Shown one piece after another: positions 1 to 64,000 of a DNA stretch of 64,000 nucleotides (its first letter is position 1; every line of letters begins with the position of its first letter). Source of the stretch: Bryoerythrophyllum caledonicum (lineage: Eukaryota; Streptophyta; Bryopsida; Pottiales; Pottiaceae); assembly GCA_963971425.1 (NCBI GenBank), contig OZ020519.1, forward strand, positions 10,990,028-11,054,027. Direction: 5' to 3'. The translations under genes were made by a program, and so were the position numbers. The notes beneath the pieces were generated by a model. That model had not been told where the DNA came from. It did no database searches and was given only the letters and a program-made list of their open reading frames with translations.

Positions 1-175
1 TCTGTGCAGTCAAAGTTTATGAAATTTTGTGATTATGTTATTTAATAAGTCTTTATTGATATCCTATGGTTAAAATTAGAAACAAACGTTTTGCATTTTG
101 TCTTTACTCATTGCACTAAAACTAGCAATTTGACGTGTTTTTGGTGCAAAATTGTCAAAGAAATTTAGGGGTTAG
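1..175 (-). repeat. Family A element, right-end fragment (reverse)
   Basis: This is the terminal part of a family A element in reverse orientation. It carries the conserved block with 'actcattgcacta' and 'gtgtttttggtgcaaaattgtc', and it ends in TTTAGGGGTTAG, a one-base variant of the family terminus TTTAGGGGTTAA. The rest lies outside the window. Confidence 0.75.
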
Positions 176-918
176 ATTTTTGCACTTCACAAGGTCTAAA
201 TTCATAATCCTTGTATTGATCATGTTACTATTTACTTGTACAACAATTTTTTGAGATAGAAAAAAGGTGTAGCATATTTAATACCGTTGTGCAAGTAGTG
301 GAGGTTCAAAACGTGCGAGTTCATGATTTAAAATTTAAAATTTTATTTTTAGCTAAAACATTCTAGAATTGTAATCCAAATGGTCAATAAGAAGGTTTAT
401 ACCACATATTGTTTAGAGAAAAGAGAAAGTACAAATTATGAATATCTCTAAGTTGTATGTGGAAAAGAAGAGGGAACTTTGTTTTGGTACCTCACCCGAC
501 AATGTGTGACAATCCGTGAAAATGTTTGACTTGGATCAAAATGCATATTCTCACTAAAGACCAAAAAAAAAATTGACCATACGAAAGGAAAACTATTAAA
601 TGCTAGTGTTGAAAATCTCACATTTACTAGATAGTCCTAGCAAAAGTTTATGCAAATGCCCGACGTACCTGCACTCAACAATTTCCTGAAAGGTGGCATA
701 ACTTTTTTTTCTATAGGTTCGGTGAGAAAAAAATATTCTACTCCCACATACCTCTTGTTTTCTTGCATCTCTACAAAAAATTCAAGAATTTCAAATGTAA
801 ATTACAACTATGAGAACGTGCCCAAGAACTGGAATAGCCCACTTCTGAACCAAATCCCTTCGGGATATAAATTTCATTCTTGAAAAAAATGTGGAAAAAA
901 AAACTTTCTCTCTTCAAC
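176..918 (+). repeat. Family A element, 5'-truncated (forward)
   Basis: The body of a forward family A copy begins directly after the reverse fragment and lacks the first roughly 300 bases. Family hallmarks in order are 'cactt(a)cacaaggtctaaat', 'ggtgtagcatatt', 'gtggaggttcaaaa', 'tggtcaataagaaggtt', 'ggtacctcacccgacaatg' and 'atagtcctagcaaaagttt'. The junction of a reverse end with a headless forward copy suggests a recombined or deleted pair. Small ORFs here are chance. Confidence 0.7.
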
Positions 919-1734
919 TTAACCCCTAAAGGACCGATGTCCCCTCGGGGGACGTTTTGAGTTTGGGTAAGGTACCACGTTCTCAATTCTAGGCATTATT
1001 TTCTGAGATTTTTTATTGAATAGACAACTTTTGATTAGCTTTGCGTAGACACAAATTTCGTAGAATTCCGACTTACGGTTCAAAAGTTACAATTTATTTT
1101 CACTTACATATACAAATAGTGCAGCAGTTTAGTGTGACATATCACAAATATTGTCACCAAACTTTAATAACTTCTAAATTCAATAGAAACTCGAGTTTTT
1201 GTCCATTTAAAAGAAATAAAATGTCCTCTTGGAAAGGCAATTGAGATATTTGCATCTACCGTACGGATTTGTGAATTTCAAATATTTGAGAAGGATATGA
1301 TATATGCAAAATACAAAGTGTATTGTTGATTCTCAGCACATAGTTGCATTGCAGGATTTTTTAGGACATCTTCTACACCTCTTCTATTTCTAAAATTTGG
1401 TGCACATGTGCCTAACATGATCCTTTTCAAGTTAACACAATAAATTCACGGCCCGTAGTGCAAAAAGTTGCCATAGAAGGTGGTCGAAGTTTGTTGAAGG
1501 TGTATAGTATGACCTGAAAATGAGATTATGTCGCACTTCAAAGGCTAATATCTTTCAATCCGTGGGGTCAAACTTACGAAAATTTTCACCACACACTCTC
1601 ATACAAGTCTAGTACAAGATCTTACGGTTAAATTTTCAAAAAAATGATTTTGTATCATTTTGTGTTGATTGCGCTGAAAATGGCAGTTTTGGAGTGTTTT
1701 TGAGGAAAAATTGCCTTGGTCCTTTAGGGGTTAA
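919..1734 (-). mobile_element. Family A-related TTAA element, diverged, complete ends
   Basis: The element is bounded by TTAACCCCTAAAGGACC on the left and its near-perfect complement GGTCCTTTAGGGGTTAA on the right. TTAA is present on both sides. The right inner part ('cttacggttaaatttt', 'ggagtgtttttga') shows it is a diverged reverse copy of family A, about 816 bp long. There is no coding capacity. Terminal CCC(C)T next to TTAA is the arrangement known for piggyBac-type elements; assigning it to that superfamily is inference. Confidence 0.75.
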
Positions 1735-1989
1735 TTAAAAAAAACAAAATAATCCTCATTCACTTGTGTAATTAGCATTGCATCATAATTATTTCAAATC
1801 TCTTTTGTTGTAGGATTTGCTTGAATGGGCGAAACGCTTTGCTGCACCTAACAGATTCTAGACAAATGCAAATAAACAAGGGAACAATTAGACCCAATTA
1901 AAGGAATATATGTTTTTGTGTTCTACTTAATACATTACTTCATGTAGAAGCAATACATCCTCAATGATATTTGGTGTACGCATAGTTTA

Positions 1990-2529
1990 GGGCCGCTTCA
2001 CACTTGATGGCCTAGTCGAGAGGCCGTCGATTTCCACCAATGAGATTGTTAGAATGGCCAAAGTCCGGACTTTGGGCCTTCACACTTGTGCCCAAACTCC
2101 AAAGGCCGTCGTCCTACATGGCAACACTTTTGGGTTGTTTTGGCGCCAAAGCGACAGCCTCTCAAGCAAAACTAGGGTCGCCCATTTTGGTCGACCCAAA
2201 CTACAATCGAGAGTCCATCGATTTTTTTTATTAAAATAAAAAAAAAAATTGACAAGATCTAGACCGTTAGATGAAAGAGACCGAATTTTTGGGCTGGTTT
2301 TTTTGGCTGATTTTGATTGGCTGATTTTTTTGGGCTGATTTTTTTTGGCGTAATGATATGGGGTTTGGACTTTGGACTTGGCCTTTGGGGCTTCACACCA
2401 CGACCGGCCAAACCTTCAATCTATATTATTTAATGTATTTTTTTGGCAAAAAAGTTTGGCCTCTCGCCATAGGTAGGCCACTCATTTTGATGATCGGCCT
2501 CTCGACTTGGGCATAGTGTGAAGCGGCCC
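1990..2529. mobile_element. Family D MITE (PIF/Harbinger-like), copy 1
   Basis: Terminal inverted repeats are GGGCCGCTTCACACTtGAT and its mirror ending AGTGTGAAGCGGCCC. Flanks are TTA on the left and TAA on the right, close to the 3-bp TNA target duplication of PIF/Harbinger elements. The interior holds a run of 'ggctgatttttt' repeats at 2280-2350. It is about 540 bp and non-coding. The two other copies in the window have exact 3-bp duplications. Confidence 0.8.
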
Positions 2530-2540
2530 TAATTACAAAC

Positions 2541-2616
2541 TTGAACGTTAATGGCAATAACCTACTAATATAACAACATTGAACGTTAATGGCAATAACC
2601 TACTAATATAACAACA
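2541..2616. repeat. 38-bp tandem duplication
   Basis: Two perfect 38-bp units start with TTGAACGTTAATGGC. The second begins at 2579 and the start of a third, diverged, follows. It lies just outside the family D MITE. Confidence 0.9.
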
Positions 2617-4470
2617 TTGAATGTCATTTTAACACTAATTGTTGATGATTGAGATATTTGATGGTTATTAAATTTCAACATGTTTACATTTAGCATTGGT
2701 TAAGTATCAATTCATTTAGTACATAAATTTGTAAAAAATGGTGAAGAAAACATTGACCATTGTATTTCAAAATGAAGTATTTTCAAATGCTTAAAATGCT
2801 TCCAAATGAAATAGAGAAAATGTGTAAAAACTTAAAATTATATGGTATACAATGAATATATCTAAATTTAGTGATATTTGATTTAAAAAAATTTGATATA
2901 GAGTTGTTTGATTCAAATATTTAGATATGTATAATAAATAAAATATAAGATAACACAATGAATATTTAAATGAAACAAAAAAACATTATATGAAATATAT
3001 ATTTAAAAATAATATTAAATTAAATTAAAATATATATATGACATTTTAGAAGATTTCAAATATTAATCTAAACACTAATTGTTTACAATTTAACATTTAG
3101 TGAAATTCAAATAGTAGGGGTAACTATACCATCCTTCTATAACACTAAATATTATTATGAGTGTACTCGTTTTATTAATATTTTACAATCAAAATTTGGA
3201 AATTTCAAATTTAATCAAAAGTAAAGGACTTGTAATAAGTGGAAAATAAACTCAATTTTTAACTTATTTAGATTTAAAACAAGATTCCTTCTCTTTTTAT
3301 ATTAAAGAATTAAAATCATTTCTATAATATGGTTTTTGATGTCTATAAGGAGCTATAGGAACATGTGGTCTACTTGTACTTTTTTGGATTTCATGCAAAT
3401 TCTTCTCTTGCCTTAGCAAAAGTTACTAAAATTGTTCACCATGTTATCTTCCTCACTATAGTATTATAGGCCAACTCCATCATAATCATCAAATAACCAT
3501 GCACATTTGTGATATAAAGTGGAGGATATTATTTTTGTAGGACCTAAATGGTCTCTTATAAATGCACATATGGCTAGTTGTCTAGTTCCTAATCTAGTCA
3601 TCTTGTACTTATTTGTGAATCAAAAGAGTTTTCCTGACGGTCTAATTTTTATAGGGTGGCTACCTTGTGTCAGCCAAAAAGACCCGGTGCAGCATCCTTT
3701 AAGGACCTTGTGGATAATATGAATACAATAATGGAGTACTCTAGGGGTCTTCAATGACTTGCTGTAATAATTTGCAAGAAAATCGTACTAATCAAGTTTT
3801 AAAATTATAAAAATGGATTTGAGTTTTTGATGCAAAATTTTCAATGTGGATATTTTTGTCATGTGGAGATTTCATAACAAGTATGGTGCATGGCAAACCT
3901 TTTAATGTCATAAGGTGCCACTTGTGGATACATTATTCTACATGTATGCTGTTGTATTTGAACATCATATAAGGTTTAGATTGATTGAAATGACCTCCAT
4001 ATAGAAGATGTCAGTTGATGAATCTTTAACCCAAAGGTGTAAGTCGTACTAAAAATTAATACACTTGTTGTATTGTACAGAACAAAATATGTGCCTGTAT
4101 GTACGGTTCCAAATTGACATTAAAGGGTTAAAATAATGGGAATAGTGTACCCTACCTTGCATAACATCAAGTGCTTGGTTATGCCTTTGAAGGACATCTT
4201 TTAGAAAATATTTGTAAGAGAAGTACATTACTCTACCTTCAGTGTCAGTTGTATGTGCAGATGTAATAGTTTAGAGAGTTTGAAATTACACAAGTATGTA
4301 CAATTCTTCAGCATATCATTTTCATGAATCAATAATCAGCTTATTTTGTACGGAGCAAAGAGTGCACGCTACAACACCGGTTATTGCTTACAGAGCGCGC
4401 GATGATAAATTTCCAAAGCTACCCCTGTTTTACAAAACTTCAAGAGTACAATAAATATAATATCTAGTGT
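2617..4470. other. AT-rich stretch, no gene seen
   Basis: This sequence is strongly AT-rich, especially at 2850-3060, with no convincing ORF, splice-site chain or inverted termini. Isolated 'ttaaagggttaaa' near 4123 resembles a family B/C terminus but has no partner that I can place. Confidence 0.6.
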
Positions 4471-5579
4471 TCACCCTTTAAGACCTAACGACCATTATCA
4501 GGTCGTTTGGGCACATTAACCTTGGTAGCAAGCCCTACAAGCCACCTTCAAGGGAAATTTGAGACAAATGTAGAGGTGGAGGAAGATGAGCATCTACTGG
4601 GACCCGCGTCACCAAAATTGATGCAAGCATTGGCAAGCTACAATGATTTCCATGAAGTGAGGTTGCAATGAAATTTATTTGATGTGTAGATGATATCCAA
4701 CACTAATCTACCACACTTATATATTCTCCCAAGCCTTGTGAGTTCATTGACCTTTAAGGATTAACCACATTGAATAATCTATAAATGCTGTAACTTTCTA
4801 CTCTTGTCAAATATTTATAGAGAGAGCACTACTGTCCATACTATATGTAGAAGGGATAATTGTGAACATAGTTCGTAAACGAATCATCAAAAGTAAAAAC
4901 TTAAAGCATTTATGAATTGGTTATTGTGGTTAACACAAAATATCAAATTTAGTATAGTGAAGGCTCATGCCTTTATGACATCAGAGGAATTTAGTATTGT
5001 CTTTGTAATTATCCTCCCTTACTAATAAATCACCCTTTCTATGAGCAATAGCCACTCTAGTTTTTGTGTTATTTTAAAAGTTACCTAAAGTTTTAATAAA
5101 TGTTTATTTTGGATTTGATGCTATTCTTTTTTTTTTATAGCAATTGGATATGGCAGAGCTGAGTGGTCTCTGAACTACAATCATTGTTAAGTAAGGATTT
5201 TTTTGTGGTCTCCAAATATAGGTTGGAAGTAGTTGAAGTAGCCATTGAAAAGAATGAAGGAGATTTTATTTTGTACCATGAATGTTAACCTTCAACACCA
5301 AAGAAGACGGCAAGGGCCTAGGAGAATCTACAAGTATAGTAGACTATGCAGAACAATATCTACACATTGGGTACATTTCATTGCGACCCCACTTCACAGA
5401 AACCACTGTAATTTGCCAATGCCCGCATTAATTGGAGATCACAGGATCCGTTTAAAAACTTACACCTGCTTGGAGTACATTGTGAAAATTGCGACAACTA
5501 TGACCAATTGTGAAAAATTTAAAACATTAGGAGCACCAAAATCGACCCTTCCAAGGCCTCATAGTCGTTAAAGGGTTAA
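4471..5579 (+). mobile_element. Family C element with TTAA-type right end
   Basis: The left part, CACCCTTTAAGACCTAACGACC and following, is closely matched by 62,338-62,613, so this is a repeat family. The right end reads GTCGTTAAAGGGTTAA, whose complement TTAACCCTTTAACGAC resembles the left end. Length is about 1.1 kb. The interior contains a family F-like insertion. The terminus CCCTTTA plus TTAA places it near family B. Left boundary is approximate. Confidence 0.5.
4775..4930. repeat. Family F-like inverted-repeat MITE inside family C
   Basis: The left arm has 'ctataaatgctgtaactttctactcttg' and the right arm the opposite order, 'aaaagtaaaaacttaaagcatttatga'. These are the same inner-arm motifs as the intact family F element at 22,439-22,657. 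The outer termini are degraded. Confidence 0.5.
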
Positions 5580-5746
5580 ATGCATTTTTCTTCTTTGAAT
5601 AGTAACTTACAGGTAATTGATGTTATACATGAATGATATTTAAAACTTTAAGATGAGAAAAGGGGTCAAAACTCTCAATGTCTTTGCCTCACTTTACAAA
5701 TAATTCCATTGCATGAGCTTGGGTATTGAAGGTCTTGCAGTTCCGT

Positions 5747-6541
5747 TTAACCCTTTAGCGCCCAGGAAGCCCGAAATGGGACTCCAAAGGTGCTCAAACT
5801 CAATTTGCATGAAATCCATGAGGAACTAGGCTTTGAGATACAATGTTCAGATTTGCGCACTCATTACACAAACACTCTCCAACAATCAGATCATGATTTG
5901 GATTTGTAGAACTCTTGGAAAAGCTAGGAATACAACACAAAATACACCAAATACATTAAAATACAGTGAATACAGTGAATACTATGCCACATACTATGTT
6001 GTATTTCACACACATGCACATTGATTTTGGTCTTAAATTTTGATTGAACTTGGTCTTTAAGACATTCTTCATTGTTTTGTGATTGTTGATCTCTCACATA
6101 GGAAACTTCCGTTTTGATTCGTATAAGGTTGGAACATTTTTGTATAAATATCAAGTAGAAAAAAACAAAAAAATCACCAAGAATTGGGTATAAATATTTT
6201 CTTCACATATAATATGTCAATGCGAAGCTATCAACCTAGTGCACATGTGAACCGCTCTAATTCAAAGTAAAAAAATTCTTGCAAGACTCTATTGATAGTT
6301 AAAGTAGTACACCTTCCAAATTCCACAGTTTTCACTACCAATATACGGTAACTTTAAACACTATAATCTATTCCATCAACGGTTGGATGTTGTGCAAAAT
6401 TTCCCCAAAGTTGAGATCATTCAATTTTGTAAGGTTAGATATTAATATTAGTCATTGTATTTCCATCAATTCCGGTTCAAAGAAAAAAATCAGCAGAAAT
6501 CTTGGTTTTTCCAGAAACATCCCTGGGCGCTAAAGGGTTAA
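5747..6541 (+). mobile_element. Family B TTAA element, intact
   Basis: Ends are TTAACCCTTTAGCGCCCAGG and CCTGGGCGCTAAAGGGTTAA, perfect 20-bp inverted complements including the TTAA. Length is 795 bp with no ORF of note. The same family recurs at 29,322-31,112 and 62,614-63,394. TTAA plus a terminus beginning CCCT is what piggyBac elements show; the transposase source is not in this window. Confidence 0.85.
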
Positions 6542-6735
6542 TCCAAAGGGTTGAGACATCGACGTTGCAAATCATCGTCCAAATTTGGCATACTTTGTAC
6601 CAATGGTGGTTCTTACAAAGACCAACCCACAGGAAAAATGTCCACCTTCAAATTTTAATTTTTAAAAAAAGAAAAAAGAAAAGAAAAAAAGAGTCCACCT
6701 TAGAAAAAATTAATTCCGATGACAAGCATGTACTG

Positions 6736-8050
6736 TACAGTACCCACCAATAAGTATACGTTCATGAACGTTTCCACACTACATTGCTGCCAACTTTGAC
6801 ACCCTCCTGAGGGCTAAAAAAATGTCATTTTACCATGAAATTTTTGGCACAAGATCATTTCTATGTTGACAACATGTGTGCCAAATTTCAAGGCCAGAAG
6901 ATGAATATAGAAAAAGATATACCAAATTTACCAACATGTGTAGTTGTAAGCCATTCACTACTGCCAATTTTGACACCCTCTTGAGGGCTGAAAAATTGAT
7001 ATTTTACCATGAAATTTTTATCAAAAGATCATCTCTATGCTCATAACATGTGTGTTAAATTTCAAAGCCATGTGATGAATACAATAATAGATACACAAGA
7101 TTGTTTCTCATAGTTACACATGTTGGTAGATTTTGAATATGGGTTTCTTTATTCATCTTCTGGCCTTGAAAATTGGCGCACATGTTATATTCATAGAAGT
7201 GATCATGTGTTAAAAATTTCATAGTAAAATAACAATTTTTCAAACCTAGGGAAGGTGCCAAAGTTGAAATGGTACCCTTGGTTGTTTGTCACAATTAGCA
7301 CATTGGTAGATTTTGAATTTTTTCTTTTCTATCGTGGATATTTTAGACTTGAAATTAAGCACACATGTAATCAACATAGAGATGGTCTCATGTCCAAAAT
7401 CTCATGGGAAAAAAATATAGAACTCAATCCATGGGAGGGTGTCAAATTTGGCAAGAGTGAAATGTTTCTCACAACTACACATGTTGGTAGATTTCAATTT
7501 TTTTTTGCTATGTAGGTATTCTCGCCTTAAAACTTGGCACACATGTATTCGATATAGAAATGGTTTCATGCCAAAAATTTCATGCGCAAAAACAAAAGAG
7601 TTAATCCTTGGGAGTGTGTCAAAGTTGGCCAGGAGTGAAATGTTTCTTACAACTACACTCACAACTACACATGTTGCTAGATTTTAAATATGTCTCTTTG
7701 TGTGGATGTTTTAGACTTTAAACATGTAATAAACAGAGAGGCCGTCCCATGCCAAAAATTACATGGGCAAAAACAAAAAAATTCAATCCTTGGGAGGGTG
7801 TCAAAGTTCGTAGCTATGAAACTTTTCTTAGTGCTACCCATGTTGGTAGATCTTGAATATCTTTTTTTTAATTCAACTTCCGACCTTGAAATTTTGCACA
7901 CATGTTGTCAACGTAGAAACAATCTTGTGCCAAAAATTTCATGGTGAAATGACAATTTTTCAGCCTTTAAAAGGGTGTCAAAGTTGGCAGCAGTGTAGAG
8001 TGGAAACGTACGTATGCAAAATGAACGTATACTTATTGGTGGGTACTGTA
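6736..8050 (+). mobile_element. Fold-back element, copy 1 (2 forward + 5 reverse modules)
   Basis: Outer ends are TACAGTACCCACCAATAAGT and its exact complement at 8031-8050, followed inward by 'acgtttccacactac' and 'cagtgtagagtggaaacgt'. The interior is made of modules of about 180 bp marked by 'ctttgacaccct' and 'caacatgtgtagttgt'. Two modules run forward (6,791 and 6,971) and five in reverse (near 7,257, 7,437, 7,617, 7,797 and 7,976), with the switch at about 7,100 in 'attgtttctcatagtta'. The ORFs here are chance products of the modules. CATG flanks both sides but the target duplication is ambiguous. Confidence 0.8.
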
Positions 8051-8368
8051 CATGATTCAAAAGTTTGGAAATTTTAGAAGTAGATTGCATATGTAGTTTG
8101 TGGGTTGGAGATGTTCAGATTTTTCAGCCTTGCAAGTCTGAAAGAGAAAGACATGGTGAGATTTTTTGTGGACCGAAGTAGAGTATTTTGCGTTCCATGC
8201 TCCCTTATCCTATACCATTGAAATGCACCAATTAGTAGTAATGGCAATCAATGCTCATGGATTCTACCCAATGCAAGCTAAAGTTCTCCCATAGTACTCC
8301 AAGTTCCCAAAGAGTTAATAAGGTTGGATTACCTATCACCACCACCAACCCCAGAATCAACAGTCTTA
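8051..8368. other. Short spacer, nothing recognised
   Basis: No coding or repeat structure is seen between the fold-back element and the family H MITE. Confidence 0.5.
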
Positions 8369-8867
8369 GAGCACCTCCACCCCGCACCGCAAACCGCCAA
8401 ACTGGCGGCGCAAAGTGGGTGGAGCGCCCACACCGCGTGCCCCAAAACAGGGCATCGGTGCGGGAAATTGCTATTCTCCGGGCCTCTGTACGGGGAACTG
8501 GGGTTCGACACCCACCTCCCCGGGGTTTGCAGTTTCGGCCCCCCCACTCCCCGCATACCACGTGACATGCCGGGAGTGGAGCGGTCGGATTTTTTTTTTT
8601 AAATTAAAAATTAAAAAAATGTATTCCGATTTTTTTTAATAAAAAAAACAAAAGAAAACATTGGGACAAAAAGGATTTTTTTTAATTTTAATTTTTTTAA
8701 ATAAAAAAATTAATTTTTTATTAAAAAAATAAAGAATCCTGAAGTTGCCAGCCAGCTATAGCTTGCTGCGGGTGTGGGGAGGGGAGGATAACTCTCCCTC
8801 GTCTCCCTTGGCCCACACCTAAATCTCCCATGGCGTGGGAGTTTCTCCGCCAGGGATGGAGATGCTC
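8369..8867. mobile_element. Family H MITE (PIF/Harbinger-like)
   Basis: Inverted ends are GAGCACCTCCACCCCGC and the mirror GGGATGGAGATGCTC. Each is flanked by TTA (8366-8368 and 8868-8870), a 3-bp target duplication. The element is GC-rich at both ends with an AT-rich core at 8590-8740. The overlapping ORFs in several frames are palindrome artefacts. Confidence 0.8.
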
Positions 8868-9284
8868 TTATGTGGCCAAAACCACCATCCGCCCACCCCA
8901 TTTCCGAAATTTTAGGAAAGTCAGTTATGATTGGGTGTCAGTTTATAATTGGTTCAAAGCTCTCGGTTTTTAGTCTCTTGCATAAGTGGTCATAGCACAA
9001 CTTACTATGGAAGTAGAGAGTTTTGTATGTCGAGAATGGGTCACGGCTTACTATCCACTTCGAAAATTTGTAGCAATTTCAATATGAAGAAATAAATGGT
9101 CACGACAATTACAATATTCATGAAATCCTATTTTGAATTCCCAAAAAAAATCTTACCATGTATACAAACGCTATAAATAGGACAACAAGCTTAAGTTGGT
9201 GGTTATAGGTCATCCAATCTTAATTGATCCCCACCTTTCCCAAGCCAAGGCATCCTATCCATGTGGTCCCAATTACTAACATAA

Positions 9285-9680
9285 GAGCTTCTCCACCGGT
9301 CCACAAACCCGAAAGGAGGTGACATTGTTTTTGTTCTCCACTACATTGCAAGTAGGCACCAGGTAGACTCTACTGCCGTACCCACAGCGGCCCAGAGCTC
9401 TTCCCCCAAAACTTACTGGTTGGTTTTTTTTTAATTGTTGAAATCGTTTTTTGAAACATGCTCTTTGTTGACATTAATCGGAGAGGGAGATTTGGTTCAC
9501 ATGTTCAAGTTTTGCATTGCATGGCTTGCTGCGGGCATATGCTATAATTATCTCCGTCTCAGCCTCCCCCACTGTGATGAGGGGCGGGTATGGGTGGAGA
9601 TGAAATAGGGGGTGACATACAAAGTAGGGGGTGACATACAAAGTAGGGGGTGACATACGGGGTCACCTCCTTTTCCTTTG
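9285..9680. repeat. Family H-like remnant with internal inverted repeat
   Basis: The left end GAGCTTCTCCACCGGTCCAC resembles the family H terminus, and 'gggtggagat' at 9592-9601 resembles its right end. A second inverted pair, AAAGGAGGTGAC near 9312 and GTCACCTCCTTTTCC near 9662, brackets the interior. It is probably two overlapping decayed elements. The ORF on the - strand is not supported as a gene. Confidence 0.4.
9606..9660. repeat. 19-bp tandem repeat, 2.9 copies
   Basis: The unit TAGGGGGTGACATACAAAG starts at 9606, 9625 and 9644. The third copy changes at its end into GGGGTCACCTCC, which makes an inverted match to the unit itself. Confidence 0.9.
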
Positions 9681-9904
9681 AAGAAAACTCTATTTAACAA
9701 CTTACAAAGCCAATTTTTGTAAAGTGGAGAGTCTTTGTGGTGTGCTTTTATATTTTGTCCTCAATCGGCCATACTATACGTTCATCTCTACTCTAAATAT
9801 GGTGTATGGTGTAGGCACACAATATGATATGCAAATGCTATAAGTTTTTACTCTTGATGAATAATTTTTCCACCTATGCTGACAATGATCACCTTCTTTG
9901 AGTA

Positions 9905-10830
9905 CACCAAACACTAAGTATAGTGTGGACCAAATTATTTCAAAATACCTACACTAATTCTAGTACATGCAAATTATAGTGGTCCACCTCAATTCTCAAT
10001 CTACATCAAATCATGTTTCTTGGAAAATAGTGTGGAATGTTTCAAAATTGTTGACAAAAAATTAATGTGGATTATGGAGAGGTGGCAGCAAGCAACAAAG
10101 AGTGGAAAATATTTGGTAGTGAGTGGCGGTGAGGGCCGCTTCACACTTGGTGGCCAAGTCGAGTGGCCGTCGATTTCCACCAATGAGATTGCTAGAATGG
10201 CCAAAGTCCGCTTTGGGCCTTCACACTTGTGCCTAAATTCCGAAGGCCGTTGTCTTACATGGCAATACTTTTGGGCTCTTTTGGCGCCAAAGCGATGGCC
10301 TCTCGAGCAAAACTTGGGTCGCCCATTATAGCAGATCCAAACTAAAATCGAAAGTCCATCAAATTTTTTAAATAAAATATTAAAAAACTGACAAGATCTG
10401 GACCGTTAAATGAAAGAGGCCAAATTTTTTAGCTGATTTTTTTTGGCTGATTTTTTTGGGCTGATTTTTTGGGCTGATATTTTTCGGTTGATTTTTATTG
10501 GCTGATTTTTTTTGGTGTATTGACATGAGGTTTGGACTTTGGACTTGGCCTTTGGGGCTTCACACCACGACCGGCCAAACCTTCAATCTATATTATTTAA
10601 TGTATTTTTAGGCAAAAGAATTTGGCCTCTCGCCATAGTTTGGCCACTCATTTCGACGGAAGGTCACTCGACTTGGGCATAGTGTGAAGCGGCACTGAGG
10701 TGGCGAAGAATGGCATGACACATGTTGAAATGTGTCCACATCAATTGTATACTAGAACCAAAATTGATGTGGTCCACATCATTTTCCACCCACATTATCA
10801 ATGAATCCACACTATGTTCAATGCTTGGTG
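9905..10830. mobile_element. Family K inverted-repeat element with TA flanks
   Basis: Ends are CACCAAACACTAAGTATAGT and the mirrored ACTATGTTCAATGCTTGGTG, followed inward by 'gtgga' and 'tccac'. TA is present on both outer sides, as in Tc1/mariner-type (Stowaway-like) MITEs. It contains the family D element at 10,133-10,695. Confidence 0.55.
10133..10695. mobile_element. Family D MITE, copy 2
   Basis: Ends are GGGCCGCTTCACACTtGGT and AGTGTGAAGCGGCAC, flanked by the direct duplication TGA (10130-10132 and 10696-10698). It shares the 'ggctgatttttt' array and the block 'ggacttggcctttggggctt' with copy 1. TGA fits the TNA consensus of PIF/Harbinger elements. Confidence 0.85.
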
Positions 10831-10930
10831 TAGTATAGATAGTTGTACTCTCAGTAAAAATCTTCATCGATAGTAAAAAGTTACCGCGCTTTCAAATCAT
10901 AAATTACCACTACACTAAACACCAAATTCA

Positions 10931-11422
10931 GTGTAACTTAGTGTCTGAACTGTGACAGGATCAACTTGTCGACCAAAAATTGAGAGGGCGTGAGACAGCA
11001 AAACAGACACAAACACACACCAACCTCCCCAATCCTGAGGGACCCCTAAAGTACATGCCCCAAATCTAACTGCCTCTGAAGCGGAAGCCCTCCTCCCCAA
11101 AAGTAGCCATGCAATCAGCAAAATGAAATCCTCTCCAGTTTCCCCCCAGTTCCTCTGGCAGGCCCCGTTTTGATGGAGGCTCGTACCTAACCCGTGCTTA
11201 CTTTGCAATCAACCTCGCATTTAAAAAAAAAACCAACAGTAAAAACAAGGATTGATGCATGTTCACCCAAGTGGGCCAACTTACCTGCACCTGGCTCATG
11301 GTGAAGTGATGGGGCACCCCTCGAAGTAAGCACTGATAGACTCTTAACCTTACATTGCCATGTCTTTATTTATCGTAAACATCCAAAAGGATGTTAAACC
11401 ATTATTTAAGCCATGTTATTCA
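10931..11422. other. GC-richer spacer with an unsupported ORF
   Basis: A 97-codon open frame on the - strand (10,915-11,208) runs through moderately GC-rich sequence. I recognise no domain and see no splice or promoter context, so I do not call a gene. Confidence 0.4.
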
Positions 11423-11696
11423 GCCCAGGGCAAATTGACCCCTCGTTGGGAGTCACCCGAGGGTCATTTTAATTACATGGGGTCATTTTTCTAGCCCTCT
11501 TATTTTGGGGGGTCTAGAGGCTTTTTTTGGATTTTTTTGGGACAAACTTGGGATCAACATCCATTGTTAAAGCTAGAAGACCCTCCATTACTATAATTAA
11601 AGCCCCATCCAAATACAAAATAGGGGCCAAGTTTGGCCACACCACCTCGTGGCCCCCTCGGGTAACTCCCGACGAGGGGGTCGATTCGCCTTGGGT
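11423..11696. mobile_element. Family G MITE (Mutator-like), copy 1
   Basis: Imperfect inverted repeats of about 40 bp begin GCCCAGGGCAAATTGACCCC on the left and end GGGGGTCGATTCGCCTTGGG plus T on the right. The 9-bp sequence TGTTATTCA directly flanks both sides (11414-11422 and 11697-11705). A 9-bp duplication is typical of Mutator-like elements. It is 274 bp and non-coding. Confidence 0.8.
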
Positions 11697-11810
11697 TGTT
11701 ATTCATGGTTTCAGCTCAACTTGGAGGTACTCAAACAATTGATGCTGTTGATTTTGCCATTACCCATACATGTATCTTCTATGTAAGGACCCAAATCATA
11801 ATTGTTGTCC

Positions 11811-12751
11811 TTAATCCCTAAATCTCTTTGACAATTTCACACCAAAAACACTTCAAAACTGCTTGTTTTAGTGCAATGACTAAGGACAAAACAAAAAAAA
11901 CATTACTTCTAGTTTTAACCATAGGATCTCAATTAAGACTTATTAAGTAATTTACAATTAAAAATTCATAAAGTTTGACCACAAGGATTGTAATATTATA
12001 GTGTTTGAAGTAGTGAAAGGGTCCATTGTCTTCCATGCGTTTAGTGGATCAGCAAACTTTGACTTCACTTGGTGTCAAATTTTTGCACTACACAAGGTCT
12101 AAAGTCATTACCATCATGTTAAGCATGATATTAGCTCCTTGTACTCCAATTTTTAGAGGTAGACAAAGGATGTAGAATATTCAAAAAAATTGTGGAAGGA
12201 GTGGAGGTTCAAAAAGTGTCAATGTGCGTTATAACTTTTTGTGAATTTAGTATGTTTTAGAATGAGAATCTGAATGGTCAATAAGAAGGTTTACACCACA
12301 TAATGCTGCGGAAAAAATAAAAAGTAAAAAATATGATGATCTCGAAGTTTTATTTGAAAAAAAGATTTTTTTTGGTACCTTGCCCGACGATTCGCAATGA
12401 TGTATGAAAATGTTTGACTTGGATTTATATGCCTTTTCCCACTAAAGACAAGAGATTTTTTTAGAAAATATGAAAGGAAATAATATTATTAGCTTAAATA
12501 GATAATCTCACATTCAATAGAGTGTCCTAGCAAAAAGTTTTGGAGTTGCCCGCTCTTCCCATTTGAACTTCAAAACCACGTAACTTTTTCATTAAATGTT
12601 GGATTTACAAAAAAATTGGACTCACACAAAGATTTTAGTAATGTCCATGTACATTAAAAATATAAAAGAAAACTATTATAAAATGACACCATAGGAATCT
12701 GCCTGAACCTTCTAGAGTCCCCCGAGGGGACTCTTGGAAATTTAGGGTTAA
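11811..12751 (+). mobile_element. Family A TTAA element, forward
   Basis: It starts TTAATCCCTAAATCTC and ends AAATTTAGGGTTAA, with TTAA at both borders. The full set of family A motifs is present in order, from 'caccaaaaacacttcaaaactg' to 'cctagcaaaaagttttgga'. Length is 941 bp with no coding capacity. Confidence 0.85.
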
Positions 12752-12798
12752 TTCATTTTCAAACATAAATGAAAATCATGAAGAATCTAGTTTTTCTC

Positions 12799-13315
12799 AC
12801 TACTCTGAATATAATGTTTAGTGTAGGCTCGCTCATGATCTATAAATGCTGTACGTTTTAACCCTCAATGAATATTTTTACCAACCATGTTGACAATGAT
12901 CAGTCTCTATAAGGATTTGATAGGATATCCCCCACGCTTGGACTTACCACGTGGGGCTACAAGGTGGTGGGGCCAAATCTAGCCCCTATTTTGTTTTTGG
13001 ATGGGCCCTTATTTATAGCAAGGGAGGGTTTTCTCCAGGGTAAACAATGGCCGTAGGCCCCAAATTTGTCCAAAAAAAATCCAAAAAGCCTATGGACCCC
13101 CCAAAATAAGAGGGCCAGAAAAATGGCCCTATGCAATTAAGATGTGGCCCACCTCGGGTAAGTCCGAGCGTGGGGATATCCTGTCTGCGCCCTCTGTAAG
13201 TAGTATATGTTAGATAGTTGTACCCTCAGTAAAAAATCTTCATCAAAAGTTACAACGCTTTCAAAACATAAAGTACCACTACACTACACATAAAATTCAA
13301 TTTAATGTTGTAGTG
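12799..13315. mobile_element. Family F-like MITE split by a family G element
   Basis: The left half has 'taatgtttagtgtagg' and 'ctataaatgctgtacgttttaaccctcaatga'. The right half has 'gtaccctcagtaaaaaatcttcat' and 'caatttaatgttgtagtg'. These are mirrored arms opened at CTCT(A/G)TAAG by the family G element. Confidence 0.6.
12914..13191. mobile_element. Family G MITE (Mutator-like), copy 2
   Basis: Inverted ends share AGGATATCCCC(C)ACGCT and 'ggacttacc'. The flanks CTCTATAAG (12905-12913) and CTCTGTAAG (13192-13200) form a 9-bp duplication with one mismatch. The core matches copy 1 in reverse ('agcccctattttg', 'ggatgggc'). Confidence 0.8.
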
Positions 13316-13675
13316 CAAAGCCATTCCACATGGGTGCCACATGTGCTCACAATATTCACGTCGTCCTCCTCCAGAAACCGGGGCTCTTCTTCTTCTCCAT
13401 TAAGATCTCAAAATAAATAATTAAAAAAAGAGAAATAAATATATGAGATGACAAAAACTGAAAAAGGAAACATTTATTATGGATGTAGAAACATAAAAAA
13501 ATGAAGTACAAATAAAAATAAAAGATTAGAGACTATAAAATGGGCTGAGGAAAATAGAGAAAATAAAAGAAAAAGCTTCAGCCGGGCCACCCCAAGTGCG
13601 CACTGACGCACATGCACATGAGGGAGCACAGAAATGATGGCACCAAGAGAACGACAGAACGCCGCGGCACCAGCA

Positions 13676-13707
<32 letters not shown>

Positions 13708-14784
13708 TTCCATTCCAAGGAATCATCCCAGATCCACAGCAAAACTAACGAGAAACAAGGAGCTGGCGTCCTCGATGCCAGCAACGTCACTGTTAATCCA
13801 CGCCAAAAAAAAAAAAACAAGAGTAATCTAGTACCTGTTCGCGGCGCTGGCTAGCCCAGTGGCGTTCGGTGCAGGCGCGTCAATGGATCAGCCATGGCGC
13901 TAGCATCCATGTCGGTACTGTGGCGTCGCACTCGCCAGCAGCTGGGTCGAAACATCGGTAGAATCTAAGCTCCTGGTTGTGGCGACGCCGACCGATCTGG
14001 GGAAGCGCGTGATTGCTAGCTCTCTCACCGAGGTTCGATGTAGTACGTTGCAGTCATGGCCGGCGGAGTGCGTCGCTGGTGTGGTGGCTCCGAGAGATCA
14101 GTGAGACCCAATTTTGATGGATCGAGGAGTTGGTTTTCGCCGCATTGGTGGAGTGGGCGACGTGTTTTGTGAGGTGATTGACCCGGTCGCTAGCTTTTCT
14201 CTTTTTTTCGCTAGTTCGGGTGGTGACGTTGAAGCCAGCTCTTATCTGCAGCGACGACGAAGTCACCGCAGCTTTCGCATTAATTGCGCTCGGCCCGTCA
14301 TCCGGGGGTCCTTGAGTTGTCGGCTTGCGGATTCTTCTCCCTCCCTGCTCACCTCGTGGACATAGATTCCCGCTCCGGAGGGGGTTTTGCTCGCTTTGTA
14401 GGTAACACCGCAAGTGTAGCAAGCCGAAGGAAAAAACATCCCCTCTTGACTTTTTCTTCGGAGAAGATTCTTCGCTACGAGGTTGAAGAATTCGCACCTG
14501 GGCAGGTTCGGGGTTGAGTGCCAGGCAAATGGAGAAGGTCTGATGAGGGAACGCGCTCCGGGTGTCGCCATGGCTGCAGATATGGACGGTGAAGGGAGGG
14601 CGAAGTGGTCATGACGTGAGGAGCGCGTGACGGGGTGAAGTCGAAGAGGAAGGAGAAGCTGGCTCTTGATCTTTGCGGGGGTGGTGATGGAGTTTACTAA
14701 ATGCCCATCGCTTTTAGGTCGTGGACTTGAGTGAGGAGTTGCGAGAATTGTGAGTCACCTTCTCCTGATTATGTGAGTGTTTTC
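13316..14784 (+). promoter_or_regulatory. Upstream and leader region of the STICHEL-like gene
   Basis: GC content rises from about 13,560 onward and the region contains several non-conserved open frames on both strands, including GTC-repeat artefacts. A pyrimidine-rich AG near 14,717 could be the acceptor of a 5' UTR intron, but I cannot locate its donor. No TATA box can be assigned with confidence. It probably holds promoter and 5' UTR. Confidence 0.45.
13678..13707. repeat. (GTC)n microsatellite, ten units
   Basis: Ten uninterrupted GTC triplets. They create poly-Val, poly-Ser and poly-Asp/Arg frames that look like ORFs in all directions but have no other support. Confidence 0.95.
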
Positions 14785-17700
14785 ATGAGGCAGAGGCCCC
14801 ATGGGAAGGGCGTTGAGGTGAGCGCGGATGCGGGGAGGGAAACGGAGAGATTCAGTTCGAGGCATGTGCATTTGACAAATAGTATTCACATCCGGCGCCA
14901 CTTGCACTTGCAGAAGGAGAGTAGGAGGCAGGGTGTGATGTTGGATGCGCGGCGGGCGGCGCCTCTGCTGCGGCGGGAGGTGAGCGCGCTGCAGCGGGTG
15001 CGCACGCTGCAGGACCCAGGGACGACGTCATCGAGCTCAGGCTCCCCCTCGTCGACGGCCAGGCGCGGCGTGAAGTCGACGTTCCTCGGCGATCCTCAGC
15101 GCGATGCGCAGGCGCTTGCCATGGAGCTCTCAGGTAGAAGGAGCGATGGCAGCAGTAAGAAGGAGAAGAAGAAGAAGAAGAAGAAGAAGAAGCAGAAGAT
15201 GACGACGAGCAATGTGGAAGTGCCGGAGAAGGTTGGGGTGCGTGACAGGATTAAGCGGATCGAGGAGGCGTTCGGATCCACGACGAACACGCTCTCCGGG
15301 GAGCTCCGCAAGGAAGGGCTCATCAAGGAGCTCAGGGAGCGGGGGAGGATTCAGCAGGACAGGGAAGTCGCGGAGAGGTGGGAGGAGGGGCCCGCACGTC
15401 GCGAGGAGCGCGCGCGGCGCGTCATCGAGGAGCGCGGCTCATCCATCTCGTCTCTGTCGCAGCTCCTGGGAAACCACTATGGCAGCGGGCGCACTGCACT
15501 GTTCGCGACGGTGGACGATGACGACGACAGCAACCACGGCGAGAGCTTGTTTGAGACGGACGAGGACGAGGTCAGCCCGATGGAGCGCGAGATGATGGGC
15601 GGCGCGAAGCTGAACCCGGCGTCGCCGCTGCACTTGGCGTCGCTGTCCCGCGTGGGGAAGGAGCCTGAGCTCAAGCGGCCTCGTCATCGGAGGAGAAGCG
15701 CCGCGCATGTTGTGCGCAGCAGGAATCCGATCGCGGACGATGAGCTCGACGTCTCTGAGCTCCCGTGCTTTGACTGGTACAAATGCGGCGGCGGCAAGGA
15801 AAGCCGATTCGAGCAAACCCGACTGCCGGTGCAGTCGATCTCGTCGCTAGACTCGGACGCGGACGCGCTGCCGCTCATCATCGGCGAGGATGCGCATGAG
15901 GACATGAGCGACAACATGTACGAGGAGTCGCCGAAGAAGGCGTCCGTGAAGGACGTACCGGTGGTGACGCCTCCGCCGCGCACGCTCACGCAGAAGTACC
16001 GCCCGAAGCATTTCCGCGACCTCGTCGGGCAATCCGTGGTGGTGAAGTCGCTGCACACCGCAATCATCAAGAGGAAGGTGGCACCCGTGTACCTCTTCAG
16101 CGGGCCGCGCGGCACGGGGAAGACGTCTGCTGCGCGCGTGTTCGCCGCGGGGCTCAACTGTGAGCTTCTGGACTACTCGCAGCGCCCGTGCGGGATTTGC
16201 AGCCAATGCGCGCTGGCGCAAAGCGCGGACGTGCAGGAGATCGACGCAGCCGCGAAGCCCGAGCTCGAGGCTCTCCGCACCGCCATGGGGAGCTTCCAGC
16301 CCGCGGCGGGGCGCTACAAGGTGTTCATCGTGGAGGGATGTGACTCGCTCGGGGTGGGAATCTGGAACGCGTTCCTTAAAATCCTGGAGGAGCCGCCCGT
16401 GGACGTGGTCTTCATTCTGATCACCACGAACGCGGATCACATCCCCGCGACGGCGACGTCGCGCTGCCAGAAGTTCCACTTTGCGAAGCTGAAGGAGGAG
16501 GAGATCGTCTCGCGGCTGGAGACGCTCGCGCGCGCGGAGGAGCTTGAGGTGGAGGACGGCGCGCTGGCGTTCATCGCCGCGCGGTCGGACGGCTCTCTGC
16601 GCGACGCGGAGACAGTGCTCGACCAGGTCTGCCTCTTGGACAAGACGGTGTCTGTTGCGCTCGTGCGCGAGCTCGTCGGGCTGCTCCCCGACGCCGCGAT
16701 CCTGGAGCTTCTGGATTACGCGCTCTCTGCGGACACGATCAACACAGTGCGCGCTCTGCGCGAGGTCCTCGCCTGTGGCGTGGAGCCGCTGTCGCTCGTC
16801 GCGCAGCTCGGGACACTCATCACGGACATCCTCGCCGGCAGCTTTGACGTTCACCGGGAGCTCCGACACGACGGCGGCTTCTTCAACCGAAATTTCTGTA
16901 AGTGAGGAATAATTTCTCTCGCAATGTAGTAGCGCAATGTAGTTCCTAACCTCTCTGTTGTGTTTTCTGCAGCTGTAAAGGAGGAGCACCACCGCCTCCG
17001 GCAAGCGCTCAAGACGCTCTCCGAGTCGGAGAAGCAGTTGCGCGTGACGAGCGACCGCGCGACTTGGCTCACAGCCGCGCTTTTGCAGTTCGCGCCCGAC
17101 CGCTCGTTTCTTCCCTCCGAAGCGAAATACAGCCCTGAGAGACGCGATTTCGTCGAGGAGGAGGAGGCGGCAACGACCCGACCTCAACGATCCGACGTCA
17201 ACGAGCCGGAGTACCAGGCGCAGTTCGCGTCGTCGTCCATGGAATTAGGGCGGCAAGAAAGCTCTCAGAGACGCGATCCTATGGAGGAGGAGCAGGCCGC
17301 GACCGAGCAAAAGCTGGAGGAGGCGTGGAGCAGGGAACTCCCGCAGCAGCAGCAGGAGCAGCAGCAGGAGCCCGAGACTTCCCGGCGTGCCTCGTCGCTG
17401 GAGTTTGACGTGTTCCGCGACGAGGCGCTCACAGAACTCTACACGCGAGTGCTCCGCGAGATCACATCGCGCAGCTTAAAGCATCTGCTGTACACGCAAG
17501 GCCGCCTTGTCGCCGCGGGCGTCGCCGTTGGTGAGCTTCCCTCTCCCTCGTCGCGCTGAGGCTTGGTCCCCTTCTCTCCTCATGCCAGGGTTCCGTTTCC
17601 TATCTCTAATCTCACACCGTGACCTCTGCAGACGGCTCCTGCGCGGTGGTGGAGCTGGAGTTCGACTACCCCCGGGAGAAGCACAAAGCGGAGCGCTCCT

Positions 17701-18960
17701 GGCGCAGCATCTGCATCGCGTTTCAAGCCGTGCTCAGCACGGCTGTGGAGCTTCGCATCGCCCTAAGCGAGCCGCTGCCCGAGCAGGAGGAGGCTCCCCG
17801 CCAGGGCGAAACCCTGACCAACCTGCACGCCGGCCCGTCCACAACCGAGATCGAGGAACTCCCAACGCGAAACCAGGCGGAGGAGGAGGAGGCGCCTTCA
17901 CGCGGTAGCCACCGGAGGCAGCGCCGCAAGAAGGAGAGTACCTCCGGGGGAATCACTCCGCGCCGGCTGCCGCCCAGGCGGCGGCGGAAGAAGCGAAACT
18001 CGAAGCAGGTGGAGGAGCTGGAGAGGTTGTCGTCGTTGGAGCTGAGTACTTTCGGTGGCGACGAAGTGTGGGATTCCGGGCCGCAGCTCATTCCTGCGGT
18101 GCAGAGGAGGGCTGCTGCTGGCGGCGAGAAGAAGCAGCTGGTCGCGTTAATGGAGGAGCCGCAGAGCGATATCGAGGATATTCGGTCGGCGCGAAAGAGG
18201 ATTTGGGAGCAGCGGGAGCGGCGCAGCGCGAGGATGGATTCGTCTCGCCCTGCTACTTTCGATCGCCGAACAAGCACGTAAGAACTCCGCCTCCATTTTC
18301 TCAGATTCCGAACATCTTCTCCCTCTTCTCTACTGCTTGAGAAAGCCCACTGTTTGCTCTTGCGAACGTCTTTGTGTCTGCGAGAAAGCACAGTGAGTTA
18401 TGTTGAGTTTTCATTCTTTCACTTCATAGAATCTGTGGGTCTCTCCTCCAACCTCAATGTGTTGGACTCTTGGGAATGTGGAATGCCAATTCTCGGGTGT
18501 CAAAGTGTGTGAATAACATGCACTTGGATGAGAAGCCATTCCTTATGTGCAACCGAGTGAGCTTTTCAAGGAACTTCGAAGCTTCTTTGAGGGAGAGGTG
18601 CTTTGGTTATGGTTCTAGTCTGCACACAATTCGCTCCTGGTTGACATGTGGTGTTGCTGTTCATATTCAGGGTTGATGCTCAGCGTGGACTTCCAAGGGA
18701 AAGCTTGCGTTGCTGGAGCCGGCCGTCACCTCAGCCTGAGTTTCTGATGGTATGCCCCCCCCCTCATCTCAGAATTCTCCCCTAAGTTTTCATCAAATCT
18801 CAAATGTATCACTAACTTGGTGATTTACTTTTGGTTGTGTCTGTGTCATCAGCGGAAGACAAGGGTGAGGGGGCGGCGCAAGGCGAGAGGGAAGGCGCTC
18901 TTCCTCAGAATGGTGCCCTGCTCCCACGCCAGAATCACCCGAAACGCGCCACCGCAGTGA
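14785..18960 (+). CDS. STI-like: STICHEL-type protein (DnaX-like AAA+ domain), five exons
   Basis: Exons are 14785-16897, 16973-17530, 17632-18277, 18671-18749 and 18853-18960, all with GT-AG introns that keep one frame to a TGA: 1167 residues, near the size of Arabidopsis STICHEL. The first Met is chosen because residues 27-44 (HVHLTNSIHIRRHLHLQ) match the N-terminal motif of STICHEL-like proteins; an upstream in-frame ATG at 14731 would add 18 residues. A Lys-rich tract lies near 125-139. The DnaX-like core starts about 401 (LTQKYRPKHFRDLVGQ), with Walker A GPRGTGKT at 440-447, zinc cysteines C459, C469, C472 and C475, and SRC at 559-561. The Walker B position reads VFIVEGCD (513-520) and lacks the usual Asp-Glu pair. 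The C-terminus is basic, with a CWSRP motif. STICHEL controls trichome branching in Arabidopsis; the role here is unknown. There are no neighbouring genes. Exon boundaries are by eye. Confidence 0.92.
15157..15204 (+). repeat. AAG/GAA-rich coding microsatellite
   Basis: A run of AAG codons with few interruptions inside exon 1 encodes about a dozen lysines. The tract could act as a nuclear-localisation-like patch or be a length-variable microsatellite. Confidence 0.85.
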
Positions 18961-20202
18961 GGTACACACCTCTACTCCTCTCCCAACCTCTACACCTGAG
19001 CCTGCGTCATCAGCGCATCCATTCTTTTTTTAATAGAAATGACTCCACTAACACATGCGCTCCAGCTGCAAAAGCTGCGCTTGTATGATACTCCACGAAA
19101 TCTGACCCTACATTCTTCACAACAAGAGCTTCTGATCAAACATACTGTACCATGCCCTTTTCTTTTTTAATGACATTCTTTGGAACAAGGCAGAGGCGAT
19201 ACTTGCCAGTGCCTTTCACTTGTTGATTTCATTTGTACATTTGGGTTTCATCTTTGGCTCACCTTTTAGGTTTCATCCATTCGTCTACTAATGTGTGTTC
19301 ATCCATTTAGAGATGTGATATGACTTCTTAGTTGACCTTCTCTATAGTGGTTCAAGAAATATTGATTTTGTTAAATAGTGGTATATTGAGGGTGTTGGAG
19401 TATTTGTTTGTGCTTGTTTTATAGAGGAAGTGGGAAAAATTTGTCCGTTCAAGGGTCTTACAGTAACATTGGTTTTTATTCTAAAAGTAAGAGGAGTGAC
19501 TTTGCATGTCACCGTTTAGTTATAGGGGTCACATGAAGAGGGTGACTTGGCTTGCCAATTTTTTGAGGACTCGGGTACTATAAGGGAGCTCTAGCTTGCA
19601 TTGGATAGGGCTCAAGAACATTGATTGGCAATATTTCTCTTGCATTGCATTGGTGTAGGAAACAAGGGCATGACATAAAAGAATGCTCTGTCTTGGTTTG
19701 TATTTAGACCTCACATTCTCATTTTTTAATCTTTTTTCTTCGCAAAGAAGTTATTAGAAAGTTCTCTTGTATGTTGCATAGCTGTTAAAAATTGAGGTAA
19801 ATGCAACCTTTAGAGACTTTGAAAAAATACTTTTGTTTTTCAGATTCAGAAAAATTGAAAACTATAAGTGTAGATAGTGGTGGTTCCTAGAGTGAAAAGG
19901 GTAATTCTAACGTGATACCTAGTCTTGTGCATTTTGGGGTTTTAGATTTCATCTGACTAATTTCATCTGAAAGATTTTGGCACAGAACTATCTAGAGTTG
20001 TTGAACAAACAATATTTTCTTTTATATAAAGATGAACATATTAGCCAAAAGTAATGTACACAATGTCTTATACAAATCCTTTCTTGATAAGGTAGTGATA
20101 ACTACATCCACTACCAAAATGAGAGGTGCTTATTGACTTTACCAAATCCTTTTCAATATTTTAGTGTAAAAACAAATGCAAAAACTTGTGATTTTCAACA
20201 TC
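18961..20202. other. 3' flank of the STICHEL-like gene, no further gene
   Basis: This follows the TGA. GC content drops within a few hundred bases, and the 3' UTR end cannot be fixed. No ORF with domain support and no inverted-repeat element is seen. Confidence 0.5.
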
Positions 20203-21080
20203 TTAACCTTTAAATGATTAAAGTCCCAAGGTGGGCTTTTACAAAACTTGAGCACGTTCCCATGGTTGCAATTTATATTTACAATTCTTGAAATTTTGTA
20301 CAAAAGTACAAGAGAAGAAGTACATGGGAATATAATTTTTATTCTAGTTGGACCTATGGAAAAAAAAGTTAGGTCATCTCAAGAGAAACTTCTCGAGAGC
20401 AGGCATGTTGGGCAACTCTGAATTAATTTGCTAGAACATTCTATTACATGTGAGACTTTCAATACTAGCAAGTAAATTTACACACATTGTCACACATTGT
20501 CGGGCAAGGTACCAAAAAAACTTCTTTTGTTCCACATAAAACTTAAATATCTTGAATTTTTTTAAATTTTTAAATTTTCGACAACAATGTGTGTTGTAAA
20601 CCTTCATTTTGACCATTTGGATTATCATTCTAAAACATATCAAGTTCATAACAAAATAATATAACATGCATTGGCAAATTTTGAACCTCTAATCCTTGCA
20701 CAGTTGTTTTGAATATAATATACCCCTTTTCTACCTCTAAAAAACTCTGTTCATGGAGCTAATATCATGCTTAACATTATGGTGATGAATTTAGACCTTA
20801 TGTAGTGCAAAATTTGACTCCAAGTGAAGTCAAAGTCTATTGATCTACTCAATGTAGGGAAGAAATGAAATGTTTTTATACTTCAAACACTATAATTTTC
20901 CAATTTGTATGGTCAAGGTTTATGAAATTTTGTGAGCATGTTACTTTATTAGTCTTTATTGAGATCATACGGTTAAAATTAGAAATAATTTTAACTATTT
21001 CCTTCTTTACTCTTTGCACATAGAATTAATTGTTTTGAAGTATTTTTGGTGTGAAATCGTCAAGGTATTTTAGTAGTTTA
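20203..21080 (-). mobile_element. Family A TTAA element, reverse
   Basis: It starts TTAACCTTTAAATGATTAAAG and ends TTTTAGTAGTTTA, a decayed form of the terminus. Family motifs occur in reverse order, e.g. 'ggcaaggtaccaaaaaaactt' and 'gtcaaagtctattgatc'. It is about 878 bp and lies 25 bp from a forward copy, so the two make an inverted pair. Confidence 0.8.
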
Positions 21081-21579
21081 GACATTATGCATGTGATTTC
21101 AACACTTAACCCCTAAATTTCTTTGACAATTTAATACCAAAACACTTCAAAACTATTGATTTTAGTGCAATGAGTAAAAAAGAAAACCGCATTTTTAAAT
21201 TTCGAGTTTAATCCGTAGGATCTTAATAAAGACTAATTAAGCAACATACTCACAAAAATTCATAAACTTTGACCACTTGGATTGAAAGATTATAGTGTTT
21301 GAAGTAGTTTAAGCAGTTCATTTTTTTCCTTGCGTTGAAGGGACTTTGACTTCAATGATAATTTGGATTATCATTCTATGATAGACTTTGACTTCACTTG
21401 GTGTCAAATTTTGCACTACACAAGGTTTGAATACTATATCATCATGTCGATCATGGTATTAGTTCCTTGTACACCATTGTTTAGAGGTAGAGAAGGGGTG
21501 TAGCACATTCCAAATAATTGTGCAAGGAGAGGAGATTCCAAAAGTGCAAAATTCACAATTTGTTTTTTGGTATACTTAG

Positions 21580-22205
21580 GGGCGGTTTACACTACGGACC
21601 AAGAACTCGTCCCATGCACCTCTAAAATCTGTGATTGGCTCCATCAACTCGTCCTGGGATGACTTGGGTTTACACTACGAGGAAAAAAGAAAAGTGACCA
21701 AAGGATTTGAGGTCCTCAAAAGGCCTAGAAATAGGCCTAATGGATAATGTTGAAGGGTCCTCCAGATTTTGCGGTGAGAGAGGCAAAGAGGGTTCTCTCA
21801 TTGCTGAAATGAGGAGACCATGGGCCTGAAATGCCGTTTTATTATTTTTAAATTGATTTTTTTTTTTTAAATAAAAATTTTGGTTGGTTTTTTTGGAGGG
21901 GCCCAACGTTACTGTAGATACAATGGCGGCCACCCATTTTGTCTTTTTGGCTTGTTTTATTTTCATTGTTATTTTAGGCAATACTGCCCTTTTTAGGCAT
22001 TCATTAAAAAAATCAACATGCCCACTTTTTAGTACATGGTCATTCCTCCCGGTCCAAGTTCGGTTTACACTTAGTGAGAGGCCCAAGGGCTTTAAAAATT
22101 ACATTTTTCTGAAGTGTGACCATGGAAGTGTGACCATGAAGCGTGACCATGGAATTAATCCATTTTCCTTGGTCACGGCTCTTGGTTTATAGTGTAAACC
22201 GCCCC
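21580..22205 (+). mobile_element. Family E MITE (PIF/Harbinger-like), copy 1
   Basis: Ends are GGGGCGGTTTACACTACGG and the mirror AGTGTAAACCGCCCC. TTA is duplicated exactly (21577-21579 and 22206-22208). It is 626 bp. The interior repeats 'tttacactacgaggaaaa' and 'ttggttggtttttttgga'. The 102- and 138-codon ORFs overlap on opposite strands and have no domain. Confidence 0.85.
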
Positions 22206-22438
22206 TTATTATGTCATAGAAGGATAGTCCAAATGGTAAATAAGAAACTTTACACAACATGTAGTAGAAAAAACAAAAAAGTAAAAAAATGAAGATCCCT
22301 AAGTTATATGTGAATAAGAAGAATATTTTTGCCCAACTCCATGTGACAATGTGTGAAAATCTTTGATTTCGGATACAATGCACTGAAGACAAAAAAAATA
22401 TTTTTTGACAAAATGGAATGAAATAATATCACTTGCTA

Positions 22439-22657
22439 CACTAAAGATGACATTTAGTGTGAAGTGCTCAGTAAATGACTTGTAAATGCGATAAGTTTTT
22501 ACTCTTGATGGCAATTTTTACCAAGAGCACAACTCTCTATAGTATTCAAATAAGAGGATCATTATAAACATAGTTGGTAAAAATATTCACTTAAAGTAAA
22601 AACTTATCGCATTTAGAAGTCATTCACTGAGCATTACACTAAATGTCATCTGTAGTG
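22439..22657. mobile_element. Family F MITE, intact, TA target
   Basis: A 219-bp element nearly all inverted repeat. It starts CACTAAAGATGACATTTAGT and ends ACTAAATGTCATCTGTAGTG, with inner arms 'aaatgcgataagtttttac' and 'gtaaaaacttatcgcattt'. TA flanks both sides. Other family A copies read 'acttgctagtattgaaaat' at this place, which gives the empty site and confirms a 2-bp TA duplication. Confidence 0.9.
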
Positions 22658-22812
22658 TAGTATTGAAAATATCACATTTGATAAAGTGTCCTAAGAAAAG
22701 TATTTGGAGTTGTCCAAGGTGCATGCACTAGACAACTTTTTCTTCGCGTTAAGATGAGAATAAAAATTATACTCTCATGTACCTCTCGTCTTTCTTTCTC
22801 TCATGAATTGCA

Positions 22813-25800
22813 ACCCTTGGATTAGGTGAAAGGGCATACACTCGCTATCATTGTTGATACAAAATGTGATCAGTCTGTGATACCTACCAATGCACAAGGT
22901 AACATTCCCTTCCTACAAACATTTCATCACCTGCTTGTAAATTCTCAGTCGTTATGCGTGACCTTAATCCTCACATCTAGATCTAGTCTTTTTCTAAACA
23001 GAATTCCGTTGATTTCCAGGAAAGTGTAGAAATTGTGAAAGAGGTGCAAGAAAACAAGCTGGCTGTTTCAGACGAGCAGACCAACTTGGAGATTATTATA
23101 CAGATTGTTCCAAGACATCAAAAGTGGACCAGGGTTTGTTTATAAGATAGAAATAGAGGAAACATGCAATTTCACGATGGCTCTTTCACTTTTCAAAAGC
23201 CACACCTAAATCTAAAAACCACTTTAAAATGCTTGAGACTATGACCAAAACAAGGCTTTGGACCGTGGACAGAGAAAAATATACCTTGAGCATTCGTTCC
23301 AGCTGCCACAAGAAGCATTAAAGTTCAGGTCGAAGTAGAAGAAGAAGCACCGAAAATAAAGTGTCTGCTCGGCTCCTGCCATTGAGCCTGCGTCCAGAAG
23401 ACAAAGGCTAGTGGAATAGCACTCACAGTAAACGTCTTCATAATCCACTACGAGCAAAGAGGGTTCAGAAAACACGCTGCAACTCTAACCACTAACTTGC
23501 GTTTTAAACTGTAAAGAAAGAAATATTCAGAAAAAAACTTGATCAGAGTCCTACAAGCTCCACGCCTGGTGAACTCTTGCTCTTGCACCTAAGGACCTTG
23601 AATTGGTGCAGCTGGGTTGTTTGCTTGGACTGTTGCAAGTGGTTCGAATACACCTCCAAGTCTGTTGCGCCGTATGTACTCATCCCTTCTCCCCTTTTCT
23701 GTAATCACCTCCAATAATGCCAGGACTTGGGAGCTCCAACTTCGAAGATTTGAACACACTTGTTGCATTGGACTGGACTAGTGACAATGTCTGCTCCCAC
23801 TCCATTTTCAAGGTTTCTGTAGCTTTGATATAATTGCATCCCTTGTCCAGAATTGCTTTGGCATGTTCCAATCCCACTCCAACAATACCAGCCATGTCTT
23901 GGGAGTCCTTGAAATAAAACTCAAATTGATTCTCATTTTTATCATAGCAACAAAAAAATTATTGTTCCGGCTTCTTAGTGTAACAAAACTGATAGGGTTT
24001 CATGGTTGCTTCATACCTCACAAACATTATCCATCTCTACAAGCTCTTTCTGAAGTATATCGATAAATAGAAGGTCATCTCTTCCATCTGTAACAACATT
24101 CATGGTATCAATGAATAAATGTAATGTAATGTAATACATAATAACATATGGATCTTCCTTACTCTTTTATCTAGAAAGGAAATTAATCCTCTATTACAGT
24201 ATTAGAAGCAGTTGAAAAGCCAAAATATCATAATAAATCGTGATTAGTTAAAATACTCATTTTATTTCTCCTAATCCACTTTAATTATTATGCTCATTCT
24301 AAATCATAGCAAATTAATCCACTTCTTTTTCATTGTCAAAAGCACCTAGAGTAAATTTATGCACCACCAACCCTCTTTGTGCTATATAGCTATTAGAGGA
24401 AACCATGCCTTCAAGCACATTTTATCATAGACCTATAAATGGTTTATGATAAAATGTGCTTCAAGCACATGTTTAAAGCCTGTGAAGGAGCTGGTACCTG
24501 GTTCAGTAGAACGGATGTTGCTGAAGCGATCTAGCACACATTGTGTGACACATCAATGCACGTTCACCAAGGAATAATCTGGCACAGCGTGAAGCTCCAA
24601 CTTACCTAACCAGCAGCAACAGCAGCAACACGGAGTATCACTATCCCAGTCAGCTAAAACCAAAATGGTTACACATGTTCACAAATTTTTTACCTTGAAG
24701 ATTGAACTTGACTTATCTAAAAAATTCAAACTTATGGATGGAAGGAATATGAAGGAGTATGGTTAGTTCATATAACACTAGCATGAAGAACAGAGAAACT
24801 AGCATGAACATGATCGTGAACTGCTCATGAACATGAACATAACTTACATAAACACTAGCATGAAGAATGGAGAAACAAGCATGAACATGAATTGCTTGAA
24901 CATGATGTTCGGAAGCACTCCACACTATAAAAAAAAAAAACATGCTATATATTTTAGTACATAAATCAAACTTATGCTCCACTGCACACCAACTCAAAAA
25001 TCAACAAATCTAAGTTAGAATTAATGAAATGAGCAAATCAAAATCAGACTTGTTAAAAGTGTACATCTACAGAAGTGCACAAAATGTATGGGCCTTAGCA
25101 TGCTCCTGGGTTGTTGTGTCCAAGGCTTGGCAAAAGAAAATGACATCACTAGCACAAGCTAGAAATTCAAAACATAGGTTCTTAAACTTGTAGGTGATAT
25201 CATGCTGAATATTGCTCCATCTAGGTCTTTCCAAGGAAATGGTGAGTAAGACTACAATCATCAGGATATAAAATCATGAGTGTTGTAGGCCAACGTCACT
25301 TCATAAACACATAGAAACATGGAAGGAACATATCACAATGTACAGTTCAAACTCACAGCCATTGACATGGACTCCAAATTCCCTTTTCTCCAGAACAAAT
25401 TACGACTTTCTCTTGGAGAGCGGGATTGGGTGTTGGAAGTAACATATCAACCATACCATCAACCCAAACATGAACATGGTAAGAAAGGTGGCTTACAAGA
25501 GAAAAACAATGCTTATTTAAGAAGTGCTAATTTAAGATATGCACAACTTGACCCATAAATGTTGTTCAACATGGGGGCATGAATGCATGATTAGTAGACA
25601 TGTGAGAATTGACAATTAGTACATGCATGCACATGTTAATTAAGATGCTTTTGTAGTTTGTAAAAACATACTCATAATACTAGTCTATGTATTAGGTGCG
25701 TACTGGATGATATAAAATTATTCGTTATAGACGTATGTGGCGACTCCATGTCATGGAAGCCATGGTGAACAAGCACAGCCGCCTCAATAAGCTCCCCACC

Positions 25801-25857
25801 TACTTCAATTCAGTTTAATGACAAAGCATAGTGACTTCAAAACTAAATATGTGAATC
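22813..25857. other. Gene-poor stretch with one exon-like segment
   Basis: No ORF shows a known domain. At 23,021-23,132, after an acceptor-like 'gatttccag', one frame reads GKCRNCERGARKQAGCFR and then DYYTDC, a four-cysteine pattern (CxxC then two further Cys) that looks coding-like. It is not linked to other exons. The rest is AT-rich with short repeats around 24,770-24,900 ('tagcatgaagaa'). Confidence 0.4.
24413..24461. repeat. Perfect 17-bp hairpin
   Basis: Arms AAGCACATTTTATCATA (24413-24429) and TATGATAAAATGTGCTT (24445-24461) are perfect complements around a 15-nt loop. 'TTCAAGCACAT' is repeated just after the right arm. Confidence 0.9.
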
Positions 25858-25860
25858 TTA

Positions 25861-26430
25861 GGGCTGCTTCACACCTAACGCCTGAGTCGAGAGTCCGTCG
25901 GTTTCCACCAATGAGATTGCTTGAATGGCCAAAGTCTGGCCTCTCGGTCTTCACACCAAAGGCCAAAGTCCAAAGGTCATCGTCTCCCAATGTGCCTACA
26001 TGGCACTACTTCTGGAGAGTTTTGGCACCAAGGCGACGGACTCTGGAGCAAAACTTGGGTCACCGTTTTTAGTCAACTGAAACTTCCTTCGAGAGTCTGT
26101 CGATTTTTTCAATAAAATAATCAAAATCTAACAAGATCTGGACCGTTAGATGAAAGAGGCCGAATTTTTTGGCTGATTTTTTTTTTGGCTGATTTTTTTT
26201 TGGCTGATTTTTATTGGCTGGTTTTTTTGGGCTGAGTTTTTTGGCATAATGATATGGGGTTTGGACTTTGGACTTGGGCTTTGGGGCTTCACACCACAAC
26301 TGCCCAAAGGCTTCAATAATATATTTTAATGTTTTTTTTAATCCAAAGGTTTGGACTCTCACCATAGTTTGGGCAGAAATTTTGACGGATGGACTCTTGA
26401 CTCGGCCTGGTGTGAAGCGGGCTGCGGCCC
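25861..26430. mobile_element. Family D MITE, copy 3
   Basis: Ends are GGGCTGCTTCACACC and GGTGTGAAGCGGGCTGCGGCCC, with an exact TTA duplication (25858-25860 and 26431-26433). It contains the 'ggctgatttttt' array at 26,170-26,240. This copy fixes the 3-bp TTA target of the family. Confidence 0.85.
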
Positions 26431-26701
26431 TTACTTGCAACTCCATAAACAATGCACAAAAGTATATCCAATATGCCTAGACAAAAAAAATTTAAAACGA
26501 TAAAATTTTACATGCAATTATGAAACTAGAAACTAGGTCGGCAATAAAATAGGAAACAAATGTCAGAACATCTTACCTGGAGTAGGATACTTGGTGAATG
26601 CACACTTCAGTCCACAGACTTTGGCTTCTCATTGTGCGGTATTTCAATGGACTCTTGGTATTTTGATGCTCCTCTTGCAATGTCAGGGCATAGTGCTCAC
26701 A

Positions 26702-26878
26702 CTACAACAAACCCTGTTGTTTTTCATTTACTATTTTAAGGATTTTCTGAGCGAAGGAGTCAGTTAGGTCACAAAGGACAAAAAAATAAACGTTTTTCCG
26801 ATTTTCAGTGAGTAAAGAGCGACATTTAGTGAGTGAAGAGCCACACTTACAAATGAAAAACAACAGGGTTCCTTGTAG
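26702..26878. mobile_element. Family N short MITE
   Basis: Inverted ends CTACAACAAACCCTGTTGTT and AACAACAGGGTTCCTTGTAG continue inward through 'tttcattt' and 'aaatgaaa'. Length is 177 bp. The target duplication is not clear. Confidence 0.7.
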
Positions 26879-29321
26879 AGTATTGTGTATAAATACTAAA
26901 TGACAAGTTGCGGGAGGTCCTCGTCAACTTGCAAGTGAAGTTGCACTGACATTCAAACTCCATTCAAACTCCATTGCAAGCTCATTCAAACTCCATTGCA
27001 AGCTCATCAAACTCTTTCTGCACAGCAAAACCCTGCACTAGCACTCCATGTTTCAGCATCTTCACTATTACACACCCAACTCAAACTAGGCATATTAAAA
27101 AACAACATGATGCCTAGAGTAGAAGTAGAAATCGGGTGTCCCTCGTTCCAAATTTTGTCTTGTCTTAGAGACTTTGGTTTTGCAGCTCTGGGCCATTGGG
27201 ACATCTCTTCCACAGATTCAGGACAAACTCTTCCCTCCATCCAGAGATAGCAAGACAATAGCGAGCAAGGTCAGTACTTTTCTTAAACTCAAAAAAGTCT
27301 GAAAAAGCGTTGCCCGAAAATCCAAGTGTAACATTTAGTGTCCTACCATTCGTTTTCTTTTGAGATAACTCCGCTGATTTTTCCTCTGGTGCACAAATTG
27401 TAACACCAGGACAGCAGTGTGTTGGTGAGACCTGATCTTGCCCCCACATAATTAATATTAGCTGTTCGAGTAGATGAAGGAGGAGCTCATGTTACATGTA
27501 GTTGCATACATATCTGCAACTATATTACATGTAGTTGCATACATATCTCATCAAACCTGCAACTACATCACACCACATCAAACCTGCAACAATATTCTCT
27601 TCGTTAAAGATTAACGAGGAAAGATGCTTCAGGTTATTGAAAGAAAGATTGCCCGAGCGATTATGAAGCCTCCAAAGATGACACCGTACTTCGAAGAGAT
27701 TTATTGACATGAGCTTCAAATGAAGAGATGACACCATACTTGGTAGAATATATGACCATTTTGCAACTTCACCTACCAATGGAGCTGGTGCAAATGAATG
27801 ATGTGATTAATATAGCAAATCGGTTGGATCCGATCTGGTCTGACACAGATACAAATGTTTGTATACATCAATTCACACACCTTGATGTCAAATACACCAT
27901 GTCGCAATGCAACTGCGGCTTCTCAGACCTTGGGTCAATGCTTGGTTTGGTGTTTGCAGATGCATGGGTTCCACCTCCATTGTTACATGAAGCGTACCTT
28001 GGAAGGCGAGGACCTGACCCTAATCCATGGTGATGTGTTTGTGTCACATTAGCTCTTTCCTTTGCTAGAATTTAGGGATTAGGATTTGTGGTCAACTTTC
28101 TCCTTTCTCAACGCTCACAGTGAGTTGAAAATCATCTCTCGGAATTTGAATTTCACGAGTCAACAATGTACCTCCTCTTTTTTATTTCTCATACTACTGT
28201 TTGTTCACTATTAGATTAGTAGAGGACCACCATGGCTTGTTATAGAATTTTGAATTTCACGAGGCAACAATGTGCCTCCTCTCAAGTCAAAGTAGTTTTT
28301 GTTATAGAGCATGGTGGTCTCTCAAGTCAAAGTAGTTTATGTTGCCTTTGGGAGAGAATATTAGCCACCTTCCGCTCGTCTTTCTTTGAGGTGCCATTTT
28401 GTAATAACTTCAGGTGACTTAACAAACAACCCTCGTGTCTGCAAACTTCACTTTTTGTGTTAAATTGTGTGGTTCAGACTGGAATATAACGTACGTGTGG
28501 GTTGCGGTTCTGCCTCGCTTTGTCAGTGAGCTGACCAATATTATGATAGAGATCTTGCTCTAGTACTTACCTTCTTTTACAGATGGGCAGCCACTACAAG
28601 CAACGCATGGGATCTTGAAAGTTCATGGTATCACATGAATCTCGACCGTCTTTCTCCTCTTTTGAACCTGTTGTAGAAATTTAGAACTAATTAGGGCTCA
28701 TTTAAATGACAAAAAAGGGGTCAAATTTGCAGTATCTTTGCCTGACTTGGTAGAAAGGGGATGATTGATTGCTGTTGTTCTCACAGCCCACGTTCATTCT
28801 TTGTAAGGACACATGAAAGAATTTGTGCTACAACTTCATGTACTTTTTAACCAAATGAGATATGATTCCTCCTTGTTTTTTTATGTGTTTTACACATATC
28901 CCGATGAGGAAATTTGATGTTTGGAATCCATGGTCGGGATGGTGGAATGATATGAAGAGATGGCCCGTACGTTGGTGTGTCCTTTGAATACACTTTTGAA
29001 GACGTTTTCCACACCTTGGCTCAAGTAATGAATGATGAGCTTGCATATTCCTTGTGTACCTTACCCTCCGCATCGTGATAGTGGCTTTGAGGTTCATCAC
29101 TCGTATCACTTGGACTGTTGTCTTCCAAGGTTGTTCAACTTCACATACGCATGTACTATTTGAATCATGCCTTTCATCTCATGGAGAAGACGAACATATT
29201 CAAAAACCTATTATTTTTAAAAGGTTAGAATTCCAAAGCAACTACTATTTTTAAATTTTTTAAGCTATGAATCTTTCTTATGGATGCAGATATTTGCAGA
29301 GGTCGTGAATTTGATTAGGAT
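26879..29321. other. No gene recognised
   Basis: Several ORFs of 60-100 codons overlap here but none shows a domain. Short tandem repeats of 'catgtagttgcatacatatct' lie at 27,495-27,550, with 'atcaaacctgcaac' repeats following to 27,590. Two related segments containing 'gaatttcacgag' and 'caacaatgt' occur near 28,145 and 28,250. Confidence 0.5.
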
Positions 29322-29931
29322 TTAACCCGCAATCACTCAGGAAGCCCAAAGTGGGGCCCCGGAGGTGCTAAAACTCAATTTGCATGAAATCCATGAGGAA
29401 TTAGGCTTCAAGATGAGAGGTTCAGATTTGCGCACACATTACATGAACTCCCTCTAACAATCAGATCATGATTTGGATTTATATAACTCTTGGAAAAGCT
29501 CGGAATACAATATAGACTACACCAATACACTAAAATATAGTGAATACAGTGAATACCATGCCACATACTATGTTGTATTTCACACTCATGCACATCGATT
29601 TTGGTCTTAAATTCTAATTGAATTTCGTCTTTAAGACATTCTTCATTGTTTTGTGATCGTTGATCTCACCTCACATACAAAACTTCAGTTTCGATTCGTA
29701 TAAGGTTGGAACATTTTCGTATACAATCAAGTAGAAAAAAGCAAAAAAAAACATCAATAATTGTGTATAAATCTTTTCTTGACATATGATATGTCAATGC
29801 GAAGCTATCAACCTAGTGCACATGTGAACCACTCTTATTCAAAGGTAAAAAAATTCTTGCATGAATCTATTGATAGTTAAAGTAGAACACCATCCAAAAT
29901 CCACGGTTTTCACTACCAATATACGATAACT

Positions 29932-30749
29932 TTAACCCCTAAAGGACCACGACCACTTTCGCTCTAAAACCAGTCCAAAACTGTCACTGCCAAAAAGAGA
30001 CATGAAAATCACATTTTAAAGTGAATTTTGGATTTTCAACCGTAAGATCTTTAAATAGACTTCATTATGAACATGCCGTAATATTTTGGTTGCAATCCAC
30101 CGCACGGATTGATAGATTTTAGTGTTTGAAGTCAAAACAATGGTTCATTTTCTTCCCTGCGTTGAGTAGATCAGCAGACTTTGACTTCCTTTGTATCAAA
30201 TTTTTGCATTGTACTGTACAAGGTCAAAATCTTTTTCCATTGTCTTAAGCATGATGTTATTTCCCAACATGCCAATTTTTAGAGGTTAAAAAGGGGTGTA
30301 GCATATTAAAAACAAGTGTGCAAGGAGTGAAGGTTCAAAAATTGCCATTTCACATTTTGTTTTTTTGTGAACTACGTATGTATTTGAATGATAATCCAAA
30401 CGGTCAATAAGAAGGTTTTCACCACATATTGTTGTTGAAAAAATAAAAAGTGAAAAATATGAAGATCTTTAGGTTTTATGTAGAAAAGATGAATTTTTTT
30501 TCCCCCGTTGCCCAAAAATGTGTGAAAATGTTTGACTTGGAATAAAATGCCTTTTTACACTAAAGACAAGATTTTTTTTTGAAAATTTCCTAAGGAAATA
30601 TTCTTTATATGTGTGAAAAATTCTCAATGTCAATAGAAACTTCTGTCAAAATCTTTGGAGGTGCCCAGAGTCCCCACTTTTGGCTTTAAGTGGTACTAAC
30701 TTTCAAACCACAAATCCAATATATGTATATATATGTATATATATGTATA

Positions 30750-30795
<46 letters not shown>

Positions 30796-30918
30796 CGAAG
30801 CCCTTATCAGATCCTATCTAGAAAAATAAATTCAATTAAAAAGGATTTTTTTTCGAATTGTAGGTACATGCCCAAAATCCAAAATGACCCCGGGGGGAAG
30901 TTTGGTCCCTTAGGGGTA
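29932..30918 (+). mobile_element. Family A element nested in family B
   Basis: Left border is TTAACCCCTAAAGGACCACG and right border GGTCCCTTAGGGGTA. The intact B copy reads 'aactttaaacactataatc' at this point, and here the A element sits exactly after 'aacTTTAA' and before 'acactataatc'. The right TTAA is decayed to TA. The target site is therefore TTAA. Confidence 0.9.
30719..30792. repeat. TA-rich microsatellite
   Basis: Three to four 'atatgtatat' units followed by a pure (AT)n run, inside the nested family A element. The Tyr/Ile ORF over it is an artefact. Confidence 0.95.
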
Positions 30919-31112
30919 CACTATAATCTATCCCATCGAACCGTTGGATGTTGTGCAAAATTTCCCTAAAGTTTAGGTCATGGGTTAAGTTCAATTTTGT
31001 AAGGTTTGATGTTAATATTAGGCATTGAATTTCCATCATATCCAGTTCAAAGAATAAAAATCAGCAGGAATCTTGGTTTTTCCAGAAACAAGCCTGGGCG
31101 ATAAAGGGATAA

Positions 31113-31851
31113 GTTTATGGTTCAGGGTTTAGGTTTGAGCTCTAATTAGTGTTTAAATACCAATTACACAAATAAAATGTGAGTACCGCACGGATGTCAT
31201 CATGCTTGTGCTTTTGGTCATGTGGACAGACCCGGCATTTCATTTAAAAATTGGGCGTAAAATTCAAGAAGTTCCAATGTCCCCAAAGTTGATGAAGGGT
31301 TGGTAGAATGGGTGCCTCTCTTGACACTCTTTTTGTCTGGAATAATTCCATGGTATCAACCCTATGATGCAGTAATTTATGTGGGAGAGGGTCCTCCATC
31401 TTGACCTTACCTGCAAATGAACTCGTGAATATTGCACGCCAATAGTATGTTGTCATTTTGACCAAAGTTATGAGATGGGCTACCATAAACATATGCTCAA
31501 CACCTCTATATTATGGACGACTTCACCATCACATATCCTTTTCAAGAAGATGTCATAACAAAGAATCATTCTCATTATCACAATCTTGAGGTTACGTTTT
31601 TGATCCTCCGTTCGATGGTATTATATATCACACGTCCCATTAAGAAGATATTATAACAAAGAACCAAACTTGCACTAATTCAAAATGTCTGTGACCCTTT
31701 CAAATATCAAAATTAGGACAACATTATGAGTTTGGTGGTATTAGGGAATGTGAAATAAAAGAAACTAAGATGTATTGCTTTGAACTATGTTAAGTTTGAG
31801 ATGTTATGTGCTTTGTTTAACTTGTGGACTGGCTAACCTATTGTTGATATA
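31113..31851. other. No gene or element recognised
   Basis: Sequence of mixed composition without ORFs carrying domains or inverted ends. Confidence 0.5.
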
Positions 31852-32165
31852 AGGTAAGCACCCTTGTCATCAACCAAACCTAATAACCAACACCTATAAA
31901 ATTGGGGTACATCCAACCAATTTTCATCCCATTATTACATTTGGTTGGCATTTGTGGGGGTACCTATTCGCATCCACGAGCTAAACATATCAGCAGACTT
32001 TGAAAATTCATAACTACCGGTAATTCACATTTCATCGGAAACATATGATGTCACTTTGGTTGAAATTGTAATCCTATCGACTATTGCTGGAAAAACAAAT
32101 GTCTTGTTATTTTTTCTCTCCATATATGCACATCGCTCATTTCGTCGGTGATGGGAGGTTTACCT
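31852..32165 (+). mobile_element. Family L MITE, copy 1, TA target
   Basis: Ends AGGTAAGCACCC and GGGAGGTTTACCT are inverted, with TA on both sides. The body matches 35,375-35,730 ('aattggggtac/tatccaacc', 'tgaaaattcataact', 'ctctccatatatgcacat'). Confidence 0.75.
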
Positions 32166-32656
32166 TACCTTCTTGTTTTGAATACACTCCCTTATTTTCA
32201 CACGTTGTTCTCCAACAAATAACTCAACATCATATTGTAGTGGAATTGTGGCACATACCACATCATGGCTTCGTGAGAATATCCCATGTCCACTAGAAAG
32301 TTCCAAACAACATGATACTGATTGTGAAGGGGAAAAAAAGTGCGTTGCTAGGGGAGACTAAGTCAGGCAGTGTACATATGGAGGTGACTGAAAAATAAAT
32401 AAAAACGTAGGACACCCTTTGCATTCAAGAATACTGTTCAGTAAAAGGGAATGATGGCCATTGATGTGAGTGTCAAATACCCATTTTCATAAAGTAATGC
32501 ATAGCTACCCTTTGCAGTGGTCACTTTCCTACATAATTAATTCAAAATGGAGAGTGTTCAATTTTTTTGGAGAATATAATTTCTTTTGTCTGGGTGATTA
32601 CCCATGTAATGTCAAGGTGCTACCTGTATAATGCCTAGGTGATATCCATGTAATAT
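32166..32656. other. No gene or element recognised
   Basis: Nothing supportable. A short ORF shared with the end of family L has no domain. Confidence 0.5.
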
Positions 32657-33610
32657 TTAGTCCCTAAATGATAAAAATCTGGAGGGTGGGTTTTTGCAAA
32701 TGTGGGGCATGTTCCTGTAGTTGCAATTTATGTTTACAATTCTTGAATTTTTTTTCAAAGATGCAATAAGACAAGATGTGCATGCCAATATAACCTTTAT
32801 TCTCAGTGGACCTTTAGAAAAAATAGTTATGTCATCTTAAAGGAAAAATTGTTGAGTGCAGGAATGTTGGGCAACTCCAAAAACTTTTGCTATGACACTC
32901 TTTTAAACGTGGGATTTTCAATACTAGCAAGTAATATAGTTTCCTTTGAAACTGCCAAAAAATTATTCTTTTCTTTTTGTGAAAAATAGCATATTAACCC
33001 AAGTCAAACATTTTCACACATTGTCACACATTTTTGGGCAAGGTACCAAAAAAACTTCCTCTTTTTCACATAAAACTTTGAGATCTTCATATTTTTTTCT
33101 TTTTAATTTTTCCTAACAATATGTGGTGTAAACCTTCTAATTGACCGTTTGGATTATCATTCTAAAACCTATTAACTTCACAAAAAATAAAACGTGATTT
33201 GGTAATTTTTGAACCTCTACTTCTTCCACAATTTTTTTGAATATGCTACACCCCTTTTGTACCTCTAAAAATTGTTGTACAAGGAACTAATATCATGCTT
33301 GACACAATGGTAATGAATTTAGACCTTGTGTAATGCAAACATTTGACACCAACTAAAGTCAAAGCCTAGTGATCCACTCAACGCAAGGAAGGCAATGAAC
33401 CCTTTTCTCTTCTTCTGACACTATAATCTTTCAAACTCTACAGTCAAAGTTTACGAAATTTTGTGAGTATGTCACATAATAAGTCTTAATTGAGATCCCA
33501 CAGTTAAAACTAGAAAAACAAAAGAAGTTGTTTCCTTCCTTACTCAATGCACTAGAATCAACAATCTTGAAGTGTTTTTGTATGAAAGTGTCAAAAAAAC
33601 GTAGGAGTTA
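32657..33610 (-). mobile_element. Family A element, reverse
   Basis: The left end TTAGTCCCTAAATGAT and the right end GTAGGAGTTAGG are decayed forms of the family termini. Family A motifs run in reverse order throughout. It is about 954 bp. Confidence 0.8.
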
Positions 33611-34768
33611 GGTGACACCCAACTTGTCCAAGTCGCTGCATCAAAGAAAAATAATTCTTTCGACAGAGATGTGCCAAAAATGACCACTGAGAATTCACCA
33701 ACCTCAGGCATTCCGGTAGAATTCACCAATCTCGATCATATGCAGTTCTTACAACATACTTCAAAATATGACTGGAAGTGGATAATTCAACTCGATTGCA
33801 ACATGCGCAGATTTTTATGTTTAGTCCAACATGGATTAATAACTAAAGATCAAATTAGTTTTTAAAAGTGAAATACAGACTCAGTCAAATCACTTGTTGG
33901 ATTCACGGGTGGTGGAACAAATTTCCAAATTTCACGTAGTATACCTGATATAGTGGTAAAAAGTTTAGAGTAGATGTTGGTCTTAAGAGTAAATACAATT
34001 TTATGTGTAATTGTCTCCACATGCCAATGATAGCTCGTAACTTTTGCTGTATCATATTGCCGCATGTCACATGGGTGTTGTTGCCTTGAATCCCAATTCC
34101 AGGGTCAGGCATTGATGCACAGCCTGGAAAGAATGAATTTCAACAACCTCTTTTACACCGAAAAACAGTTACTTCTCCTATCTTCTATTTCACACTCGGC
34201 CAACTCACTACCAACTCTTATCAATTTCCATAATTGACCCTTTGTTAAATGTCCCTATCTCACATCATCACGTACAAGTGTAGACCCTCATCGTCCCCGT
34301 CAAAGCAAAGGCGCTGCAATCCCTCAAGACCCTTTCCTTGTGCAAATCCATGACTAGATGCGAGACCCTGTTTTTGGCACAATGTATTATCCCAATGTGA
34401 TACCCTGTCTCTAACCGATACCTTATCCGTAGATGATACCTGGCCCGGATGTGAGTCCATGTCCCCGCAGCAATATTTGAACTCAAGTAATTCATTTGAC
34501 TAAATTCATCCAACTGATTACATCATGGAATTGTCCCAGACTGCCCAACAAACAATAGATATAGAGAGAGGAAGAGAGAGATATTTCAACTCATAAATGT
34601 TCTACTGGTATAGATAGGGATGCTTTAACGATATTTGATTTTAATAAAACTGGAGTAGATGGGGCCAATCATTTATTCTATGTGTTGTTATACGATAAAA
34701 TTGTGGGCATTGTTTTACCAAGGTGTGAACATCGAAATTGGTGGCACATGTACAGTACCCGACAATAA
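33611..34768. other. No gene recognised
   Basis: Several 60-80 codon ORFs on both strands show no domain and no exon chain. The segment 34,350-34,460 is rich in 'gatacc' and 'gagacc' motifs but has no clear period. Confidence 0.5.
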
Positions 34769-35368
34769 GGGTCTATTTGCACCTGGAGGTATGTACCTGC
34801 AATTGGTGGTTCCTATTTTCATTTTATCTCGAAACTTGTAGACCTATTCATACTAGTTAACTGAGAATTGGTTTGAGTAGTTTCCATCCATTGCTGTGAG
34901 AGGTGGTAGGAATGAAGGCATTCGCACTCCAACCACTATTTGCATGGTCATTAGTTATTTCCTTCTGACACATTGAAGAGGAGATTCGGGGATGGATATA
35001 AAATTGTGGGAATTGTTTACCCATGCACCATGCACTAAAAACAAAACCCATACGTGACACTTTAAGTTGCTATAGTGTTGGCAAATATCTTAAGGTCACC
35101 TTCAAGGCTGAAATTGGTACCTCTCACCTACTTGCGATGATTGGTAGATTTTGTTTTACAGAATGTTCATTTTACGAAGATTTAAAAAACACATATATCC
35201 CCTTCACTAAATCCAAACCACCGCCTTACCTTTGCTCTACCTCCACTATCCAGCTCATATTTTCATCCTTGCCATGTCAATTCAGAAACTAACACCATTT
35301 CTGGTGCGAAACCACATTTTCCTAACACCGCCTTAACACCCCATGTACCTCCAGGTGCGAATAGACCC
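34769..35368. mobile_element. Family M MITE (PIF/Harbinger-like)
   Basis: Ends GGGTCTATTTGCACCTGGAG and CTCCAGGTGCGAATAGACCC are inverted, continuing 'gta' and 'tac' inward. TAA is duplicated exactly (34766-34768 and 35369-35371). It is 600 bp. The ORF near its right end is not supported. Confidence 0.85.
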
Positions 35369-35374
35369 TAAGTA

Positions 35375-35730
35375 AGGTAAGCCTCCCCATAACCAACAAA
35401 AACCCATGGCCAACACCTATGAAATTGGGGTATATCCAACCCTCTTCCATCCCATTACCACCAACTCAGCTCCAAACGGAGGTTTGCTATTAGGTAGTCA
35501 AGACCCTTACTTTTGGTCGTTGGTTATGGGGTTACCTACTGCTGGCCACCTACTAAACATGGCTGTACAATGTGAAAATTCATAACTAATTCAATTTTCA
35601 TCGAAAAATATGAAATCACTTGGGTTGGAATTGTAATTCTATTGGCTATCACTGAAAAATAATAGTAAAATTATCTCCTCTCTCCATATATGCACATTCC
35701 TTAACTTGTCAGTTTTAGGGGGCCTTACCT
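35375..35730 (+). mobile_element. Family L MITE, copy 2, TA target
   Basis: Ends AGGTAAGCCTCCC and GGGGGCCTTACCT are inverted with TA on each side (35373-35374 and 35731-35732). It abuts family M, sharing only a few bases between the two. Confidence 0.8.
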
Positions 35731-35750
35731 TATATGTTCTTTTTGCTTAG

Positions 35751-37069
35751 GTACGTTTCCACACTACTCTATTGCCAACTTTGACACCCTTTATAGGATT
35801 GAAAATTTGTCATTCTACCATGACATTCTTGGCAGAAGATCATTTTCATGTTCACAACATGTGTGCAAAATTTCAAGTCCAGAAGATGAATACAAAGAAA
35901 GATATTCTATATTTGCCAACATGTGTAGCAATGAGAAAAGTTTCATAGCTGTCAACTTTGACACCCTTCCAAGGATTGAAAGAATTTTTTTTGCCCATGA
36001 AAATTTTTAGCAAGATACCATCTCTATGTTGATTACATGTGCAAAAAAATTCAAGTCCAAAAGACCCACACAAAAAATAATATTCCAAATCTACCAACAT
36101 GTGTAGTTGTGAGAAACATTTCACTCGTGGCCAACTTTGACACGCTCCCAAGGACTGAAATTTTTGTTTTTTCCCATGAAATTCTTGGCATGAAACTATC
36201 TGTGCGTTGATTACATGTGTGCCAGATTTGAAGGCCAAAATATCTACATATCAAAAGATTATTGAAATCTACCAACATGTGTAGTTGTGAGAAACATTTC
36301 ACTGCTACCAACATGTGTAGTTGTGAGAAACATTTCACTGCTACCAACTTTGACACCCTCCCAAGGATTCAATTTTTATTTTTTTCCCATGAGATTTTGG
36401 ACATGAGATCATCTCTATGTTGATTATACGTGTGATTAATTACATGCCCAAAAGATCCACAAATAAAAAGAAAAAAAATCTAAATTTACAAACATGTGTA
36501 GTAGTGAGAATCAATATGGGGAAACCATTTCACTATTGCGGACTTTAGCACCCTCCCTAGGTCTAAAAATTTGTTGATTAACCATGAAATTTTTGGCACA
36601 AGATCATCTTTATGTCGATACAATGTGTGTCAAATTTTAAGGCCAGAAGGTGAATACAAAAAACCACCTGCAAAATCTACCAACATATGTAACTATGAGA
36701 AACAATTTTGAGTATCTTTTTTTGTACCCATCGTGTGGCCTTGAAATTTGGCACACTTGTTATAAACATGGAGATAATCTTGTGCCATAAATTTCACAAT
36801 AAACTCTTAAAAAATCCAGTGGGAAGGGTGTCAAAGTTGCAAACTGTGAATGGCTCACAACTACACATGTAGGTAGATTTTGAATATCTTTTTCTGTATT
36901 CATCTGCTCACCTTGAAATTTTGCACACATGCTGTAAACATAGAAACAATCCTGTGCCAAAAATTGCATGGTAAAATGACAATTTTACATCCCTCAGGAG
37001 GATGTCAAAGTTGGCAGCAGTGTAGTGTGGAAACGTACATAAACGTATACTAATTGCTGGGTACTGTAT
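35751..37069 (-). mobile_element. Fold-back element, copy 2 (5 + 2 modules)
   Basis: This is the inverse orientation of copy 1. Five forward modules start near 35,779, 35,961, 36,140, 36,352 and 36,541, then two reverse modules near 36,829 and 37,006. The switch at about 36,700 contains 'taactatgagaaacaatttt', the complement of the switch in copy 1. The right end retains 'acgtatactaattgctgggtactgta'; the left outer end is lost beyond 'gtacgtttccacac'. One 38-bp stretch is duplicated at 36,272-36,350. Confidence 0.8.
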
Positions 37070-37608
37070 AGGAGCTCTTTAATTGGTACTCAATGGGATG
37101 ATGCATAATGAGATGGAATGATCTGTGGGGGTAGTATGTTTGAGTTGGTGGCATTGACAACAATTTGCGGCGGCCATGAAACCGCCGCAGCAATGTTGAT
37201 GATGAGTCACCACTCATCCGAATCATTCCTTCTTACATTCTTCTCAGCCAGGACTTGGTGTTATGATACAAGAGACTGGGTTGGCTGACACTGTTCAGTA
37301 GCACATTTACTGTACTCTCATCCATGTACTCATCAACTTGTCATTTAGTATTTGTACATGGAAATGTATTGCAAGTGTAATCCATTAGGTTGTGTGAAAT
37401 GCAAAGGCAAGTTTGCGCAATGATGGATCTCAATTAGATGTAGAATTCATTCATGCACTTGTAACACTCATGGAATCTAAAATAATGCATTCCCTTCTTC
37501 TTCTTTTTTAATATTTTTTATTTTTGGTTTAATATAACTCATGAGTTTTAGAGTCACTTGTAAAGTCATGCTAGAAGAGGAAAGAGAGGTGAAAAGTTGG
37601 TTTCAAAG
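37070..37608. other. No gene or element recognised
   Basis: Nothing supportable from the sequence. Confidence 0.5.
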
Positions 37609-37713
37609 TTAACCCCTAATGGACCAAGTCACCAAGTGTCTGTGCGGAGGACAAAATTTTCACTGTGATTGCAATTATCTTCCAATTTGTAAGGTCAAAC
37701 TTCAACAAAAAAA
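37609..37713 (+). repeat. Family A left-end fragment
   Basis: It starts TTAACCCCTAATGGACC, then 'gattgcaattatcttccaatttgtaaggtcaaac', a diverged family A start. It stops where the LINE begins. Confidence 0.6.
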
Positions 37714-40340
37714 TTACCACATTGTCTCAAAAACAAAATTAATAAATTTGATAAATTGGATAGTAACGTTTGTATTAATGTGGTCTGGTGGAGGATCTTT
37801 ATATGATAGTCCCTTTACACATAGTATGTCTATTTTAAGTCTGGCATTACAATAACATCTTTGGGTTCCACATCTGCATGGAAGTAGCCATGGTGGGGCG
37901 GTGTTTTTGTGTGGGTTGTTGTTGAAGGTTACAACGTTCATTAATATAAAGCACCTAGATTTGTTTGAGGTTACAATTAGTTTTTGGATTTTCCATACCG
38001 CTTTGTTGTGTCTTTTGACAATAAGAGAATGTATGTGATACTTTTGGCATTTGAGGAGTACGTGTAGCCATGTGTCCAGGTCTGTGGAGGTGCATATTAG
38101 GCATGTTATGGATGGAAATCGTTCTATTCCAAAAAAGAGTTGTTTGCGGGCATTTCTCATGTATTGTCTAGTACAAAATTTGATAAGGCATGTTTTTTGT
38201 GAATCTATAATTGTGGGATTTTTCCACAAGTTTGTAGACAATTCATTATCAATGATGATACCAGTCCATTTGTCTAGATAGGGAAGCTTTATGAGATTGA
38301 ATCAAGGTTGTTGATTTGATATTGTTTTTTGAGATATTTTTTCAGATTTTCAATGGGGCCTTTGTCCAAGGTGTCTTCCATAGAAGACCAACTTTCTCTT
38401 TGGAAGTAGTATGGACTAGTTTGGGCATATTCATGCAGGTGTTTGACATTTCTATGGAATTTACCTTGTCCTTAGCTAGTTTATCGAGTTGTTCGTTGCC
38501 TTCTATATTGACATGTGCTCTGATGTTAAAGAGGGTTGTGATTTGTGTGCAATTTTGTAGCATTTGAACCATAGATGTTAGTATGGCTTGTTTGGGGTGG
38601 CTATTGTGGAGGATTGGGTGTGTTATCTATGTCTTTAATAAACACAAGACATTCATTCAATTTGTAAAGATGTATGCAAGTTCATAAGCATATTGTGTAG
38701 TGATAGTTTGGAGGATTTTATGGATGGCCATCATTTCTACTCCAAGGATATTTTGAAGTCCATGTAGTCTTTTGGATGTTTTATTTCTTAGATGAAGTTG
38801 TATACGCCATATCCTACTTTTTCTCAATGCCAATGTCCAGGGCTTGCATTTGTTGATTTTTTCAAGGAACCATATGTGAAGTGACTGTATGCAGGTTCAA
38901 ATTATAAGGGGATATGGACACAATATATGGGGAGGGAGGCGGTATAGTGAGGCAAAATTGTGTTGTGTTTGCATATTTAAGTTGGGACCATTTAATGTTG
39001 CGATTCACCGGGGTTTGGGAAGGTGTTGTGGAACTATCTTTGTACATAATTGACATATGTTGAGGTTATTTTTTATGGAGGTAAGTGTGGCAAGTTGTTC
39101 CGTGGTACCAATATTATAATTTGGATGGTGTATGCATAGTATTTGTATGGTAAATGGCTCGAGCCTAGAGTTCTTTAGTAATTTCGGTGGTAAAGTGGGT
39201 TCATTGTATGGTACTGGCTCTGCCTAAAATAGAACAATGATGTAAGCATTTGGAATGAGCCTGAGTGTGGATTAAAGTTTTAGTACCACTTATTGTCTGG
39301 TGTGATAATAAAGTAGAAGTAGAGTTTAGATCTTTTTTAGCCGCAAGTCTTGCCCAATGTATTGCTTGTTGTGTTTCTTCTATACTGTGGAAGTGTGCAA
39401 TACTATTTCCAAAACGTTTTTCCCAGTAAGCCAAAGATTTTGTCTCTTTTAAGGGTGAATGGAATTTTGTGAGTTAAATAGAGCATGCAACAAGGGATGA
39501 AAAGTACAAGTGTTGGATGTTAAAGAATGAGATTAGTGAATTTAGAATGGGTGTGGGTGATGTGTATTGTTCGAGTTTGAGGGGGTCATTTTTTGGGATG
39601 CCGTATTTATATCTTTAGAATGGCCAAGCTATTTCAATTTCAAATGGTTGGGTTATTGGTTCTGTGTTTGTGGAAGTTTGTAATTTGTTATAGTATTGGT
39701 TCCATAGCCATTGGAGTCTAGAGACAAGAATAGTGATTGAATGGCTTTTATTGTCTTTGTATATATGTGCATGGTCTTCTTTAATTTTGATTGTATTGTT
39801 TGATGTGAGCATATATTTTTAGGGTTGCATTAGGTTGTGTGTATGTTGAGGAGGGAAATGTTAATGGGTGGGACAACGAACCTTAAGTCACAAAATTGCT
39901 CTTGAGGATAGTGTGCTTGAGTGGTTTCTAAGTAGAATTTGTTTTGGATCTTTTAATAGTATTGTGTTAATTGTGCGGAGTTATAGGTGGAGGTGTTTTG
40001 GTCATATCATGGGAAGAGGCTCCTTTGGAATAACCATTTGTTATAGGTATTGTTATTGTGTTGCCATTGGCATAAATTTTTGGTATTATTTTTAATAATT
40101 TTGTTTGAGTCAATATGGTTTCTATGTTTATGGTCAATAAGGCAATTTATGGGATATGTGGATGGATTTTTAAGGATGTGTGTTGGGGGGGGGAAGGAAT
40201 GGGTGTGGTGGGCTAAAGGGGTGAATTGGCAGCAGGTGAATTGGCGGGGGTTGTTTTTGAGATGGATGTTATTGTTGGTGGTGGTGTATCCACCTCTGAG
40301 TGTGTAGGGGTTTGGATGTGCAGAGCATGGTGATGCATAT
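37714..40340 (-). pseudogene. LINE-type non-LTR retrotransposon remnant, 3' half
   Basis: Read on the - strand from 40,340 downward, conserved pieces occur in the order expected for a LINE second ORF, in different frames. A piece at 39,201-39,434 (YWEKRFGNSIAHF) precedes the RNase H region. An RNase H C-terminal motif follows at 38,342-38,572 (NIRAHVNIEGNEQLDKLAK). A cysteine/histidine domain with CLIC, DTWLHVLLKC and RHNKAVW, then PWLLPCRCGTQRC, ends the ORF at 37,714-38,241. Frame changes between the blocks show it is dead. No upstream reverse transcriptase active site is recognisable, and the 5' side stops at the Tc1 element. Confidence 0.7.
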
Positions 40341-40654
40341 ATACAGTGGCAAGCACAAGTAATCGGACAAAGAGGCATCTCTCATAAATATGCCCACTGT
40401 AGCATAATTAATGAGTTCGTAAGATATTTTTTGGGATTGCTTTAGTCAACACACCATATGGCACCTTATTAACATTGACTCCTTTAGAATTTGACACTTG
40501 TAGAGATTATACATGCAAAGATCATGAAGAGGTGCGTACGACTTATTATGCTCACAAGTTGTGCACACCATAATCTTCTCATTACATATCCATTGTAAAG
40601 CTTTTTGTTGTGAATTTTTTTTGTAAGATTTGGAGAGGCCCTTGGAGAGTAGCC

Positions 40655-41680
40655 ATGGCTCCTAGAAGATCTAAGAATGATCGCAGAACAGTTCTTGAAA
40701 TGTATGAGCGAGGGAACTCATATAGAGAGATTTCAGCACTTTTAGGCATTCCTCGAAGCACTTGTTCTAACATAGTGCGACGGTTTCGTGAGAGAGAGAC
40801 CTTGAAAGACAAAGCTTCACCTGGTAGACTTAGAATTCTTGATGAACGTGGTGACCGTGACATTGTGAGGAGGTTAAATGATCCACATACTAGTACAGAT
40901 GCAGCTGTAGGACGTGCATTACGATGTGAGGGTATGCGATTGAGTGATGATACGGTGAAAAGAAGTCTTCGGAGGCAAGGGCTAAGAGCATGTGTGAAGA
41001 CCAAGAAGCCACTTTTGACAAAGAAGCATCGAGCTCGTCGTTTGCAGTGGGCAAAGAAGTGCAAACATGCAACTTGGGAATTTTGGAGTCATGTCATTTT
41101 TTCTGATGAATCCAAGTTCAATCTTTTTGGCTCGGATGGATGTCAATATTGTTGGAGAAAGAGTGGAGAGCGTCTCTTGGATCAGCACGTGCAACCTACA
41201 GTCAAATATGGAGGAGGAAGCATAATGGTTTGGGGTTGTATGGATTGGGAAGGAGTTGACAAGCTTCATTTGATTGAAGGGAAGATGGATAAATATGTAT
41301 ATCGCAATATTTTAGAGACGGAACTTATGGGCACTATACAAGTGCAAGGTTTAGAAGAAGATCATGTTTTGTTTCAACACGACAATGACCCAAAGCACAC
41401 TGCACATTATGTTGTAGATTGGTTGCGTGCTCAAAAGTTTATTACTATTGGGCATCCTCCACAATCACCTGACCTCAATCCAATAGAACATCTTTGGAAT
41501 GAAGTAGATCGTCGTATGAGGAGGTTTGAGAGGAAACCTACCAGAAAAAGTGACTTGTGGTAGAAGATTCAAGAGATTTGGTACAACATAGAGGTTGATG
41601 TTGTGAGGAAGTTGATACGCTCTATGCCTCAAAGAGCTCTTGATGTCTACCATGCAAAAGGTGGATATACACGGTGGTAG
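40655..41680 (+). pseudogene. Tc1 (DD34E) transposase with one in-frame stop
   Basis: An ORF of 341 codons starts at ATG 40655 (moderate context 'agccATGGC') and matches Tc1 transposase length. The N-terminus carries two helix-turn-helix domains (ERGNSYREISALLGIPRST, then GRLRILDERGDRDIVRRL). The catalytic triad is D151 (FSDESKF), D243 (QHDNDPKHTA) and E278 (SPDLNPIEHLW), with exactly 34 residues between the second D and E. A TAG at 41561-41563 (codon 303) interrupts an otherwise open frame that continues through MPQRALDVYHAKGG to TAG at 41678. The stop lies after the catalytic triad. A fit with GAG to TAG change is likely. Plant mariner-like elements are usually DD39D, so this type is unusual here. 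Confidence 0.92.
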
Positions 41681-41693
41681 CGCTTGTGAGTGG

Positions 41694-42625
41694 TTAACCC
41701 CTAAAAGACAATTGTCCCAAAACGGGTTTTTTGAGAATTTGGGCAGGTTCCTATGATGTCAATTTTAGATATATTTTATTGAATTTTTTTTTGAAGGTGT
41801 GGTAATGTTAGAGCTTCATGGGGATCTAATTTATTCATCATTTGGACATTGGAAAAAAAAGATATGATGCCCAAAGTAAAAATTCCTACTCGTCGGGCAC
41901 CTCGGGCAACATAGCAAAAACACTCCATTATTTATGATTTTTTTTTTACAAGAAGCTAATATTATACTATTCGGTGATTTTGAAAAAAAACTACTTTTGG
42001 AATTTTTGTCTTTTTTTAAAAGAGAATCAAAGTTCTCACACCTTTTCGGGCAAGGTGCCAAAAAAAATTCTTCTTTGCCATATAAAAGATAGAGATTTTG
42101 TTTTTTTGTACTTTTAATTTTTTCTACTTTGAAAAGGAGTATGAAACTTCGATTTCACCGTTTGGATTTTGAATTTTCAAGATCCACAATTTACAAAAAA
42201 ATAAAATGCAAATAAGCAAGTTTTAAATCCCTTCTACTTGCAATACTAATTTGAGAATGCTACACACTATTATTTCATTTGAAATTTGGGGAAAGTATAG
42301 CTTATATGGTCTATTTTTATTTGGTAAAATCTCCTCAAAAGAAAAGATGCAAGAGATATTTTTTCATGAGGAAACATAGTGTGCTGATCCTGTTTTGAAT
42401 GGTCCCAAAATGACTATGTTTTTCATTTCAAATACTATAATCTTCTAATTCATATGGTGAAAAAATTTGAGAAAATTACCACTTGTTTTTGTCATATTCT
42501 AAATTAAGATCTTACGGTTAAAAATAGTAATGGAAGATTTTTTTTACTCTTACCTTCTCGTTTACTAGAATATGTAGTTTTGAAGTGTTTTTGACAAGAA
42601 AATCGCAAAGAATTTTAGGGGTTAA
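41694..42625 (-). mobile_element. Family A element nested in the Tc1 element
   Basis: Borders TTAACCCCTAAAAGACAATT and AAAGAATTTTAGGGGTTAA, with TTAA on both sides. Reverse family order ('gaagtgtttttgacaagaaaatcgc' near the right end). It lies 14 bp after the transposase stop, inside the 3' region of the Tc1 element, so it inserted later. Confidence 0.88.
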
Positions 42626-42916
42626 GAGCTAAATCATTGAGTCATATAGTTATATTGTGACTTAATATATTGTTTTCTATAGCTGATACACAATAAAATG
42701 AATTTGTGCATAAAGAGTTGGACAAGCTTGTTGCACATATGAATTATTGTGTGTTTTTCTAGTTCATACTTTTATTGAAAACTATGTGTTTTATGCTTGT
42801 TGCATCTATATACTCTGATGGTTATATTCTTGCTATTTTATGACAATTCATGTGGATGTGGTAGCTAATTTTCTAAAGAAGCTTCTATTGTACGACTATT
42901 TATGCTTGCCACTGTA

Positions 42917-43297
42917 TTTAGGCATGAAGGGGTAGCAAATTAGTTGTTGGACAATATTAAGAGCATTTTTTTACAAATTTGGATGATGTAGCATGAAATG
43001 TTTTAAAGTCATTGTGGTTCATAATGTGTGTTCTAATTGGTAATGTAATTTGTTTCAAGTCGGTAATACTTACCATTTTTTTTTTTGGAAAGTTTTTAAG
43101 AGAGGTGTTGGGTAATTTTTGTGTCATTTTGGATTTCTTGTAGCCATAATTGGAGTAGCCCCTAAAATATATGTAGTGTAGAGGTGATTCAAATCCATTA
43201 AATTTATCTATTTTATATCAAATTTTGAATAAATATGTTCATAAATATTTAGGGGTGCCACAAATATGCATGTATTGGAAAATAATACAAAACAACA
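42917..43297. other. Flank of the Tc1 element, nothing recognised
   Basis: AT-rich sequence without ORFs or inverted ends. Confidence 0.5.
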
Positions 43298-43300
43298 TAA

Positions 43301-43560
43301 AGGCCACTTCACACTATGCCCAACTATCACGTAAACAAAGGATCCTAGTAATATGATTGGTAAACAGGAAATAAATGACTTTTCAACCTTCATGTTGGAG
43401 GCGAGTGGCCAACGGACATTGGGGGTCCAAAACGGTGATATGGGAGCACTTTACTATGATTTTGGCACCAAAGATTTGTTTGCTTGATAAGAAATTGGGT
43501 TGGCCAATACTGGAAAGCCCAACTTTTGGTCTAGAAGATGATAATTCAAACTACTTCCAA
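43301..43560 (+). repeat. Family D-related left end
   Basis: It starts AGGCCACTTCACACTATGCC after TAA, and includes 'ttttggcaccaaag' and 'gaaattgggttggcc' in the same order as family D ('ttttggcgccaaag', 'aaacttgggtcgccc'). The matching right end is uncertain; 'tcacactaatgtggcctTTA' at 45,365-45,384 is a weak candidate and would make a 2.1 kb element. Confidence 0.5.
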
Positions 43561-43619
43561 TTCTTGTATATAGAAGGGGAAATCAAACATATGTTTTATT
43601 TCAATTTGTAATTGTATGA

Positions 43620-44020
43620 ACTATATTTAGACCAAAAACTAACATGTTCACAAAATTTTGTAAATTTTGACGACACCAATTGAAACACTATGGTGTTCAA
43701 AGTGAATACAATGTTCTTTTATTTCATGACATCAAGTGGATTTGTTAACTTTGATGTGACTTGGTGTCAAAGTTGCATTACATAAGGTCCACATTTCACA
43801 CAAGGCTTCTTACTTGACCCTGAGGGTTCTCATTCTATAACATATTTTGTTGAAAAAATGAAAACTAAAATGATTCTATAGTCTCTATGGAAAAAATAAG
43901 CTTCGATGTGGAGAAGAAGAAGTTTTTTGACAACTTCTCTTACAATGTGTGAAATTATTCGAATTGCATTAAAGAGGAGTTTTAATAATCTTAAAGGTAA
44001 TACATTTTTGTACGGTCTAC
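43620..44020 (+). repeat. Family A fragment, forward
   Basis: It keeps 'acatgttcacaaaattttgtaaattttgac', 'gacttggtgtcaaagttgcattacataaggtc' and 'gaagaagaagttttttgacaacttctcttacaatgtgtg' in family order. Both termini are lost. Confidence 0.6.
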
Positions 44021-45400
44021 GGCAACCTTGTTTTTAGAGGTAAATTGGGCCAAATAGCAACAATAAAAAAACCTGGGGCGATAGGAAAAAAAGGTTGGGA
44101 AAAAAAATCCACATCTTGTGGCTAGATCCGATTAGATGGTGAGCCGCTTGTGGATAGATGGGCTCCCTTGAGGGAACGCAAAGCTTGCTATGCAACATGG
44201 CGATTGCCTTCGGACACTTTTTTAACCATGTCAAGCTTCAGGTTTGGCCATCATGTGCCAATCAATGATGACCAATAGCCGGTTCCGCCAGAGAAAATTC
44301 TGCCATTCGCCAGCCTGTACTTCCGTATCCGTGTAGTAGTTGCAGGACGTGCCTGCCGTTGGACAAGGGATCCTTGCCACTATCTAATTGGCGTCTATGT
44401 CTGACCCCCTAATCTCCTTGCGAATGTTGGTGGGCGGCATTCGTCATTGTTGCTTCAAGCTTGATGTTTGTGGCGGGAGGTGTATCCCACCTTGCACCAC
44501 CTTCATGCACTGGCGTTTGCTTTGATTCTGAGATGTGAGTAGGTTGTTGGGAAAATCTTTGGTGCGGTGTCGAAATTACATGAAGTTATGGCTGCGGATT
44601 CTCCTGTTTTAGGAGGATGGAGGTGGAGCAACGCATCGACGACAGATCAATGGAGGCTTCACATTTCAAATTGGGAGGTCCACATCTGTGCCATGTAGAT
44701 TTTTTGTCTAAGTGGGGATGCTTCTTGAGGTGTATGTTCTTGTGAATTTAGCTTGAGCATTTGTGAATGGTAGTGAGGTTGGTAAATCTTCTCGTTCCTC
44801 GCAAGTGTCTTACGCCTGTGACTTGTGTGTTATCTAGATGGCGTCGTCTTCAAATACGGAGGGCGTGCTAGTTGGCAGTGTAGGCGGTGATGTCCTTGGC
44901 AAAGATGGCTCAACGCTTGATTTGGGACAAGCTGCTTAGAAGAGGCCAATCTGCTTGGCGCTTTTTGGCGACTTGTGGGAGCTGGTGAGGCTCGCTGAGA
45001 AGGCCGACGTCCCGGAGGCGAGTTAGGGAGTTTTGAGAGCATGCGGTGGTGGTGCCGGCGTCAGAGGCAATCATGCGACTACAAGTGCCAAAGAGGGCGT
45101 GATGGATAATGCAAGTTTTTTTATTTTTGTCTTAGTGATGGGAATTTGATTGTTGTGTGTGATTACTGAATCTTTCACCTTCATCTTCTTGGAGTTTAGT
45201 GGAGATCTGTTAGATTGAAAATACGTTCAAGATGATATAGTCTTATATTGTACGAACCTCATACACGTTGTAGCAAGTGCATTATGAACTTGGTAGCAAG
45301 AATTAGATGCTTGTAAGTTTTATTTTGTTAAAGAATGGTGGAAGGCTTTTTGGTAGCCGTGATGTCACACTAATGTGGCCTTTACATATGTACTGGGCTA
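44021..45400 (+). other. GC-richer segment with a decayed coding-like frame
   Basis: Composition is less AT-rich than the flanks. From ATG 44,839 one frame reads MASSSNTEGVLVGSVGGDV..., is stopped by TAG at 44,938-44,940, then continues in frame (FGDLWELVRLAEKADVPEAS). The codon pattern looks once-coding, but I do not recognise the protein. It may be a gene fragment carried by the family D-related element. Confidence 0.35.
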
Positions 45401-46233
45401 GATGAGACCGTTTGCGCATCTCCAAGTTCATCCAAATTTAACGTCTTGTAATTTATACAAGATTACTTTTGGATTTCTTAGGACTCACTAGAGAGCTATC
45501 AAGAGATGGAGTTCTGGTATGTGGAAAATGAGATCTGTTAGATTGAAAGCTGAAATTCATTATTGCCTTGAGACATTATGGCTCAACCTCAGATTCAGTA
45601 TGATGAATATTTGAAGCTTACAACAAGGATACAAATCTAAATTGATTAGATGGTTTCTGACTCTAGTATTTGGATTTGGAATTGTAGCAAAGAAAGTGCA
45701 ACTGGATGTTGGTTCTCATGCTAATTTATGCACTAACAAAGCTGGGAAATTTCTCCTTTGTTGAGAATGGTGGATCTTCTTGGCATATGTTGTAGTGTAT
45801 GAACTAAAAATAGTTTCCATGAGGTCAATTTCCTTGAAAACATGAGATTGTCGATCACCTTGAGATTAAATGGAATTACAGGACAATACCAAAACCTTAG
45901 CACTTGTCTTGGTGTCTGTACATATTGTTCTGATGTCTTTTTTATATGCACTTCAAGTGAACCGGTCTATTGAGCTGAAACAGTGGAAGCTGGATGCACG
46001 CAAAGAATAATGTTTATCACGTGGTTGTGAAGGTACAACTTCTTTCTTGTCTACATTGCTTATGAGGTTGCCAACACAAGTTAACTTCCTTAAGATATTG
46101 TTTACTTTGTGGTTTATCATATTGGGCTTTGCATGATGCTTTTGATCACTATGCTTCATTGAGCATGGCTTGAAAAAACTCATTTATCTATACAAGGAAG
46201 CTAGGAAGAGCTGAACAACAACAAGAAAGTTAG
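45401..46233. other. No gene recognised
   Basis: The phrase 'agatctgttagattgaaa' occurs at 45,203 and 45,531. It could be an LTR-start-like repeat but no LTR pair or retroelement protein follows. Confidence 0.4.
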
Positions 46234-47342
46234 CATGGCGAGGAGGGAGGGGCAGGTGTGGGAGATGCCAACGTAACATGCGCATATGGAAGAACTCGCA
46301 TCACAACGGGTGTAGCCACCCTCTATGCCTTGGGCGTTGAGGTGATTTCTCCAGCAACAGTGGTCACGGATACTGCAATACAGGAAGGTGTTGGCACTAG
46401 CAACTTTGACATGTACAAAGATGGAGTTCGCCTAGGCAAAGAAGAGGACTTAGGGACGGTTCACACTACAGACCAAGAGCCGTGACCAAGGAAAATGGAT
46501 TAATTCCATGGTCACACTTGATGGCCACACTTCAGAAAATGTAATTTTTAAAGCCCTTGGGCCTCTCACTAAGTGTAAACCAAACTTGGACCGGGAGGAA
46601 TGACCATGTACTAAAAAGTAGGCGTGCTGATTTTTTAATGAATGTCTAAAAAGGGCGGTATTGCCTAAAATAACAAAGAAAATAAAACAAGCCAAAAAGA
46701 TAAAAGGGTGGCCGCCATTGTATCTACAGTAACATTGGGCCCCCTCCAAAAAACCAAAAAAAAAAAATCAATTTAAAAATAATGAAACGGCATTTCAGAC
46801 CCATCCTCTCCTCGTTCAGTAATGAGAGAACCCTTTTTGCCTCTCTCACCGCAAAATCCGGGGGACCCTTCAACATTTTCCACTAGGCCTATTTTTAGGC
46901 CTTTTCAGGACCTCAAATCCTTTGGACACTTTTCTTTTTTCCTTATAGTATAAACCCAAGTCATCCCGGGACGAGTTGATGGAGCCAATCACAAATTTTA
47001 GAGGTGCATGGGACGAGTTCTTGGTCCGTAGTGTAAACCGCCCCTTTAACGTCCACGCCTCCTTCTCCAGTGCAAGCACCAGAGGATTGTCGGTCAAGAG
47101 TAACAAAGGGTCTAGAAGCGTTTAAAAAAGAGGCAACAGAGAAGCGTAGAAACCTTGGAAAGCCACTGGCAGCTGCAAGATCGGTTGTGAAGGTCGGTGT
47201 GATGTTGGAGCTTTTCTCAACGACCTTGCGCTTGATGTCGTCTAGAAACTCATTGGGTAAAGCTCCTATTTTGTGGCCGAGCGCCACAAAGGAGTCAAAT
47301 GCAGGGACAACGACGAAGCGGTTGGACACAAAGACAAATTGA
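46234..47342 (+). pseudogene. Unidentified ORF interrupted in frame by a family E MITE
   Basis: An open frame runs from after an acceptor-like 'gttag' at 46,233 (reading GDANVTCAYGRTRITTGV) to codon TTA at 46450-46452, where the family E MITE begins. After the element, from 47,049, the same frame resumes (TSTPPSPVQAPEDC) and stays open to TGA at 47,340-47,342 (RVTKGLEAFKKEATEKRR). Taking out the MITE and one copy of the TTA duplication rejoins the two parts in one frame of about 170 codons. I do not recognise the family. It may be an exon of the hAT-like gene to the right or an unrelated gene piece. Confidence 0.45.
46453..47045 (-). mobile_element. Family E MITE, copy 2
   Basis: Ends GGGACGGTTCACACTACAG and GTAGTGTAAACCGCCCCT. 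TTA lies at 46450-46452 and 47046-47048. It is the reverse orientation of copy 1 and shares its interior ('tgagagaacccttttt', 'gtatctacagtaac'). Confidence 0.85.
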
Positions 47343-47363
47343 AATTGAGCTGGAGACACAGAT

Positions 47364-47585
47364 TTGCTATCGGTTACACCTTTGCGGATCAATCCAGCGG
47401 TGCAACTTCTGGACGTCCACGAGAAGGGAAAACAACCTATAGTGGACGCTCGCAAGAAGGGGAAGAAGCCTTTGGCGGCTGCTCAGGCCGATCACATGAA
47501 GTGCAAGGAAATTGGTTTGTCGTCGCAACTTGGAGGACCCTCGAGACTTAGAACGTCCTTTGGAAGGTCGATGTCCATTGTCTAG
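47364..47585 (+). other. Coding-like frame, unidentified
   Basis: A 73-codon open frame, basic and proline-poor (DARKKGKKPLAAAQADHMK, SSQLGGPSRLRTSFGRSMS), follows the previous ORF in another frame. It looks like an exon of the same former gene. No domain recognised. Confidence 0.35.
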
Positions 47586-48390
47586 GCTCCTACTCAAGTG
47601 TGTATATCCTCCTAACCACTGTGCGTTTTCAACTTTTTGATTGTGTTCCATGTGTGCGTGTATGTGATGGGCTAGAGTCTTGTCAGTTTTCATATGTATT
47701 GTGGATGTGTATATTGTGCATGTCCAATCGTGTGATGTGTATGGTGGTTGGATAGGATGGGAGTCAGTTTACTTAAGTCCTAAATGTTTTAGAGTCAGCA
47801 GAGGCAATCGGGATCGGCAGTTGGGATGGGCTTGGGTGCTGGTCTTCCTACCTCATAACAATTTGCATGCCTTGCGAGGGTGTCCTCACCATATATGTGG
47901 GATTTGTGATGTATGCTAGTAGTATTTACATGAGATCATCGTTCTGTCTTTCTGTAGAGTATAGGATCAAGTATGTTGGTTTGACCTAGGATAAATGGTT
48001 CATATTATGACTCCTCTACTTGTTTTTTTGGAAACCCCTACCTTGAAATTGATGGATTGCAAAGTTATTTAGCGTGTCCTGATTAATATATTTTTATTTT
48101 TGAAAATGATTGTCGTCTGCATTGTCAATTTTGAAGGCCTCTAAGATTTTTGTTGGATTGGATGGTAGCAGCTCTGGCCATTTTTTGATGTGGTGTATGG
48201 ATCTTGTGTTTTTTTGTATCGAAGGGGCTAAGATGTTTTATTCATGGTTATCCCACTTTTGGAATGGTTGTGATTGATTGAGGTTATTGCACTATTGATT
48301 GATTGATTGAAGCATGCAGGTGATTTCAACCATCGGGGGAGTCTAAATTGAGCAATCAAATTTTGAGCATGTGCATGTACACCATGCAAA
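47586..48390. other. No gene recognised
   Basis: It contains a short GATT repeat at about 48,290-48,310. Otherwise nothing supportable. Confidence 0.5.
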
Positions 48391-50499
48391 TATAGTCGGA
48401 GCCGTTGTTGTCACAGTGAGTGGGCGCTCAACATAGTTGTAAATGGGAAGGATCATGCGAAGTGCATAGTTTGCACAAACATTGGTCGAAAAGATAAACT
48501 CCTCAAGCCAAAGACAAATAATCTCTTGGAGCATGAAGGTCATTGCAAGGTATTTTCTGTTCTTTTAATGTCAAGTCTCTTACTTTGCTCCATAGTTTTT
48601 AATTCTCACATAATTTTCATTGCAACTCTTATCTTCAGGCTAAGAAGGACGGGGAAGTGAATGGTGTAAAGGCGGACAAGATCTACATCAAACCAAATTG
48701 TATGCATCAGAAGAATATAAGGGATTTTGCCAAGCGATTGCCCACAACTATTCTTCAACAAGTAATTAACATGAATTATTGACATGAGGCGCAAGAAGTG
48801 CATGCAATTTGCGACAATATTTCAAGTACTCCAGAGTGGTAGGCCAATGCTGGAGTTTGAAGAGCGACAAAGGTTGTATAACTTCTTGGAGTTTCCAGAT
48901 TGTCCCAAAATGTAGTGGTCCCATTCATCTAGATGGGTGATGACTGAGGCCATGTATGAGGTGGTAAGTTCCCTGATAAACTATTTTTTTTTCTTGGGAG
49001 TTGGTGGGTGGCTGCCGCTTTACTTTTGTTTTGGTAGGGGTGCTTATGTGTGTATGTGTATATAGTGCAAGTTTAAGAGTTGGTGTGACATGCTTTTGTT
49101 GTAGGAGGGTTGATTGGAGAGGGTTGCGTTAAATGTTCTTTTTGTTCTCGAATGATCCATCCGTGGGCTGCCATCTATTTCTTTGCATAGTAGAGGGGGC
49201 CTCTAATTTAATGGAGCAATTGCCAAGTTGGTTCAAGGTGTCGTTGGCGTGAATTGGGTCGGGGGTTGTCTCATTGAAATGGGAGGGCAATGTTGATGAT
49301 TAGAGGGGTTGCTTGATTATAAATGGGGGGCTGTGTTGATGGATGGGAAGGCTGCCTTCTTGAAATTGAATGACTATCGTGCTTGAATTAGAGGGGCTGC
49401 CTTGATTGAAAGGGGGTGGACAACACAGTCCGCATTATTTGTGTACATTCAGTTGCATTTAAGAGGGAGGCTTGAGCATGGGCTAGAATGTTTATGCAGG
49501 TCCCTTGTGAATGCCAATGCATCAACAATCTGTTATGTGCATTGTGCATGTCAAAGACCATATGAAGGCGAAGGTGGGATATACAAATTTTATTGCCATC
49601 TCATGTGAGGAGGTCACGACGGTCAATAATTCACCATGGATTTACATCCATACTTGCGTTGTGGAGAATTGGCGGCATGTCCCCTTGCTTCTCAAAATCC
49701 ACAAAGTCATTGATGGCTCAAAGGGTGGTCACATTCTCCCGGTGTTCATAAAGGTGTTGAAAGAGCGTGGAGGACTCAACGCCATCGACGTTCAACGGGA
49801 CTTGTCAGCATCAGAGCTTATGGACATGCAATTTTCCTGGGCAACATCAATGGAGTCTCTACGCAACTTAGAGAGAAGTATGCTCCCTTCTCTTAAAGTT
49901 TGCATTGTTTTGCTCACATATAACTTGGCATTCAAGGTCGTGAGCAAAATGGCGATCATGGAGGCAATTGAGCGTTTGTTGGCGACAACATACAACTACT
50001 TTAGCAAGAGCCCCAAACGTGTGCAGGGATTTCAAGGACTTGGATGCAGTGATGGAGTGTCGTGGGCTAAAGTTGCTCCACAACGTTAGCACACTTTGGA
50101 TTAGTCTCTTGGACCCTATAAGGCGCTTGATTTCTGAGTACCAGCCAGTGCTTGCAAAAAGTATCAACTCCAAGGAGGCTGAGGCTATTGTAGAGGTTAG
50201 TACATGCACCTATGACCGTGGTTTTGTGGTTATTTAATGGATGATAAAGTCTTATAAGTATCGATTGAGAAAAAATATCTCATTTTCAGGAATAAAACCA
50301 TTGCAATCACATGTACATTCGAGTCCAATGAATTTGCAAAGGAGGAAAAAAGACACACAAAATTGTAGAAGTAATATCCATTTCCAAGCAAAAAAGTGTA
50401 CAAAATTAGAGCAGTGGCTCTTTCACTCTCACTACATTTTCATTACCAATAAAGAGATGCTCATACAGCGTAGAAGCACTATAGTACAACACTAAACAC

Positions 50500-50880
50500 T
50501 GATGTGTTGTTTTAGACAAGTGATTTGTACAAGTCTCTTAATTTTGTTGAAGCTTAAATTAGGTGCATCCATGAAGACATCCATATCAAGATCTAATCTA
50601 CAGACTATGGTGAAGATATAATAAAGATGCTTACAATATATCCATTGCCCACGTTTGCCAAGTGACTTTTTGTTCATGTCTTTGACGGATAGGCAGCTAC
50701 AATTAGGGAATTGGCCAATGTTTAGAAAGTATTTTGAGACCTTGAAGATGCTTATGGACTCAAAGGGCATGATCTATCTGAATCCTCGTCGAGGAATCAT
50801 ATTCCACATGCATATTTTGCCATCAATGCACAATACAGATGCAAAATTGTTTTGTTTTGATGATGTATATTTGGAGCTTT
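50500..50880 (-). pseudogene. SWIM zinc-finger domain fragment
   Basis: On the - strand the frame reads FLNIGQFPNCSCLSVKDMNK, then WIYCKHLYYIFTIVCRLD, giving the CxC ... CxH pattern of SWIM zinc fingers, and ends DVFMDAPNLSFNKIKRLV. A TAG at about 50,780 interrupts the upstream in-frame part (DGKICMWNMIPRRGFR). SWIM domains occur in Mutator-type transposases and related plant proteins. It lies in the large gap of the hAT gene. Confidence 0.6.
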
Positions 50881-51122
50881 GAGATTTCTTCGAATGTTCT
50901 TTCCAAACCCCATAGTTGGATGTATGTCCGGCCAATTCAAGGTTGGGAATTGTTAGATATCTAGCGGGATTGGGACCTTTTTGGGACCTAGGGTCCTTTT
51001 GATACTGGTTACTTGTTAATGGGTACATAGTGTATACCCTTGAAAGGGGGAAGTAGTTCCATACTACTAACCCATGCCCGGTGGGCATGGACTTAGTGGT
51101 GGAATGAACGGACACTTCACTC

Positions 51123-51168
51123 ACGCCGGCCCCCTCCGGGGACCGGCGTTCTTCTTCTTCTTCTTCTT
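51123..51168. repeat. GC-rich hairpin followed by (TTC)n
   Basis: Arms ACGCCGGCCCCC (51123-51134) and GGGGACCGGCGT (51138-51149) pair with one mismatch around a 3-nt loop. Six TTC units follow. It stands out from the AT-rich surroundings. Confidence 0.85.
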
Positions 51169-51473
51169 GTCTAGCGGCGTGCTCCCATCTCCAAAACGTT
51201 TCCTTGGAGATAGCTCCATGCACTCGGCCAATTGGAATCCGACATTTTTGAAGGAAATAATCTTCTTTAGGGTAAGATTTGTGCCTATTTTAAGTAGCCA
51301 AACATTTGGAACTTGGTGGACCACATCCATTAAGGAAATTCCTGCATGATTTTGTCTCTATAGTAAGTACCTTTCAATTCAAATTTTTTTAGATTGCGTT
51401 TTGAGTTTACGGATTTGTAACTTTACAATGATGGAGTCCTTCTTTTGCTTCATCCAAATAATTGCGACCTTTT

Positions 51474-52769
51474 TTTAGAGGTGGAGGAGTATGCAGAAAC
51501 TTATAGCTTTCGTTTGGAGCACAATTGGTGAGCTATGAACGAACTTCCGTTGGCTCTGCCACGGAATCCTATCCCTATGGTATTCTATCACTTTTACCTT
51601 ATTATATTTTAACATCAAGTTGTTGTTATCTATGAAATTTTCATTCTTACATTTGATTGATTCTTTGATTGTTTCTTTTTTTGTCAGTATTTCTTCTTCC
51701 ACTTATCTTGTTGTTTTTTTGTAGTGCACCCGTTTATGGGATCAACTATTTGCGCGGGACGCTCTTGTGCAATCCAAGTTCTGCATCACCAATAATATTG
51801 AGAACAATATGCTCTGGAACATGTTGCCTTTTAATAAGTAGCATATGCAAGGAAATGTACCATGGAGGGGTCCTCATGATAAAGATGATGAATTTTTAAA
51901 GGCTTTTATTGAGACCACTACCAAGGTTGGAGAAGACGAAGAAGAAGAAGATGAAGAACTTCAGTCCTCAAACGAGGACAAAGGAAAAAAAGTTTATGTT
52001 TGTTTGACCACTAAATCCATGTCCACCAAACATAGGTTTAGTAGTATAAAACTACTCCTCTCTCTCTAAAGTACGCCAAAATTGGAGACATTGTATTAAA
52101 TTGGAATGCTTCTATTAGTTTGTTGCAATTCTATCATTTGTTGTTTTGACTCTTTGAATATTTTCTTTTCATATTTGAATGTTGATTTGTTTTTCTTATG
52201 TTTTATGTTTATTGGCACGTGCCTCTATTTGAGCTTGCCAATCTATTGGAGACATATATTGGTTGTTGAAGAAGACCTTGACATCTTCAAGGCTCTTCTA
52301 GAGCCACTTATCCCCATATCATCTATTTTTGGGGTAGTTGAGAAGCGTAAAGTCGTGCGGCGTGACCCTAAAGACCGTCTAGGGAAGAAACTAAAACACA
52401 ACCGCGTTCTTGCTTGTGAGTAAGTTCTTGCCTTGATGTTGATATACATTGTATACTTATCATATTTTATCATATCAACATATTTTCTAACTTCTTAAAT
52501 TGTTTTACAAAGCTTTGGAAGCTGCCTATTCTCTTGCTTCATTAATGCCTTTGGAATTTAAACCATCTTCAAGCCTATTCCTTCTACAGTATGCAGAACA
52601 AACAACTCAAACTCAAGCCTCTAGGACATCTCCATCTTCATGGCAATCCAAGCATACTAATGATCGTCAAGTTTTTAAGATTATAGATGATGAGGCTCAT
52701 GTGGGTACAAATATCGAAGATAGGTATGAGGATAGTGAAACTAGTGGTAGTCCTGGTATTTATCAATAG
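51474..52769 (+). other. Coding-like exon blocks of an unidentified element
   Basis: Blocks: about 51,474-51,579 (VEEYAETYSFRLEHNW, one stop, then LPLALPRNPIPM) ending before GT. 51,731-52,010 after 'ttttgtag' (LWDQLFARDALVQSKFCI, one stop, then NVPWRGPHDKDDEFLKAF and an acidic tract EDEEEEDEEL). About 52,250-52,420 (EEDLDIFKALLEPLIPI, KVVRRDPKDRLGKKLKH). 52,512-52,769 after 'tacaaag' (LEAAYSLASLMPLEFK) to a stop. The blocks look like one former multi-exon gene, perhaps of the transposon that also left the SWIM fragment, which lies on the other strand. Family not recognised. Confidence 0.4.
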
Positions 52770-53945
52770 TAGATATAAGTGTTTGTTTTTATTTGGATTT
52801 GAGTTGTCTTTACTTGGATTTTATTTGAATTCACTATATATTGTTTATATATTTGTGTTTTCAGAGTTATATGCATGTTATTTCATATATGATTTTCTAA
52901 AGTCAAATGATTCTAAAGAAAATTTATACATAATTGCATCATGTATTCTTCTCTCAAGTTCAATGAAGTGCAACTTGAAAGTTTCAAATACAATATATCT
53001 CAAATGTATATAAACATTTATTTCTCTTGTAATTTTTTTGTAATGTTTTTCATTCCAAGGCAATAGGGTATTTTATGAAACTTTAACAATTGATTTGTTT
53101 CTTTCATTTCAAACATCATCCCATCATTATAAGTCTTATGACCCCATAGTGTATAAGTATCCACAACCTTTGGCCCTCTTATGAGTCTAAATTGCATAAT
53201 ATCTTTATAAAGCTGCATTAATTTTCTTGCTTAAGTCCACTTTTTCTCTGCTCACTACTCACGGCTCACAGCTCATGGCTCACAAAATAACATTCTCCGC
53301 CTTTCTAGGGATAATGGCGTTGATTCCTATGATTGAGACCTTAGAGATGTTGATCACATTTGTATAGAACCAAAATGTATTCATCCAAGATTTTGTTGCA
53401 GCGCTCTTCGCATGTGACGGTCAACTTTTCAAACACCATATTGACCTTGCCACTTTGTATTGCAGATATGAATTCACGAATTTTGGATCATTGTTGGAAC
53501 TATTATACTTCAACTTTTTTTGAAGTGGGATGTTGACCTCAACACTCAACGTGAGCAGCTGATGTAGAAAGCTGGCTCCAAGCAGTCAATGTTCAAACTT
53601 ATTATGGCGTACAATTACAAGTGTGCGTGCACAAAATCATTTAATGTGTACACACTATCAAAGATCTGGTGTGTAGCCCAGGCCAACACTCCTCTTGCAA
53701 GCCGCTTCCCCAGACTTCCAAAGATTGTCGTGGTTATGGTTTGGGGCTCGGTTGAAGATGAAAGTACATCTAGCTCGTTAACTTTCTTGAAGTTGCGTCT
53801 CTACAATGCTTTTGATGGTCACATTGGTGTGGTCGACAGTATATTTTCTTAGAGGCTTTTTGAGTTGGAGACCTTTCTGTTTGATGAAGCATTCGATATT
53901 TGGTACAAGACCATAGAGGGATTCCATTACAGCTTTGAGGAGTAG

Positions 53946-56378
53946 GATGCTTGTGTAGAAGGTTTTGTGCCTTCACTTCATTGTGGTTGATTTAAGAGTT
54001 TGTGTGTATCCTAATGTTTTCCTATCACTTGCATTTTCAACTTGTATGCATCCTATTTGAATTATATTTCAGAGTGCTAGTGCTGCAGATTTTAATGATC
54101 ATATATGCGTGTTCAAGATTGCATGACAAGGGGCTGTGGTGGTCCATTGGGCAGTCCATGGGAGGGGTTGTTTTTTATTGCTCATGCCTTGAGGTATGCT
54201 TCAGGAGCTGCCAAAGAGCAAGGACGCTTGTAAATGCCCAAAGCTCTTCTGCCGACTAGATTTGGAGTGTGCATGCCCCATATGTGGTTGTGTAGATTGA
54301 AGTATAGTTCTAAATTTGGGGGGTCTTGTTGTTTTATTTCTTTATTGTCGTGTTTGGATTTGAAAGGTGGTTGCCTTTATGGAGGACGTTGGCAGTCGCC
54401 TGCGATGCAATGGGACTCTGCTTGCAATTGGATTTTGGATGTTGTGGCTCATGGTTGCTTGAGCCCAAGGCTCTTTTGAATGGGTTGTGCATGTAAAGCT
54501 TTAGTCCTCTTTATAGCCTCAATTGCACTAGAATTTTTGGTTGGAAGCCCAAAATTGGTCCAAGACATTTTAACATTTGCCAATTTACATACTTCAAAAA
54601 ATTCTGAAGCACCATATTGCAGGTTTGTGCTAGTTCTCCCTAGACAATACAATCATTCAGAAAGAAAAGATAAGAACATAAAAAAATTGCCACCTAGTAC
54701 TAGTTATTTTTTCGCTTAGTTGCTAATCTGCTTGCTTTTGTGTATTGTACCAGCCACACGCTTTCCTCCTCCCATTGTCCCTTAGTGCCAAAATGACTGC
54801 TACATCCAAAGCAATGCAACCATGGTGGCTATCTTCTCAAATCCAAAAAAGGGGTTGGTTCTTGGTTTGAAATCGGCTTGGGTGTGGCAAATCTTGTAAT
54901 ATTGAGGTATCATTGTATTAATTATCCTCCAGAATGTGAGGTTCATTAATGGTTGCCGGTTCAACTACAATTTTTTTTGTAGATTTATGTGGAACTAAGT
55001 AAAATGGACCAATTCACCAAAGAGTTTTATCACATTTTTGGAATTGCAAAAATTGCTTTAATATTTAAAATTTTGTTCCATTTTTTCATTCATCATCTAA
55101 CATATGGATTTGCAATGAGGATGATACACTATTAGAAAGATGGTATGAGACAACCAGTAATTTCACCAAATAGTGTCTAGCTTTGGTATTTTGTGTTGGT
55201 ATTTAATATACTCAATGGTCATCTTATAGCATCTGTAATAAAAGTAGTGTGGAATTTTTCTTAAATCTTAAATAATTTTTGATAGGAAAACAATATGAAT
55301 TTCTAATTAATGGGGCTTGGTGAAATGTAAAACAATACCTTGATAATTCTTACATATGTTTTCAATATTTTTTAAAAAAAATCTATTTAAAATTACTTAG
55401 AGAATTTTGAGTAATCGTTTTTTTTTTTAAAGGATGTGATTTAATGTTTCACATCACTCACAATGAAATAATTTCAAGATTGTGTAGTTGACCTCTCGAA
55501 GTTTCACTCTTATTTACACCAATTCAAATTTGAGAGCAATAGAAAGAAGAAATTCTTAGTCCTTAAAAAGTCAAACAAAATCATAAACAGACATATTTTT
55601 TACTACTTGTGAAATCTATTCAAATTGAAGATTTAGAAATCATCTATCATGGTATCATTTTACATTTTCAAAACAATATTTCACTCAAAGATCCTCCAAA
55701 AATTTCAAGGGAATGATTTTCACCTGTAGTATTGTGACAATTTTGTACACAGCTGTAGAAAATAATTTTGGAAAAATACTCATGGTGATAGACAAGGGAA
55801 AAAGTAGCGATAAATTAATACCCTCGGTTTCTCCAAATCATTTGTACTGCAGCAATAGAAATCTATAAACATGACAACATAATATAGCATGGGATTCCAT
55901 GATGGTAAGAAACAAGGATCTAGCACAATACAATGTGGATGATGATCCTACTCTGCAAAAACTGAGTGCGATCCTCCAATCAATACTGTGCATTGGGTTA
56001 TTACTTTTTCACTGCATGTGGGGTCTGCATAGTAGAATGTCGAGATTGATAATGTAGAATATTAAATGTTGAGATTGATAATGTTGGATATTAAATGTAG
56101 AGATTGATAATGTAGAGATTGATAATTGCGAGTCACCATGTTACTATTGTGAATGAAGTTCTTGGCATTTACTATTAGATTGGAATGATACCATGGTTTT
56201 TGAAAATATATAAATATTTGAGACAAACTTAAAGCCATTCTCTGGTAGACTTTTGTGTTTAAAGATAAGTAGATCCCAAAATTTCTATGACAATTTCACA
56301 TCAAGCACTCATAAATTGTTCATTCAAGTAAGAAGGAAACAAAAACTTTCATTTCCAATCTAGACGGGAGGATCTCCA
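53946..56378. other. AT-rich DNA, no gene recognised
   Basis: No supported ORF or inverted-end element. A short tandem repeat lies at 56,042-56,127. Confidence 0.5.
56042..56127. repeat. 29-bp tandem repeat
   Basis: 'gagattgataatgt' recurs at 56,042, 56,071, 56,100 and 56,115, giving periods of 29, 29 and 15 with 'atattaaatgt' between. Confidence 0.85.
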
Positions 56379-57333
56379 TTAACCCCTAAGGTACCAAGGC
56401 AGTTTTACACCAAAAACACTTCAAAATTAATGGATTCTAGTGCAATGAATAAAGAAGGTAACAAAAACTTTTATTTTTAGTTCTGACCGTAGGATCTCAA
56501 TAAAGGCTTATTAAGTAATACGTGTACAAAATTTCATAAACTTTGACCGCACGGATTGAAAGATTATAGTGTTTGAAGTCAAGCAAATGGTTCATTTTCT
56601 TCCCTGCGTTTAGTGGATCAGCAGACTTTGACTTCACTTGGCGTCAAAAAATTTCACTACACAAGGTCTAAATCTATTACCATCTTGTCAAGCATGATGT
56701 TAGCTCCTTACACACCAATTTTTAGAGGTAGAGACAGGGTGTAGCATATTCAAAACAAGTGTGCAAGGAGTGGAGGCTCAAAATTTGTTAATTCACACTT
56801 TAATTTTTTTTGAACTTAATATGTCTTTGATTGATAATCCGAATGGTTAATAAGAAGATTTACATTACATATTGTTGTGGAAAAAATAAAAAGTGAAAAA
56901 TATGAAGATCTCTAGGTTTTACGTGGAAAAGAAGAAGTTTTTTTGGTACCTTGCCCGACAATGAGTGACAATGTGTGAAAATGTTTGACTTGGGTTGGTA
57001 TGCTATTTTTCACTAAAGACAAGGACTTCTTTTTGACAACATGAAGGGAAATGATATTACTTGCGAGTACTGAAAATCTCACTTTCAATAGAGTGTCCTA
57101 TCAAAAGTTTTTGGAGGTGCCCGAGGTGCCCGCCCTCCCCATTTGAAATTAAAAACCCTATAACTTTATCATCAAATGTCCAATTTAGGAAAAAATTGTT
57201 TTCCCACTAAGGTCTTGGTAATGCCCTTCTATGGTAAGAATTTCAAAGATGAATGTTTGAAATTGACAGCACAGGAACCTGACCGAATTTTCAAAAAGCC
57301 CGTTTTGGACACTTGGTCCTTTAGGGGTTAACC
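56379..57333 (+). mobile_element. Family A element 1 of an abutting trio
   Basis: Borders TTAACCCCTAAGGTACCAAG and GGTCCTTTAGGGGTTAA. All family A motifs are in forward order. The right TTAA (57330-57333) is at the same time the left TTAA of the next element. Length is 955 bp. Confidence 0.9.
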
Positions 57334-58458
57334 CCTAAAAGCCCAAGGCATTTTCCCTCATGAAACACTCCAAAACTACCACCATCAACAAGTGGCAACA
57401 AAATCTAACATTAAAGTCTAATTATAGACTTTTAAACCATACAATCGTAAAATAGAAACGTATATGAACTTACAATACAAATTTGGTTGCAATCCACCGA
57501 ACGGATGTGAAGATTATAGCATTTGAAGTGCAAAGAAAAGTATTTTTCCCCCCTTGCCGGGCAAGGTCAGCCTACTTTGACTAGGCAAATCTTCTAGTCT
57601 TTACATTGAAATGTAATCAAATCTTTTACCAATATGACTTATATGTTGTTAGCTATTTGTGTGCAAAATTTGAGGTCATTCGAGGGGTAATAGATGTAGA
57701 AATATACACTTTAGTGAAAGGGGGTACAAAATGATGACAATTACTACATAAGTGATATGAAATTGTTTGTTTCATACAAGTTGTTGCATTTGAGAATCCC
57801 AATGGTGGAAACTTTCAATTTATTTTTTCACTAATTTTCAAATTTTATTTTATTTTTTCACTAATTTCACTAATCAACGACTAAAATTAGTAAAATCTAC
57901 AATTTTCATGAATATATTGCATAAATAAAGCATTGTGGGGAAGGGCAGTGCTTGAAATTGGGTGGCCAATTGTCCCGTTGTTGACCGCCCTCACAACTGG
58001 ACAAGAAAAAATTTAAAAAGTTTTTTTTTTGTTGGCGGGCCTATTTCTGGCGCGAGATGTAGGCAGGCCAGCTGACGGCTAGTTGTTTGCTGTTTTTTTA
58101 AAAAAATATTTTAACAACACTTTTAATAATTTTCAAAGCTTTTTCTACTTGGAATTCGTGCATAGAAGTCTAGACTCCTTTCCTCGCCCTTTCTGTCCCA
58201 AAATTCTGCCCCATTTTTCTCCTCAAATTGCATTGGTTGGCATGGCTGCCCCTATAGTCCAGACTCCCCATTTTGACCTTTGAAGGCTAATGACTTTTGA
58301 ACCAAAAGTCCAAAATCATATTTGAAAAATTCCCCATACAGATTTCATCAAGGACAGTGTCAAATTTTCATAAGAATCGGAGTATTTTTTCCACTCAAAG
58401 GTACATGCCCAAAATCCAAAACGTACGCCCCAAGTACACTTGGGCTATTAGGGGTTAA
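57330..58458 (+). mobile_element. Family A-related element 2 of the trio, diverged
   Basis: Borders TTAACCCCTAAAAGCCCAAG and GGGCTATTAGGGGTTAA. The start ('gaaacactccaaaactacc') resembles the diverged copy at 919-1734. Near 57,935-58,085 it contains a GC-richer insert ('ggtggccaattgtcccg', 'cgggcctatttctggcgc'). Length is 1129 bp. Confidence 0.8.
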
Positions 58459-59381
58459 CCCCTACATGACCAAATCCCTTAGCGGAGACGTTTTTGATTT
58501 TAGGCAAATATCTAAAATTCGAGAAAATAATCTTTTTCTTGAAATTTTTATGTTCTAGATTGTCCATGATGAGAGCTTTGTGGAGGTGTTTTTATCATTT
58601 TTTTTGGATTCATGGTTTGAAAGTTAGTACCACTCAAAATTTGAAATCGGGACTCCGCGCAACTCCATAATTCTGCTAGAAGTTTCTATTGACATTGGGA
58701 TTTTTCATATATGTAGAGAACATTAGTTTCTTTGAAAATGTCCAAAAAAAATTCTTGTCTTCAGTGCAAATTTCTTTAAAAAACTAAAGTCAAACATTTT
58801 TACACATTTCTTGCAAGCAAGGAAAAAAACTTCATCTTTTCTACATAACTTCATATCTTTCATTTTTTTATTTTTTCAACAACAACATGTGGTGGAAACC
58901 TTCTTATTGACCGTTTGGACTATCATTCTAAAACATATTGAGTTCACAAAAAAATAAAACGTGAATTGGCAATTTTGAACCTCCACTCCTTGCAGACTTG
59001 TTTTGAATATGCTACACCCCGTCTCTACCTTTAAAAATTGGTGGACACGGAATTAACATCATGCTTAACACAATGGTAAAAGATTCAGACCTTGTGTAGT
59101 GCAAAAATTTGATACCAAGTGAAGCCAAAGTTTACTGATCCATTGATTGGAGGGATGAAAATGAACCATTTGCTTGACTTCAAACACTATAATCTTTCAA
59201 TCCATGGTGTCAAAGTTTTTGAAATTTTGTGAGTATACGACTTAGTAAGACTTATTTGAGATCCTACAGATTTGTAGTTTAAATAAATAAACGGTTATGT
59301 TTTCTTCCTTACTCATTGCACTAGAATCAACAATTTTGAAGTGTTTTTGGTGTAAAATTGTCACTCTCTTTTAGGGGTTAA
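58455..59381 (-). mobile_element. Family A element 3 of the trio, reverse
   Basis: Borders TTAACCCCTACATGACCAAA and CTCTTTTAGGGGTTAA. Family order is reversed ('gaagtgtttttggtgtaaaattgtc' near the right end). It shares its left TTAA with element 2. Length is 927 bp. Confidence 0.88.
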
Positions 59382-59850
59382 GACTAATCAATTAACATAC
59401 TTACAAGATTTCATCAACTTTGACCGCATACATAGACATATTTTAGTGTTTGATGTAGATAAAGTGGTTCATTTCCTTCCTTGCATTGAGGGGATCACCA
59501 AACTTTGACTTCACTTGGTTTTAAATTTTTGCACTACGCAAGGTCTAAATTTTACACCATCATATTGATCATGATAGTGCTTCCTTGTACATCAATTTTT
59601 AAATAAAGAAAAGGATGTATCATATTCAAAAACAATTGTGCAAGGAGTGGAGGTTCAAAAAGTGCCAATTCATGTTTTGTTTATCGTGAACTTAATATGT
59701 TTTTATATTGTAATCCAAATGGTCAATGAAAAGGTCTACACCACAACTTGTCATAGAAAAAAATTTAAGTAAAAAAAATATGAAGATCTTGCCCGCACTT
59801 AAGAAGTTTTTCTTTGATATAGCATAACTTTTGGTCCATAGATCCAATGA
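59382..59850 (+). repeat. Family A fragment, forward, both ends lost
   Basis: It starts in the part 'ttacaagatttcatcaactttgacc', continues through 'gtgtatcatattcaaaaacaattgtgcaaggagtggagg', and fades after 'cataacttttggtcc'. A short (AC)n/(AT)n tract follows at 59,852-59,872. Confidence 0.75.
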
Positions 59851-62337
59851 AAACACACACACATATATATATCGTTTTTGGGTCACTTCATGCACCATTT
59901 CATGCATTTACCGTATTCATGCGCCATGCCATGCATACTCAACTAATTGGAATTGGGTGGCCAATCGGAATTGAGTGCCTCTACCTTAGTTAACCTCTAC
60001 TAGGTAGAAAAATTTGAATGATGGAAAGTTTGAAAAGCCAAATCTTCAACATCTTATGTGCAGTTTCCATCAAATTTATTACATTATTTATCAATTTGGC
60101 TCCAGCTTTGATGAGAAGAATCTTACCTCCATTAGAATAGTGTGTAGGTTTGGAAAAAAATTCATAAAGAAATTTGAATGTAAAATTTGTTTCGTCTGTA
60201 AGACATGGTCCAATTTCTGACATTACAAGACCATTACGGAGACTTGGATGTTTCAGTTTTTTTTTTTTTTAAAGATTAAAAACTATTAACAATGTACTTT
60301 GAGACGATGTTGAAATCTTTTTCGTCAAGATCATCTAATTGGTTACGAGTAACATTTGAACTTCAATGTACCATTAAATTATTAGTCCTTATAATTTATT
60401 TTTTCATAAATGAGCGTTTCTAAATCAATCTAAATTAAAATCACAAGTAATTAGTAATTAAAATCAATCTTAAAAAAGATGTGATGGTAATTTAAACTAA
60501 ATTTTCTTATGATCTAAAATAAAAACTCACAAGTTAGGATAAGGAACTAACCGCAATGATGGTGACTAAAAGATGTCTTTAGGAGATGCTCCTTGATGCT
60601 AGTTCCAAAACTTCCCTTGTATGAAATTATGAATGAAGCTTGTCATACTTTATCCAACCTCTCTTGCAGCACTTTTCTTTTGTAGATGCTCTTTATTTGA
60701 TTTAGGATTGTTGCACCAACCTGAACATCTAGATATATGTCTTGCAAACTGAGCATAATGTTTGGCTTATGCCTGACCAATATGTGTCAAGATAATTCCC
60801 ATTTGAATAAGACATTGGAATGGGCTTTAGATTCCTCAAATAAAAGGCTCATGAGAGCCTCCTAATAAGTTTCATCTTAGATAACAATTGATTACCAATT
60901 ATCTAAGATTGTAATAATAAGTTGGTATTCTTCAAAACACTATAGTATACAAAATATCAAAGTCTAAAACAATTTCCATTCAGAGACTTAAAGGTGAATT
61001 TGAACAACTTCACAACATTACCCAGGGTAGCTAAATTGTCCAAATTCCTACCCTTGTGATTGAAACTTCTTGCTTGTAAATGTGAAGCCTCACACATGCA
61101 GGAGCATACTTGTGAGTATCTAAATCTGTTCCACTGCTGTTGTATCTATTTATTTCAATTACTTCAATCACTTACTCCAAACAATCATTTACGCATTGTG
61201 TTGTACACAAACACATTGTGCAAAGATAACATTGTGCCACTAGGTGAGAGCGTATAAATAGAGACAAATTCGGAGCGACGGTGACTAAACCATCACTGTT
61301 GCCTTTGTAAACAACAACAATAATAGTTTACAGAAGAAACTATCAACCACTTAGCAACTTAGGCTAGGGGAAAAGATATAAACACCTAGACCACAAAGTT
61401 TAGTAATTGGTCTACAAGGACCTCTTTACTAACAAATAAGCAAAACTCGCTTATGCCACTAAACAAGTCAAGTCCATGCCATTCTTGAAGAATGATAGCA
61501 TGATTACGATGCGGCTAATGGTGTGCAAACACACCCTCACCCCATCACGTGAAAGACTCAATTTGATAAAGATGAGTCTCCCTCAACCAAACGTGGAGGT
61601 CATTTAGTCTCAAAGACCCACATGAGGTGTCAAAAGACACCATCGTTGACCTAGCCATTACCCGGCACTATTCCTAACCCTAATCAATAACTAGGGCTAG
61701 GTCTTAAGCCTTCCGGTAACCCCACAACTTCCTAGGTGGTTTCTAACCCAAAACCAACTACACAAACTCCTCAGTGCGCCAATCTGACAATTGTTGATGA
61801 GAATTATGCATGCATAATTTTTTTGAATAATATCCCATGTCATTTGCATCTCCAAGCATATGCAACACTATCCCTTGGATACATCAGCTCGTTGTACGAA
61901 CATGGCATAAGGGAGAATATGTACAATTTTTAATTTTTAATTTAAAAAATGACACATTATTATGAATTACTGAAGCAGATTGTTATAGACCTTTGTAGTC
62001 GTTAGTATCACTTTGTTTCCATACTTATATCATCTATCAACCACTTGCCACCATTTTGATAATGAATTGATCTAAAGTAGAGTATGTGGTTAATGGATTA
62101 GGAATTAAGCCTTAAAAGACACGACTGTTCTTATGGAAAAAGAACTTCAAAACTATCATTAAAACCAATATAACACACTTACGAATCATTGTTTCATTCC
62201 ACTTCTTGACCATCGCATCTTTTTATGTACTTTGATAAGAACATATCAAATTTTAAATATGATTTTTGTTTGCATAGTTTGGAAGGTTCATATTTATTAT
62301 AAGTCCTTTGTATACTAAACAATTTATATATTACAGG
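59851..62337. other. AT-rich DNA, no gene recognised
   Basis: Short ORFs only. No inverted ends or domains noted. 59,948-59,970 shares 'attgggtggccaat' with the insert in the second trio element. Confidence 0.5.
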
Positions 62338-62613
62338 GTTTAAGGCCTAATGTTCATTTTTGGGTTGTTTGGGCATCTTAACCCCATAGAAAGCGCTACA
62401 TGCAACCTCCCTCAAATTTTGAATTGTGACTAAACATCAGAGCCAGATGAAGCATCTACTAGGACCGGCGCCACCAAATTTGATGCAAACACTGACAAGT
62501 TACACTAATTTCCGTGAGGTGAGGTTGTATTGAAATGTATCCGCTCTATGGATGATCTTATTCATAATCAATTGCGGAGTAAAATTCTCCCAAGCGTTGT
62601 GAGCTCATTACCC
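62338..62613 (+). repeat. Family C left fragment
   Basis: Closely matches 4,477-4,757: 'tttaaggcctaa', 'ggttgtttgggca', 'gcatctactaggacc', 'gtgaggtgaggttg' and 'attctcccaagc(g/c)ttgtgag'. It stops where family B begins; C sequence does not obviously resume on the other side. Confidence 0.7.
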
Positions 62614-63394
62614 TTAATCCTTTAGTGCCCAGGTCATGTTTCTCCAAAACCAAGACATGTGCTCATTTTTCTCAAAACTAGCTTTGATGGAAATAAAATG
62701 CCAAATTTTAGTATTCAACCTTATAAAATTGAACTCAAAGCATGACCTGAACTTTGGAGAAAATTTGCACAACATCCAAAGGTTGATAGAATAGATTACA
62801 GTGTTTAAAATTACCGTATATTGGTAATCAAAATTGTGGCCTTTGGAGGGTATGCTACATTATCCATCAATTGATTTTTGCAAGTTTTTTTTACTTTGAA
62901 TGAATGAGGTTTGCATGTGCACTAGGTTGATAGCTTTGCTTTGACATATCATATGTGAAGAAAATATAAATGATTTTTTTACTTTTGCCTGCTTGATTGT
63001 ATACGAAAATATTCCAAACTTATACAAAATAAAAGGAAGGTTATTATTTGATGAGAGAGATCAACGATCACAAAACAATGAAGAATCTCTTAAAGTCAAA
63101 TTTCAATAAAAATTTAAGAGCAAAATCATTTTGCATGTGTATGAAATACAACGTAGTATGCACCATGTTATTCATTGTATTTTAGTGTATTTGATGCGTT
63201 TAGTGTTGTATTCCTAGCTTTTCCATGAGCTCTATAGCTCCAAATCATGATTTGGTTTTTGTAGAGTGTTCACGTAATGTGTGCGCAAATCTGAACTTCA
63301 AATTTCACAATCTTATTCTTCATGAATTTCATGCAAATTGAGTTTTAACACCTCTGGAGTCCCATTTTGGGTCTTGTGGGCATTAAAGGGTTAA
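62614..63394 (-). mobile_element. Family B element, copy 3, reverse, in family C
   Basis: Borders TTAATCCTTTAGTGCCCAGG and TGGGCATTAAAGGGTTAA, with TTAA on both sides. It is the reverse of the intact copy over its whole length ('gcaaatctgaacttc', 'catgaatttcatgcaaattgag'). Length is 781 bp. The related family C sequence at 4,757 reads 'gacctTTAAggatt', a TTAA at the insertion position. Confidence 0.85.
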
Positions 63395-64000
63395 AGAGTT
63401 ACAAATAGTTCAATTGACTTCTTGCACCTAAATGTTTTTGAAAAAAATGAATTAGTTACACCATGCAAAATTGCTTCTCTTTTCCATTGCAGTCTATATA
63501 ATGTTATATTATTGTCCAAGAAAATTAGATATATTAAAGGTTATTAGCACACTCAACAAAATTGTGTAGCAAGGAAGGTCCAAAACTCACACAACATACA
63601 TTTTATTGTTTTGTGAACTCAAATGGTGAGCATAAAGGTTATAATATCTTATTGAGGTTGAAAAGGATATTGAAGGGAAGTTCGAAATTTCAAAATTTTG
63701 TGTCTATATGTCAAAGAATGATTTTTTTTGCATGTTGCCAATAAACTGACTCCTCTTGGTGTGAAATTTTTTGCACTGTTGGAAGTTTTGTTTCTATAAA
63801 ATCTCAAAGAAAGTTACATTGGTTGATTGTGTGGAATTTTTTTGAGTAACTTCACAATTTGCTAGAATAGCCTGCATTCCCACAAAAACTGCTTCGTGTA
63901 GCAAAACATTTTCATCAAACATTGGATGTATAAAATATTACACTCTCACAAAGCTTTTGCAAAGTATCCTTCTATGATAAGAACCTCAAAGAGAATTATT
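63395..64000 (+). other. Diverged family A-like sequence, runs off the window
   Basis: From about 63,540 a weak family A pattern is visible ('aacaaaattgtgtagcaaggaaggtccaaaac', 'ttgtgaactcaaatgg', 'gactcctcttggtgtgaaat'). No terminus is present and no gene is seen. Confidence 0.4.

What the first reader, a model, noticed from the sequence alone, without database searches (positions are those of the whole stretch)
919..63394. Abundant TTAA-bordered, CCCT-ended non-coding elements (families A, B, C): candidate piggyBac-like MITEs in a plant genome
At least nine A copies with one or both termini, three B copies and two C copies have termini TTAA-CCC(C)TAAAGG or TTAA-CCCTTTAG. TTAA target plus CCC/CCCT termini is the known signature of piggyBac, a superfamily not usual in land plants. 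None of the copies encodes a transposase, so a source element should exist elsewhere in the genome. The A copies are diverse enough to suggest long activity.
Basis: partly seen in the sequence, partly recalled or inferred. Interest (0 to 1): 0.8.

Follow-up and report, generated by a model that had tools for sequence, protein, structure and literature searches.

The report
piggyBac transposon family in a plant
The repeated non-coding elements are transposase-less relatives of piggyBac, a cut-and-paste jumping gene best known from animals, and the same genome, apparently a plant's, carries piggyBac elements with open transposase frames and matching ends.

Summary
By my grouping of self-BLAST rows the window has 13 family-A stretches and three B copies; of 11 copies checked, six A and two B keep TTAA at both ends. 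Three nested insertions with paralogous empty sites show TTAA is the target. The window's genome (437 Mb) holds at least 120 matches to piggyBac transposase DDE_Tnp_1_7, best E 6e-81. One lineage forms 6.5-kb elements with an 813-aa frame and TTAA-CCCCTAAA ends; its left 190-299 bp and right 123-216 bp are colinear with the ends of 8 and 7 of 9 A copies. So A elements are non-autonomous relatives of it. Twenty of 20 chosen young copies lie between TTAAs; 28 of 40 termini not chosen for TTAA have it. B shares a terminal motif with another piggyBac lineage here; its source was not found. That the host is a plant rests on one STICHEL-like gene; its lineage is unsettled. The kind is known; abundance, open frames and several lineages in a plant are the interest.

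The parts
919..1734 (-). A copy, 816 bp, TTAA at both ends
11811..12751 (+). A copy, 941 bp, TTAA at both ends; carries TTAA at two inner sites where relatives hold insertions
20203..21083 (-). A copy with one decayed end
21106..22768 (+). A copy split by another element at 21578-22206
29932..30917 (+). A copy inserted at TTAA inside a B copy; right TTAA lost (three bases missing)
32640..33613 (-). A copy with decayed ends
41694..42625 (-). A copy, 932 bp; its right end equals the autonomous right end over the first 29 bases
43541..44009 (.). A fragment
56379..57331 (+). A copy, 953 bp, member of a young subfamily (the best 40 genome matches, itself included, are 97-100% identical)
57328..58458 (+). 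A-like copy, 1131 bp, abutting its neighbours with one shared TTAA on each side; left end A-like, right end only weakly
58455..59381 (-). A copy, 927 bp, third of the end-to-end stack
59378..59811 (+). right part of an outer A copy that holds the stack 56379-59381; its left part lies left of 56379
1..877 (.). two A pieces: the end of one at 1-174 abutting the interior of another at 168-877
5747..6541 (+). B copy, 795 bp, TTAA-CCCTTTAGCGCCCAGG at both ends; empty-site reference
29322..31112 (+). B copy split by the A copy 29932-30917
62614..63394 (-). B copy, 781 bp, second empty-site reference

Best explanation
A and B are non-autonomous piggyBac elements. A copies keep the terminal regions of a 6.5-kb autonomous piggyBac lineage in the same genome but lack its gene, and are moved in trans by the transposase of that lineage or a close relative of it. 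Insertion is cut-and-paste at TTAA, which is duplicated. Shown: shared ends and terminal colinearity, TTAA target, a transposase with conserved Asp residues in the source lineage, near-identical dispersed copies. Inferred: trans-mobilisation, seamless excision, and recent or continuing activity. B is moved by a related lineage with CCCTTAAAYGCC ends (inferred from about 16-20 terminal bases).
For: Genome search: 120 DDE_Tnp_1_7 matches. Three loci share a left boundary, within one base, at TTAACCCCTAAAGTTCC and two others a right boundary exactly at TTAACCCCTAAAAGACAATTG. Two complete elements of 6,555 and 6,476 bp, each with 200 N and counted with both TTAAs. Left 190-299 bp of the autonomous element align with 8 of the 9 A copies given, seven from base 1 and one from base 3 with base 6, 58-64% identity; right 123-216 bp align with 7 of 9, 62-75%. 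Beyond base 14, in all 8 copies tested, left scores better with left and right with right than the cross pairs. Transposase: solved relatives piggyBac 6x67 (E 1.4e-28) and piggyBat 9c0f (E 1.5e-24). D1 in the 19 of 21 frames that cover it, D2 in 21 of 21; D3 was the motif by which frames were picked. Nested sites. Genome samples.
Against: Terminal identity of A copies to the sampled autonomous element is only 58-75%; left ends of two copies (41694-42625, 56379-57331) lie under 2 sd above shuffles. The right end gave no BLAST match in 57328-58458 and 58455-59381, and the left none in 32640-33613. B is not clearly alike beyond about 20 bases. 12 of 40 unselected termini lack exact TTAA; 9 of the 12 differ by one base. 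At the nested sites some paralogues do not read TTAA. No excision or transposition was observed.
Confidence: 0.94

Rival explanations
1. The elements belong to another TTAA-targeting superfamily (Kolobok or Sola3, recalled) and only look like piggyBac at the termini.
For: TTAA targets are also used by Kolobok and Sola3 (recalled). Their transposases were not searched for.
Against: Elements with the same two ends and colinear termini encode a DDE_Tnp_1_7 transposase.
Confidence: 0.03
2. PIF/Harbinger-like MITEs with a TTA target, misread as TTAA.
For: The window does have elements with GGGG...CCCC ends beside TTA, such as 21578-22206.
Against: Nested sites restore one full TTAA with flanks intact; 20 of 20 chosen young copies have TTAA on both sides; elements with the same ends encode piggyBac transposase.
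Confidence: 0.01
3. A refinement inside the best explanation rather than an alternative to it: the direct source of most A copies is a piggyBac lineage not sampled here, and the sampled 6.5-kb lineage is a cousin.
For: Terminal identity is 58-75%. A segment inside the autonomous element is 93.6% identical to the interior of A 56379-57331, while the ends are much less alike.
Against: A copy 41694-42625 equals the sampled right end over 29 bases and matches it at 75% over 216 bp.
Confidence: 0.4

Closest known systems
piggyBac / piggyBac-like elements (PLE)
   Same: TTAA target duplicated, CCC(C/T) termini, DDE_Tnp_1_7 transposase with conserved Asp, C-terminal CxxC motifs; these traits are named for PB and PLE in a passage of PMC10954464
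   Different: Host apparently a plant; the 21 unbroken frames run from 319 to 983 aa against 594 aa for the solved piggyBac chain; copies of the sampled autonomous lineage carry A-type inserts
piggyBac-related MITEs of animals, such as those of corals (PMC2872659, search listing only; traits recalled)
   Same: Non-coding, repeated, TTAA-bordered
   Different: A copies here are 816-1131 bp and keep distinct left and right terminal regions
PiggyBac entries in plant repeat tables, e.g. Ceratopteris richardii (PMC6890710, one passage)
   Same: Same superfamily label in a plant; the row reads 1230, 122417, 0.00, which I take as copies, bases and percent
   Different: A table row; no element anatomy or transposase in the passage read

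Membership tests
piggyBac superfamily | TTAA target, duplicated on insertion | tested here: met
   Three nested insertions with empty-site relatives; 20 of 20 chosen young copies; 28 of 40 unselected termini
piggyBac superfamily | Short inverted termini beginning CCC | tested here: met
   A: CCCCTAAA; B: CCCTTTAGCGCCCAGG; autonomous: CCCCTAAA and CCCTTAA
piggyBac superfamily | Transposase DDE_Tnp_1_7 with DDD triad in a source element with the same ends | tested here: met
   (elsewhere in the genome; none detected in the window)
piggyBac superfamily | C-terminal cysteine-rich domain | tested here: met
   20 of 21 frames have at least two CxxC in the last 120 residues, one has one; a motif count only
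piggyBac superfamily (family A as derivative) | Terminal regions colinear with an autonomous element | tested here: met
   Left in 8 of 9 copies, right in 7 of 9
piggyBac superfamily (family B as derivative) | Terminal regions colinear with an autonomous element | tested here: inconclusive
   About 16-20 terminal bases shared with L040/L022; bases 12-71 of all six B ends score above their shuffled mean with the L040 end, but no spread was computed
piggyBac superfamily | Seamless excision and trans-mobilisation | not testable with these tools
   Needs a transposition assay
MITE | Short (usually under about 600-800 bp, recalled), high copy, non-coding | tested here: inconclusive
   High copy for A and no piggyBac coding detected, but unsplit copies are 781-1131 bp

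The most novel reading that the evidence does not exclude
A land plant in which piggyBac is a major DNA transposon: several diverged lineages with open transposase frames coexist and drive thousands of non-autonomous copies, some only a few percent diverged, with insertions stacked end to end at the TTAA of older copies.
Probability: 0.5. Interest if true: 0.65.

Novelty: new member of a known kind. Interest (0 to 1): 0.52.

Why it matters
piggyBac is known mainly from animals, fungi and some protists (recalled). A plant genome with open transposase frames, matching ends, diverged lineages and near-identical copies would make the history of piggyBac in plants testable, might yield a plant-adapted TTAA-specific transposase, and explains a visible share of this window's repeats.

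Tried and rejected
Harbinger-type reading of A and B (TTA target): rejected by the nested sites. TTAA as part of the element instead of the target: rejected, because relatives without the insertion hold one TTAA at the site. Window-encoded source: none detected. A as a simple deletion of the sampled autonomous copy: not supported, since a segment 93.6% like the interior of A 56379-57331 lies inside that element without its ends, while the ends are less alike. Chance repeats: rejected. The alignment had one stretch (1-900) in the wrong orientation and its output was cut; nothing here rests on it.

Not obtained: genome counts of TTAACCCCTAAAGGACCAAG and of the abutting junction TTAGGGGTTAACCCCTAA, and a LEAFY (PF01698) search to place the host (asked, never answered); a genome search with B and a tree against animal piggyBac sequences (not asked).

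Literature: nine searches of an open-access library. Titles and abstract starts were seen for the listed papers only (20 of 93, 1 of 2, all in the others). None of these showed an autonomous piggyBac element described in a land plant. Against novelty: the abstract passage of PMC10813416 says that piggyBac has been isolated from plants among others, PMC6890710 has a PiggyBac row in a fern repeat table, and PMC10794571 lists PiggyBac among superfamilies in plants. Passages were also seen in PMC10619864 (only the word piggybacking), PMC10954464, PMC4309413 and PMC8101967; two papers asked for were not held. Most subscription papers are missing from that library.

Full report
Observation. The window holds far more TTAACCC than chance gives: 25 against 9.6. 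The longer termini allowing two mismatches are only mildly enriched. CCCCTAA is preceded by TTAA in 12 of 21 places, where TTAA density is 0.62%. Self-BLAST rows, grouped by me, give 13 A stretches and three B copies. Of 11 copies whose ends were checked, six A and two B keep TTAA on both sides.

TTAA is the target, not part of the element. Three nested insertions have relatives of the host repeat without the insertion. (1) A copy 29932-30917 sits in a B copy; the two other B copies read TTTAAACACT there. The right TTAA of this insertion has lost three bases, so its duplication is inferred. (2) The stack 56379-59381 sits in an A copy. The joined flanks read GGATCTCCATTAAGACT; of five other A copies aligned, two read GGATCTCAATTAAGACT and three do not have TTAA at that place. 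(3) An autonomous element on contig C3 sits in an A copy; window copy 11811-12751 reads ATCATGCTTAACATGA, which equals the two flanks joined at one TTAA. Copy 58455-59381 also has TTAA there, copy 32640-33613 has TTGA.

Source. The window belongs to a 437-Mb genome. PF13843 (DDE_Tnp_1_7) gave 120 matches, with 116 of 305 candidates scored, best E 6.2e-81; many carry stops. None of 14 control genomes rang, but I do not know what those are. Of 30 loci fetched, 21 have an unbroken frame of at least 300 aa that holds the third-Asp motif, by which frames were picked; D2 is present in 21 and D1 in the 19 that cover it. Catalytic cores are 38 to 100% identical to three reference frames, so several lineages coexist. 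Solved relatives are piggyBac 6x67 and piggyBat 9c0f.

Ends of the autonomous elements. Copies stop being alike, within one base, at TTAACCCCTAAAGTTCC (three loci) and exactly at TTAACCCCTAAAAGACAATTG (two other loci). Two complete elements are 6,555 and 6,476 bp, each with a 200-base gap of N, TTAA on both sides. Other lineages have TTAACCCTTAA ends: one from L039:219 to 5280, one from L043:2474 to 6433, and a right end at which L040 and L022 stop being alike.

Link to A. Beyond the shared 14 bases, in eight A copies the left end scores better with the autonomous left end and the right end with the right, never the cross pair; the left ends of two copies are under 2 sd above shuffles. BLAST gives colinear left termini for 8 of 9 copies and right termini for 7 of 9. 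The autonomous element also carries a segment 93.6% like the interior of A 56379-57331, and a nested TTAA-CCCCTAAAG element of 887 bp present in all four loci read over that stretch. This nesting leaves open which lineage feeds which A subfamily.

Abundance and age. A 56379-57331 drew 6,070 candidates; only the best 40 were scored, and these (itself included) are nearly full length at 97-100%. Of the 39 others, 20 full-length ones were checked at both junctions: all 20 have TTAA on both sides; flanks differ except for one pair that are reverse complements of each other. Since that query includes TTAA, a test not selected for it was made: CCCCTAAAGGACCAAG has 2,454 exact places, reversed control 0. 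Of the first 40 listed, 28 are preceded by TTAA; 9 of the other 12 differ by one base. By my reading of the printed rows it is 24 of 34 once repeated flanks are counted once.

Stacking. Three A elements at 56379-59381 abut with a single TTAA between neighbours. Among the 40 unselected termini none directly abuts another CCCC end, one abuts what looks like a CCCTTTAA end, and two lie within about 12 bases of an old CCCC end. A preference for borders is not shown.

Family B. Its terminal motif CCCTTTAGCGCCCAGG resembles the L040 right end CCCTTAAACGCCCAGGG; further in, likeness is slight and untested for significance. I treat it as piggyBac-like by its ends and TTAA borders, source not found.

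Host. A STICHEL-like gene (DnaX-type ATPase plus a sub-threshold hit to the STICHEL domain, 24.6 against a cut-off of 27 bits) lies at 14731-17559. That STICHEL is plant-specific is recalled. A LEAFY search to place the lineage did not complete. Transposase loci lie on chromosome-sized contigs as well as small ones, which speaks against contamination.

Known or new. The superfamily is known, and plants are named in print: an abstract passage says piggyBac was isolated from plants among others, a fern repeat table has a PiggyBac row, and a review lists it among plant superfamilies. In nine library searches I saw no listed paper describing autonomous piggyBac elements of a land plant, but I saw listings and passages only.

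Noticed in passing
40574-41563: Open frame of 329 aa matching Tc1-type transposase (DDE_3, HTH_Tnp_Tc3_2), in a stretch of strong GC skew at 38-42 kb; no terminal inverted repeat was found in 39501-42700 at the setting used.
   Followed up: partly
6733-8055 and 35731-37073: Two copies of a 1.3-kb family with many internal inverted and direct repeats; ends hold GGTGGGTACTGTAC-like sequence.
   Followed up: no
21578-22206 and 46452-47045: Two copies, 88% alike, with AGGG(G/A)CGGTT-type ends; the first is inserted in an A copy beside TTA. Looks Harbinger-like (recalled).
   Followed up: partly
1948-2530, 10090-10696, 25858-26420: Three copies of a family with GCTTCACAC-like ends and internal 14-base tandem repeats.
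   Followed up: no
37714-38301: 195-aa open frame without Pfam match; its cysteine/histidine pattern recalls the tail of non-LTR retrotransposon proteins (recalled).
   Followed up: no
L081/L082 and L087/L088; L093-L095; L096, L098, L108; L110, L114: Some A copies share the same flanks, so they were probably multiplied inside another repeat or a segmental duplication.
   Followed up: no
56379-59381: Three A elements end to end sharing single TTAAs, the whole stack inside a fourth A copy.
   Followed up: partly
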